DNA from: Pseudisothecium myosuroides
Lineage: Eukaryota; Streptophyta; Bryopsida; Hypnales; Lembophyllaceae
DNA: 64,000 bases
NCBI GenBank assembly: GCA_951799445.1
Contig: OX637294.1
Span: 23,337,452 to 23,401,451 of the forward strand
Reading direction: 5' to 3'
Under the pieces are notes generated by a model that saw only the letters and a list, made by a program, of their open reading frames with translations, did not search any database and was not told where the DNA came from. The position numbers and the translations under genes were made by a program. Below, one piece after another: positions 1-64,000 of this stretch (positions within the stretch are counted from its first letter, which is position 1; each line of letters opens with the position of its first letter).

Positions 1-379
1 CCAAGTGTGGAAAAACCTAATCTATTGACACTTAGTTTTCTTGCAATTGATCTTTAGCTCAACACAAAGTAAATGTGCAAAATTTTAGAATGAAAATGTT
101 CCTAGATTGTTGTAGTGTAAGGCTCAAAGTTCAGTGGAATGGTGAATGGAACCTCATCTCCCTTACAAAACAATGAATGGAGACTTTACATCAGTTATTC
201 TTTTTGAACCAACATATGCAGCAAGCATTCTTCACTCAATCTAATATGATATAAAGATCCTTCCCATTTAAATAATACTTTCTACAATAATATTCATCAA
301 TGTCAATGAAAATGGTCATTCTAAAATCAAGAATCTGAAGGGATAAAAACCATCTAAAACTCCAACAAACTTGAACCGG
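1..379. other. 3' flank of the GT47 gene, no feature seen
   Basis: AT-rich sequence downstream of the glycosyltransferase stop codon. It should hold the 3' UTR and polyadenylation region, but I see no second gene or repeat in it. Confidence 0.5.
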
Positions 380-3300
380 TCACGACGCCGAAGCCGACTT
401 GTTCCGGACTCTCGAATCCTCTCCGTCGAAAGTCTCCAGAAGAGAGTCGACAATGACATCAAATGCGTCCTTGGACTTGTACTCACCATTCAGTTCTGGA
501 TTCCGGTATAAGATTTTGGGGATAAACTCCACAACACTCTCCTGCAGCCTCGCAACCTCGTCTCTCGGGATGCGCTCCAAGTGCTGGATCACGTCGTAGT
601 GATTGATTACAGCTTCGCGGTCAATCATGACCGAGTACCTAGGGTCACATTCCGAGTTTGGAAAAATTCAGTGAGTTCATGAGAAAACGGAGCTCAAATG
701 CGAGGATGCTATGCTGACTGCTCGCTCTAGAATTGAGGTTTCAATTGGGAGACTGATCGAAACAACACCGAAGAGCCAAAACATAACCTTATTTACTGCA
801 GTGTTGGATGTTCAATCGCCTCAGCGAATGCAAATAGAAAGGATATCTTGCCCATTTCAGGTGGTGATGAATCAATCAAGTTTCTAAACTGGCATTGACA
901 TAACCAAGAAGAAATTGAAGAGAAATCAACGATGGGCTTTGCGAAAGTGGAGCAGCCAAAAGAGAGTCATCTTGTCAGACAAAAAGAGGAAAAATATCAA
1001 TTTTTATTTTATATTTTTGCTTAACTTATCCTTGGAGAATGGAGACTCACTTGGATAAAATTTGAAATTATTGCAAATTTCTTGAGAGAAAAATGAAGAA
1101 AATTCACATCAAACATAAAATATATGTACTCAAAAAATCTAAATTTTTCACTACAGATGTATATTATAGTGTTTAACATCATGGTACAAACCAAAATTAT
1201 CGTGTCACTCTAAAATTAAACAATCGACAAACATGGTTATAATAGGCCTAAGGTTTGTATTGCAAAAAATATTGAAATTTATGAATTTTTCAAAATCTCC
1301 AATTGGAGTAGAAACTAAACTTGATAAGCTTCATTTCATTAGATGGACTCAAATTCAAGAATACACTTTTTATAGCTAAAATTCACATCAAGAATGAATA
1401 GAAAGAAATGGCCAAAATTCACTTCTATACAAGGGTGGTCCATGGATTAAGCATTTTCTCCTTTAGAAACGTCAATAATACCATAATGAGAGAATTTACA
1501 ATACTATTCACTAAAAATGTATTCAAGCAACTTACAAAAAAAACTAGATGACAAAACGTTCTTTTCCATGCTATAGACTTAGGTGTGGTCATCCAAAGGT
1601 CAAAGAAAATGTCTACAACATCTGTTAAGGGTTGAGTTAATGAATGAGAGGTATACTAACAACATCGCCAATGGTCTGCCATCACAAGGATTTTAGTAGA
1701 ACCTCCCAAAGTCAATCCTCTATAAGCAAATAAACCTCTGTAAGCAAATCTTGTCAGACTGGTCCCGGACTTGTCCCCATAACAAAGGTTATAACTAAAA
1801 ATGACCCTCCATAAGCAAATAAACCTCCTTTAATGTAATCATGTCAGACCAGTCCCGGACCTATCGGTTTAAAGAGGTTCTACTGTATAAGGGTTAGAGA
1901 AGGATTACACAAGGGTTCCACATGGGTTAAGGGTTTTACAAGGGTTTAGGGGTTTACAAGGGTTTTCGGGTATAGAGTATGAATGTACCTGCTCCCATCG
2001 CCGGTTAGATGCCACAAGTACTGGGACATCGTCTGGTTGCGACTGAACACCACGGGGATGCACCCCGCCAGCAGCGAATCGAAGATGCCCTTGCGCGTGA
2101 AACTGTCCCCAGCAGGCTGCAAGCAGAAGACGGACTCCAGCGCCATCTTGTAGATCGTTCGTGAAGTTTTGTGGCAAAGCTGCTCCGTGCAGATGAGGTG
2201 CTCGCACCGCCAGGATCGCGCGCACTGCTTAAACAACTCCCCGCGCACCGTGCCGCTCATGTTGCGGTTCCGGGAGGAGCCTGCGAACGAAACCAGGTGG
2301 GGACGGCGGGCCTTTCGCACAGTGGATTGCCAGGATTGGAGCTCGGATTGGGACGAAGGGTGGAAGCTGGTTGGGTATGGGATGGCCACCTGGGGCATGC
2401 AGAGGGGATCAGAGCGTCAATTCAAGGAGCCTCAATTGCAAAGCAAATGAAGCGAAAACCATGAGAAAAAGGACGAGAATTCTGAAAAACGGAAAGCACT
2501 GGATTCATTGTTTGAAAATGCTCCGATTCAATTCGTTACGCTGTGAAAGTTACGGTTTAATTACGGCAAAAGTATGCATCATCAGGATCAGTGAAGAGCA
2601 TTGCATGTGTTTGCCAAACCACAAACGAACTAGACTGACCTACTCAAAACTATTAAAGGAAACTTGGACAATTCTAAGGAGCAATTCTATGGAACATAAT
2701 ACACGGGAAGTCAAATAAAACGCTCAAATGCAAGGCAAAAGAATCGGAACCCATTAAATAACCCGGTACTTCGGTGACAAAATACACCGGATTCATCGTC
2801 TGAAAATGCCCGATTCAATGCATCATACTGGGAAAGTTATCGTTCAATTAAGGCCAGATTATACATCATCAGAATCAGTGAAGGACACTGCATGTGTGTG
2901 CCTATGGGCTTGTCGAAACATGAACGAAATTGGACAAAAGAAAGTCCCCATAAGACTGACCTCCTCAAAACTACAGAAGGAAATTTGGACGAAGGGAGCA
3001 TTTCTGAAAGAAGACATTACACGCCATGACAATTGTGGAGGGACATGTCAAGAAAACCAGTTGAGGTACTTGTGAAAACCAGATTTCCACTGGAATGGCA
3101 TTCAAGGTTTGGGCTCCAGCGAAAAAAGTGAAAGTCCAGTTGAGGTACTAGTGAAGAATTCCTACTGACCTGGTGGCTGCCGGTCCATGGGCAGCGCTCA
3201 ATAAAAAGCTTGGTGATATTGCCCAGTTCAGGAAAAGTCAAGATGGAGCTGCCCCATTTCCCCGTCCAGTTCCCAGAGTCGTGTCGCCAGAAGTCCCACA

Positions 3301-5354
3301 CGACGCGGCCGAGCGTGATCACATGGCGCTGGCCGTGGTGAAGGCGAAAGGATGGCTGTCGACCCAGCCACTTGACCATGCGCTTCGTGAGATAGTCACG
3401 CGTGGTGAGATTGGCGTTGTAGATGTGTCGAGTCAAGTCCAGCGCGTGGTAGAAAGGAATATAGAAGATGGACGCTTGCGTCGCGTCTTGAGTTCGGCAT
3501 GGGTATGTTTTCAGTCGACGGTGCAATATCACCTGTAAACACAAAGGGTGCCACGACGTCTTAGATTTAGAAGGAGCGAAACACACACATCGTGGAGGTA
3601 TTCATTACAATGGCAGGTTCGCAATTGCCAGAACTAAGGTGCGCAAGTAAACCTAGGACCGGTCTCGATTGTCCAATCGTTCAAAATTTTGCACAATTGC
3701 CAAAGTAATGAATACACGCTCGACAGGTTTCGTGCTACACTCAAGCCTCTTCGATAATCTGACCACCTGGGGTCCCAACTTTATGACCAAGACATTGTTT
3801 GAATGTGTGATAAGCATAGTGAGGCAAGTGTGTAGGATATTCTAGAATATCAGTTTAGAAAAGCACTGGGAGATAATTCTTGTCTCCCTTCCAGGAATAT
3901 CAGAAGTTTTCCAGATAATTTTGCAGTAGGAGCGGGGCAATGAAAGTCAGTTGGCACAAATTATCCCTAAACCCTAAAACCGTGTAAAAATTGAGAATGG
4001 CAATCTGGGAATCAGAGATAATTCTCCCTGTGAAGATCGTAACAAAGAGGTGTGAGTGTACATCTAATTAGCTCTGTCGCATTTATGGGATATCTGTAAC
4101 TGGAGGACGGGTGAGGAATGAGAGAGCGTTTAGGGTTTAATGTTTAAGGTATCAATAAAATTCATACCTCTAGGCTGAATTGATCGGTCTGAAACCACGC
4201 ACTCGGAGGCTGCAGAATCGCCGCCATAGGATCCGACGCTGGCAGATTCATTCGCTCACCGAATCCGCCGTTGACTACATCGTCGCACATTGACCACTCC
4301 TGCCAGTTCCGCCAGTTCTTGCAATCTGCAGTCAGGTTGACATTTCCATTAAAATAGCAGTTTCCCGATTGCCAGCAACGTCAAATTTCGTTAAAATGGC
4401 GAAATTTTCAAACGGATTGGCACTTTCAGGCGCGAGTCTGGATTTTCAATCCTAGAAATTAGAGCTCTGGGCACTCGAATGTCACAATTTGGACGCCAGT
4501 GCAACAAATTCGACCATCAAAACAAGTTGCGATGCACAAGCAATTCTTCCGAACAGGAAAGATCAAGATTTGGGTGCAGTACAACTGCACAAAACCACTG
4601 AACACTGCGAATTCTATGCATTACCCTTCGTGAGGTCGTCGTTGAATTCGGTGGGGAGATCATAGACGAAGATGCGTCGGCCATCACACTTCTGTAACTC
4701 TGTCTGATCGACTGATTCGAGATGCTCATGAGCGCTTGAAAAATCTGTCTGGACACTTGATAATTCTGTCTGTTTACTTGATTCGCGATGCTCCCAAGAG
4801 CTTCGTGACTGCGTCTGGTAGCTTTCTTCGTGATGCTCCTGCGCGCTTGACAAATTTTTCTGGTCGCTTGATCCATGATGCTCCTGCGCACTTCGTAATT
4901 CTGTCTGTGAGCTTGCTTGGGGATGCCCCTGCGTGCTTGACAAATCTGTCTGGAAGCTTGATTCATGAAGCTTCTGCGCTCTTCGCAGTTCTTCCTGGTC
5001 GCGTGATTCGAGATGCTTCCGCGCGTTTCTGGACTGCGTCTGGTTGCTTGATTCTGGAGACTCTTGCACGCTTGATAAATCTGTATGGGAGCTTGACAAA
5101 TCTGTCTGAGAGCTCGATGAATCTATCTGATCATTTGATTTGGGAAGTCCTGGTACCTGCTTGGAACTCGAAACAGTTTGGGAAGCGATGGGTCTCTCCA
5201 GCTTTTGCACATTTCGAGAGTCAATCCAGACGAAGAGCAGGAAGATGACAGCGGCGGAAAGGACCAACGGCGACCGCCACGCAGACCGCTTCACCGTCAT
5301 GGAACGCTGCGCTTTCTGCTGGAGTGAATTCTGGGGTTGGAATAAAGGCGCCAT
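380..5354 (-). CDS. MUR3/KATAMARI-like GT47 glycosyltransferase (exostosin family), five exons
   Basis: Type II Golgi glycosyltransferase; family members such as MUR3 and XLT2 add galactose to xyloglucan side chains. Exons by splice sites: 5354-4625, 4325-4168, 3532-3170, 2389-1989 and 638-380. The lengths (730+158+363+401+259) sum to 1,911, exactly 637 codons including TGA, so the gene looks intact. The ATG lies in a strong ACCATGG context. Residues about 29-45 form a hydrophobic anchor after a basic N-terminus. Residues about 60-220 are a Ser/Gln-rich stem of imperfect repeats. The exostosin domain starts at GRRIFVYDLP near residue 225. Family hallmarks follow: W..MC in exon 2, a W.T.QF.LE exon end, IPYPTSFHP at the start of exon 4, CLQPAGDSFTRKGIFDS and LAGCIPVVF in exon 4, and an IPRDEVARLQ...DAFD tail in exon 5. 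All junctions are GT-AG. The exact acceptor sugar cannot be told from sequence. Intron 4 (1,350 bp) holds a MITE and intron 3 a duplication. Confidence 0.93.
1694..1885. mobile_element. pogo/Emigrant-like MITE in intron 4 of the GT47 gene
   Basis: About 190 bp. The right end reads CAGTAGAACCTCT inward, followed outside by TA; the left end AGTAGAACCTCC is its inverted, slightly worn counterpart. The interior shares the GGTCCCGGAC blocks and the AACCTC-ATAAGC themes of the better-preserved copy at 33597-33786. CAGTAAAACCTCT-type ends with a TA target duplication are known from plant pogo-type MITEs such as Emigrant. No coding capacity. Confidence 0.7.
2501..3045. repeat. 288-bp tandem duplication inside GT47 intron 3
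   Basis: Two diverged copies in direct orientation. GGATTCATTG...GAAAATG at 2501 recurs as GGATTCATCG...GAAAATG at 2789, and the collinear match continues through the CATCATCAG(G/A)ATCAGTGAAG and CTCAAAACTA blocks. Together they fill most of the 780-bp intron (2390-3169). Likely an old local duplication; the open frames across it are not conserved between the copies. Confidence 0.75.
4690..5130 (-). repeat. Imperfect repeats encoding the Ser/Gln-rich stem of the GT47 protein
   Basis: Part of exon 1. The DNA repeats CTTGA...CTGTCTG-type blocks about every 48-54 bp in frame. The protein reads as serial variants of LSSAQEHHESS-QT(E/D). This is the region between the membrane anchor and the catalytic domain, which in type II glycosyltransferases is a flexible stem. 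The repetition suggests it grew by slippage and may vary in length among individuals. Confidence 0.8.
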
Positions 5355-8300
5355 GGTGTCACTAGCTGTGCCTCACAACACCCAATTCTGTCAAACCACT
5401 GCAAGTTTTCTGCACTATGTCATTGCAGCTGCCAATAAATGTTGACTTGCCATGGTATTCCAGTGGCCCTGATCACCCAGTGAAACGTTTGCAAGGGCTC
5501 GAAATTCTCCGTCGCCGTTGCTGGGCCTCATGTGAGAATCGTGAAAGTCAGACCACTGGCAGGTGTCAAGGGAGGTGCCCTGGAGCCTAAATCTACGTTC
5601 GTCCTCGTTTTTTGAGCTCAGTGCAGTTAAATATCACACTTTTGGCACTCTGAATTCTCGTCTCAATTGTGCGAATATAATGAAATTGATGTTGAGTTCG
5701 CCGGCACAACCTCGGCGGACGATCAGATCATGAGATACTTCATCAATAGATCTGCACATGCAACAGTCACCTGGATGAGATAGCATTCTGAAAGAGCTTC
5801 TGTATCAACTGTCAAATTGAAAATGTCCAAGGGTGCAGCATCTATTCTGTAGCAGAATTACACAGTGAGTAGATCACCGTTTTCGCATCCTTCACTGATC
5901 AGTTGGAAGTACAGTACAAACAAGAGGCTCTGTAGGAGAGGCTCTGTCCCTGTAGCTCTGGCTCTGGCTTTTCGAGTAAGGTCCTAGTCAAACTTCCTCA
6001 CATGTAGCTTCTGATATGATACAAAGCTTCCTCATCTTCGATCTAGAGCCAATAATTCAAATACATATCTATTGCATTTGCTATGCATATGACATCATTT
6101 AGCAACACTTAAAGTTTCCTCAGTACAATTCAAGAGGCAAAATATTTTGGCGTTGTTATTTTCTGAAAATTCAACTTTTAGGTCAAGAACAGACATTGAT
6201 AAGTTAACACTACAAAAGGAAGCAACCTAAAGACTAGTAGTGAATGATACCATGTTTAATCTGCGTTGAAATTCAATTTAGAAGTATCTTCTTCAATATG
6301 GGTTCAAATGACACTCCAATTGCATTGTTGAATAATTTAATGCAGATATAGCTTAAGGGCAATTCAAATTCTACTGGAGGTTTCTCCCCTAAGATAACTG
6401 CACATAAAATCATTCCCAAAAGCTCTGCGACACCATGAGAATGCAAGAGAAAATGATGAATGGTTTTTGACATGTTCATTATGTTCATTACTCAACTACA
6501 TCTTGCTATTGCTCGTCTAGTACTCACCATTTCGGGTAACAATATCCTGTCTGTTCAGTTTCATTCCAAAAGTAAGGAGGTTGGTTTCAGGAGTAGTCAG
6601 TTGATGAACATGAACAGGGAATTCACTCAAAGCTTTGCAGCATCTTCACTGCTTATAGACCTTCAATAAAATATTGAGATTTCAGTACGCACACCGACCC
6701 ACGATTTCTAATTTAAGGATATAAAATTATAAGCCCAGTTTAAACTCAAAACAGTCAACATCTGCCATTTTTTTTCTCCTTTTCTTTTGATCAATGAACA
6801 GGATGCCAGACCTATAGGTCGGTGATGTCTCTAAAATGATTGTACTACTAATGAATGTGAGCGTTTGGTTATCAAATAATCAGGATTTCCAACCTCCAGA
6901 CGCAAATATTCTATGCCATCGTAAGTTAAGACCTAATTTTTTCAAAATTCTCGGCCTAAGTATAAAGACGAGATCTAGAGACAGCTAGTGGAGACTGGAG
7001 AACCGGAACGTACACCAAACGTAATGTACTCACTTATTGGACACCCATTTGTCCTCTGAGCTAGACGATTAATTTCAACCTAAAGGAGTCCAAGGAGAGG
7101 GAATTCTGGAGGCATACCTAGACCCCGCCGTAGGCTACATTTCAAGCGTCAAATCTAAGTAGTTCAAGATTCCAGCACCCGGTTCACAGAATTGTTAAAG
7201 TTCAGAAATCTATGCATTTCGGAACTTCAGCATCCACCTTCAACCAAGGATTTGGAACTTGAAAATTTCAGCGCTTGGATATTAGTTATCTCTGGTTCGC
7301 AGTTTGCCATTTCCGGGTGTTGCCAACAGGGAAACTTCGTGCCACTTAAATTTGTGCCAATAATCTTCTGATCAGGTACAGAGATCGAGAACTCATGCTC
7401 ACTCGAAGTGATGGAAACCTGACGAGACGGGAACAAGCGTTCAACTCGGCTACACATGTTTTGCGGGTCTACTGCAACGGCTTCTAGAATTCCGGAAGCT
7501 CTGAGAACACTCGCTTGACTTCTGACTCCGGTGACAGTGTATATCTGGGTCACGACTTATTCGACGTTCTTGCTACTGGCTAGTTTTGCGGTTCTAGTCT
7601 TTTAAAACATACAGTATTCTTGAGCTATAACGTCTCAGAAGTAGATCCAAAAGGTTGGAAATGCGTTGGAAATACGTTCAAAGTAACGGGTGAGCTAGCT
7701 AGAAAATATCGACATCCTCGAATGGCAAGCTTCGTAACTGTGATATTCTACCCAGAGATTTGCATCTTCGATTCTCGCATGAGCTTAGACACTGACCCGA
7801 CTCTACACTAGTTAACACTGAGAGGTGGACAAAAGTCGAACAGGGATTAATGGCTTACAACTGAAGACGGAATGCACACTACAGTACTAGTCAGATAAGA
7901 TGTGAATTCAAGAGACAACTGGGTTTGAATCTGCTCTGGTACCTGTGAACCTTCGATTCTCTTCAGTTTAAAACTCGGTCCATTGTGAATCTAGTTGTCG
8001 ACATTGCAGACTGAAGCCATTTCTTTAATTTCTAGCTCCGCGCATCCCCACCTTGCCTCCACCACGCGCTCCAAGAATGCATCTTCACTGCGAAAGAAAG
8101 GCAAACCTCAACAATGATCTAAAACATCCCTCAAAAACTCTCCCAGAAGCAATACGCTCACCACTCACTACCACAGAATTCAGTACAGCCCATGATCTGC
8201 GTGAAAGTACGGGTCTATGCCATTGCACGATACGTACGCACGGGCATCGAAGACTCGTTAAACACTGGCCGATGGTACTCACGAAACTCCCTCGAGGCTT

Positions 8301-8961
8301 CGTCAGTCCATGTCGGGATAAAAACTTTCAACGGACATCGATTTACACGCATACAGTCAGTGCCTTCCCAATCATTGTTTGTCGCAATATGAGATTTCAC
8401 TCATGCCATAACTGTTGTTTGTATCTTACTTTCCATCGGCGCTGTTGGGAAAGGAGACCGGAAATAGGAAGAAACACTCGGTGTCTACTGGTCACAACAC
8501 TAGCTCGGAGTCTAAGTTAATGGTCGAAAAAGCTTCTGAAGTCCTCGCAGGTCCGCCTTGCAGCCCGCATTTAAGACTTTGGGAGGCTCGGCGCCTCGGC
8601 GGGATCAGTGGACCTGTTCAGTTAAGGGTACGTGGAAGGGTGAGAATGTTTCCCCGCCCAATTCTGATGATCGTGGCATGCGTCCCGCACTGCTAGTAAA
8701 TGAAGCAAGTCACGGAGGCGATGTAGGAAATCCAAATCATCAGTGGACTTATTTTAAATCTAGTTAAACCTTGGTGTTGGAAAAGATAGTTGGGGCCACA
8801 CATTTTCGGCATGGCATGGTGGAGTGGTGGACAGTCGAGAACTGAAGGCGGAGATCAGGAGCTCGACAAAAACGAGAATTATAAAGTTAGAGCGACAAGA
8901 AATTCTGTATTGGGCAGGATGATGACTCTATATATTAGTGCGGGTCGAGTCTAAAGTAAGT
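5355..8961. other. 5' flank of the GT47 gene; no gene recognised
   Basis: Promoter and 5' UTR of the GT47 gene should lie directly above 5354. The rest has mixed composition with scattered short open frames (for example minus 7553-7227 and plus 8053-8520) that overlap each other on both strands and show no recognisable motif. I find no convincing exon, RNA gene or repeat here. Confidence 0.4.
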
Positions 8962-9274
8962 AAGGTAACAGGCTCTAAAATCGCCCACCCTATTCAAATG
9001 TACACGGCTTCTACATGTAACTATTTCATAGTCTTCAGCAATGTACAAACAGTGCATATTTTAGGGGGTGGGCAATTTCAGAGCCCTATGCCACTTCAAC
9101 TTCAAATTTTCATAACTAATTCCAAAAAGCTCCGAAAAATATGAAACGACCTGGGTTAGATGTCAATTCCTCTTGTATTTCAAGGAAAATTTACTGAAAA
9201 ATATTTCAAGACATTTCACCTCCCCAAAATTTAGTTTCAGCTCTTAGGTGGGCAATTTCTAAACCTGCTACCTT
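8962..9274. mobile_element. Small inverted-repeat element (MITE candidate)
   Basis: The left end (AAGGTAACAGGCTCTAAAAT then CGCCCACCC) and the right end are inverted copies about 30 bp long with a few mismatches; the inverted right end reads AAGGTAGCAGGTTTAGAAAT then TGCCCACC. AGT follows the right end and precedes the left end, a possible 3-bp target duplication. A third partial copy (GGTGGGCAATTTCAGAGCCC) lies inside near 9066. No coding capacity; the superfamily is uncertain. Confidence 0.55.
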
Positions 9275-11089
9275 AGTTCGACACGCCTCTTGCAGAGGCT
9301 ATTTCCCCCCCCCCCCTTCTTTATCCCTAGGAAAAACGCAAGAACTTTTTATTTGCGAGGTATGATATAATTTGCAAATTCTAAGTTCATATTTGCAATC
9401 AAAGGTCCCAAATTAGTTAGGATAGGGCTAGAACATACTCTAGAGATGGCTCAAAGGGGGGTTGCAGGAAAGACTAGTACTGTTTTGCATCACACTTGAA
9501 GTAACGGAGTTGCCATGTGCTACAACTTTTGAAGCATGAACCAGATTAGCTTGAAATTTTTATTGAAGATGGCCAATTTGATAGTAATTAGATCCCTTAT
9601 TTTTCAAAAAAATTCAGAAATTGTTTTATATTTAATTTTAATTTTGGCTAATTTGTCACACTTTGCGATTTAGGGATTTTTAGTATTGGGAAGTATCCAA
9701 AATTAATGATCTAGAGTTGAAATTTTGTGGTCTATTTTTAAACTAGGGACACATGTGCCTACCAAAGGAAATTTTAAAAAACATTATTTTATGTCTTCCA
9801 CTTGTGTGCAAACAAGGCTCCCTTGCGCGCGCATTTCTGACTATTGAAGATGGTTTTGAGATCATTCTTTTGGTGAAATCTCTTCATCATAAAGTTCTTC
9901 CAAATGCCCAGTTTTTAGTTTTCTTAAAAATCGTTTTTCCTATTTTTCACAAATTAAAATGTGATAGTACCTATTTTCCTAAGATTTTGCTAGTTTATGA
10001 GACTTTTCTAGTTCACTTACTTAGAGATTTTTTTTATGCTTTTCCTTTTGAGGTTACCTTCTTCTTTTAAAGGTGTATACATTAAAAATATTTTTCACAT
10101 TTTTCTAAAATTGTTTTTCTAATTATACAGTATTCCTGAAAGAAAACATGAGTATTGTGGAGAATGCTATAAAAATTGGTCGGTCTTTCTTGCAATCACC
10201 CCAAAATAGGAGATCTTTTTTTTACAATCACCCGTGGCTTTATTTCTGCAAGAAGCTTGTTGAACTACTTTAGACTTGACCATTAGTACGGAGGTGATTG
10301 CAAAAAACACTTCTCCTATTTCTTGTCCCCTTGCCCTTGGGAATTGTTTTTTTGCTCATAACTTTTGCATTGTTTGTTCATTTGGCATGAAATTTGGAAT
10401 GAAGGTAGATGTGGTAGTTGCAGATATTGAATAATTTTTTCAAATGTTTTCAAATTAATTTACTATTTTTAACCTGGCCTCAATTGGGTGTCTACCTTGG
10501 CCATTTTGGGGGGGTTTAGTCCTATTTTTGACCCAAAAATGCAAATTTGAAGCCACAAGTTGGTCATGTTGGAGGTCTACTAATATTACAAGGGTTGACA
10601 ATGAATTTTTATGAAAATAGCAACATGTCAGTTGCACACATGGGGTCAAACTGACCTTCCTTTGTACAAAAGCTACCAAGAGGAAAAAAATATCCTTCAT
10701 GAATTTTTTTAATGCAATGCAAGCGCAATCTCCTCTAGCAAAATGGCTTTCTTTTATGGAATTTTTTGAATTTTTTTTGAATTACTAAAAATGAAAATCT
10801 CCACAAACTCCTTTTCTGCTATTTTCTGCTCCTAGTGGCTTCTGCAGTACTTCGTAGTAGTTTGTAGTATTGCAAAGTACAACATAGTACTAAATCAATG
10901 GTTTAGATCTACAAGCACCTTGAATCGACAGTTCAGATTTGCCGAGGCGTTGCTAAAACGTAGTATTGGTAGTATTGCATAGTACAGTCAATCTTGTGAC
11001 CAAAAAACGCAATTTTGAAGGAAAAACGTACAGTGTTTCTTGCAACTACCCATGGATGTTTATTTCTTTAGGTTCTTTGAACACCACCT
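9275..11089. other. AT-rich repeat-derived DNA without genes
   Basis: Contains a 12-C run at 9305-9316. A segment at 9370-9440 (TTTGCAAATTCTAAGTTCAT and onwards) recurs at 33882-33948. A GTGATTGCAAAAAACACTT segment near 10290 recurs near 41780. The remainder is low-complexity AT-rich sequence, probably older degraded copies of the surrounding repeat families. No gene seen. Confidence 0.5.
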
Positions 11090-12063
11090 TTAACCCCTCA
11101 AGGCCCATTTGGGTTTAAAAACATCATTGCTTTTGAAGTGATATAGTTCAAAATGTAAGTAAGGTATAAAAATCTCAACCGTTCAATCTTATAGTGTATG
11201 TGTTGTAGATGACGTGAATTAAATTTGGAGTCATTTGACCGTGTAGATTGCAAGATTATAATATTTTAGTGTAGATAAAAAATGTTGATATTTTCCTAGA
11301 AACACATTTGGAGGTGAAATTCGATTTCTAAACCTCCTTAAATGAAAAAAATTTAAACTACAAAGTGATTCAAAATCAACATACAAACAAATTGGTAAAA
11401 AAAAAATATCATTGAATTGATTCATTGTCTCTGCAAAATGGCTTTCAAATGTCAAAAAATAGCAAGAAAAGTTGCAAAAAAACACATCTAAAGTTGAACC
11501 TCCTTCTACTAAAATACTTCTCAATCAGTCATACCTTTTTGGATTGATATGAAATTTTAGCCACACAAACTAGACTAATATGCGCAATTATTCCAAAAAT
11601 AATTATTGGAAACGGATACTTTATGAAGAAGAAACAAGTTGCAGAAGTTCACTGTAATCCAAAAATGTTGAGATTATGAACTTTGAGTTGCTCCCAATCA
11701 TTCAAAACAACTTGGATTGACATGAAAAATTTTCCACAATAACTAGACTTCAAAGGGAACATAAGCCAATAAATTTTATTGAAAAGTAACATTGCATGAA
11801 GGAAATACAAACCTCCAAAGTTGCAACCATCAATAGCAGTTTGATGAACTCAACTTTAATGTCTGAACTTTGATCAGCTTACAAAAAATCAGTACATCTT
11901 GGATTGATCTAAAAAATTTACCACACAAACTAGAAGAGAGAGCGCAAAATTTTCCAACAATTTTCATTGAGTTTGGACATTGGATGCAAACGTTACAACA
12001 CTTTGAATTGGACTTGAAACTCTGTGAGGCCTTTTTTGGGCCCCTTGGGCATTGAGGGGTTAA
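11090..12063. mobile_element. TTAA-ended non-autonomous element, subfamily 4
   Basis: Starts TTAACCCCTCAAGGCCCA and ends with the inverse of TTAACCCCTCAATGCCCA, so both ends match for about 18 bp. It is 974 bp, AT-rich and non-coding. It abuts the next unit at 12060 and shares one TTAA with it. A partial relative of its right end is seen at about 42170-42243. Confidence 0.65.
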
Positions 12064-12438
12064 AGTCTCATTGTCCCCTTGGGAGACAGAATGGATTTTG
12101 GGTAGGCTTCTAGGGTCTCAATTTTTGTCATAATTTTTTGAAATTGTTTCCAAAGATAGGAAAATACATTAGTTTTCTGGGAGTATCATTTTTATTTGAA
12201 TTGGTGCCAGGGAGCAAAGTTATGCCAGCGGCCTAAGTCCAAAATGGGGTTTGTTGGGTAGTACAATAAAAATCAGAAAAAGTCAAACTAAAATTCTCAA
12301 TTAATTTTTTTATAGAAAGTATTTTTGTTTGCATGGAAAGATTTGATTATTCTATTTGGACTAGTATTGAGAAAGTTATGGGAAATCTTGTCTACTAGGC
12401 AATCTAAATGTCTTTGTGAGAAAATAACATGTAGGATT
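12060..12438 (+). mobile_element. TTAA-type element, left part, split by the LTR retrotransposon
   Basis: After TTAA it reads CATTGTCCCCTTGGGAGACA, matching the GTTGTCCC-type left end of the unit at 33955, and stays collinear with 35891-36806 and 33955-34892. It stops at GTAGGATT (12431-12438), where the retrotransposon begins; the other half resumes at 31218. The left end is degenerate. Confidence 0.65.
12434..12438. other. Target-site duplication GGATT, left
   Basis: GGATT directly outside the left LTR. The same 5 bp follow the right LTR at 31218-31222. Related unoccupied repeat copies, for example near 34340, have one GTAGGATTCA at this point, so the duplication is well supported. Confidence 0.93.
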
Positions 12439-15073
12439 TGTAATGTAGATTTTGCCTACTCGACAAAACCCCAAGACAATAAATATAGGGGGGTAATTCC
12501 TCTAGGAAAGGTCAATAAGTCTGATGTTTTATGACTAAAGTCACTCGTTTTGTATGGTGGATACTTGTTTACTTTGTTTTGTAGTTTGATTTATAGACAA
12601 CAACCCAAGGAAATAGTAGAGAAGTTCTAAAATCTTGGGAATGGTCAAATAGTCACTTGTTTCCTAGGATGAAAAGGAATTCAATATGAACTATCAAACT
12701 ATTTCTTAATAGACAATTTGTACACTCTTATACCCAAGGGAATAATTTGTTGGCCAGTCCATTAAATAATGCTATGGGACGCATGATTGCTGTCTCGGTC
12801 CTGTCTAGTATGCTAGGGGTATTTCAAGACAATTTGTCAGGTTGTTCAACAATTTGTCATGCATGATCTAGACTTTTAAATGCAACAATTCGCATATATA
12901 TTTATATATAATATATAGATTCCTTAATTACCATAAAGTTTTTTTACCATAACAATTTGTCCAGTCACTACTTAGCTAGCCAAATTACTAATTTTAAATG
13001 AGTATCAAAACAGTCCCAGTCCTCTACAACAAATTGTCCCTATACTAATGCAGGGGGAATGAGTGTGTAATGCAATACAATTTATAACATCAACAACAAC
13101 AAGGCAATTTATCCAACACACCATTCATATAACCACAGCATTTCTATATTCACCGCTACTCATACAAATTGACCTAATTATCAATCAGGACAATACTCCA
13201 CTCAATACTCAGTCAATTTGTCTCACTAAGTATCTCCTGATCCTACTAATCTCAGGGATAAATCAATTTTCAGTAAACTAAATTTATATCAATAAGTTGT
13301 CTGTACACTACTACACTATCTGCGGCCCAGTTTGGTACTACGTCAATTTGTCCTGTAATCCCGACCCACTGTGACTGAATTGTTTAAACAGTGTCACCAT
13401 ATCCAAGACAAATTGTCTGTTAGATCCCTAATCTAAATCCAGGCTAACACCCAGGGATCCAGACAATTCGTTTTTATTCTACTTATTGTATTATCATCTC
13501 AGAATTTCAATCATGAAGAATTCAATTCAATTCTGGACAACTTAACTATGCACTCACAACACAGGATTCAATCACACATACACCAATTTGATACAATTTA
13601 ATTTCATACATCAAGCACATGAGACTAAGTCAAATTGTCATACCTGGATTCAATGCTTCATACTCAGCTCTCCCGATTTCAATCACACACACTCCCAGTT
13701 ATACCATTCAACATAATTCAATTATTTAAATTCATTGTGACCATTTTAGACAACTTTTCATATATCTCTGCCAGGTATTAGAAACTTGATCTAATTCTCT
13801 CTTATGAATCACCTCTACTATTTTGACAATTTGTCTAAGTCCAATTCTATACTGAATCTCTGATACTCATTTCAAAACTATTAACTCATGTAATAGATGT
13901 AACTTAACTACACAAAGATATAAATTAATCAAGACAATTTGTCAAATTTATGAATTAGAAGGATTTAAAAACTTAGCTGGAAGTCAGTTGATCTTCCTCT
14001 CTGCATCCCTTGCTTGGCAAATTGTCTTGGTCTGCTCACAGCCTCCGCAGCATCACCATTGACAGACTGGTTGACAAATCGTCTGCTTCGTTCGTTTTAC
14101 GAGAGCAACACAGACAAATTGACTTCCAATCCCGATAAATTGCCATCCATTTCCTCACAGTAACACTCCGACAATTCAACTCATACACTCATGATACAAA
14201 AACTAATTCAGTCAATTTGTCTTAACATGTATTCACAACCACATAATTCGCACAAATTTGCACCACACAGTTTCAACAACTCAATACATAAATCACGACC
14301 CATAATTCCAGCAGAGTAAGCACACACATAATTTCACCGACAATTTGTTACACAAATCATTTCAACAACCATAAATTCATCACAAGAAATCTGCACACAA
14401 TTCTACACAAAGAATTTACAGTCACCTTGACGTCTCTCACAGTAGCAGAGCCTGTTCACTGGTTTGCAAAAGAATTCGACAAGTTGCCCAGTGTTACAAT
14501 CCACTCATTGGATCAACACCAACAAGCTCACAATTTTATAATTACACAATCAAAACACAAGCACCAGGAAGACAATTAGTCACAAGTAAACGAAGAGATC
14601 CAATCATTGGATACTCAAGACAATTTATTAAATTAATTCACAGTTCAGAGGATCCAATCACTGGATCTTGACTGGAAATTATAGAATGCTCAATTTAGTC
14701 CAATCCCTGGATCTAAATTTAGAGCTTATAGACAAATTTTTTATAAGAAATATTATATTATTGAAGAAGTTCAGAGTACATGAAGACGAGACAATTTGAC
14801 AAAAGCTATTTGATAACCGAGAAAGTGAGAGAGAGAAAATGACAAATTGCCTGGCTATATGCAAAACTAAAGACAACTATTCAAACCCGAAGTGTAGAGT
14901 CAACTTGTCTTTTGCCATCTTAAACCTTTTATGTGTTTTTTTTTTTCTAAATCCTTTCTAATCTGGCAATTTGTCCATATTACTACTCTATTGTGTGAAC
15001 TCTTCGTCAATTTGTCTCTATTTACACTATTCACAGCAAATTGTCAAAAAATTGAAAATTTCAAGAGACTACA
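12439..15073 (-). repeat. 3' LTR (left copy)
   Basis: It is 2,635 bp and ends in TG...CA. It is non-coding and holds four exact GACAAWTTGTC motifs (12828, 13407, 13825, 13933) plus more than twenty near-matches, all between about 12712 and 15045. The first 273 bp on the plus strand (the R/U5 end in element orientation) has none. Differences from the other LTR seen by eye lie near 13866, 14739, 14898 and 14942. Confidence 0.95.
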
Positions 15074-15086
15074 TAGCCCCCTACTT
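15074..15086 (-). other. Polypurine tract of the retrotransposon
   Basis: On the minus strand AAGTAGGGGGCTA lies directly before the 3' LTR start TGTAGTC. A purine run at this place primes plus-strand DNA synthesis in LTR elements. Confidence 0.75.
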
Positions 15087-15104
15087 AGCTTATTGACGCC
15101 CTCG

Positions 15105-17165
15105 TCAATATTTCCTTGGTCGCTTCTGGTTACGATTCTGATTCTGCCGATTCAGACGCTGCCGCTTTGCCTTGGCCACTGCCTTGTCAACTTGTAGATC
15201 TCTGGCAAGTAGTCCTGGATTGTTGTCACCTTGCGACTCGTACCAATATTGCCACGCCCAGTAGCGAGTGCATGGAAATTCGTTGATGAAGCATAAATGA
15301 ATACCCGCCCAAAAATGGGTAATGGCCATAACTTCCAAAATCCGGTGCCAACGTGTCCCCTGGTGCTGGATCTTAAGGCAGAGATGAAATTCAGGTCGCT
15401 GCCGGTCAAAGTGATTAATGTTGGCCAAAATCTTGTGTTGCCTGCACATCTCAGCCAAAAACTTGCAAAACACCGCAGCTCTGAAACAGACTGGATCGGT
15501 ATGAGTCTGGTGCGCCTCATAGAAAGCTTCATAAGATTCTGAACATTGTTCAGGCGTGTTGAATCTCCCTCCAATAATGGGCCAGTTGTACTCCACGGAG
15601 TCGATGGTGGCATGGGGATCCCACTTATGCCTCCTAGGGCAATTACAAAAATGACCATTTGTCAAAACAGCAGGTGGCGGATTTACTTGCCAGTCCCCTG
15701 AAATATTCAAATAGACTTGATCATACGACTGCTCCTCCTTCACCGTTTGCCCATAATCTTCCGTGAGCCACTCCAATGCTTTACATGATGGGATAGGCAG
15801 TTCTTCATTCATGTCATTAAACAAATTGTAGTATTTCCCTAAAAACTGCTTTGTTAAAATAGAACCTTGCACTGGAGGAGTGACTTTCATCCAGCTAGCC
15901 GGCTTGTAGTCGGGCGGTGGTAAAACAAATTGGCTGGAGTCCCTAGTATCAGGAATCACCAAGTCGTACTGGGCTGCTCTATCCATAATCTTCTCCAGTC
16001 GAGTAAATGTCTGATGCAAATTGTAAACGTAGTGGCTGTTAGTAAGCTCACCCCGCTGGAATATCTGCTCCCGCTCCAGACAATTTGTCATAACTTCGTG
16101 AATTACATGTCCTTTACCCGGAACTTTAATGGCATCCTTTAGCTCTCTCAGCTCCATCATCCGAGCTTTGGCCAAATGGTCTGGAAGGACTTCCTCAGGA
16201 CAAATTGTCAAGCGATGGTCTGCAATATGCACCCGCCGCTCAGTCTCCTCAGCAACATCAATTTGTCTCTGACGGCGATGCTGCTTCTCCAAGACAACGT
16301 AATACAGCAAAGCTCGCGCTCCAATATCCACAATGGGAAAAAATAACGATGACCAGTCTTCCAAAATCAAATCACCTCTCACGATCATTTCGCAGAGTAA
16401 GTTACGCTGGTTCTCCCCTGTCTCACTGATAAGCCAAATTTTCTCGAACATCTCGAGAGACAAAACTATTGCTCGTTCAACCTCGACAATTTGTAGAAAA
16501 ACATCCCGCTGGAGCTCATAGGTACGGAAAAGAGAGAAAGACGGAGGTGATTTTAACTGATTTTCCCACATCATCTCATGTAACTGCTCCTTCTCCTTCT
16601 CTAGCAGCTCTACTTTCGAATGCAATTCATCATTGGAGTTGATGAGAAGCTGTATATCAGTCTCATCTTCCTCAGACAAATTGTCTCTTGCACTGGCCTC
16701 GCCCACCTGTGGTACTCGCGGGTCCTTAACGCACGACAATTTGTCTTCCGCTTCCTTCAGCCTCTGCTCCAATTCCTCCTTCTCCTTTCTCGCATTGTGC
16801 CTCAATAATTTCATATTCTCCTGATGTACTTTAATGTCCCTCTTGTGGCTCTCCAATTGAGTCTTCATTTCAGCTATCTCTTTGTCTTGAGATGGTTGAC
16901 TCTTTATTTCTTGCAGCTTAGCCAAATGTCTTTGCTCTTGGAGATGAAGTCTCTCCTGCAGCTGGGCTTTTATTGTCTTCCATGAATCACGATCCCTCTT
17001 CATAGTAACCTGCAATGCTAACAAATTGCCTGCATGATCTTCATTATTCTTCAGGAGTTCTTCTGCCCTCTTGGCCAAATCGTCCTTCTCTTGTTTGATG
17101 ACCTTGACCTCCTGCTGCAATTTGTCTTCGCTGGCCAACGCGTTCTTCAACTCCGTGAGGATCAC
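15105..17165 (-). CDS. Env-position ORF B: coiled-coil protein with basic tail, function unknown
   Basis: 686 codons from a GTG at 17165; the frame is open back to 17231, overlapping ORF A, and has no ATG at its head. Residues 1-200 are a heptad-rich coiled coil (EKDDLAKRAEELLKNN, KEELEQRLKEAEDKL). Residues about 210-640 look globular, rich in Trp and His, with CNCPRRHKWDPHA near residue 515. The C-terminus is strongly basic (KAKRQRLNRQNQNRNQ then KRPRKY), like a nuclear or nucleic-acid-binding tail. No transmembrane segment is visible, so it is not a typical envelope protein. I do not recognise the family. It ends 31 bp before the 3' LTR. Six exact or near-exact palindrome motifs lie within it, in different codon phases. 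A dimeric binder of the element's own motif is an inference only. Confidence 0.75.
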   Translation of the reverse strand: MILTELKNALASEDKLQQEVKVIKQEKDDLAKRAEELLKNNEDHAGNLLALQVTMKRDRDSWKTIKAQLQERLHLQEQRHLAKLQEIKSQPSQDKEIAEMKTQLESHKRDIKVHQENMKLLRHNARKEKEELEQRLKEAEDKLSCVKDPRVPQVGEASARDNLSEEDETDIQLLINSNDELHSKVELLEKEKEQLHEMMWENQLKSPPSFSLFRTYELQRDVFLQIVEVERAIVLSLEMFEKIWLISETGENQRNLLCEMIVRGDLILEDWSSLFFPIVDIGARALLYYVVLEKQHRRQRQIDVAEETERRVHIADHRLTICPEEVLPDHLAKARMMELRELKDAIKVPGKGHVIHEVMTNCLEREQIFQRGELTNSHYVYNLHQTFTRLEKIMDRAAQYDLVIPDTRDSSQFVLPPPDYKPASWMKVTPPVQGSILTKQFLGKYYNLFNDMNEELPIPSCKALEWLTEDYGQTVKEEQSYDQVYLNISGDWQVNPPPAVLTNGHFCNCPRRHKWDPHATIDSVEYNWPIIGGRFNTPEQCSESYEAFYEAHQTHTDPVCFRAAVFCKFLAEMCRQHKILANINHFDRQRPEFHLCLKIQHQGTRWHRILEVMAITHFWAGIHLCFINEFPCTRYWAWQYWYESQGDNNPGLLARDLQVDKAVAKAKRQRLNRQNQNRNQKRPRKY

Positions 17166-18025
17166 CTCATTTTGAGTCTGCAGCTCCTTATACTGCTTGG
17201 TTGACTTGGGAGTGGGATTTTCTTCAAATTGTCACAAGAAGATTCGACTGGAGTCGCTAGTCCTGAACTCGGCGCGTGCTCTGCGGTCCTTTTCTCTTGA
17301 CAAGTTGTCTTCGTGGCTCGACTGCTCTCAGCCTCCAGCAATTTTGTTTCAATGGGCTGCACGTGCAAATCCTGCTTGGCAGTGGATCTGGCCATCTCAG
17401 AAATGTAGGTAGCGGAGATCAACGCCATTGGATTTCTAGACTTTTTACGAGCCAGCTCCATCTTGATCTGCATGTAGACAATTTGTCCCCAGTCCAACGG
17501 TTGTCCTCTCCATGCGGCCAATCCGGCTGACAAAGCATCTAGTGTGGCTAGGTCTGGACGACTTGCCATAAAAAGACGTTGGTTGACAAATTGTAACCAG
17601 TGACTCAGCGGAGCAGCTACCCGCAACAAATCCCATCCTCCTGCCTTCTTCGCAGCTTGAAAATTCTTTCCAAAAAGTTGCTCTTTTAACTCCTTAGACA
17701 CGGGGGAAATGGCGGTGAGTCCTTTTCCTTCGGGGGAAAATCCCAACAACTCTCCTAGTCTTCCTCCATCGAATTGGCAGGGTTTCCCTTGGATCATCAA
17801 TTTGTCAACAACTTGTCCGAAACTACTGGCCTTGACAAATTGTCGCACCTGTTCCATGTTAGGCTGGTCCCATTCTCTTTGAATATACTCCCACAAACCT
17901 GTAGAGCGGAGGTGGGTTTTCCGTTCTTCGACAATTTGTTGAAGGACCTCCTCAGGTATCTGGAACAGCGGAATAGGGAAGACCTTCAGCTCTTTCGGTG
18001 GAGCCATCTGACAATTTGTCATCAC
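17162..18025 (-). CDS. Env-position ORF A: plant-mobile-domain-like protein
   Basis: 287 codons, starting with two Met codons at the start of the region. The pattern QFDGGRLGELLGFSPEG, then APLSHWLQFVNQRL, then DWGQIVYMQIKMEL resembles the putative plant transposon protein domain (Transposase_32 type) often found in Athila-like and other plant elements; this is a weak match made from memory. The last about 23 codons look unrelated to a protein core, while the overlapping frame at 17231-17162 reads as the natural upstream continuation of ORF B's coiled coil. A and B were therefore probably one protein, separated by a one-base change near the GAAGAAAATCC run (about 17216-17226). No classic slippery heptamer is seen. 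Five motif copies lie in the ORF, one overlapping the start (MTNC). Confidence 0.7.
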   Translation of the reverse strand: MMTNCQMAPPKELKVFPIPLFQIPEEVLQQIVEERKTHLRSTGLWEYIQREWDQPNMEQVRQFVKASSFGQVVDKLMIQGKPCQFDGGRLGELLGFSPEGKGLTAISPVSKELKEQLFGKNFQAAKKAGGWDLLRVAAPLSHWLQFVNQRLFMASRPDLATLDALSAGLAAWRGQPLDWGQIVYMQIKMELARKKSRNPMALISATYISEMARSTAKQDLHVQPIETKLLEAESSRATKTTCQEKRTAEHAPSSGLATPVESSCDNLKKIPLPSQPSSIRSCRLKMR

Positions 18026-20403
18026 CTCAGCTCAGTATTTGAGTATGAGAAAAACAAAGAAACACTCTTAACACTCAGCCTTAGTCACTCAATTCAATGC
18101 TTCTCTTCTTCCAAGATTTCATAACTCAACACTCATTCTTTCAAGTTTCTCATTTTCTTTCACACTTATTTTCTCTCATTATGTTCTTATATTAGTCTCA
18201 CTTTCAGTCCAGTTGTCTTACAAAGCTCACGGGAGTCATACCCTGAATCTCTCGGAAAACTTTCTTTACTCTCGAATAATTTACTCCTTCAAGCTTCTTA
18301 TACTTCAATAATTTGTCTTCTTACTGTGGTTACAAGCAATTTGAATTCACATTGACAATTTGACTTAGACTCTATACTGCTAATCTCTCTCTCAAGTGGT
18401 TCAGCTCTCAATTCGCATTGTGCTCATTTTCTCTCAGCTCTCATTTTCTCTGAGCTAACCGACTTATTTCTTACTTCCTGTCAAATTGTCTGATTCCTCA
18501 CGAAAGCAGTTCCTGAGTCCAACTCGGAATTCTCACTTAATCACTCTTTAAATTGCTTCCTCATGCTTCGATAAATTGTTCTCATATTATCCACTTCACT
18601 TCTTGGAAAACAAATTTGATTTATTATGAATTATTCTTGATCACTTTCACTCTCAGTTTGGTATAACAATTTGTCTGTAAATTATCAAATTATCAGTATT
18701 CTATCTACACGACCAATTGTTTTACTGATTCTGAAGTTGCTCCCTCAGGCTTCTGAATCTCAAAGCTGCAGCCTTTCTTTTCTTCTTCCATTTAGTCAAT
18801 TGGTCTTGTTGTTCTTTTTATCATGTTTTATCATCTTTCAAGAATTTCACTCAAATTATTTATATTCTCTCTTTATATTTTCCTTTCACAACAGGCACTG
18901 ACAATTTGTCTTAGTTAATACAATTATCCTTCAGTTATTCTAACTCTTGGATCTACAACTGTTAAATTGTCTATATCTTTCGTAAGCAGCCATTCTATAG
19001 ACAAATTGTTTTGCACCCTATTTTATTCGAAAACCATCAGTTCACTCGGTGATTTACTCAGTCATTGGCAATTTGTCTATAAGACTTACCAGCAGGTATA
19101 ACGATTTGCTATTCTCACTTCTCTTGGAAACAGTTTCTCCTGGACAAATTGTCTATATGGCCTTCTTCAACTAAACTGATCCAATAACAATTTAACCCTA
19201 TTAGTTGAAACTAGAGACCGGTTTTAAAACTCACAGTCTTCATCAGATGACCACTCGTCCACTTGCTTTTCTTTGACGACAATTAGTTATTATTTCCAAT
19301 TCGATTAGCAAGAAGCATTAAGATTTTAGTTTCTCATTTTCAACTGCAGCAAACTTGAATTATTTTTAACTTAACTAACACAGTTTCTTTTCTGAACAAT
19401 TGTCAGTTAATTGAGCACCACCAAAAACTCTAGGACAATTTGTCAAAGTCGATTCTACATACACCTCTCAATCTTACAACAACCAGTTAACTTAAACGTG
19501 CTTTCGGCAAATCATGTCTGAGTTCTGACTATCAATACTTTCCAGAACAAAGAATTAGGCAAATTGTCTCTCATTTCATCCTCTTATTAAATCAATTTGA
19601 GAACTTCAAGATTAGTGTTTTAAGGTTCTTCTTTACAATAACTTAATCATGAAATTAGGGTTACAAAGTTCCCGCAAACAAATTGTCACGCTTCATGATT
19701 CTTTGAAAGACTGACAATTTATTTGATGGAAAGAATTCAAACCTGATTAACGCAAACAACCTGTCTTGCTCAGAGAATGAGGAACCAACAATTGCTCGCA
19801 CAATGCTTGAAAACTCCCTTTCTTGCGCTCTTCAAACCCTGTCTTAGTTTTCCAAGACAAATTGTTAATAACTTTACTAAATCCTCTCAATTTGGCAATT
19901 TGCTCTCGTCAATTTCTCAACACACGTTTTCTCACTCAACCGAAAATAAGAAGCTTACCAATTGTACACACCTCGACAAATTGTCCGCCGCTTAATCACT
20001 CGCATACCGGCCGCAATGCGCACAAACAATTTGCCCTAATCTTACTTTGGACAAATTGTCGTTCGCTAATCGGGTGAAGATCTGAGTTACCGGTACAGCC
20101 GGTAGCTCATTATTAAATTTCAAATTGTTCTTTTCATTTAATGCAGGGTATTATTTTCAATATCCTTATCCAAAAATTAATACCCCGTCAAATTGTACTT
20201 ACATTACTTATTTATTAATTTGTAATGCTTATGTAATCATTTCCTTTGATTATTATTTTATGTCAATTTGTCTTTGTAATAATATATATTTTTAATAATA
20301 TAATTTCCAAAAAATAAATTCAAAAATTATAAAGAAATATAGACACTACTTGTTAAATATTCAATTAGTATAGCCTGCCCTCTACTTAATTCAGAACTTG
20401 TCC
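18026..20403 (-). other. Motif-rich spacer between Gag-Pol and the extra ORFs
   Basis: 2.4 kb with no significant ORF on either strand. It is CT-rich on the plus strand toward 18100-19000. It carries five exact GACAAWTTGTC copies and about twenty near-matches. In Athila-like elements this interval separates pol from an env-like gene that may be expressed from a spliced or internal transcript. I cannot place a promoter or splice site with confidence. Confidence 0.7.
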
Positions 20404-23400
20404 TCAAGTTATGTAAGGTTTTAAACGATAACCATTATACCTTGTAGAATGAATATTACCGGCAAAATCCTGCAATTCGACAGACCCATTAGAATATGAT
20501 TTTAAAACTTTATACGGGCCAAACCATCGCATTTTGAATTTGCCTGGAAATTTTTGGAATCGACTATCAAATAAAAGAACTAAATCATCCGGTAACAAAT
20601 TCTTGGGGATTAGTTTACTATCATAGTAACTTTTTCTTCGATTTTGAATAGCCAAAGTATTTAAATAGGCTTGACGTCTAGTTTCATCTAATTTTTCCAA
20701 CATGACCATTCTCTCTTGTAAAGATTCCATATCACCTAGTCTATGATCTAGGGCAATTCTTAAAGATTGTACTTCCAATTCAATTGGTAGAATTGCTTCT
20801 TGTCCATAGACTAGTTGAAAAGGAGTATTTTTAGTAGTAACTTTGTAAGCAGTCCTATAAGCCCATAAAGCATCTAGGACTCTTGCATCCCAATCTATAT
20901 TAGACCCTTGGACTGTTTTGGTAATAATTTTACACAAAATACCATTGGTCTTTTCAGTTTGTCCATTTGCTCTTGGATGATAAGGACTAGTTTTTCTATG
21001 TTTTATAAAATATTTTTCTGTTAATTTTGTAATGGTGTCATTTATAAAATGGGTACCCCTATCACTAACCAATTCTTTGGGGCAACCAAATCGGGTAATA
21101 ATATTCTCATATAAGAATTTAGCCACTGTATTGGCATCGTCATTTCTTGTGGCAAGGGCCTCAGCCCATTTAGTTACATATTCAGTTGCCACAAGAATGT
21201 ATCTTTTTCTTCCTTCTCTACTTGGTGGGTTAATTGGACCTACAAAGTCTATGCCCCATTTTTCAAATGGAATTTGGGCTAAAATTGGGACTAAGGGCAT
21301 AGCAGTAGTAGGTGTGGGTTTTCCTACTCTCTGGCAGGGATCACATTTTCGTGTATATACTGCTGCATCAGAAAACATTGTGGGCCACCAATAGCCTGAT
21401 TGCAATGCTTTCTGGGCAGTGACTAATCCTGCAAAGTGCCCTCCACAAACATCGGTGTGGCAGCCTTCTAGGACTAAGGGTACTTCACTAGGGTTAATAC
21501 ATCGTCTTAGTATTTCATCTTTTCCCTTTTTATAAAGCATCCCACCAATTAGGGTATAAGGGCTAGTTTTATAGGCTAACATTTTCTTTTGTTTATCAGA
21601 ATATTCTAAAGGGAATTGTCCTGTGGAAAGAAAATGAATAATGTCTGCATATTCTGTAGGTATAACCTCAACTTGAAATAAGGCAGCATCAGGAAATTCA
21701 TCATTTATAGGTTCACTTCCTAATTCTTGGTTTATCCTAGAAAGATGGTCAGCATTAGCATGACTTTTTCCAAGTCTCACTTGAATAGTGAAATTAAATT
21801 CTTGTAGTAATAGAACCCATCGAGCTATTCGACCACTAAGTTGGGGTTTATTTATCATGTATTTTAATGCATCATGATCTACATGAAAAGTAAACTTATA
21901 ACCCAACAAATAGTGTCTGAATTTTTGAACAGAAAAGATCATTCCTAAGGCTTCTCTTTCTGTTATTGTGTAATTCTTTTCTGCAGCCGCCAATTGGCGA
22001 CTTGCAAAAAAAATTGGTTTATCATGTCCTTTTTCATCTTTTTGACTTAACACACTTCCTATTGCAACATTAGATGCATCAACATATACCTCAAAATCTT
22101 TATTCCAATCAGGGGGAATTAAGACAGGTGCAGTTGTTAATTTGTGTTTTAGAGTTTCAAATGCTTTTGTACAAGCTTCTGTCCAAATAGGAGGAGTTTC
22201 AGTCTTTTTAGTTAATTCGGTCAGAGGTATTGCTATATTAGCATACTTGTATATGTATCGCCTATAATACCCAACATGACCTAAAAAGGCTCTAACTTCT
22301 GTAATGGTATTAGGCTGAGATAATTGGACTATAATAGCAACTTTATCTGGGTCTGTGGCAATGCCTTGGCTAGAGACGATGTGACCTACCAATTTGCCAA
22401 AAGGTACAGCAAATTGGGACTTAGCTGCATTAATAGATATGCCATATTTCTCACACTGGACAAAACATTTTTCTAGACATTCTGCATGTTTATCTTTTGT
22501 GCTATAGACGCAGAAATCATCTAAAAATATTTCCATAAATTTTCTCAGATATAATTGAAAGGCTATGGTCATTAACCTTTGAAAGGTGGCTGGGGCATTA
22601 CACAAACCAAATGGCATTTTGGTATGGGCATAAATACCCCAGTCAGTGGTAAAGGCAGTTAATAGCCTATAAATTTGAGCAATTTGGATTTGATTATATC
22701 CAGAAAATCCGTCCATAAAGGAATAACATTCATGACCAGCCACACCATCTAATAAGGTGTCTGTGAATGGTAAAGGAAAATAATCCTTTTTGGTCACACT
22801 ATTTAATTTTCGATAGTCTTGACATATTCTAAGTTTTCCATTCTTTTTAGGAACTACGACAATTGGAGATACCCATTCACTATATGGTACTTCAAAGATA
22901 AATCCACAAGCTAAAAGCTTGTCAATTTCCTCTTTGACCATTAAGGAATATTTGGGGTTCATCCTATATTGTCTTTGCCTCACTGGTTTAGAATCAGGTT
23001 CTAGCACTATTTTGTGTTCACAAATTTCAGGTGGAACACCTTTTAAATCCGTATAGTTCCATGCAAATGAACTTCTATGTCTTTTAAAGAAGTTAGACCA
23101 ATATTTAAATTCGACTTTGGTCATTTTAGAATAAACTCTGATAATTTTAGGATTTTCATTAGTTCCTAAATTCATGTCTTGTAATGGTGTGTTTAAAGAT
23201 TCTTTAAAGTCTTTTCTTTGTAAAGGAGTGGTATCACTATGAACAAACATGTCATCTATTTCTCTTTCCTCAGATTGGGATTCGGGTTCTAACTCTGAAT
23301 TTTCATCAATACCTATATTTAGGACTTCAGAATTTTCCCATGCCAAAATAGCATCATCTGAATCTTCTATATTTGCTAGTGGGGTGAAATATTCACCTAA

Positions 23401-26400
23401 ACCAATACTTTTATAAGGCATTTCTTTATTAACTTTTTGTGTTTGTTCTTCCTCACTAGTTTCACTCTCATTATCCGTTTGGTTTTCTGAGGTGACACTA
23501 GTTCCGTCCTCTTGGGTTTCACCCCCATATTTTGTGGGAAAAAGAGGCAAAATAATTCTATTTTGTCCTTTACCTATGGTTAAGGTTCCTTTGCCCCAGT
23601 CATCTCTCGCTTTTGCTGAGTATAACCATGGTCTTCCCAATAAAATGGGATATGAGGAAATAGACTCTGTGAGTTTGAACACTATGTAATCAACTTTATA
23701 GTCTATCCCACCTATGGTTGTCACAATTTGTGTTAGGATTCCCATAGGTTTAACTCTACTTTGGTCAGCCATTCTTAAAATAATTGGAGTTGAGGTCATA
23801 GTGGTTAATCCCAATTCTTCCATAGTTTCGAAGTTCATGAGATTAACACTAGATCCACTATCAATTTGAACTCCATTTATTAAAGATCCATCAATTATTA
23901 CATCTACCGTAGGGGCTCCTGGATCCATGGAAATTTCATGAATTTCCAAAGGTTTAACCCTTTTTCTCACTAATGCTGTACTCAAGTCACTTCTGCATTT
24001 AGGAGAAATTGCTAGTAATTGTTTCATACTAATTTCAGGTTGAAGTTTATCAAGGTTAGCCAAAACATCATATGGTTCCATGCCAGATGTTAATTTCATA
24101 GATCTAGGCATTTTACGTTTTGGTGGAACTTGACTTTTTAAATTTATTCTCTTTGTAGGAATTTGATAAAAACTAGGGATAGTATTAGTAGAAATTGTTG
24201 GTAAATTTACTGGTGGATTTATGACTTGTGGTGGTATAGTTGATTGGGGTTGACTAGGTTGTTTAAGAAATTTTTCTTGCATTTCCTTCCAAGTCATTTC
24301 TTTATTAGGATGGTTGGAATCTAAAGGGATTTTTATTGGAGGTATCACTTCTTTTTCTTGTGTTAAATTTGGTTGTAAAGATGCTCTTGGCATTATAATT
24401 TTAGGTACTTCAAATTCACTTTCAAAATTATCAGAAATTTGGTTGTTTAGTAAATTTTGTTGAGCTGTTGTAGCTCTTGTGGCTACAAAGACATTTTCTG
24501 AGTTTGGTTCAAAAATAGAATGGGAAATATGATTTAAAGGTCTGGTATTTCCTTCTGCTTGGAATTGGACTTGTTTAGGTCTAGGATAATCTCTCTCAGA
24601 AGGTGGAAATTTTCTAGGTGGGGCAGTGCAGTCTTCAGGTAAATGACCTTGTTGACGACATCTGCCACAAAATGGTGAGTATCCTACTTGTTTTCTAGGG
24701 TTGGGACATTCATTAGAGTAATGACCTAATTCCCCACATCTATAACACACCACTTGCTTTCCCCTTTCTGGTGGACCATAACGGTGGGTGTTAGGGTTAG
24801 ATGGAGGTCCATTCCAAACTGGAGGTTCATTATAATTATCACCCCAACGGGGTCGATTGTCATTTGACTTATAGGATGATCCACTATTGGGTCTAGAAAA
24901 AGGTCTTTTATTAATATTTGTTTTGTTGACCCAAGGTTTAGTAGAATCAACTTGCAAGACTTGTTTTACAGTTCTCCAATCTTCTTTCATTGCTGCTAAA
25001 TTCCAACACTTTTCAGTGGGATGATTTCCTCCACAAAAAGTGCAACGAGATCTATTATCAGTATTTCCCGTAGTAGGTGATGGACATTCGGAAGGTAAAT
25101 GACCATGCCCTTGACAATTTGTACACCAGACATTTGTCCTGGTATTGTTAGGTTTTGACCTTTTAACTGGGGCATTAGTGATTTGAACCCTTAGGTCTGC
25201 CATTTCTTCTACTAATTTACTTAAGAGATCTGTCTTTGGGTCTTTGACCTCAAGTTTAGGAGGTATTGCTATGGTAGGTTGGATTGTTTGTGCAGGATAT
25301 GTTCTTAGGGGTGGTGTCTGATAAACAACTTGTTGATAGGGTACTCCTTGATTTCCCAAGGGAGGATATGCTAGATTTGGGGGATACATACCAGGATCTA
25401 TACTAGTCATCTGATCTTCCCCTATTCTGGCTTCTTCATAATGTTTAGCATAGGTTAATGCAGTGGCTAGGTCAACAGGATTCTTTTCCTTAATGGATAT
25501 TTTAAATTCAGGAGGATATAAACCTCCTACAAAAATTCCAGTTAAATAGGCATCAGGAATCCCATGACCTCGCCATCTTTGCAAAATATAGTCCATTCTA
25601 CCATAATAGCTATCAACAGTTTCTCCTACCATCATTCTTATGGTTCTTAAACGTTCCTGTAGACTTTCTGTAAAAGCTAATGGTCGAAATCTGGTCAAAA
25701 ATGCATCTTTTAATGCTTGCCAATTGACAAATGGGTTATGTGTTTGATACCATTCCTGAGCAGTCCCTAGCAGTGTTGCAGGAAATGTTACAAGGAAATT
25801 GGCTTCAGGTATCATATTGGCTGCACATACTATTTCGAATCTACTCATATGGTAGTCAGGATCAGTGCCTGCTTGACCATAATATTGAGGCAAAGTGACC
25901 AAATTAAAAGGACGTTGTGCCATGTTATAGTCTTCTACCCACGTATCTTCTTCAAATTCTGGGTTTTCTAAATCTAGATCAGAATCTTCAGATAATTCTG
26001 ATTCTGATTGAAGAGTTTGAAGAATTTGAAAAGGTTGCAAAGGTGGAAGACTTTGGAACGGTTGAAAAGGTTCTAAGCTTAATGCAAAAGGTGATCCTTG
26101 CAAACTATAAGGGTTAATATTTTCGTCCAAATTATAGTTTATAAATTGTCCTGAAGATATTTCCAAATGAGGTGGAGATTCAGGTGGAGATTCAATTCTC
26201 TCTGGTTGTGCCGAACCAGAGGAAGAAGCTCTTCTATTGTCTCTAAGTGGTGATAAATAATTTTCTAATCTATCTAACACACTAGGACTTTCTTCATTCC
26301 ATGTATTTCTTAAATACTCTGTTAAAGCAGCAATAGTTCTATAATCACCTGGTCTAGGTGTAGAAAGGTTAAATTGTTTTGGTGTGGAAAATAAATTTTC

Positions 26401-26883
26401 AACTGGATTAGGTGTTCTAGGAGATACTGGTGTGGGTGTTCTTAAAGGACTAATAGACGTTCTTTGTGGACTAACTGAAGATTGGTGCAATACTTGACTT
26501 ACAGAATCTTCAGTTATGGGATAAGGAAATTCTTCTCTTTCTAAAGATGTAGCAGTATCCGTTAAGGGAGTTCCTTGAGCAGCTATTTCTCCCCTTGTAG
26601 ATTCCTCAAATCCTTTAAATAGGTTAGCACTAACTTCAAAATCAATTTCTGATTCAGTTATTTCACTTTGAGATTCATTCTGGGTAGAATCTGTAACTAA
26701 TCTTTGAAATTGTCTGATAGATGATTCTGCAGTAGTGGGATCTACAGGACTAGGAGGAGGTTTAGGTGGTGAAAAACAGGGATTAATGTAAGTAGCCGCT
26801 GTTCTTCTATGTTTTGGTTTACTTTCTGCCTTAATTTTTCGTGTGGCGTCTCTTAATAAACGATCAGGCTTTTTGCCAGTCAT
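20404..26883 (-). CDS. gag-pol: Gag-Pol polyprotein, Ty3/gypsy (Athila/Tat-like)
   Basis: One 2,159-codon frame, intact. Residues 1-320 are a Ser/Pro-rich disordered leader. Residues 320-490 are the retrotransposon Gag core (ATLLGTAQEWY, LTRFRP). Four zinc knuckles follow at about 587-600, 614-626, 713-726 and 739-752, an unusually high number. The aspartic protease has DSGSS at 1008. Reverse transcriptase spans about 1320-1500, with FMDGFSGYNQI, MPFGLCNAPATFQR and a catalytic FLDD at 1453 in place of the common YxDD. RNase H (DAS, TEREAL, DHDAL) covers 1598-1715. Integrase has an HHCC finger at 1809-1850 and a catalytic triad D1879, D1941 and E1977, ending with a GPY module near 2122. No chromodomain. 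All catalytic residues are present, so the element may be autonomous. The motif field stops at its 3' end; only partial matches such as 25112 occur inside. Confidence 0.97.
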   Translation of the reverse strand: MTGKKPDRLLRDATRKIKAESKPKHRRTAATYINPCFSPPKPPPSPVDPTTAESSIRQFQRLVTDSTQNESQSEITESEIDFEVSANLFKGFEESTRGEIAAQGTPLTDTATSLEREEFPYPITEDSVSQVLHQSSVSPQRTSISPLRTPTPVSPRTPNPVENLFSTPKQFNLSTPRPGDYRTIAALTEYLRNTWNEESPSVLDRLENYLSPLRDNRRASSSGSAQPERIESPPESPPHLEISSGQFINYNLDENINPYSLQGSPFALSLEPFQPFQSLPPLQPFQILQTLQSESELSEDSDLDLENPEFEEDTWVEDYNMAQRPFNLVTLPQYYGQAGTDPDYHMSRFEIVCAANMIPEANFLVTFPATLLGTAQEWYQTHNPFVNWQALKDAFLTRFRPLAFTESLQERLRTIRMMVGETVDSYYGRMDYILQRWRGHGIPDAYLTGIFVGGLYPPEFKISIKEKNPVDLATALTYAKHYEEARIGEDQMTSIDPGMYPPNLAYPPLGNQGVPYQQVVYQTPPLRTYPAQTIQPTIAIPPKLEVKDPKTDLLSKLVEEMADLRVQITNAPVKRSKPNNTRTNVWCTNCQGHGHLPSECPSPTTGNTDNRSRCTFCGGNHPTEKCWNLAAMKEDWRTVKQVLQVDSTKPWVNKTNINKRPFSRPNSGSSYKSNDNRPRWGDNYNEPPVWNGPPSNPNTHRYGPPERGKQVVCYRCGELGHYSNECPNPRKQVGYSPFCGRCRQQGHLPEDCTAPPRKFPPSERDYPRPKQVQFQAEGNTRPLNHISHSIFEPNSENVFVATRATTAQQNLLNNQISDNFESEFEVPKIIMPRASLQPNLTQEKEVIPPIKIPLDSNHPNKEMTWKEMQEKFLKQPSQPQSTIPPQVINPPVNLPTISTNTIPSFYQIPTKRINLKSQVPPKRKMPRSMKLTSGMEPYDVLANLDKLQPEISMKQLLAISPKCRSDLSTALVRKRVKPLEIHEISMDPGAPTVDVIIDGSLINGVQIDSGSSVNLMNFETMEELGLTTMTSTPIILRMADQSRVKPMGILTQIVTTIGGIDYKVDYIVFKLTESISSYPILLGRPWLYSAKARDDWGKGTLTIGKGQNRIILPLFPTKYGGETQEDGTSVTSENQTDNESETSEEEQTQKVNKEMPYKSIGLGEYFTPLANIEDSDDAILAWENSEVLNIGIDENSELEPESQSEEREIDDMFVHSDTTPLQRKDFKESLNTPLQDMNLGTNENPKIIRVYSKMTKVEFKYWSNFFKRHRSSFAWNYTDLKGVPPEICEHKIVLEPDSKPVRQRQYRMNPKYSLMVKEEIDKLLACGFIFEVPYSEWVSPIVVVPKKNGKLRICQDYRKLNSVTKKDYFPLPFTDTLLDGVAGHECYSFMDGFSGYNQIQIAQIYRLLTAFTTDWGIYAHTKMPFGLCNAPATFQRLMTIAFQLYLRKFMEIFLDDFCVYSTKDKHAECLEKCFVQCEKYGISINAAKSQFAVPFGKLVGHIVSSQGIATDPDKVAIIVQLSQPNTITEVRAFLGHVGYYRRYIYKYANIAIPLTELTKKTETPPIWTEACTKAFETLKHKLTTAPVLIPPDWNKDFEVYVDASNVAIGSVLSQKDEKGHDKPIFFASRQLAAAEKNYTITEREALGMIFSVQKFRHYLLGYKFTFHVDHDALKYMINKPQLSGRIARWVLLLQEFNFTIQVRLGKSHANADHLSRINQELGSEPINDEFPDAALFQVEVIPTEYADIIHFLSTGQFPLEYSDKQKKMLAYKTSPYTLIGGMLYKKGKDEILRRCINPSEVPLVLEGCHTDVCGGHFAGLVTAQKALQSGYWWPTMFSDAAVYTRKCDPCQRVGKPTPTTAMPLVPILAQIPFEKWGIDFVGPINPPSREGRKRYILVATEYVTKWAEALATRNDDANTVAKFLYENIITRFGCPKELVSDRGTHFINDTITKLTEKYFIKHRKTSPYHPRANGQTEKTNGILCKIITKTVQGSNIDWDARVLDALWAYRTAYKVTTKNTPFQLVYGQEAILPIELEVQSLRIALDHRLGDMESLQERMVMLEKLDETRRQAYLNTLAIQNRRKSYYDSKLIPKNLLPDDLVLLFDSRFQKFPGKFKMRWFGPYKVLKSYSNGSVELQDFAGNIHSTRYNGYRLKPYIT

Positions 26884-27098
26884 TTACAGAGGCCATAGAG
26901 AAAGAATTTTTTTAAGTTTTTAGGTAAAAGGTTAAGTCAAAGTTTTTGCAACAAAAACCCCGGGAAACATTGGGGACCCTTTATCACAACATGTCGGGGT
27001 AACGAGCTCCCAATGCTCCCGAAGTTATCCCTCTATACTTGACTTGGGTTCTTATAGTAGAGATTTCGGGTCGGGACAATCGATATGGGATATTGCTC

Positions 27099-27617
27099 TT
27101 ACAGACGGAGGTAACTAAAACTAGTCGGGCAGACTAGACTAAACGATGGACTTAAAGGATTTATTTTCTCTTTACACATAAAGTCTGGGATAAGTGGAGT
27201 TACTGCTGGATTCATGGGTCCATAAGTAAATATATAAATTCTATTTATAATTTGAGTGCCAGTCCAAGCAGCATATGCTTTAGGTACTTTGCTTTTAGTT
27301 TGCGATTTTAATTTCCCGTATTGACTAATTAAATAGTGTAGGGAAAAATCAAAAAGCAATTATCCACTTTTCACAACAAATCCTTTCTTGAGTTCAAGCT
27401 TTTGCCAAACTTTACTAAAAATAATCCTCTTTATGTCTAAAGATAGTTGGTCTATGTTTTCTTTTAACTGCTTGTCTTTTATATGGATTCCACTTAACTG
27501 GAAACCTTGCCCAAAATATGCGTTTTTATATAAACGGTAAAGGGCCATAAAAAGACAAGGTCCTGAATAGTAGTCGTCTATTATTTCTGGAGCTTCCCAC
27601 GGAAACAAGTGTCCCAT
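27099..27617 (-). pseudogene. Retrotransposon ORF2, unknown protein with one in-frame stop
   Basis: Frame open from ATG 27617 (MGHLFPWEAPEIIDDYYSG) to a TAA at 27360-27362, then open again in the same frame to 27099. Translation across the stop gives about 170 residues of similar, plausible composition (KAYAAWTGTQIINRIYIF in the second half), so this is probably one gene with a single nonsense change. It lies between ORF1 and Gag-Pol. I do not recognise it. Accessory ORFs before gag are a feature of some Tat/Ogre elements. Confidence 0.5.
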
Positions 27618-27640
27618 TGTAATTCATTTACATATAATTT

Positions 27641-28213
27641 CTAGTGTAAATTTGACCTAATATCACGAATTACACTTTGTGATGGGTGAAAATAAATTAA
27701 CGTGTTAATAACAGTTCTTAATTGAAGTAAATTTCCTATGGGCGTTTCAGGATTTCCTAAATGATTCAAACTTCTAAGTATATTTTCAAAACCTGAATCA
27801 TATGAGACATACTGTTGTGTTGGAAGAGGTGGTTTGAAAAATTGAATTGGAATTGTAGGTCTAGAAAAAGGGGTAGCAGGAATTCTTCTTGTACTATCAA
27901 ATGCTTGTTTCTTAAAACAGGTGTTTTTAATGTGACCAGTTTCTCCACAAAAATGACAATTATGACCCTCTCTACGACCTTGGATTTTTGCTTTAGTGTA
28001 TGCCCTACTTTCTGTCAAGTTTATGTTTCTAGAAATTGATGTGGGTGGTTTCAAGGGGTTGGTAGCACGATTATAACTTAACAATGTTTCTATAGGTATG
28101 GTCCTTTTACAATAATTTGGAATTGGGGGTTGTTCTACTTTGTCCTCTTTAGGAAAGACATCTGCTAAAACCTCGTTTATGATTTCTTGGGTTATTTTCG
28201 TGCATTGACCCAT
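27641..28213 (-). CDS. Retrotransposon ORF1, small zinc-knuckle protein
   Basis: 190 codons beginning MGQCTKITQE, with Gly2 in a context that could allow N-myristoylation. One CCHC knuckle lies at about residues 84-97 (CHFCGETGHIKNTC, C-X2-C-X4-H-X4-C), followed by a Pro/Arg-rich stretch. It sits between the primer site and Gag-Pol. A separate nucleic-acid-binding ORF upstream of a Gag that already has four knuckles is unusual. It could be a second nucleocapsid-like protein or an RNA chaperone; this is inference. Confidence 0.65.
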   Translation of the reverse strand: MGQCTKITQEIINEVLADVFPKEDKVEQPPIPNYCKRTIPIETLLSYNRATNPLKPPTSISRNINLTESRAYTKAKIQGRREGHNCHFCGETGHIKNTCFKKQAFDSTRRIPATPFSRPTIPIQFFKPPLPTQQYVSYDSGFENILRSLNHLGNPETPIGNLLQLRTVINTLIYFHPSQSVIRDIRSNLH

Positions 28214-28561
28214 GTTTACGGCTCTAATAAGGTATCTACCATAATAATAATAATTATTTTTTATTTTTTATTTTTTTATTTATTTATTTTATTTTCTAAA
28301 TTTTATTTTCTAAATTTTTATAAGTAATAAGTATCCCTTACCTTCTTAAAGTTTATCCAAAATCAAAAGTTCCAATTTTAAGAATTTTCTAATAAAGAAA
28401 ATACATGTCATTCCATTTCTAGTCTTAGAATTCTATAATGGAAGATACATAATCTATTTTCTTTAGATAATTTTTCTTAAAATTTATTTTCTCTGAATAT
28501 GGATAAAATCTAAATAAAGGTATTTCTACTCTACATTTTAGCCACCATTAGCCAGGACCTT
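28214..28561 (-). other. Retrotransposon leader, AT-rich
   Basis: Untranslated leader between primer site and ORF1. It is very AT-rich, with runs of ATTT near 28255-28320. It has no exact motif copies and no long ORF. Confidence 0.6.
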
Positions 28562-28579
28562 TCCCCGGCAGCGGCGCCA
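28562..28579 (-). other. Primer-binding site complementary to tRNA-Asp
   Basis: On the minus strand TGGCGCCGCTGCCGGGGA lies 3 nt after the 5' LTR end. It differs at one position from the complement of the plant cytosolic tRNA-Asp 3' end, the primer known from Athila and other plant Ty3/gypsy elements. Confidence 0.92.
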
Positions 28580-28855
28580 AAATGTAATGTAGATTTTGCC
28601 TACTCGACAAAACCCCAAGACAATAAATATAGGGGGGTAATTCCTCTAGGAAAGGTCAATAAGTCTGATGTTTTATGACTAAAGTCACTCGTTTTGTATG
28701 GTGGATACTTGTTTACTTTGTTTTGTAGTTTGATTTATAGACAACAACCCAAGGAAATAGTAGAGAAGTTCTAAAATCTTGGGAATGGTCAAATAGTCAC
28801 TTGTTTCCTAGGATGAAAAGGAATTCAATATGAACTATCAAACTATTTCTTAATA

Positions 28856-31190
28856 GACAATTTGTACACTCTTATACCCAAGGGAATAATTTGTTGGCCA
28901 GTCCATTAAATAATGCTATGGGACGCATGATTGCTGTCTCGGTCCTGTCTAGTATGCTAGGGGTATTTCAAGACAATTTGTCAGGTTGTTCAACAATTTG
29001 TCATGCATGATCTAGACTTTTAAATGCAACAATTCGCATATATATTTATATATAATATATAGATTCCTTAATTACCATAAAGTTTTTTTACCATAACAAT
29101 TTGTCCAGTCACTACTTAGCTAGCCAAATTACTAATTTTAAATGAGTATCAAAACAGTCCCAGTCCTCTACAACAAATTGTCCCTATACTAATGCAGGGG
29201 GAATGAGTGTGTAATGCAATACAATTTATAACATCAACAACAACAAGGCAATTTATCCAACACACCATTCATATAACCACAGCATTTCTATATTCACCGC
29301 TACTCATACAAATTGACCTAATTATCAATCAGGACAATACTCCACTCAATACTCAGTCAATTTGTCTCACTAAGTATCTCCTGATCCTACTAATCTCAGG
29401 GATAAATCAATTTTCAGTAAACTAAATTTATATCAATAAGTTGTCTGTACACTACTACACTATCTGCGGCCCAGTTTGGTACTACGTCAATTTGTCCTGT
29501 AATCCCGACCCACTGTGACTGAATTGTTTAAACAGTGTCACCATATCCAAGACAAATTGTCTGTTAGATCCCTAATCTAAATCCAGGCTAACACCCAGGG
29601 ATCCAGACAATTCGTTTTTATTCTACTTATTGTATTATCATCTCAGAATTTCAATCATGAAGAATTCAATTCAATTCTGGACAACTTAACTATGCACTCA
29701 CAACACAGGATTCAATCACACATACACCAATTTGATACAATTTAATTTCATACATCAAGCACATGAGACTAAGTCAAATTGTCATACCTGGATTCAATGC
29801 TTCATACTCAGCTCTCCCGATTTCAATCACACACACTCCCAGTTATACCATTCAACATAATTCAATTATTTAAATTCATTGTGACCATTTTAGACAACTT
29901 TTCATATATCTCTGCCAGGTATTAGAAACTTGATCTAATTCTCTCTTATGAATCACCTCTACTATTTTGACAATTTGTCTAAGTCCAATTCTATACTGAA
30001 TCTCTGATATTCATTTCAAAACTATTAACTCATGTAATAGATGTAACTTAACTACACAAAGATATAAATTAATCAAGACAATTTGTCAAATTTATGAATT
30101 AGAAGGATTTAAAAACTTAGCTGGAAGTCAGTTGATCTTCCTCTCTGCATCCCTTGCTTGGCAAATTGTCTTGGTCTGCTCACAGCCTCCGCAGCATCAC
30201 CATTGACAGACTGGTTGACAAATCGTCTGCTTCGTTCGTTTTACGAGAGCAACACAGACAAATTGACTTCCAATCCCGATAAATTGCCATCCATTTCCTC
30301 ACAGTAACACTCCGACAATTCAACTCATACACTCATGATACAAAAACTAATTCAGTCAATTTGTCTTAACATGTATTCACAACCACATAATTCGCACAAA
30401 TTTGCACCACACAGTTTCAACAACTCAATACATAAATCACGACCCATAATTCCAGCAGAGTAAGCACACACATAATTTCACCGACAATTTGTTACACAAA
30501 TCATTTCAACAACCATAAATTCATCACAAGAAATCTGCACACAATTCTACACAAAGAATTTACAGTCACCTTGACGTCTCTCACAGTAGCAGAGCCTGTT
30601 CACTGGTTTGCAAAAGAATTCGACAAGTTGCCCAGTGTTACAATCCACTCATTGGATCAACACCAACAAGCTCACAATTTTATAATTACACAATCAAAAC
30701 ACAAGCACCAGGAAGACAATTAGTCACAAGTAAACGAAGAGATCCAATCATTGGATACTCAAGACAATTTATTAAATTAATTCACAGTTCAGAGGATCCA
30801 ATCACTGGATCTTGACTGGAAATTATAGAATGCTCAATTTAGTCCAATCCCTGGATCTAAATTTAGAGCTTATAGACAAATTGTTTATAAGAAATATTAT
30901 ATTATTGAAGAAGTTCAGAGTACATGAAGACGAGACAATTTGACAAAAGCTATTTGATAACCGAGAAAGTGAGAGAGAGAAAATGACAAATTGCCTGGCT
31001 ATATGCAAAACTAAAGACAACTATTCAAACCCGAAGTGTAGGGTCAACTTGTCTTTTGCCATCTTAAACCTTTTATGTGTTGTTTTTTTTCTAAATCCTT
31101 TCTAATCTGGCAATTTGTCCATATTACTACTCTATTGTGTGAACTCTTCGTCAATTTGTCTCTATTTACACTATTCACAGCAAATTGTCA
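28856..31190. repeat. Field of GACAAWTTGTC palindromes in the 5' LTR
   Basis: Same motif set as in the left LTR: four exact copies and over twenty near-matches. None occur in 28583-28855, the R/U5 end. The field therefore sits in U3, upstream of and around the expected promoter. Confidence 0.9.
29036..29062 (-). promoter_or_regulatory. Possible TATA box of the 5' LTR
   Basis: On the minus strand a TATATATTATATATAAATA tract is the strongest TATA-like stretch in the LTR. Transcription starting here would leave a 430-bp R/U5, and this matches the point below which motif copies become sparse. Based on composition only. Confidence 0.3.
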
Positions 31191-31217
31191 AAAAATTGAA
31201 AATTTCAAGAGACTACA

Positions 31218-31222
31218 GGATT
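31218..31222. other. Target-site duplication GGATT, right
   Basis: Second copy of the GGATT found at 12434-12438, directly after the right LTR end ACTACA. Confidence 0.93.
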
Positions 31223-31770
31223 CATTTTTGAATGCAATTTTCACAATTTTTCAAAAAAAGAAGTTCAATAGGGTTTAGTTGGCTAACTTGGCTTGCGACA
31301 AGTCGACAACAATCTCACCATTGGAATTAATGTGTTTCAATTCCATGTTAGACCTATTAAGGATCTATTTTTTCCTTAATTCTACTTGACTATTTTATAA
31401 ATAATAAAAATCAAATGATTTTTTTTTTTTTTTTTAAATTTTTAATGTAGATTTTCAAATCAATTATTTAGCATAAATTTTTTAAATTAAATATTGGTTG
31501 TGCAAAAATTTGAAGCTAAAAAGATTTAAAGCCTTAAAAATCTAGTGACTCAAGGTGCAAAAAACCCGGTTATCTTCACTTCAAACACAAATATCTTTCA
31601 ATCCACAAGGTTAAAGTTTTTGAAATTTCTTTGACACATTTTTATGCTGGTCTAGTACAAGATCTTATGGTTAGATATGTGAAAAAAGCAATTTCTAAAG
31701 TTTTTGCACTTTGCAATAGAAATGGTAATTCTAAGTGGAATTTGATAGAAAAAGGCCCTTAGACTGTAGT
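31223..31770 (+). mobile_element. TTAA-type element, right part, continuing from 12438
   Basis: Continues the interrupted unit: CATTTTTGAATGCAATTTT, CAATCTCACCATTGGAATTA, then GATTTAAAGCC and TTTGCACTTTGCAATAGAAA follow in the same order as in 33955-34892 and 35891-36806. The right end, expected near GGCCCTTAGACTG, is degenerate and lacks a clear TTAA. Confidence 0.6.
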
Positions 31771-31882
31771 GGATATATAGAGGGGCTCAAAACGGATTCA
31801 ATAAAAGCATCTTCAATCCAAAATCCGGATGTTCTACTTGCATGCCCCTCCAAGTGTGATATTGGCTATACAAATCAGTGTC

Positions 31883-32797
31883 TTAACCCCTAAAGGCGCA
31901 AGGCCTTTTTTCTGCCAAAAAACACTCAAAATTGCCATTTCTATAGCAAAGAGTAAAAAAAATTGAAAATTGTTTTTGCACATCTAACCATAGGATCTTA
32001 CACCTAACTAGTATAAAAATGTGTGTAATTTTTTTTAGAATTTTTGACCGCACAAATTGCAAGAAATCTGCATTTAAAGTGAAAAAAACAAGTTTTTCAG
32101 CACATTGCGGGACTAGATTTTTTGACTTTAAACATTTTTAACTTAAATTTTTTTCACTTCAGAGTTTTGAGCCTTAAATCTTTATAGTGGAGAATTGAGT
32201 TGAGAGTCTAGAAGAAAAAAAATCAAAAAAACTTATTTATCATTCTTAAGAAAATTGTTAAGTAGAAGTAGGTACAAGATGAAAGGAAAATCTAAATTAT
32301 TCATATATTTTAAATGGAATTAAAATGCACTAATCCCAATGGTAAGATTGTTCTAGCAAGTAAACTAAACCATGCAAAAAAAAAATTGGAAAATTGGAAA
32401 AATTGCATTTAGAAATGAATCCTACACGTTATTTTTTTCAAGAAGATGCTCTAACTGCTCGAAAAACAAGAATGTCCATAACTTTCCCATAACAAATCCA
32501 AATGAAATGAATCAAAGCTTTCCAAATAAACAAAAATATAATCTATGAGAAAAAAATTCAATTTTGCAAATTATTTTTTGCTACCCGGATTGCTCCCCAT
32601 CCCCTATTTTGAGCTTATTTGGTCATAACTGTTGTTCCCCGGGCACTGATTGTGAAAAAAATTATATTCCCACAAATCTTACCAATTTTTCTATCTTGAA
32701 AAAAAAATTCAAAAAATCACAACAAAAATTCAGCCCATAAGTACCTGTCCAAAATCCCATTTGTCCCCCGAAGGGACAACGGTCCTTGAGGGGTTAA
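31883..32797 (-). mobile_element. TTAA-ended element, subfamily 1, reverse orientation
   Basis: Starts TTAACCCCTAAAGGCGCAAG and ends CGGTCCTTGAGGGGTTAA. It is 915 bp, non-coding, and matches the inverse of 33955-34892 along its length. Confidence 0.8.
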
Positions 32798-33596
32798 TCC
32801 ATACAATGCATCTAATTTTAGAAATCCAATACCAGCATGAGGCTGGGAATTTGGAGCTGCCCAAAAAATTTGATGCTCCTTTATTGCATGAGGAAAATTA
32901 GGAGGGAACAAGGGAATCGTAAGGAGAGTTGAATCAAAATGAGGTTCTGAAAAGGGAACCCTTTTCCCTTGTATCAATTTGAAGAAACCAAGAACTTCAC
33001 TATTTTGGAATTTGGATCATTTGGGGTGCAAAGATGTCACATTGGGTTGGGCAGGGTCAGTAAATGTATTAAAGAAAATTTGGACCCTGGGAGGCCATTT
33101 GACTTTTGGTGAATGTGCAAATATAGTGAAATAATTTAATTTATTTTTAAATAATAAAAAATGAATTTTTAATAAAAAATTTGACAAAGTCCACAAGTTG
33201 ACTTTCACTAGTAAGACTCTCTGTGAGCCAATTTAGACTAATATTTTTCTGCAATTGCACATTTTCATGTAGGAAAACGGTCTAGAATTTTGTCTAATGT
33301 GTTTGGTGCACAGACATTTTGGACAAGATAGATGGATGGTTTGAACATTTTTTTATTCTTAGAAGTTGGATTTTGGCCAAATAAAAAATAAATTATTGTC
33401 CTTAGTTGAAGTTTACCATTATTGAGTAACATGGCATTCCATGCTAAAATGTGGGCAAAAACATTTAAAGCAAAAAAGTAAAGGGCTAGATGTGAGTGGT
33501 AGTGGTGCAAGTGTATGGGTATGGGTGGAAACATAATCAATATGGATGTGGATGCGAAGGGGCGAGAATTCATTTAACTTGGGCAAGAGAGTTGTA
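32798..33596. other. Older repeat background, no gene
   Basis: AT-rich DNA between mobile units. The stretch near 33555-33600 is paralogous to 37793-37840. No convincing ORF. Confidence 0.45.
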
Positions 33597-33786
33597 CAGC
33601 AGAACCTCTCTAAGTTGATCGGTCCCGGACCGGTCTGACAGATTGATTTATAGAGGTTTATTGACTTAGAGAGGGTCATTTTTAGTCACAGCCTTTGTTA
33701 TGTGACCTAGTCCGGGACCAGTCTGACATGATTAGTTTACAGAGGTTTATCAACTTAGAGAGGATCAACTTAGAGAGGTTCTATTG
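33597..33786. mobile_element. pogo/Emigrant-like MITE with TA target duplication
   Basis: 190 bp. The ends CAGCAGAACCTCTCTAAGTT and, inverted, CAATAGAACCTCTCTAAGTT match for about 24 bp, and TA flanks both sides. The interior has two GTCCGGGACC/GTCCCGGACC blocks. A paralogous flank at 37793-37857 lacks the insert, which fixes its boundaries. It is related to the copy in GT47 intron 4. Confidence 0.85.
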
Positions 33787-33954
33787 TACTGAGGCGGAAA
33801 CACATATAGGGCCGGGGTGGACTGACCCCCTTGCTTGGCCGCTCAAGAAAATGCTGAATTTTTTAATTTTCCACACATGACAAAATTTGCAAATTTTGAA
33901 TTCATATTTGCAATCAAAGGCCCCCAGTTAGCTAGGAGAGGTGTTCAAGGTAAA
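33787..33954. other. Shared repeat fragment
   Basis: GGAAACACATATAGG at about 33797 recurs at about 37844. The segment 33882-33948 recurs at 9370-9440. Non-coding. Confidence 0.5.
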
Positions 33955-34892
33955 TTAACCCCTAAAGGACCGTTGTCCCTTCGGGGGACAAATGCGTTTT
34001 CGGGCAGGTAACTAAGGGCTGAAATTTTGTCGTGATTTTTTTTTTTAAATTTGGAGATAGAAAAACTGATAAGCTTTGTGGGAATATAATTTTTTTCACA
34101 ATCGGTGCCCGGGAACAAAAGTTATGACCATACAAGCTCAAAACAGGGGACGGGGGGCAACCCGGGCAACAAAAAAAATGGACAAAAATTTGGAATTTTT
34201 TTTAAAATATTTTTTTCTCATAGATTATATTTTTGTCAATCTGGAGAGCTTTGATTCATTTCATTTAGATTTGTTTTGAAAAAGTTATGGACATTCTTGT
34301 TTTTCGGGCAATTGGAGCATCTTCTTGGAAAAAATAACTTGTAGGATTCAATTCTGAATGCAATTTTTTCAATTTTTCAATTTTTTTATTTACATGGTCT
34401 GATTTACTTGCTAGAACAATCTCACCATTGGGATTAGTGCATTTTAATTCCATCTAAAATATATTAATATTTTAGATTTTCCTTCTATCTCAAACCTACT
34501 TCTACTTAACAATTTTTTAAGAATGAAATATTACGGGGTTTTGTTTGTTTGTTTTTCCCCTAGACTCTCAACTCAATTCTCTACTGTAAAGATTTAAAGC
34601 TCAAAACTCTATAGTAAAAAAATTTTAAGTTAAAAATGTTAAAAATAAAAAAATCTAGTCCCGCAATGTGCTGAAAAACTTGTTTTTTTCACTTTAAACA
34701 CAGATATCTTACAATTTGTGTGGTAAAAAATTATGAATTTTTTCCCACACACTCTCATACTAGTAACGTGTAAGATCCTACGGTTAGATGTGAAAAAAAA
34801 ACAATTTTCAATTTTTTTTTACTCTTTGCTATAGATATGACAATTTTGAGTGTTTTTTTGGCAAAAAAAGGCCTTGGTCCTTTAGGGGTTAA
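33955..34892 (+). mobile_element. TTAA-ended element, subfamily 1 (best-preserved forward copy)
   Basis: 938 bp. TTAACCCCTAAAGGACCGTT at the left and, inverted, TTAACCCCTAAAGGACCAAG at the right form a 17-bp perfect terminal inverted repeat including TTAA. After the left end comes a small hairpin (GTCCCTTCGGGGGAC). AT-rich, no ORF. The TTAA and CCC start are those of piggyBac-type transposons, but no transposase is present in the window. Confidence 0.85.
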
Positions 34893-35317
34893 TTGGGCAC
34901 AAAATAGGGCGCTTTTTTTTTTTTCACCCCTGCATTTTCCCAAGCGGTTGAGCGAGGGGGCCTGACCCACACACAGTAGGGTAAGAGTGCAACTGAAGGG
35001 GTGGCTGCGTCAAGAAAATAGACAGCAACATTGTGGGTGAAAATGTTGTATTTTTTCCTCTATCAATGCAATCGGTCCATGTGTTTCAACGGAAAAAAAA
35101 ATTTATTGGTTAAGGCAAAAATACAACTTAGGGGCAGGAACACATTTGGTATCAGGGGTTTTCTTTTGCACTGTAACACTACACCATGCAATAAATGGAG
35201 AATGGTCCTTCCAAATTTAATCCACTATCACTGTGCCACAACAGTGAGTTTGGCACCAAGGTGCCAAAAAATACAAAACTGTTCTGTATGGGCAAGACCA
35301 CAAACTGGGACAACTTC
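34893..35317. other. Repeat background, no gene
   Basis: Contains a GGGACAACTTCTTA segment next to 35318 that recurs near 37877. No gene recognised. Confidence 0.4.
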
Positions 35318-35894
35318 TTAACCCCTATAGGATGGGGGGTGAGCTTAGCTCTTATTTTCTTAACTAGCTCTTATAACAAGCATAATTCTTCATTTGTATG
35401 GAATAATTTTGATGATTGTCACCGTTGGAATGAAAGGGAACCTAAGTAGCATTTTTATGAAAAAAGTTGGCAAAATACCATAAGTTTTTAGAAAATGCCA
35501 CCATGGATAAGATTGATGAAAGATGTTCAATTAGGTGGTACTTTGTACATATGCTCAAATTGGAATGCTCAAAAGTGTTCCAAAAACTTTGATTTTTTTT
35601 CCACAAGTACATATAATCATGATTTTGATGTATAAATTTTTTTGGATCATTTGAAATGTGGAAAAAAGATATAAGGATTTGAAGTGACGGCCCAAAAAAA
35701 CTTCTCCATTCTCCAAAAATTCACCAAAAGTTACACACTCATTTTTTGATTAGATTGGATTGAAAAATTTAGCGAAAAAAATTACCTAGGATCTCTTTGT
35801 TGTTCACAAACTTTTAGTAAGGTTCACATTTCAAATTTTTTACAAATGTAGTTGCAGAAGCCACCTAGTGGCCTTGTGGTCGTTTAGAGGTTAA
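35318..35894. mobile_element. TTAA-ended short element (577 bp)
   Basis: Left end TTAACCCCTATAGGATGG; right end inverted TTAACCTCTAAACGACCACA. It shares the terminal TTAA at 35891-35894 with the next unit. Non-coding. Confidence 0.65.
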
Positions 35895-36806
35895 TACCTA
35901 AGGGCCCATTGTCCCGTTGGAGGACAAAATGGATTTTGGGCACGTTCCTATGAGTTTAATTTTGGTGAAACTTTCAAAACTTTCTCATAAGATAGAAAAA
36001 TTATTGGCTTTAGAAAAATGTAATTTGTATTTTAGTTAGTACATGGGAGCAAAAGCGGTTATACTACAATAAGCTTAGAATTGGTAGGTAGAAAAATAAA
36101 TTCACAAAGACTTGAAATAAAAAAATTTAAACTTGTTTCTCGTAGACTGTATTTTTTTCTAAATGCAATTCTTGGTTTCATTCCATTCGTGATGCAAAAG
36201 TTTTGGAGCACCTTATTTTTTTAGCAATCAAAGCATCTTTTTTGAAGAAAATAACTTATAGGATTTGTTTTAAAGCTCAATTTTCACTTTTTTTCAAAAC
36301 AAAAAATTCCACAAGAGTTCCAGAAGATTAACTTTGATGTTTAGAGCAATCTCATCTTTGGAATTAGTGTGTTTTAAATCCATCTAAGAGCTTTTAATGA
36401 TTTAGTTTTTCCCTCTTTCAAATACTTCTTCTACTTAACAATTTAAAAAAAATAAAAATCACCTTATTTTTATTAAAATTTTTTTTCTATATTCACAATT
36501 CAATTTTTCATGATAAATTTTTTTTAATTCAAAATGTATGGTGTAAAATTTTTAAGTTAAGAAGATTTAAAGTCTTGTAAATTGGTTTGCCAAGGTGCCA
36601 AAAAACATGAATTTTTTACTTTAAACATATTTGTCTTGCAATCTATGCCGCCAAAGTGTCTAAAATTTTTTCCACATATTTTCATATTAGTCTATTGCAA
36701 GATCATATGGTCAGATATGAAAAATAATACTATATTTAAATTTTTTGCTCTTTGCATTAGAAATGGCAATATTTGACGGAAAAAAGGCCTTGGGATTAGG
36801 GATTAA
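35891..36806 (+). mobile_element. TTAA-ended element, subfamily 2
   Basis: Begins TTAATACCTAAGGGCCCATT, with GTCCCGTTGGAGGACA as its left hairpin, and ends AAGGCCTTGGGATTAGGGATTAA. About 916 bp, non-coding, most like the copy split by the retrotransposon. It abuts units on both sides. Confidence 0.7.
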
Positions 36807-36810
36807 TCCC

Positions 36811-37737
36811 TTAAGTTCCATGACTATGTTTTCACCGAAAATGCTCAAAAAATTTCATTTTTAGTACAAGTACCACATTTTTGAAAAAAAACTTTTTTTG
36901 ACACATGTAACCATAGGATCTTGTAGTATGCTGACTTGTGAACACATTGTAAAAATTTCAGAAATTTCCACCGCGTGGATTGCAAGATATAAACATTCAA
37001 ATTCATAAATATCATTCTTTTGGCCCTGCAAAAAACAAGGCAGCTGCACTTCACAAGCTCACTTTCTATGAAAAAATGTCCCAAATTGTAGTGCTTCTTT
37101 GAATTCTATTTCCTAAAAAAGTTGTCTACATTCTTAAAAATTTCAAATCATTTGAAATAGTGTACAACATATAGGAAAAAAATAGTAAGTAGGAAGAAGT
37201 AGAAAATGATTCAAAATAAAAAATTGTTAAGAGTTTAATTATGGAATTGAAAAATGTCAATCCCAATGGTTGTAATGTTGTAATAAACAATCTACATCTT
37301 ATAATTGTGTTTTTTTCAAAAAATCTTGAAAATTGAGTGAAATAAACAACTTCAAAGTTTATTTTAGAGTAGAGAATCCAAAACTGCTGGCAAACTAAAA
37401 TTCCTCATAACTTTTGACTCATTGATCAAAATGGAATGATTTAAAGCTTTTCGCGTATAAATATAAATCTAAAAAATCAATTTCAAATTTTTGTTTTTCA
37501 AAAAAGTGATTTTTTTAATCTGCCCAGACTGCCCAGTTACAAAAAATAGTAACATATTAGGCCATAACGTTTGACTTCTATTTCCAAATGTCATGAAATT
37601 TAGTGCATATGAAAGATATTCCTCGTCCCCTTCTTCTATTAAAAATTCTACCTAAAATATGCAAATCCTCATTCACACGAACCTGTCCTAAAAAATTTAT
37701 GTTGCTAAAAATAGCAAGCTGGTCCTTTAGGGGTTAA
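36811..37737 (-). mobile_element. TTAA-ended element, subfamily 3, reverse orientation
   Basis: Starts TTAAGTTCCATGACTATG and ends GCTGGTCCTTTAGGGGTTAA. 927 bp, non-coding. Matches 38644-39571 in inverse orientation and 43133-44166 in the same orientation. Confidence 0.75.
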
Positions 37738-38643
37738 GGAAAAATTGGGGGCAATGTATTAGGCAAAAACATTATCAAGTGGTATAGAAACGCGAAGGAG
37801 AAGAATGCATTTTGCATAGGCGAGAATATTGTGCTAGGGTGGGAACACATATAGGAAGGCAAGAGCACAAAGGGACAACTTCTTAAGGGACATGGACATA
37901 AATGTAGTAGGAAAAATCTATAGAAAAATGTAATCTCAATATCATCGACATGTGGATTTCAAACCCAAATTGCCATTACACTTTAGGGGTTCAAAGCATT
38001 CAAACTTCAAAGGAAATTATACACAATTTGTTCAATTATAACATTTATACAATGCATTAAGATATCCTTTACAAATGCCAAGCATGCATTGGTGACTCTA
38101 ATTTATCAATGTGTTAATATACATGCCCGGGGGGGGCAACTTAGAAAAAATTAGCATGTTATGTGTGGCCAAAGATATGGTACATTTTATTCATTGCTCC
38201 TAAATTTTTGAAAAATATTTGAAATAATATATTATAGAAAGAACACGTGAATCACAATTATAATAAATATATGGGCATAATTAATTTAGCCAATTTTATA
38301 TTTTTAGATCTAATGTACCATGAAATAAAAGTATCCTAGACTGGGGCTATGAATAGGGTCATGTTTTAGGATCATGTCTTTGACTTCATATTTGAATGAT
38401 TCAATTGTATATCAATTTTATGTGAAGGTTGTGTTACATGTTGCATTCCAATTGATTTCTTGTTCAAATATCTTGTTTTTTTTGTGTTGCTTGGATGCAG
38501 GAGTCACGTTCATTCTAGACACTAAATATGTTTTGAATTCCTATGCAATGGCATTTATATATGATAACCTCTTTGTGTCCACAACTTTATTTGTAACTCA
38601 ATTTGTTAGGTGTTTAGCAATGTTCTTTGGTATTCAAGATCCT
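37738..38643. other. Repeat background with an empty MITE site, no gene
   Basis: 37793-37857 is paralogous to the DNA flanking the MITE at 33597-33786 but lacks the insert. An 8-G run lies at about 38130. An open frame at 38374-38733 runs into the next mobile unit and is not credible as a gene. Confidence 0.45.
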
Positions 38644-39571
38644 TTAACTCCTAAAGGACTAGCATGCGTTTTTTGGCAATATAAAAAATTTGGGCAGGTA
38701 CGAGTGAATGAAGATTTGCATATTTTAGGTTGAAATTTTAATAGAAGATGAGTATGAGGAATATCTTTCATGTGCATTAAATTTCATGACATTTGGAAAT
38801 ATGAATCAAATATTATGGCCTAATATGTTACTTTTTTTCTTAGTTGGGCAGTTTGGATAGATCAGAAAGAATCGTTTTTTTCAAAAATAAAAATTGGAAA
38901 TTGATTTTTTAGATTATATATACGTAGAAAGCTTTGAATCATTCCATTTCAATCAATAGGTCAGAAGTTATGAGGAGTTTTAATTTGCAGCCAGTTATGG
39001 ATTTTCTACTCTAAGATAAATTTGAAGTCCTTTATCTTACTCAATTTTTAATATTTTTTGAAAAACATAAAGTCATAGGATTTAAATTGTTTATTTCAAC
39101 ATTGCAACCGTTGGAATTGGCATTTTTCAATTCCATATCTAAATTCTTAACATTTTAGTACTCTAAATCATTCTCTACTTCTTTCTACTTACAATCTTTT
39201 TATATATTGTACAATTCCAAATGATGTGAAAATTTTCAAGCATGTAGCCAACTTGTCTAGGAAAAAGAATCCAAAGAAGCATCACCATTATGGACATTTT
39301 TTCATAGAAAAGTGACCTTGTGAAGTGCAGCTGCTTGTTTTTTGTAAGGCCAAACAAATGATTTCAGTGAATTTGTATGCTTACATCTTGCAATTCACAT
39401 GGTGGAAATTTTTGAAATTTTTACCACGTATTCTCAAGTCAGCATACTACAAGATCTTATAATTACTTGTGTCAAAAAAAGTTTTTTTTTTCAGAATTTA
39501 GTACTTGTACTAAAAATGGCAATTTTTGAATATTTTTGGTGAAAATATAGTCATGGAACTTTGGAGGTTAA
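38644..39571 (+). mobile_element. TTAA-ended element, subfamily 3, forward orientation
   Basis: Starts TTAACTCCTAAAGGACTAGC and ends GTCATGGAACTTTGGAGGTTAA. 928 bp, non-coding. Together with 36811-37737 it forms a widely spaced inverted pair. Confidence 0.75.
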
Positions 39572-41072
39572 TTATAATGAAGTAATAGTATATAAAAATT
39601 GTTGTATCTTTCAAATTCAAAGTAAGTTTATGGTATTTAAGATTATGAAAAATTAAAAAATTAGGTAATGATATGGTCTATTTAATTAGTCCCCTCTATC
39701 AAAATACCCCCATAAATAATATCCCTTGTTACACGTGATATGCAAACCCCCTTAAGAGTCACCCCCTGTATATGCATGACAAATTGAAAACTAATATCGA
39801 TAAACTTGTATTTATAATAATAAAAAATATATGGTTGTGCATTGATTAGAAGAATAGCAATACCATCAAAGTAGGCTTGAATAATACTTCAAGTCCTCGA
39901 CTAGTTATCTAAAGAATCCCTACTCTCACCCGTATATGGATAAGTCAATGGTATACTATTACCTTCACGCCCTAATTTATTGTGGCCATTCCACCTTGTA
40001 ACAGATTGATTTTAATGCACATTGAATTTTTAAACTACTATATATTATTCTTGGTTGATCTAAAGAATAATTGCTATTTTATTTGGTCCTTCCAAATGTA
40101 GGGCTGGATTGATTTCAAATATCCTACGCGAAAGTCAAATTTGTAAAAAATAATTCAAAATATAATTAAACATGACATCTAATGAAATTTTGAGAAATTA
40201 TAACGTGGCATAATTGAATAGTGTAAAAAATATAAATGAAAATAATCTTAATCCTTAAAAAACCACAAAGTTGAAGTTGTGAGTACCAATAAAGCTGCAA
40301 GTATTGGTAAAGCCCTAACAACCAGTAAAGTTGTGAGTTACAAAATATTTTAAATTGTGCTAAAGGTCATGAAATTTTCCAAACCTTATAAAATGAGCTT
40401 CCAAATTTTTTTAATCAAGTTAACAAATGGAAATTTAATCAAAAAAGGAAATGATTTTGTATGGGGCCTAACAAATCTAACCCTTACGTACAATACACAT
40501 CAAAAAATTTAAAATACTGGATATCATTTTTGGTAGCTCTAACTCTCTAAGGTTTGCTATTTTTTTTGGTCCATTTCACCTTAGGGTTGGATTGATTTTA
40601 AATGCCTATTATGACTTTTTTCTAACCAACAAGTATCAGTCTTGTTTGCTTTAAAGGTTTGCTGCTCTATTTTGTCCATGCAACCTCAGAAGTTGGATCA
40701 CATTTAATTGCAAGTGGAGATAATTGTTTTGTCACCAATAATATTAGTTTGTAAGCAATAGTATCATATTGATTTAGTAAAAGGGTTCAACAAATCGAAA
40801 GGTCATGGATCTCAAAAAATCCTTCCAAAGCCTAATACTCTAGATTACCAACTTAGAGTTCCTAGTAAAGATCAAGAACTTGAGACTCAATTAGAGGGAT
40901 GGGCACCAATTTCAAGGGTGAAAGTGCATGGTTTGTATGCAAACATATAGGCGCAGGCATATTAACTAGGCATAACTTTATAAGACCAAGCCAATGCAAG
41001 TAAGAGCAACATTACCAAGACTAGCATACACTTTCTTGGGCCTTACACGTAGAATATACCATAGAAATCTGT
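39572..41072. other. AT-rich DNA with degenerate direct repeats, no gene
   Basis: A TTGCTATTTTATTTGGTCC...GGATTGATTT block at about 40072 recurs at about 40551 and, weaker, at about 40668. No gene recognised. Confidence 0.45.
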
Positions 41073-41688
41073 TTTAGTTTCTAAAGGACCTTTTGTCCCC
41101 TCAGGGAACAATTTGGGTCCAAATAGGTTCCTATTGTCTCAATTTGTAGTAAATTTTTTTGAATTTTTTTGAGGTTGCGTACTTTTGAGAAAACTTTGGG
41201 TATATATAAATTTTATTTCAATTGGTGCCTAGGAGCAAAAGTTATGGTTTAATAAGCCAAAAACAAAGATTCAAGGGCAACACAAAAATATCACAAAAAG
41301 TCAAAATAAATCTTTTTAATGAGTGAAAATTAATTTTTTTTCCTTGAATTTTTTTCCTATATTTTCAACTCAAATATTCAATATAAAAAGTTAAGAAATC
41401 AATCAATAGTACAAAAAATTTAAATTAAAAAGATTCAAAGCCAAAAAATCTAGTCATACAAGGTGTAAAAAAATTTGTTTTCTTCACTTTGGATTCAAAT
41501 ATTTTACAATCGAGGCGGTCAAAGTTTCTGAAATTTCTTTCATACATATTTATATTAGTCTAGTATAAGATCCACAGTTAGATGTGCAAAAAATAACAAA
41601 ATTTCAAAGTTTTTTGCTCTTTGCAATAGAAATGGCAGTTTTGAGTGTTTTTTGATGGAAAAAAAAGCCTCTGTCTTTTAGGGGTTAA
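41073..41688 (+). mobile_element. TTAA-type element, subfamily 2, internally deleted
   Basis: The left end TTTCTAAAGGACCTTTTGTCCCC has lost its TTAACCC; the right end is GTCTTTTAGGGGTTAA. About 616 bp. It is collinear with 35891-36806 at both ends but lacks roughly 300 bp of the middle. Confidence 0.65.
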
Positions 41689-43132
41689 AAAGTCAAACTT
41701 TGTTGCATTTTATTGTTGGTAGTAGAACTGTGCACATTTTATGCTTTTTTTTTACAATATTTGTTTCTAAAAAATGATTGTAGAAGTGATTGCAAAAAAC
41801 ACTTGTCCTATTTTCTGTCAAACGTTCAATACAGAAGTTGTTTTGTACCATAGGTATTACAAAAATGATTGAATGAACATGAAATTCAAAAGTAAGTTGC
41901 TTATTACAATAGAAAGTGTACTTGAATTATTTCAATTTTTTCAAAATTAATTCAATAGGTGAGATTGAATTTCAAATATATATCATACATACGGTTTGGG
42001 TGTTTTTTAGTACTATCAAGTACCTTTTTTGAAGAGTTACATTGTCAAATTTGATAGGTTAGCTCTTCTACTAGAATCGCACTTTCTCAAGAGAGGGATT
42101 TTCAAAAACATGTTCTAAATGTGTCTTACATTGGCCTAAAGTGTTCTACATTCAGGTTGAATTTACATTGAATTAAAAATGGTTGAATTGGACTTGAAAC
42201 TATGTGAGGACACTTTTGGTCCCCTTGGGCAGTGAGGGGCTAAGCAATAAATTTCCCCCCAAAAAAACACTACATAAATGTGTCCTTGCTTCCCTTTGAA
42301 TCATGGTAATTTAAAAAAAATTCAATATAGCCAGACATGATAAGTTGATTCAATTACTATGTTTTGTACTAATTCTATATGTGAGGGTCAAATCCAACAA
42401 GGGATTGTCAAAAATGAATTTCCTTGTCAAAATATGTCCTTGTCATCTTAAAAACACCCCATGAAGACATGTGGTACTTTCTGAGAAATTTTATTTTGAC
42501 ACTTCATTCCTTGTGTTTTCTTTGTTCTTTGATAGCCATCTACACTGAATAGGGAAATTAGGTTGCTCCACACTAATATCTCGACATTCTACACTATATC
42601 AATATCACAATTACTGTAGAAGGATGCAGTGATGTGGGAAACATGTGTGTTGCATGGGTTGTGTACAAGTTGATGGCTTGAGATTAGAGAATGGCTTGTG
42701 CCTCCATCTGGACAAGCAATGAGTCATAGGATAACATGAGGTAACTTTTTTGTGGTAAGGCAACCTAATTGTCAAGGCAACCCAATTTCACTATTTAGTT
42801 TACAAAATTACAAAATCTGAACCCTGTAAAGGGCCGTTTGACTTTTGGCCTCGATGCAATTATAAAAAAAATTTAAAAAAAAAAAATCATTAAAAAAAAA
42901 TTAATTAATTTTTTTAATTACCATTCTAACGTGGTACTAATATTGATCACGTGGGATATATATATATATATATATATATATTCTTTTGTTTTTACATTGT
43001 TGCATGCAGTCAAACGGCCTTCTACTGGCCTCAATTTTTTTCTAATGAAATACTTAGTAGCAGACTTTGGAAGTGTCATCAATTCTTGACTTTTAGGAAT
43101 TCTAGGCATACTTGATACCATTGTAAGAAAAT
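41689..43132. other. Repeat-derived DNA, no gene
   Basis: Includes a relic at about 42170-42243 (TTGAATTGGACTTGAAACTA and onwards) of the right end of the unit at 11090-12063, and a pure AT repeat at 42956-42981. No gene seen. Confidence 0.45.
42956..42981. repeat. (AT)n microsatellite
   Basis: 26 bp of uninterrupted AT dinucleotides. Confidence 0.95.
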
Positions 43133-44166
43133 TTAAACCTAAAGTTCTATGACTATGTTTTCACCAAAAATGCTCAAAAATTGCCATTTTTAGTACAAGT
43201 ATCAAATTTTTGAAAGAATTTTTTTTGACACATGTAACCATAGGGTCTTGTAGTATATTGACTTGAAAACACGTGGTAAAAATTTCAAAAATTTCCATCT
43301 CGTGGATTGCAATACATATGCATTTAAATTCACTTAAATCATTTTTTTGTTCCTCCAAAAAACAAGGCAATTGCACTTTACAAAGTCACATTTGTACAAA
43401 AAAATGCCCCATATGATGGTGCTTCTTTGGATTCATTCTTAAAGAAAAATTGTCTACTTGCTTGAAAAATTTGAGATCATTTGGAATTGTACAACATAAA
43501 GGAAAATAATAGTAAGTAGGAAGAAATTGAGAATGATTCAAAATACTAAATTGTTAAGAATTTACTTCTAGAATTGAAAAATGCCAATTGCAATGTTGTA
43601 ATGATCAATCTACATCCTATGATTATATTTTTTTCAAAAAATATTGAAAATTGAATAAGATAAAGGACTTCAAAGTTTATTTTAGAGTAGAGAATCCATA
43701 ACTACTTGCAAACTAAAACTCCTTATTATTATTTTTTTTTTTTTTTTATACACATGGACAATTTTCATTGATAGAGGCAAACAATACATTGAACCAAGGG
43801 AACTAGTCCCCATGGAAAGTATTTTTGCCAACTCTTCATAACTTTTGACCCATTGATCAAAATGGAATGATTCAAAGCTTTTCACGTATATATAATTCTA
43901 GAAAACCAATTTCAAATTTTTGTTTTTGAAAAAAGTGATTGTTTCTAATTTTCCCTAACTACTCATTTACAAAAAAAAATAACATACTAGGCATTAACTT
44001 TTGACTTATATTTCCAAATGTCATGAAATTTAGTGCATATGAAAGATCTTCCTTGTCTCCACCTTCTATTAAAATTTCAACCTAAAATATTCATATCCTC
44101 ATTCACACCAGCTTGCCCCAAATTTCTATATTGCCAAAAAATGCATGTTAGTCCTTTAAGGGTTAA
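43133..44166 (-). mobile_element. TTAA-ended element, subfamily 3, with a nested LINE tail
   Basis: Starts TTAAACCTAAAGTTCTATG and ends GTCCTTTAAGGGTTAA. It is 1,034 bp including a foreign piece of about 115 bp at 43722-43836; without it the unit is about 919 bp, the family length. Non-coding. Confidence 0.7.
43722..43836 (-). mobile_element. 5'-truncated LINE 3' end with poly(A)
   Basis: On the minus strand a short unique sequence containing TTTGCCTCTATCAATGAAAA ends in a long A run followed by AATAATAAT. It interrupts the subfamily 3 unit at a point where the copies at 36811 and 38644 are continuous. Such a short 3' end with a tail is typical of truncated plant L1-type insertions. The LINE family itself cannot be named. 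Confidence 0.6.
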
Positions 44167-44380
44167 AGGGACATTCCAACAAAAATTACATGTTGAATTT
44201 GGAAAAAAAAATTCTCTCACAATCTATATTTCATACTGAGACAATGAAATCTTTTCAAAAAGTTTTCAATGCTTTTTGAAAAGGAATGAGCTTGAGAATA
44301 ATTAAATGGTGAAGTATCATAGAAAGTGCTAGAAGACTATTTATCACCTTCAAGACTTTAATCAATCTTACTTCCAAAGT

Positions 44381-45320
44381 TTAACCCCTAAAGGACCAAG
44401 GTCTTTTTTCTGCCAAAAAACACTCAAAACTGCCATATCTATAGCAAAGAGTAAAAAAAATTGAAAAATGTTTTTTTTTTCACATCTAACCGTAGGAGCT
44501 TACACCTAACTAGTATGAGAGTGTGAGGAAAAAATTTCAGAATTTTTGACAGCACAGATTGCCTGATATCTGCGTTTAATAAAAGTGGAAAAAACAAGTT
44601 TTTCAACACATTGCAGGACTGGATTTTTTTACTTTGAACATTTTTAACTTAAATTTTTTGCACTACAGAGTTTAGAGCTTTAAATCTTTAAAGTGCAAAA
44701 TTGAGTTGAGAGTCTAGGAAAAAAAATTAATTCAAAAATACTTAATTATCATTCTTAAAAAAAATTGTTAAGTAGAAGTAGGTATGAGACAGAAGGAAAA
44801 TCTAAAATATTAATATATTTTAGATGGAATTAAAATGCACTAATCCCAATGGTGAGATTGTTCTAGCAAGTAAATCAGACAATGTAAAAAAAAAATTGAA
44901 AAATTAAAAAAATTGCATTCAGAAATTAATCCTACAAGTTATGTTTTTCAAGAAGATGCTCTAACTGCCCGAAAAATAAGAATGTCCATAACTTTCTCGT
45001 AACAAATCCAAATGAAATGAATCAAAGCTTTTTAGATAGACAAAAATATAGTCTATGGAAAAAAAATATTAAAAAAAAAAATCAATTTTTTTCCATTTTT
45101 TTTGCTGCCCAGGCTGCCCCCCGTCCCTTGTTTTGACCTTATTTGGTCATAACTTTTGTTCCCAGGCACCGATTGTGAAAAAAATTATATTCCCACAAAG
45201 CTTATCAGTTTTTCTATCCCCAAAAAAAGTTTCAAAAAATCACAACAATATTTCAGCCCGTAGGTACCTGCCCGAAAACGTAGTTGTCCCCCGAAGGGAC
45301 AATGGTCCTTTAGGGGTTAA
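44381..45320 (-). mobile_element. TTAA-ended element, subfamily 1, reverse orientation
   Basis: Starts TTAACCCCTAAAGGACCAAG and ends AATGGTCCTTTAGGGGTTAA. 940 bp with a 17-bp perfect terminal inverted repeat. Nearly collinear inverse copy of 33955-34892. Non-coding. Confidence 0.85.
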
Positions 45321-46136
45321 TAAGACGTGTGGGCCCTAGGGAATCACCTACAAAATCATATATTTAAGAAAATTATCTAAATATAAAACAACTATTTGAC
45401 AAGGAAATAGACAAAACTTATTGAATTTGTCCTCATTATGTTATTCTCACATTGTTGACCATGACCGATATACGTAAAAGTACTGACATTCTACATGTTT
45501 CCATGTGTTATATAGAAACACATTATTGTTGCATGCAATTGTATGTTGCAAATCTCATTGCTTTAATTCATTCTCTATCAAATAAATTAGTGACCTTCAT
45601 TTCTTAACTCAATGAGAAATAACACATGATTGATACAATTTCTATGAGATTATGAGTTATTTTTGTTTTTCTTGCTCCAGAAACCAGTTTGTGGCTCAAT
45701 GGGACTTAAAGGGTTAACTTACATTGTGACAATGTAAGTTAGCACGTCCAAAAGATCATTTAGTGATTTGATTGGGAACAACAAACCGCGACCATTTCTG
45801 AGCATACAGAAGAACATAGTTCTGATGCAGACTTACTAATGACCAAGTATTAATGATCTGAGTGACGGTGGGAACCAAACTCTGGGAATGAGTGAATATT
45901 GATCCATCATACCAAAATGTAATCTATTGCTCTAGAAGCGATAGTAAGAATGTCTGCAGAGAATCTGGTAGTAAAAGCCTCTTTAAATACGACATAATAC
46001 ACCAAGCCACTTGTACTCTCATAGTTTCTGATACCAAAGAATTTCATAGTATTTCACTGATAACAGTCAAGATTTTTCTCCAATCTTTAGAAGTCTATCT
46101 CAAGTGACAAGAGACTCCCCATATTTTAAAACCTAT
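45321..46136. other. Intergenic DNA, no gene recognised
   Basis: Less AT-rich toward the right, leading into the fragment cluster. Includes a small inverted repeat (ACTTACATTGTGACAATGTAAGT near 45718). No gene seen. Confidence 0.4.
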
Positions 46137-46865
46137 CTAAGCCTGTGGCATCATTGCCTCAGCTTCTTCCCAGATGGATTGGAATAGCACTTATGTCAGG
46201 TACCATTTTCCAAAGCTGGGAAGAATCACCTGCACAAGGAACAAACAATTACAGAAGGAACTCATCATTTGGATAAACGTAATTGAATGATCCAGAACGT
46301 AATCCAGAACCACCTTAAAAATGCCTAGAGCTGCCAATACAGATGAGTGACATACTGCATGACATCAAGTCACCTATTGGTTCTGGACATACTCCAAAAA
46401 GTCGAAACAATTGAAGCATCAATGAAGCAGAGAGAAACCTGGATGATTTTGTCAAGAATCTCCACATCCAGAATACCGAGAATGAAGCCTGACCCGATCC
46501 CCTGGATCTTGTGAGGTCCTATCAACAAAAACAGGTTAATTATTGACTTCAGGAATGTGAAAGCCTTGTTGGCACTTAAGAAACTCATGTCCATCACCAC
46601 TAATAACCAGAGCTAATGGCCTGAATACACATGTACATGTAGATGACCTGATCTAATGGCATACTTTCTACAACACTAAATCTAAGAAACTGCATCGTGA
46701 AAAAATCGACGAAAATACTTCCTGCTGCATCAAAACTATCGCCATGCATTAAAAACTGTTGCCATGAACAAATGTAGACAAAAAGAGAGATAACTTGCTA
46801 ATATGCCGTGTACCTGACTTGCCTCCTAAAAGAACGCTGCTCTCGGATTGCTCCACACCAATGAT
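46137..46865 (-). pseudogene. O-acetylserine(thiol)lyase (cysteine synthase) pseudogene, C-terminal part
   Basis: Cysteine synthases make cysteine from O-acetylserine and sulfide with PLP. Three exon-like blocks match the family's C-terminal third in order. 46865-46814 encodes IIGVEQSESSVLLGGKS; 46518-46439 encodes [12 protein letters not shown] and onwards to LDKIIQ; 46229-46137 encodes VILPSFGKWYL, then a premature TAA at 46191-46193, then VLFQSIWEEAEAM to the terminal TAG. Splice sites are intact and the first two blocks join in phase. The exon expected between 46439 and 46229 (the GISSGAA region) is unrecognisable, and the N-terminal two thirds, including the PLP lysine, are missing. A dead fragment. 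Confidence 0.8.
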
Positions 46866-46975
46866 CTATAAAATAACGCAGTCAGTAATGTCCACAAAAA
46901 CACCTGTAGGACAAATATGAAGACATCAAAGATGTTACTCCGCCAAGGAGACAGAGAAGGGCTCAGCACACATAC

Positions 46976-47965
46976 CAAAGATTTCTTTCAGATGCGCCTT
47001 ATTCACATTCCGAGTAAGACAACCAACATGCAATACAGTAGACTCGGGAGTTGGAGTGCATAATTTCCTGAGATTCAAAATGTGCACAAAGATCAATGCA
47101 CAAATAAATTGATAAGTTCACAAAATGATGTGCATTCAAAAAAGAGAAATACAATTAGGTCTAAGAACCAGCTACCGATGTAGAGCTCTCTTTGCTATAT
47201 GGAAAACAGTCTGCACTGATGGATTTAACGAACTGCTTACTTTACTAGAGAAAATTTCTTGGGTGGGGTTGATGATAATCTGATTTTCTTTGGCCCCACA
47301 TCATCACTGCACACAACATAAAGATTACAAAGATTTACCAAAAAGTTATAATCTCCACGAGTAGAAAAACACTGATCTACTTGCCAAACAGGCTCTTGTA
47401 CACTGTGACTCATTACACTGTGATTAGACACAAAAATGCAGAAAACCTCATCTCATGTAAAACACTTGAATGCCAACCTCAATGGAGGTTTAGTTCTCCT
47501 TTGTCCCTAGCTTGGACACTCGGAAAGGATGAATGTGAAGAGGATAAGATGATGCGTTCTCTTAAACTTAGAAAGAGCAAAGTGAATAAGAAAACCGTAA
47601 TAGTTACATGTTAAGCCCCAAACAAGTCAAAAACAAAACCTAAATGATCTCCTAAATAACCGTTCCTTACTCAAAAATAACTACCTCAGACACAAACCTA
47701 GAGATACTTCCTCCGGAACATGATATTAAAAGCCAGAGCACATTCATCCAACTTGTCCAGAAAAAATGCACGAAATTTGGCTTCATTAAGATAAAATTCA
47801 AAGCAGTTACCTTGTCTTCGCAGGAGGACTCTTAATCTGGTCCAGAAGATGAAGATGATCGAGACCTCGACCTCGACCTGATGCTGATGATGAACCTGTG
47901 TAAGAGGAGGATCCTGTGGTAACTGACGGCGATGTCACTTTAGGTTTCCTAGCAGGTTTTGCCAT
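46976..47965 (-). pseudogene. RNPS1/SR45-like splicing-factor gene fragment (5' exons, half RRM)
   Basis: RNPS1/SR45 proteins are RS-rich splicing and exon-junction factors with one RRM. Three exons with GT-AG ends keep one frame. 47965-47811 begins MAKPARKPKVTSPS with a Ser-rich stretch. 47306-47241 encodes DDVGPKKIRLSSTPPKK. 47067-46976 encodes VLHVG, then TRNVNKAHLKEIFG, the RNP2 half of an RNPS1-type RRM. In exon 1 the reading RSRSRSRSSSSSGP appears in another frame, so the RS repeat has been frameshifted. The rest of the RRM is not found: the next recognisable exon (46865) belongs to cysteine synthase and is out of phase. A truncated copy joined to a foreign fragment. Confidence 0.7.
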
Positions 47966-48199
47966 TTTTCCAAACCTACTGCACCCTTCCCTGTATTTTT
48001 TTCAACTCAAAACCCAATGCATGCAATAGCTGTGCAAACCCTTGCAAAATTTGATAGAAAGAAGTTATCAATTCATAAGCAGAACCTCTGTAAAAAATCG
48101 AAAGCATCTTCACTGCAACAAATTCAAAGGAAACTTTCCCAAAACCTCGAGGTGATAATCGCGAAAATAACAAAAAAACATTGTCGAACATGAACCAAA

Positions 48200-50070
48200 T
48201 CGATGGCTATCCACACCAACCTAAAACCCTAAACTACACAACCACCTTAACAAGAAGTGGTTCGCAAGACTGACCACCCAAACCCTTACCAAAACACACC
48301 AAAACGTGGAAGATATGGTAAGCTTCGCTACTCTGCTCTTGGGTGTTGGAGCGCTTGGTTCTAATGTCTTTAAAGGTTCAGAGTGCGCTCTTATGTTGCA
48401 GGTTTTTTAATGTTTGAATGACACACTTTGATGCAAGGAACATCAAAGAATTGACATCTAAGTTACAACTATTTTCATTTGTTCCAGTCTGTGCAAAGGA
48501 AGCATGTGTATCAAAAATTCGTTTACTTTTTACCTGCTTTGTGGACAATAGTTTCTGCAGCTCCGCATGGAGGCGAACTGCAAATTGCACATACACACAC
48601 CGAACGCAAGAGCGAAATTCATGAAACCCTAAATCATGAAACCATAAGCACACTCATCGGGACCCAAATCCCCTTGAGGTCGCTCGAACTCGTCCTAAGC
48701 AAAATTGAGGCTCCAGAAACACAAAATAGGGTCACCGATACTAACAAAATGTGCAATTCAATACGAACATTGAAAAAAAAATTGCATACGGTGCCCGAAC
48801 AAACAAAGATATTTGAACTATAATCGTCTCCATGCCCGACTTGCATATTAACGATATGACGAGTGATTGAATTAACACCAATATGACCACCAGCTAATCA
48901 GTGATGAGGAAAGAAAAACCTCAAAGATTACACAAATTAGAGTCTTAAGACAGTAATGTTTAGATCCCATACTAATGAAGGATGAGTACCTTCAATAGAA
49001 GTAAGTCATCCCAAAACCTTCCAATGGTAACACGACCTTAAATACCAAGATCTTTTGCTGTTTGAAGTGGACTCCGTAACGCAAATATGTCCTCGTAGAA
49101 AGACACGAACTTCTCCTTGAACGCAGGCCTGAAATTGTCCGACTTGGTAGGAATTACAAAAATTTGCCTGCTCGCAGGCAAACCCTGATTATGCATGCCT
49201 GCCAAAAACTGTGCGTTATTCACACGTTTTCCATTCAGTTGATGACCCATCCGAACGCTATTCAAGAGCAAAAAACAGTCTAGTTTAACTCATCCTATTC
49301 TGGTAAATTGTTCAAAGTCAAGGCCCATCCAAATCCAGACTCCGGGGACTGAATTTCAATGCACTTAATTCAATCCTGAGATTACAACTGGGAAAAAAAA
49401 TGCGTTAGCCCAAAATTTGACTCCAACCTAGTTCGAGATAAATTCCTCAGAACAAGGAATAGGACGTACTGGCTTCGTTGTCAGCATTATCAAAAACTCC
49501 AAGCAATCTCCAGTTCAAAACCCTCTGCAAATATGAGAATCTTAATGTAAGCAATTATTAAACAACAATTTGTACACACAAAGCTTCCTTGGCAATATGC
49601 ACCAACTCTAGGCAAGGGCTAGGATAGCAAACACCTCCTTAAGCTAAGTTATACACTACACATCCCCGATCTACATCAACAACCCTGCCAGACTCTTCAA
49701 ACATCTCGCCGCTCTGATCGTAATTAATTCCGATTGACTTCGCTCAAATTACATTGCGATCGGATTGTGTAGGCTTTCAGATATCTTGACCTAATCGCGA
49801 ACATAGAAGCAAGCCCACTTGCACACCAACATAGATCTAAGGGCCAGTACAGGGCTTACACGCATAAGCTTACACATACTCGCCGAATCGGGATCAACGC
49901 GAAGGGGATAACGGAAATGAGCTGCGAAGGGCGAAGCGCAAATCGCAAATCGAACCGAAATTTAGGGTTTCGCACTTCGTCCCCGACGTTCCCCGCTCTT
50001 CCCGTTCCCGTTGGGCCGCGGCGTTTCCTTCATTGGGAGCGTCGGCGTTTCCAACGGGGCCCATAAAAAA
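48200..50070 (-). other. Exon-like pieces of unidentified gene(s), with an AAACCCTA leader
   Basis: On the minus strand, a GC-rich leader with CGAAACCCTAAATTT at about 49960 is followed by an exon-like block near 49530-49470 (RVLNWRLLGVFDNADNEA, acceptor TTTGCAG, donor GTACGT). Another lies at about 49263-49040 (NAQFLAGMHNQGLPASRQIF through KEKFVSFYEDIFAL). A short one near 48585-48541 reads VRLHAELQKLLSTKQ between TTTGCAG and GTAAAA. These look like genuine coding exons, but I cannot name the genes. They lie on the same strand as the RNPS1 and cysteine synthase fragments. Confidence 0.4.
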
Positions 50071-50997
50071 TAAAATTCAAAAGTTCAACCTATAATTGCC
50101 TCAATGATCACAAGTTCACTTATAAATTCAAAAACAAAAATAATTAAGTATATAAATGAGATTGTATAGTGTTGGTCCTCATACACTCGTACATTATAGA
50201 TTCTTACAATTTTTCTTTGCAAATCTTCTTGATAGTTTCAAGGGTTTCAAGATGTTTGACCTCAAAAACTTACCTTTTCAATTTGAAAAATAACTATTTG
50301 AGAACAACTTCAATAAATAAGTAAAATAAAAATATTTAAAAATCATAATAATGAAAGCGAAATATTTCCAATTTAAAGAAAAGACCCTACAAATCATGTG
50401 AAAATAAAATCTACAGACAATTTTAGATGGACTTTTTAATTTTTAATTTTCAATTTTATTGAAGAATATTGGTTATTGAAATAGTATATCTAACCATATA
50501 AATACGCTCTATGGATCATATTTTATAACTTTTATTTAAAAGTCATTGATAAATTTTTACTCTAACAACACCAAATTAGACATTCTTGCACTTGGCCAAG
50601 TGCACTCAATGTACGCACAATAGTGTGCTGAAATTGAAATTCTTAAAAACTTTAGTACCCCTAAATTTTTCAAAATCTCAAACTCATCGTTCCATTGTGT
50701 AATATAGGTTTTGCGCATGTCATTTATTTCATGGGGGTTCTCAATCCCTTTTTTTTTCAACAAAACATGAATTACAACTTCTTTCTTTATCAAATAAACT
50801 CTTATCATTTTTTCATTATTATTTTCTACCTTTGTATTGTACCATGACATGAACATTGCACTATTTTCTTGTCAATTTCACTACTACACCAATAGTAATT
50901 GCAATCACCTACACAATCATTCACCAAAATAACATGAAATGGAAGACACTTATTACTTCTCCAATTTTTATTTAGTAACTGAATGGCTCATAAAATG

Positions 50998-51115
50998 TGC
51001 ACTTTAGTACATATACACGCACACACACACACACTCAAAAACCACACATGGTACCTACACTTCCACACATACACTCAAATACCACACACGGTACCCACAC
51101 TACCACACTATTTGC
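50998..51115. repeat. (CA)n-rich microsatellite and short minisatellite
   Basis: A CACACACACACACACACAC run at about 51017 is followed by two variants of an ACTCAAA(A/T)ACCACACA-GGTACC-CACACT unit. Confidence 0.8.
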
Positions 51116-51225
51116 TCTACAATAGCATATGTCATTATTCTCTTACGGCACTTCTTCTTCCGGTGTCTGTACCACTCGTATAGGTGTCTGCTCTTCTATT
51201 TCTGTTCCAACGATTGCATCTATGT

Positions 51226-51847
51226 CTTCATCTAAGCTTGGTTCAACAATTGGAGATAGTGGGGGTGGAGAGGCGTAATCCACTGCATTCTCAACCATGG
51301 CATTCAAAATTGGCGTCGATACTCCCTCAGATACCGTTGGAGATAGGGAAGCTGGTTCTAAAATTGAAGTAACTGGATAATACTTGTACCGTCCTTCCTC
51401 ACCAGTCCGTTCATATCGAACATGTTCCTTGTCATAATAATATCCATCTTCGCCCTCTGTCAAAGTCATGGACTCTAACAAAGTAAATGCCGATAATGCC
51501 GACATGGGCTCTGTCGGTGTACCTCCAATTCCTCCACCAACTGTATCTGTGTCTTCTTGCAATCTCGGTACAACAATTGGAAACAACGAGGGTGGAGAGG
51601 CAGAATCCAAAGCCCTATTTACCATAGCGTTTGCGATCGGTGTCGACCCTCCCTCTGATATTGCAGTACATAGAGAAGATGGCTATAAAATTGAAGTAAC
51701 TGGATAATACTTGTACCGTCCTTCCTCACCGGTCCGTTCATATCGAACATGTTCCCTATCATAGAAAAATCCGTCTTTGCTCTGTGTCAAACTCAAGGAC
51801 TCCAACATGGTGAACGCTGACATGGGCTCTGTTGATGTTGTTGCATC
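51226..51847 (-). repeat. 327-bp in-frame tandem duplication in the 3' part of the long ORF
   Basis: Sequence at 51226-51520 recurs at 51553-51847 with an exact 327-bp (109-codon) period. Both encode TLLES, then HVRYERTGEEGRYKYYPV, then SIL; one copy continues with EPAS, the other meets TAG. Confidence 0.85.
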
Positions 51848-54689
51848 TTCAATTACTCCAATGTTCGTTTCAGGACCATCTACTTCCATGTTCTCCATAT
51901 CATCAATGTTCTGGGGAGGAATATAATCGGGGTCTTCTTCCATGTCGCTCAATTTGTCACGCACTCTACGAGAGTTATCCACAGAATGAGTATCAGATGA
52001 ACCTAAACTTTGACCACCACTGCGTAACTCATCAGAGTTTCGCTGCTAGGGGCCACTGTCCTCATTGCTTGATAGGGATGCTCCTGAGTCAATTGCTGTC
52101 TCCTTCCTCTTTCCCTTTTGTTTCTCCCGTTGAGTCACTTCAACTCTCCTTCCATCTTCCAAAGAGTCACTTGATGATTGAAGTACCGTTTCAAGCCTAC
52201 CACGTGGTACACGCACATTCGTTTGAGTAGGACCAGTATTGGGCAAATTCTCTCCTGTATCCACCTCTTGCGGAATTTGGCGTTCTGCAGACCTATCTAT
52301 ACTGTTCACCATTATCATTTTGTACCCATTCATTGTTCGTAATGCATTGTATACAAATTGCGTCCTAGCTGATGCACCCTCCATGATAATGATCTCACTT
52401 CCTATAAAATCTGTTTCCAAAATCGTAGGCACTGCCATGGTTACGCCCAATGTTACCAATCCCCAATTTTGTGGCAAGTACATGTCCACCATCTTCTTCA
52501 ATTCCGTCAGTGTCCTCTCTAATTTGTCTTCTGCTCGTGGCATCACATCCATACTCCAAGAGTCACCAAACGCCACCTCCAAATCCCCTTGGATCCTGGG
52601 AAAGTTCTCAATAGGTCCACACTCACTAGGACTCTGCATGATGATTGCTATATCTCCCATTGCCTGCACCCCAAGTCTTTGCTCACCGTGACGAAGATCA
52701 TGCACATATGATGAAATAGTTTGTGGTTGGAACAACCATGTACCGCGCAATGAGGTACAACCCTCTGGCAATGCCATCCTTGTTTGCATAGATTCATCAA
52801 AGTATACACCTGGCGGAAACAAAAAAACGGCATTCCATCGTAGAATTAAAGACATCCACCTCTGCAACTGCTGAAATACTCTGTTGTAGTCTTCATTGGA
52901 CCACTCCTTGTCTTCCCCTTCCGAACCGCCACGCCTACAATCAAAAATCCACAAGCACGGCTTTCCCAACTCAACATATTCTTCTTCAAAGAAACCTCCC
53001 CTACATCTCACATGAAGAGAATTCTGGCCATCGTGATGCTGTACTGTGGATAGTGCCACTTGCCAGTCCCATCGAGCATTTGCTACATCTTCAACATCCC
53101 GACCATATCCTACATAACCCTCGCGGCCCGCTTTAATATCTTCAAAGTATTGCCTTACAAAAGCAGGAATGAGATTTTCAAAAGTACTCAGCATTTGAAC
53201 TGTCTTCACAGTGGGCGCACTCCACAACGTCTTTGTATCAGTCTCCACAGTCTTCCCCATCATGGTGAATTGTCTTCCACGTGCATCTCCATATTTACTT
53301 GCATCTATAGCAAAAAATTCATCCATAGATGATGGATTTTCATCCTTTGCTTGCACCATCAAAAATCGAATTTGATTTCTAACTGCATCCTTCCGTTGCA
53401 AGCGATCCACTGCATAAGCTACTGTACTCTTTTGAGGATTTGAAAAAGTAGCACTATTGAAGTAGTACCTTTGCGATTCTCGCTCCCCATTCACTACATC
53501 CTTGGCTGCCATTTGCAACGCCAATCGTAGATAACTCTCTTTGGACACTCTGCTCAAAGGTCGCAACCAAGTATGAACCATCTGTTTTTGCTTGTGACTT
53601 CCATCCACTGTTACATCTAGATTTTCTGCCTTCGCTGTCTTCTTCCACTTGTCCTCCGCTTCCTTGTTGAAGAACAATTTTCCTTCTTCATAATCCTTGC
53701 ATACCTACAAAATTGCCTTGTAAGACTCTTCAACCTCATTCCATGCATGTCGGGTATAATCAATCATTTTCTTAGACAATTCTCCGAGTGTCATTTGCTT
53801 CGGCAAATCCTTGCTCCAATGCAAAGCACTTGTTGCCATCGTCAATGCTCTTGCTCTGCTTGGATCATCATGTTGAGTGGCAACACTAGGACTCCCACAC
53901 GCTTTTCAAATGTCACGAAGTTTCATGAGATTTTCGTAATAAGTGGTGATGAAGGTTCGGTCAAACTCCCTTGCATTTATTTTGACCGACGCTTCAATGT
54001 AGAACAACGGATTGTTATACACCACAAACCTTGCTTTCCGTACTGCAAAGCAATTAATGTACTCAACATCTGACATCTTCTCACGATTCTCCTGTTGAGC
54101 TTGTTTACAAGCAGCAACAATATGTTGCCCGTCCACTGGCTCCCAAATAATGCTCTCCTGCAGCCACGGGATCCTTGCCATACTGGTTTCTTGTACAGGA
54201 TTTGTTGGCCAGTGCCGCAAAAATGCACTTTCCAATTCACGAGCAGCACCTTCACTACTAAAAGGTATCTCCACCATTTGCATCTCTCCATTATCATTGG
54301 TGTCCTCACGCAAATATGCTATAGGACAAAGAGTAATTGCACTAACTGCATCTGCTTCTGATCCCCTCAGACGATCATAAATCTCATTGACTCGTCTTTT
54401 CATCAAAGTTCTGTGGTTTGTGTCCGCGTTCATAACATTCCGGATGTTATCAATTTTAGCCTTGAACACCAAATCCTGGCCCCACACGTACCCTGCCTTG
54501 TACTCCGCCTCACTTGGAAAAACCACAGGTGGTTTACTGATACTTCTAGCCAATGCAATATTATGTCTCTGCTTCGGCTCTCCCTCAGAAGACTCCTCCT
54601 CATTGTCTGCATCTACACCATCACTGCCTTGTACAGGAGGTCCATGCATGGATATTCTTTGTCGATGCCTTTGCGCTATAGAACGAGTG

Positions 54690-54990
54690 TGGACACCACG
54701 TCTTGCAACATCACCACGTCCTGCAGTAGTACCGCTTTCTGCTGCAACACCACGTCTTGTTGTAGTGCCGCTTCCTACTGCAACACCACGTCTTGCAACA
54801 TTCCCATGTCTTGTAGTAGTGCCGCTTCCAGATGCAACCCCATGTCTTGCAATATTCCCATGTCCTGTAGTAGTGCCGCTTCCAGATGCATCCCTACGTC
54901 TTGCAACATCAGTACGTCTTGAAGTAGTGCCTCTTCCTGCTGCAACACCACGTGTTGCAGCAACTCCATGTGTTGCAGCAACTCCACGTC
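54690..54990 (-). repeat. 54-bp coding minisatellite, Arg/Gly/Ala/Thr-rich
   Basis: Serial variants of an 18-codon unit (VASGSGTTTRHGNVARHG type), all in frame. Arg-Gly-rich repeats are common in nucleic-acid-binding proteins; the function here is unknown. Confidence 0.85.
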
Positions 54991-56059
54991 CTAATGCATC
55001 AACTTCTCTTCCACTAGCAATGATTTGTATTGCAACAGCACGATGTGCAACAATTTCACGTCATGCTAATGGTGTATAATATGTAGATCTTCCTCTGCCT
55101 CTACTTCCTGATCCAAGAGTTGGAGGTCGTGACCCGCTTCCAACTTCAGTGACTGTTGGTGGAACTCTAATTCCACCTTCAAGTTGACGTGTTGTGGCAA
55201 TTGTGTGTTCTTCTTCAAATACAACTCCTGATGTTGTGCCGTCAGTGCGATGTGGTTGCATCGGTTCCTCTCCAAATACTGCATCCATAGTTTGCTGCAT
55301 AGTTGGTGCACTTGCTGGTACTAATTCTTCTTCTTGTCTCACAGCTTCGTTTGGTAAAGAAGGCTCCATTGTAGCATCCGTTGCTGAAGAAGAAGCATGT
55401 TCTCGAAGTGTCCTCTGTCTTTGGAGAATAACCCCTTCTTCGACATGATCTGCACTACTTGCTTCCATACCAGCACGCTTCCGAGTACGTTCATGTACCG
55501 GGACCCAATTCACATTCAAAGGCGTAGCAAAGATCCGATACACTTCTTCTACGTCCTCAAGGTCCCTTGGGGGAGGTCGTTCTTGGGCAACAGTTGGATT
55601 CTTCCTTGCATTGTCCTCATACGCTCGATGTTCCATGTAGTTCTTACGTGCTCAAAAAACTTGTTGGGGATTTAACTCCTTGAATTTTTTAACCAATGTC
55701 TCTCTTGCCATCTTCAATTCACTGGGCATGCTCTTCCAAAAATCATCCAATGACTTTAAACCATGCATCCGAGGAATAGCTGAAAAGAACTCATGTGGAA
55801 TCGGTGCAATCATAAGTTGTTTCTTCAACTTGAACTTCATAAGCTCTTCACCAATGCTCTTCACAGTCACGTTCAGACCTGCATCAGGGGTGCCATTGAG
55901 GGCCGTAATTATCCCATTTGAACATCCCAATGGTGACCAATGACGCCCCTCCTCAATTGCAAACTCTGTAGTCCACAAATTGGGCTTCCATGTATCATCG
56001 AGTGCAATCCACCATCCGTGCTCCAACCAGTTTGAGTGCACTTTGAGTGCCATATTGCG

Positions 56060-58696
56060 CTGCAAATAAATATGTAACCATAGTTTATTACTTGAGAACG
56101 TGCCTAATTGTTGTAAGAACTAGAACATAATACTTCAAAATTGTACTTATATCAAATTTGATGACAACGCTACCACATTCAATTAAAACACTGTAACACA
56201 AAAATACTAGAATCCAATCAACTCAATGCCTATTTCTTCAATGAGTTTAAGCACCATGTTTTTATATGATGTATGTGGAATTCTACTGCTTTGCAAATGA
56301 AAACTTGGATTTGTATATGAGAGACTAGTATAGCCCTGTGCCGTTGCCACACCCAAAACAAAAGTAAAAGTCATTTTAAAAACCAAAAATAACTCAAAAA
56401 ACCATAACTTTTCCACCGGAGGTTCAAATGCCATGTAACCAAGCCCATGCACCCCTCCTTGCCTAGAGCTTTCCAACAGTACCAAGAACGTGACCAAAAT
56501 CAAAAGAGAAGTAATTTAGTAATTTTTTGATCCATAAATACTTTGAAATTCAATAACTTCCTCTCCGTAGGTCGGAAAGCCACAAAACCAAGCTCGTGCA
56601 CCCCTCCCCGCCGAGAGCTTTCCGACGGTACCAAGCATGCCCCCGGGGGACGCACGGTCCGGGAGATCCCGATGTGACAAACAAAACAAACAAACAAAAC
56701 AAAACAAACCACCTGTCTTAAGGTATGGATATGAATATAAATAAAAGATGTTTTTAATATGAAAATCAAAGAAGGTGTAACATAAAATATTTTATATAAT
56801 GATATGAAATCAAATGAAAACTATTTAAATATAACAACCACCACAATCTTAAGTAGTACTTTGAAATGAAAAAAATAAAAATGAGAAGAATGAAAAAAAA
56901 ATAAAGTGAATTTGAAAAGATAATATGTAGTAACAAAAAGTCAAAAGAAACTTAAATAAAAACTAAAATATAAAATAAAAACCACTTAAATATAAGAAGA
57001 AGAACTCAACAAAGAGAATGGCAATGTAACAATAATAAAAATAAACAAGTACTTTAACATATCAGCAAAGTTCCTAGCGACTCAATATTCACAGTTACTT
57101 CAACATAAACATTTTCAAATGCAACCACAAGATCATCTATCAAATTTGTTAACGTACATCCTTCTTAAAAAGTAGTTTCAAATCCCCCGTTCATTATCCA
57201 ATGAATGCACTACAATTTTAGAAACTGTGCTCTTGCATATACATTGTAAGACTTGTGAATGTGACCTCATTGTCAAAATGCAGCCTCCCTTCTTCAATGT
57301 TATAAATGGATTAAACACATGTAATGTCACTTCCACACACAAATTAAGGTAGTTCAATTACGTATTCCTAACGTCTTTCTAAATCACATCTCCAGATATT
57401 CTGGTCTGATACGTATTGTATCCATTCACAAAAGCCTAATGCAATTTCAACATAAACATATTTTTTCAGCAGCTTGTAAATTTAGAGTTTTTTCATACAT
57501 TATACAAGTAATGAATATAAAAAAAGAACTCAAATACTACGTTTTTTGTAATTGGATTCAACTTGAAATTAATACTTGAAAGGCCCTTGAGGTCCTTGTA
57601 TACGGCCTATATTTAGCCTTCTAACTCTTCAATTATGGTTTAATATATCAAATGTGATACATTGTTACCTATGTTTTATCATGATTAGTAATTTATCTTG
57701 AACTAAAAAGTATTTGGTCAATGTTTTTCTGATCAAATACCACAAAGTACAAAATGTACTATAAGGCCACAAAGGGCCTTTGGATACTTTTAGGATTTAG
57801 CAATTGCATCATTGAAACAATGTTGTATTCATTACTTGTTTGGTGCTCCACTAAAGAAAAATGTAAAAGAACATTAAATCCTATCGCTTCCATTGATGTC
57901 AATAAGGAGAGTCCAAAATACAATTAGAGAATATTTTATAATTGTAGACAAATGAAAAAATGAAATTCACATTTAAAAAAAATAGAATTACTCTGCATTT
58001 TCTATAAAATTTCAAAGTCAATTACTATTACAGTCTACAGGGTATATGTTTGAAGTGACTTCAAAAATATTATAATCCATTTGTTCAAGATTCTATTACT
58101 TTGCAATTATAAAACATCCTCTACATTGTTAGGGACATTGTACAATGATAGCTACAAGTCATGTTTAAAACTCTTCAAGAAACTCCTATTTCAAATTTTT
58201 AGAGGGGCAATAAGAAATAGATACCTACATGTACTTCAAGTGTAATTCTACTCAAAAAGTCCCTTTACTATTATCATAACATTCAATGTCTCATATTTTA
58301 GTCATGTTCACTAAATAAAATGATGAACTTTTGTCATGAATTACTACCTGCAACTTCCACGCATACTTCAAATACTTTGGAACTTTAATAATATTGAAAC
58401 CTCTAAGGTTGTATGTTCTCATCTTCATTACATATTACTAAAAATTGCCATTTCTATTACAAAGAACAAAAAACATCACTAACTATTATTTTTCACAAAT
58501 TTAAACGTAGGATCTTCTTCTTGATTTTTCTATGAATATATGGAAGAAATTGAAAAACTTTGACTACTAAAGAATAGAACAGATTCTTTAGAAGACTAGA
58601 CGCTGAATTCCGAACAATGGATGAACACAAATATATTTGAAACACAAAAAAGGATATTCACTAGAAAAAACATTTTGAATAATATTATGTTACTTC
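56060..58696. other. AT-rich DNA with a repeated GC-rich segment, no gene
   Basis: Two diverged direct copies of about 100 bp (56400-56495 and 56550-56650) share CCAAGC(C/T)C(A/G)TGCACCCCTCC and GAGCTTTCC. The second continues into a GC-rich CATGCCCCCGGGGGACG block. From 56750 on the DNA is AT-rich with no gene seen. Confidence 0.5.
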
Positions 58697-59600
58697 TTCA
58701 ACCCGTAAAGGATCAAGGAGCCTACTTTGCAGGTTATTTTGACTTTGGAGATCTAAGGCAGAATATTTTGACGTCATAATTTAAAATTTTGCATGAAATT
58801 TTTAGGACGGATGCTAATCATCATAATCTACTTGTGAAGCTTTATTTCATGCCTTTCCAATAAATATTGCAAAAGTTACAAGGGTTTTTTAAATTTCAAT
58901 GTCAAACCGGGCAACAAAAAATATATTCTAAAAAATATAATTCTTTCAAAAGATTTTATAGAATGATAACTACTCTAAAAAATTGAACCATTCAATTCCA
59001 AATAATGAGGTAAAAGTTTTAAAGAATTTCAATTTTCCGAGCAATGAAGGTAAAATAAACAAATAAAGTCGTCTTTTGCACTCAATTTTGAAATTTTTCA
59101 AATAAAAATGAAAATAAAGGATATCAATCGTCTACTACAAAATTCTCAACATTGGAATTAACAATTCACAAATTCTTCCAAAAGTTATTAGTATATTAGT
59201 TTATCTTTCATTCAATAATACCTTCCACTTCACGTGTTTTTTTTAAGTGAATATGAAAGTTTTTTTGGTTAAATTTTTTTGCATGTGTTTTCAAAATATT
59301 GACTAAAATGCACAAGCTATTGGACAAATATTTCATTTTTAAAAATATTGAAAGACAAAACTTCACCTTTTGGAAGGGCTAGAAAAGCCTACAATTCAAA
59401 ATTTAGGCACATTGAAAAAGCAATCCATGGGTATGTTTGCTTTAAAACTTCATAACAATGTACTTGAACAAGTCAACTAAAAGATCCTATTGTTGAATTT
59501 TTTAGAAAATAATTATTGATGAAGATTTTGACCTTGCTTTGGAGATGAGTATTTTGAAGCGATTTTGGACTTCTAAACATGATGGTCCCATAGGGTTTAA
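58697..59600. mobile_element. Degenerate TTAA-type element
   Basis: The left end TTCAACCCGTAAAGGATCAA and the right end GGTCCCATAGGGTTTAA are worn forms of the TTAACCCCTAAAGGACC terminus. About 904 bp, the family length, non-coding. Internal similarity to the other copies is low. Confidence 0.5.
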
Positions 59601-60725
59601 CATTTGCATGGTATAGATTTTGAAGTTATGGCTTCTAAAATAATCTATAAATCAAATGATATTGATAGATGTAGCTTGTATAAGTAATTTTCTATTGTTC
59701 AAGAAGGTGGCCCTATAGAAGTGACTCCAAATATAAAATACCTCTTTGGTGTCCGATATATCCGTCAAGTAAGTCGTGACCGTTCCGCAACTCTTCAAAA
59801 ACTTCAAAATCACCCCAAAACACTATAATTAAAATTTGACATTCCAATCTCAAAAAATATTTGTTTCAATACACATCAATAGACTAAGTATTCAATGTGC
59901 AATCAATGTAGAATGAACTTCTCATCTTTGGCTTCAAATATTTTTAATAATGATCATTTATGAATACTAACATAATATAGCTGCAAGGATAAAATCTTCA
60001 AATCCCAATTTATAAGTAATTTTATAATATCATCACTAATTTATCATTCTAGATTGCATTTCTAATACATCTTCACAAGTACAAATATACCAATATGCAT
60101 TCTCCTACAATACTTCATTACATTAATAAAAAAATATAAAACAAAAAATAGAATGAACAAAACAAAAAAATATATAAAATTTACAAATAGAATTACAAAA
60201 AAAAATATTAGACAAAATAAGAGAAAAAGAAAGCGTTATATAATACTTAATTATATATTTAAACCTGAGGTATACAACAATTGCTAGGAAAATCATTAAT
60301 AGAGACCTTGACAAACCATTACAAAGTTTTCATTTCCAAACTAATAAAATGATTTCAAAAATATGCCAAATTAATTGAACTAATATAAAATTAGACTTAA
60401 AAAATAAATTAATGTATTAGGAAATAAGATCCACAAATTATCAAATGTTAATAAAAAGAATCATTAAATAAAAAATTAATCACTGTTCAAAAAATAAGAT
60501 CCACAAATTATCAAGATTTAATTAAAAGAATTCATTAAATACAAAATTAATTGAATACAAAATTAATTTATTAAAATAATTCTTTGAATACATAAGTTAA
60601 TTTATTTTAAAAATTCAATACTTAAAAAATTAAATTAAAATTAAATAATTAATTAAAAAACTAATTTATTAAAAATTAATTAATAATTATATTTCAAAAA
60701 ACTAAACTAGATCGCAACCCAGCAA
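59601..60725. other. Very AT-rich DNA, no gene
   Basis: 60360-60710 is low-complexity sequence built of AATTAATTTATTAAAA and ATAAGATCCACAAATTATCAA variants. No gene, RNA or mobile end recognised. Confidence 0.5.
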
Positions 60726-60749
60726 GACCTTCCGCGGCCGCGGAGGGTC
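60726..60749. repeat. 24-bp GC-rich palindrome centred on a NotI site (copy 1)
   Basis: GACCTTCCGCGG/CCGCGGAGGGTC is symmetric except for one pair. It sits abruptly in AT-rich DNA and is related to 63329-63350 in inverted orientation. Confidence 0.85.
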
Positions 60750-62840
60750 TCTGCCCCTCATGCTCGTTGAAAGAGAGGTTGGGTTGCCAACAAACTACCA
60801 GCTGGCAAATTGCCCACCATCTTTCCAGGCAAGTCTTTTTTTGAAGCGCCCTCCCCCCTCCCCCGGTTCAACTCCTTTCCTCTTTTCAACAATACATTAT
60901 ACGTACACCATGTTCATAGACTAGTCTTTGAACAATATTTTAAAAGAAATTGGTGGTGTCCCAACTAGCTCTATAGAAATCAAGTTCAACTCAACATTCA
61001 CATAATGATTCTATATAAACATAGTCACACAAATCCAGAGCTTGCTTAGTATAAGGTAAAAGAATCAAGTTTTAAAATACAATGACAAATTGCTCCATTA
61101 GCCACTATTTTTATTACAAAATGTTAAAGCTACTAAAGCTACAGTCCTTGTGTGTTGCTTGGCCTTCTCAAAGATTAACACAACATGCTTGAGGAGTTTT
61201 GAGTTTAATTATGCTAAAGCACTAGAATATCATCTAAAACTTGATTTTGAGTAAAATCATCTTTTTGCAGTCTGCAGTTGTGTAGTTCAACATGTAGTAT
61301 GTTCCCAAATCAGTCTCCAAAAGTCTACTATCTTTATGAGTAGTACTTGTAACACATCTTCATGGAGCCAAAACTGCAGAGAAATACAAACGTAGGTTTC
61401 AGCAAAGCTTTTTTCCACTTACTAGTCACAGTATCTTGAACATCCTGATCCAGCGATTGAGGTGCAGTACTTGATGAGTCTCTACATTATACAACAGATA
61501 CTTGAGTCTGAAGCCCCTTGGCAGGTTATTTACAAAACTCAAGCACTATAGCAAATTCACATGTGATGCATGAAAGGATGTAATATGAAGAAGCAATTCA
61601 GGAATGATGCAACATTCACATTTGGTTTCTAAAATCACAACATTGAGACATTGGAACAAAATTCTAAGAAATTTCAATGAAAATGAATCTTATGACACAC
61701 CTTGGCTTCTTGGATAGCAATAAGTTAAACGAGTGTTTTTGAAAAGACACAGAAGTCCTCGTTTCTCTTGGTAATGGAGTTCACGTCTGCATTCCCACCA
61801 CCAAAATCATAAATGAAATTGCTATATTTTCCACTCTAACTAGCGCTGTACACAACATCGGAACAATCAAACCATCTCTCACTATTGCATTTAAAATAAG
61901 TCGAGCCCTAATCAACAACCAAAATCAAGGTGCTTGGATAAATTGAGACAACAAATGACAAAAACAAGCATATAATAATTTTGAAACTCCTCAATGAAAC
62001 ACAACTTACTGTAAACAACAAATCTATGGCATCAGAAATCTTGACATTCCAATTGAGTCCATTGCAACTTCAACAACTCCGCTGCCACGCCTTCAAATCA
62101 CCTTATCACTATTTCACAGCAAACAAATAAAATTGTGAAATTTCTCCTTTGAATTTATAAAAAACCAGCTGATAGTTCTTGAATAAATTCGAAGCCCAAA
62201 TCCTGAGATTCATCATCTCAAACAAAATTTACTAGAAAAATAAAAACAAACAATTTTTGAAATAAAAGAAGTTGCTAGTTGCTACAAATTATACTGTCGC
62301 CCTACTTCTATTTTTGTTTTCATTGGTGCTAAGCTGAAACTACAATAGGACTCAACGAAAAGACACGCAAACGAGCGCAAACGAGAGCAACAAACAAAAC
62401 AGTAACTTGAGACCGAAATTTTAGTTCACAAGTGGAAATTGTGCAAAAAAGTCAATACCACATAGGCGGCATTCTGTGTCTAATAATAAATAGACGTTCT
62501 GCCACTGTGCTATGTACATTCAAAGCAACAGAATGAAGGGATTTGCTGATTAGGGAACCGAGCAACTTCAATGAAAATATGTAGTGCCCTCTTCAAACCC
62601 TTGCCTATAGTGATACTCCCAAGCAAGAGAGCTTACCAGTGACGTGCTGTGGCAACGTTCGTTTTACGCCGTGTGAGACCTCCCATCTATGCCAAAAAAT
62701 CAAGGTTTGCTCCGCATCGCTTCATTGTAGTTTATAAAATGCAGCTTATTGAAGCGTCAATGAGCGAGAGAGTGGCAATGACCTAGATACGCTCCTCATC
62801 AATTGTAATTCAAACACAACTTCCGCTTGTACGAGCAAGC
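60750..62840. other. Moderately AT-rich DNA with possible minus-strand exons, no gene assigned
   Basis: Two stretches look exon-like on the minus strand. One near 61480-61420 reads DSSSTAPQSLDQDVQDTVTS before a GTAAGT. The other near 61787-61725 reads NSITKRNEDFCVFSKT after TGCAG. Nothing supports joining them or naming a product. Confidence 0.3.
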
Positions 62841-63175
62841 AAGAGTAGAGCAGCAAGAGAGCGAGCAAGAAGGGGACAGAGAAGGAGCGAGCAAGAGGGG
62901 ACAGAGAGGGAGCGAGCAAGAGGGGGACAGAGAAGGAGCGAGCAAGAGGGGACAGAGAGGGAGCGAGCAAGAGGGGACAAAGAGGGAGCGAGCAAGAGGG
63001 GAACATAGAAGAAGCAAGCAAGACGGGGACAAAGAGGGAGCAAGCAAGAGGGGGACAAAGAGGGAGCGAGCAAGAGGGGGAGAAAGAGGAAGCGAGCAAG
63101 AGGGGGACAAAGAAGGAGTGAGCAAGAGGGAGACAAAGAGGGAGCGAGCAAGAGGGGGATAGAGAGGGAGCGAGA
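62840..63175. repeat. Purine-rich minisatellite
   Basis: About 13 tandem variants of a 25-26 bp unit, GGGAGCGAGCAAGAGGGG-ACAAAGA. The plus strand is nearly pure G/A with scattered C, so one strand is homopurine-like over more than 300 bp. Open frames on both strands are by-products of the repeat. Confidence 0.9.
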
Positions 63176-63328
63176 AGAACAACAAGGAGGGTAACAACAA
63201 AGCGAGAAGGTGCCAACAACAAGGGAGCGAGAAGGTGCGGACGAGATAGGAAGAAGGTGGCCACAACGCGCTAAGGGGAAGTGCGACGAAGAGAGAAGGT
63301 TGCGGGAGTTACTTTTGAAAGGCAGCAC

Positions 63329-63350
63329 ACCCTCCGCGGCCGCAGAGGGT
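63329..63350. repeat. 22-bp GC-rich palindrome centred on a NotI site (copy 2)
   Basis: ACCCTCCGCGG/CCGCAGAGGGT with one mismatched pair. The inverted sequence with flanks (GGACCCTCTGCGGCCGCGGA then GGGTGTGCTGCC) resembles 60726-60756. Confidence 0.85.
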
Positions 63351-64000
63351 CCAACCTTCAACCCCCGCTCAGGTTTGATCATAGCCGTTCCACGAAACTT
63401 CTTCCCTGTTCCAGCAACATGATCCCCGTTCCACCACCTCCAAGGAATTGCGCTTGTAAATTCTGTGTGATGGAGTTGTCAAATGCCAAGTTTTTGTATA
63501 TTATTATAGGAGTTATTGACTTTCTCAACCCTTAAAAGACATATATTTTATATTTGAGCTTGGTCAAACTTCATTAAATTTCTACATTAAAATATATAAT
63601 TCAGAAATTTGATATTTTTCACATGTAGTATTTCAAAATTTTGATATTTTTAATATTTGAATTAGTGTTTTTAAAATTTGATAATTCTTATATGTAAATT
63701 AATATTTCAAAGATTTGATATTTTTACATTTAAAATTTTATCTAATTTTTTTAATACTTAAGAACATCAATTTCATTTTCTAATAATTTCTCAAAGAAAT
63801 TTCTATGGAAAAATCATAGCATTTACAAAAAATGCTTAGAATTGTATTATTTTTTTTTTTAAAAACGAAAATAAAAGTGACAAACATCATGGTGTACTTG
63901 ATGCCCACCTTCAAGTTACACCAAGAGGAAATCGATACAGAAACTTCAAAAGTGGTGTCTTTTGAGCATTCCAAATGCTCTCTTCAAAGTATCACAGAAG
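63351..64000. other. AT-rich DNA to window end, no gene
   Basis: A GC-richer stretch to about 63470 grades into AT-rich DNA with TTTGATATTTTT variants repeated between 63600 and 63730. No gene recognised. Confidence 0.45.

Follow-up and report, generated by a model that had tools for sequence, protein, structure and literature searches.

The VANDAL elements of Arabidopsis, a group of Mutator-like DNA transposons, encode VANC anti-silencing proteins for which both motif binding and loss of methylation have been demonstrated, and the VANC21 motif, YAGTATTAY, is dense in its element and sparse elsewhere (PMC5735166, PMC10398659, in the sections considered here). In the Sireviruses, according to the available portion of the account, motifs present in 8–32 copies are concentrated in two places, the LTR's upper half and the region preceding ENV, and have been tentatively attributed to host stress factors (PMC2829016). 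Two further plant elements are relevant for the genes that they carry downstream of pol. Sunflower Athila 14 is described, in the part of the source used here, as having a sense 3′ ORF with similarity to Transposase_32 (PF20167) and nuclear localization signals (PMC11728184), and the long region between pol and the 3′ LTR of Retand, in a source likewise used in part, codes for a suspected DNA-binding regulator in its TRP28 ORFs (PMC11963269).

Here, a 64,000-nucleotide stretch of DNA (the window) from the moss Pseudisothecium myosuroides provides an LTR retrotransposon in which a dense palindromic motif and an additional 3′ ORF occur together. An earlier note on this DNA, in an entry spanning 12712–31190, had recognized one giant retrotransposon, as is indeed present; the bounds of the element are 12439–31217 on the minus strand. 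Its features are as follows.

12439–31217, minus strand: whole LTR retrotransposon of 18,779 bp, with a GGATT target-site duplication and Ty3/gypsy-type domain order
28583–31217, minus strand: 5′ LTR (in the sense of the element), with four exact motifs
28553–28582, minus strand: putative primer-binding site region adjoining the 5′ LTR, TGGCGCCGCTGCCGGGGA...
27641–28267, minus strand: small upstream ORF of 208 aa, without the motif
20404–26883, minus strand: gag-pol ORF of 2,159 aa, with gag, CCHC, a weak protease match, RT, RNase H, and integrase
20376–20571, minus strand: end of near-identity to the C subfamily, running from within pol, ~165 nt ahead of its end, to just past its stop
18032–20403, minus strand: noncoding stretch from pol to the 3′ ORF, with 5 exact and 9 one-mismatch motifs
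18010–18020, minus strand: exact motif that shares bases with the first ATG of the 3′ ORF, ATGACAAATTGTC
15105–18031, minus strand: 3′ ORF region, split in the window copy, encoding the candidate motif-binding protein
12439–15073, minus strand: 3′ LTR, with 4 exact and 17 one-mismatch motifs (8.0 per kb)
12439–12615, minus strand: LTR end from a TATA-like box to the terminus (~177 bp), ~97% common to two C-subfamily loci
12712–20272, no strand assigned: extent of the motif array in a single module copy, between the outermost sites with at most one mismatch

The LTRs, of 2,635 bp each, differ from one another at four positions. In the polyprotein, RT (residues 1344–1494) precedes the integrase core (1871–1970; Pfam), and gag-pol has no chromodomain match at E 0.1, a trait in common with the Ty3/gypsy elements of the Athila type. 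The small upstream ORF has a weak CCHC match below the Pfam cut-off (E 0.0084).

The 20 exact copies of GACAAWTTGTC reported in the earlier note are reproduced by recount, all of them inside the element (four per LTR and 12 in unique DNA, 16079–20060), whereas 100 dinucleotide shuffles of the window give a mean of 0.06 and a maximum of 1. Its dozens of near-matches are likewise real. The unique part of the element (one LTR plus the internal region, 16,144 bp) contains 16, 32, and 36 sites with zero, one, and two mismatches, thus 48 with at most one, against shuffle means of 0.03, 0.49, and 6.5 and maxima of 1, 3, and 13 (200 shuffles); the remaining 45,221 bp of the window hold 0, 1, and 23. 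The motif lies far above a dinucleotide-matched control. The array, described in the note as irregularly spaced, is not scattered through the whole element, as 47 of the 48 sites are confined to 12439–20403, which comprises the 3′ LTR, the 3′ ORFs, and the spacer. Density falls nearly to nil at the pol end, the gag-pol ORF having a single one-mismatch motif (at 25113) and the interval 26884–28582 having no site with at most one mismatch.

The sites are also embedded in unrelated sequence, as the same note had proposed. For the 47 sites with at most one mismatch in 12439–20403, omitting pairs closer than 47 bp, the mean identity of the 25-bp flanks is 0.262, compared with 0.264 at random positions. 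Because the flanks are as unlike as random positions, the copying of longer blocks fails to explain the motif copies. Neither of the two findings named in advance as counting against the motif, a lack of enrichment and duplication of longer blocks, was made. A search of 12000–32000 for direct repeats (seed 20, minimum length 60) returned no family besides the LTR pair. Accumulation of the motif as tandem repeats in the manner of VANDAL is ruled out in the window element by the unrelated flanks.

Relatives of the element in the same 388-Mb genome carry palindromes of their own, and these subfamily-specific palindromes have one architecture in common. De novo searches recover GACAAWTTGTC in subfamily A, GTCAAWTTGAC in C, GC-N-AWT-N-GC in F, CCAANTTGG in D1, and CWATWG in D2, so that at least five motif classes exist side by side in one genome, most of them with the core C..A.T..G. 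In a palindrome-constrained search blind to the motif of the window, 12 of 14 modules yield a palindrome that beats the best of six shuffles (score ratios of 1.45 to 3.2, taking whichever width scores higher), and the two E modules have no standout motif (ratios 1.04 and 1.07). Between subfamilies, the class differs symmetrically in both half-sites: the outer dinucleotides of CAANTTG cores are “GA” in 51–52% of A, “GT” in 44–48% of C, “TC” in 42–45% of D1, and “GG” in 22–25% of F. Motifs are present in pol as well in D1 and D2. Subfamily E has the 3′ ORF but no detectable palindrome, and its elements are nested among motif-bearing clades in a midpoint-rooted tree.

Motif class tracks the 3′ ORF rather than the pol end. 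The A and C subfamilies have nearly identical pol ends up to a break just before the pol stop, beyond which they differ in noncoding DNA, ORF, and U3, and it is at this break that the motif class changes. In locus L038, 12 third-position differences from A in 360 pol codons are followed by 27 in the last 55. Past the break, the 3′ ORF products of A and C are 46% identical over the C-terminal 487 aa and 32% identical over 317 aa of the N-terminal part, and their U3 regions are unalignable except near the U3 ends; for the two C loci that match 12439–12615, the rest of U3 is unalignable to the window element save for the LTR start. In locus L015, the 3′ ORF is 97.2% identical to that of A at the DNA level, and only the initial ~91 bp of U3 and a further stretch of ~69 bp can be aligned to A. 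Even so, 1.5 kb of U3 has 12 A-class and 2 C-class sites (one site can count twice). The A motif is thus retained at similar density despite a largely unalignable U3. Recombination between elements is seen in the family.

Sites inside the 3′ ORF surpass the synonymous expectation. None of 200 synonymous shuffles reaches the 12 sites of the A ORF (mean 2.18), the 8 and 10 of the D1 ORFs (0.63 and 1.02), or the 26 of the D2 ORF (8.2), and the 3 and 4 sites of the C ORFs (0.61 and 0.59) are reached by one and none. The single site of A gag-pol (mean 0.42) is reached by 75 of 200. In the turnover test that the earlier note had proposed, positions change while number is roughly kept: noncoding DNA has 14 sites in A and 10 in B, with one in common, in a poor alignment. 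Higher conservation of motif columns does not hold everywhere, as these are 92.3% identical between the LTRs of the window and locus L035 (86.1% in other columns) but 97.7% in their nearly identical spacers (98.8% elsewhere).

The two downstream ORFs of the earlier note are present in the window copy, at 17162–18031 (289 aa) and 15105–17231 (708 aa), but correspond to one frame of 914–975 codons in 10 of 11 other copies with at least 96% identity. The frame has 975 codons in nine of the 11, one of them flagged with two internal stops, and is shorter in the remaining pair (914 and 774 codons). The product has a long predicted coiled coil and a basic tail, besides an N-terminal part weakly similar to Transposase_32 and a C-terminal part that is conserved. 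Matches to PF20167 (E 3.4e-5 in E type, 5.5e-4 in C type, and 0.022 in the 289-aa window frame) all fall under the curated cut-off, and the 971-aa A protein is unmatched. Pfam searches of the 3′ ORF products found neither PF03078 nor a known DNA-binding domain; AlphaFold gave poor models (mean pLDDT 57.1 and 54.0), and fold searches with the predicted structures gave no matches. The sense 3′ ORF may be related to that of Athila 14, the moss PF20167 matches being weak and below cut-off, and unlike the moss element, Athila 14 is described without mention of a motif array in the part of its account used here (PMC11728184). With Retand it has in common a long coding region between pol and the 3′ LTR for a candidate DNA-binding regulator. 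The Retand ORFs, however, are antisense with PF04195, and tandem arrays are reported there (PMC11963269, same portion), whereas the moss has dispersed palindromes and its large ORF lies in sense orientation; PF04195 is absent from four window ORFs and from nine pieces of ORFs in relatives, and of the antisense frames in 15074–20403 the longest, the one scanned (121 aa), has no Pfam match.

Taken together, the palindromes are probably binding sites of a dimeric, self-encoded 3′ ORF protein that de-silences or activates its own family. The product of about 975 codons would bind the palindrome, presumably as a dimer, and its sites, tens of them across U3, the ORF itself, and the spacer between pol and the ORF, would label these stretches as “self.” Once bound, the protein would most likely hold chromatin open or activate the U3 promoter of its own subfamily only; de-silencing is a possible outcome, put forward tentatively, and activation without de-silencing a somewhat less likely one. 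Divergence of subfamilies would involve joint change of the protein and of the outer bases in both half-sites, and the module of motif and ORF may be swapped as a block between gag-pol backbones. The earlier suggestion of a dimer-bound self-recognition motif with an element-encoded protein accordingly gains from the symmetric class change, the linkage to the ORF, and retention with a replaced U3, and loses from the E exception. A broader reading, to which we give somewhat less than an even chance, is a clade-wide system of modular self-recognition in which each subfamily would encode its own dimeric factor for a private palindrome, repeated tens of times across the 3′ half of the element, and the factor would protect or re-open only its kin; the system would have arisen independently and been exchanged as a cassette, as a retrotransposon counterpart of VANDAL/VANC. 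If true, sequence-specific anti-silencing or self-activation was an independent acquisition of retrotransposons, and the five or more motif classes found here with diverged proteins in a single genome make a natural series on change of DNA specificity. What the extra “env-like” ORFs do in LTR elements of plants has long been debated, and as these 3′ ORF subfamilies bring candidate binding sites of their own, their function is open to in vitro testing.

The likeness to VANDAL/VANC, within the portions of those accounts considered here, lies in a dense short motif and in related families whose differing motifs are matched to diverged proteins; the moss element has the dense family-specific motif and family-specific protein gene by association, E type excepted. 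In contrast to these DNA transposons, it has LTRs, gag, RT, RNase H, and integrase, and where the VANDAL motif is non-palindromic, in one orientation, and found mainly in tandem repeats of noncoding regions, the moss motif is a dispersed palindrome that occurs also in coding sequence. Sireviruses come closer in the motif itself. The available portion of their account (PMC2829016) describes palindromic boxes that occur in high copy number in the LTRs and, in members with env, next to the additional 3′ gene as well, and that vary between elements around a common core, and the Tnd-1 box (ACAATCGATTGT) resembles the moss half-site. They are nevertheless Ty1/copia elements with integrase before RT, the reverse of the moss order, and their core is CGG-CCG in 12 of 13 rather than CAAWTTG or related. 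The novelty that the earlier note saw in such a motif system in LTR elements is thus reduced by the Sirevirus repeats, but the pairing of ORF and motif is unreported in the literature searched, and that same portion, unlike what is seen in the moss family, mentions neither co-variation with the extra ORF nor module exchange.

Palindromes packed densely into a U3 are typically cis-activators. Binding by host transcription factors, with each subfamily specialized for its own paralogue within a single family of factors, is an unlikely explanation, one nonetheless suggested by the core C..A.T..G common to most classes, which fits sites of a single protein family, and by the stress-factor sites mainly recovered for Sirevirus motifs in the portion of that study cited above (PMC2829016). 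Against it, sites cover 8 kb including coding sequence, above synonymous expectation, and the 3′ spacer; the class tracks the ORF across a recombination junction; and a single genome contains five or more classes. Still less likely, the 3′ ORF product binds the motif for packaging, for nuclear import of cDNA, or for guiding integration to sibling elements. The motif does sit in the element's own sequence, and the ORF lies where env-like genes do and has a predicted coiled coil, but the 5′ part and gag, the expected home of packaging signals, are without a site of at most one mismatch. An RNA hairpin signal is unlikely, given the strand symmetry of the motif and the impossibility of folding a 5-bp stem over a 1-nt loop. 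Integrases bind the ends of LTRs, and motifs extend into pol in D1 and D2; that integrase or gag is the binder is nonetheless highly improbable, as, in a comparison covering the pol ends and the 3′ module, the nearly identical pol ends of A and C go with different motif classes. Least probable of all are neutral by-products of processes such as biased gene conversion, slippage, or template switching in reverse transcription, since, although elements do recombine, motif flanks are unrelated, gag-pol of the same element is almost without sites, site positions turn over while number stays, and the same class occurs in largely unalignable U3.

The CpG observed/expected ratio gives an indirect and mixed hint of low methylation. 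It is 0.64–0.87 in the 3′ ORF of motif-bearing A, B, C, D1, and D2 versus 0.27–0.34 in motif-less E, 0.52–0.92 versus 0.35–0.39 in the spacer, and, for pol, 0.56–0.70 in D1/D2, with the motif in pol, versus 0.27–0.34 in A/C, without it. Values against this trend are found in the A–C LTRs (0.38–0.59) and the D1 3′ part (0.33–0.40), and motif-free regions with high ratios include the 5′ part of the window element (0.59) and the 3′ part of the E locus L042 (0.71). Ratios are slightly higher near motifs than far from them (0.67 and 0.59 in A, 0.80 and 0.69 in C, 0.73 and 0.68 in D1).

Among one-mismatch A sites, 27 of 31 mismatches fall on positions 1, 2, 10, and 11, which are the positions distinguishing the A, C, F, and D1 motifs.

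Motif class in these retrotransposons follows the 3' ORF and its surrounding module rather than the pol backbone. Within the window (C8:23337452-23401451), all 20 exact copies of the palindrome GACAAWTTGTC counted in the earlier note lie inside one giant LTR retrotransposon, which is organized as follows.

12439-31217, minus strand: LTR retrotransposon, with an LTR pair and a GGATT target-site duplication
Primer-binding site of this element: reads TGGCGCCGCTGCCGGGGA
27641-28267, minus strand: small ORF of 208 aa with a weak CCHC match, 5' of gag-pol
Downstream of the small ORF: gag-pol of 2,159 aa, with RT, RNase H and integrase in Ty3/gypsy order
Between gag-pol and 3' ORF: noncoding spacer of 2.4 kb
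15105-18031, minus strand: 3' ORF, split in the window copy into 289 aa and 708 aa

The primer-binding site is presumably of the type found in Athila-like elements, and the type of element suggests a plant host. The 208-aa ORF is separate from gag-pol, which has a gag region and zinc knuckle of its own. Despite LTRs of 2,635 bp each that differ at just 4 positions, the window 3' ORF is broken in two; among the 11 other copies at least 96% identical, nine have a single 975-codon frame (one flagged for two internal stops) and the remaining two have frames of 914 and 774 codons.

Enrichment of the motif over 200 shuffles of the unique 16,144 bp is far above expectation, as anticipated, with 16 exact sites versus 0.03 expected, 32 one-mismatch sites versus 0.49, and 36 two-mismatch sites versus 6.5. 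The irregular spacing and unrelated flanks were also borne out (intervals 20-647 bp, median 122 bp). The claim that the motif is scattered through the element holds for the LTR, spacer and 3' ORF (8.0, 5.9 and 4.1 sites per kb with at most one mismatch) but not for gag-pol, which is nearly empty (0.2), or the 5' part, which has none (0). Among one-mismatch sites the core CAAWTTG is almost invariant, 27 of 31 changes affecting the outermost two bases of one or the other half-site. An exact motif at 18010-18020 shares bases with the initial ATG of the 3' ORF and could be an autoregulatory site; a second ATG lies five codons on.

The genome searched for relatives comprises 388 Mb in 222 contigs. 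The 708-aa ORF as protein query gave at least 67 matches of 25-100% identity (63 of 189 candidates scored), from which 30 loci were sampled, together with 13 longer 10-kb stretches, several around the same loci. A palindrome-constrained search, blind to the window motif and controlled by six shuffles each, assigned 14 modules to the following classes.

Motif classes among 14 modules
Class A, 2 modules: GACAAwTTGTC
Class B, 1 module: GwCAAwTTGwC
Class C, 2 modules: GTCAAwTTGAC or GkCAAwTTGmC
Class D1, 3 modules: CCAA.TTGG
Class D2, 3 modules (L041, L044, L046): CwATwG, a palindrome with even spacing
Class F, 1 module: CwAwTwG
E, 2 modules: no palindrome standing out (scores 343 versus best of six shuffles 331, and 346 versus 322)

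Eight of 15 shorter loci have palindromes built in the same way, scoring 1.8-2.9 times as high as the best of six shuffles: C-type in L022, L031 and L032, GC.AwT.GC in L029 and L033, GwC.AwT.GwC in L018 and L019, and r.C.A.T.G.y in L020. Six others (L023, L024, L025, L028, L030, L034) gave no clear motif, with ratios of 0.54-1.28 at width 13, and in L027 a repeated word dominated the output. Since five of the 15 (including L022, L031 and L033, a relative of L029) either overlap 10-kb loci or are similar to them, the sets cannot count as independent. At CAANTTG cores, which are scarce in D2 and E, the outer dinucleotide is GA in 51-52% for A, GT in 44-48% for C, TC in 42-45% for D1 and GG in 22-25% for F; both half-sites thus change jointly, and dozens of sites along with them.

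The 3' ORFs carry more sites than their proteins require. Over 200 shuffles of synonymous codons, observed counts versus means were 12 versus 2.18 in A, 3 and 4 versus 0.61 and 0.59 in C, 8 and 10 versus 0.63 and 1.02 in D1, and 26 versus 8.2 in D2. The same comparison gave no excess in the A gag-pol (1 versus 0.42) but a clear one in D1 pol (5 versus 0.64) and D2 pol (27 versus 9.5; L044, CwATwG).

The linkage of motif class to the 3' module is illustrated by the two C loci. At the pol end L037 and L038 are 94.6% (~1.1 kb) and 95.3% (~1.3 kb) identical to the window, and ~97% over the terminal 177 bp of the LTR; in between, just two ~100-bp pieces align by blastn. In L038, the 360 codons ending ~165 nt short of the end of pol have 12 third-position differences, and the last 55 codons have 27; judged from this comparison, a recombination junction is located there. 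Downstream of it, C and A 3' ORFs share 46% identity over the C-terminal 487 aa. In spacer, ORF and LTR, L037 (C37) has 7, 7 and 13 class C sites versus 2, 0 and 4 of class A, and L038 (C38) has 7, 5 and 16 versus 1, 1 and 2. This pattern, with the backbone and R/U5 of one parental element joined to the 3' ORF and U3 of a second, would be expected if reverse transcription had switched templates once between two RNAs packaged together. A TATA-like box lies close to where the LTR end common to window and C begins. For the L037 element, the 5' LTR (C11:9022580-9024885) is 100% identical over the part searched.

Motif class follows the ORF even where U3 has been replaced. L015 has an A-type 3' ORF (97.2% at the DNA level) and a ~640-bp LTR end 99% identical to the window; the first 1.5 kb of its U3, unalignable to other A LTRs except for the first ~91 bp and one ~69-bp piece, has 12 A-class versus 2 C-class sites. 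B is a further mosaic, its LTR 96% identical to the window and its ORF 65% over 416 aa; class A dominates its LTR, and its spacer is mixed (GA 10, GT 8, GG 6 sites). In the B-type locus L036 (8825-10000), pol similarity extends just 91 bp upstream of the spacer, so the locus is probably truncated or interrupted there. An LTR search of the genome gave at least 44 matches (40 of 141 candidates scored), with several U3 types among copies. One A-type LTR pair, C9:20726911 and C9:20748804, lies ~21.9 kb apart start to start rather than the usual 16.1 kb, which suggests a nested insertion.

Turnover of sites with their number roughly kept, which the earlier note proposed to test, is seen between A and B noncoding DNA (14 and 10 sites, one common, at a barely alignable 49%). 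Between the A spacers, almost the same in sequence, conservation is no higher in motif columns (97.7%) than elsewhere (98.8%). Window and L035 LTRs (87% identical) have 21 and 22 sites, 17 in common, with 92.3% identity in motif columns versus 86.1% in others; the A and B 3' ORFs share 7 of 12 and 13 sites, and the two C LTRs 12 of 13 and 16.

The 3' ORF protein comprises a predicted coiled coil, a conserved C-terminal 480 aa and a basic tail. Its N-terminal part has weak PF20167 similarity, in every case below cut-off (E-type 3.4e-5, C-type 5.5e-4, window 0.022); the full A protein gave no PF20167 match. No DNA-binding domain was recognised, and structure models were too poor for a profitable fold search. 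In a midpoint-rooted tree of 23 C-terminal rows, with the long branch to D flagged by the program, D1 and D2 stand apart from all others, and the five E rows group as one clade that sits within the motif-bearing ones; support along the path is moderate (89/95, 84/80). The motif was thus most simply lost in E, or is present but undetected. The E type, in which no palindrome stands out, speaks most strongly against the ORF and the motif being linked of necessity.

Self-recognition by the 3' ORF product would best account for the linkage. The nearest known parallels in other elements are as follows: YAGTATTAY, the motif bound by VANC21, is dense in the noncoding regions of VANDAL21, where it often sits in tandem repeats, and VANCs related to this protein have different motifs (PMC5735166, PMC10398659); palindromic repeated motifs occur in Sireviruses at 8-32 copies per element, both within the LTRs and ahead of the env-like gene (PMC2829016); Retand elements carry TRP28 ORFs in antisense, whose products are suspected to bind DNA (PMC11963269); and in sunflower Athila elements an additional sense ORF carries PF20167 together with nuclear signals (PMC11728184), methylation dropping markedly in the LTRs of one cluster (PMC12844716). 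Among the papers listed, judged by titles and abstract openings outside the subscription literature, none describes such a pairing of motif and protein for an LTR element.

A putative ORF factor may activate transcription or remove silencing, and CpG observed/expected ratios hint at the second. Motif-bearing types have 0.64-0.87 in the 3' ORF and 0.52-0.92 in the spacer, versus 0.27-0.34 and 0.35-0.39 in E; in pol, D1 and D2, with motifs there, have 0.56-0.70, A and C, without them, 0.27-0.34, and E 0.43-0.52. Against de-silencing, however, ratios are low in the LTRs of A-C (0.38-0.59) and the D1 3' part (0.33-0.40) and high in some motif-free parts (window 5' part 0.59, E locus L042 3' part 0.71), and CpG near motifs is just slightly above that far away.

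Other repeats were also observed. Words ACTCCAAA and ATCTTCAA in L027 and GGATGAAA in L018, both 3' ORF relatives, are strongly over-represented and may be tandem repeats. In the window, a cluster of ~0.25-0.95 kb units, in both orientations and 71-88% alike, adjoins the element (31310-45321), followed by a 275-bp near-tandem duplication (51206-51807, 79%) and a short tandem array (54693-54975).
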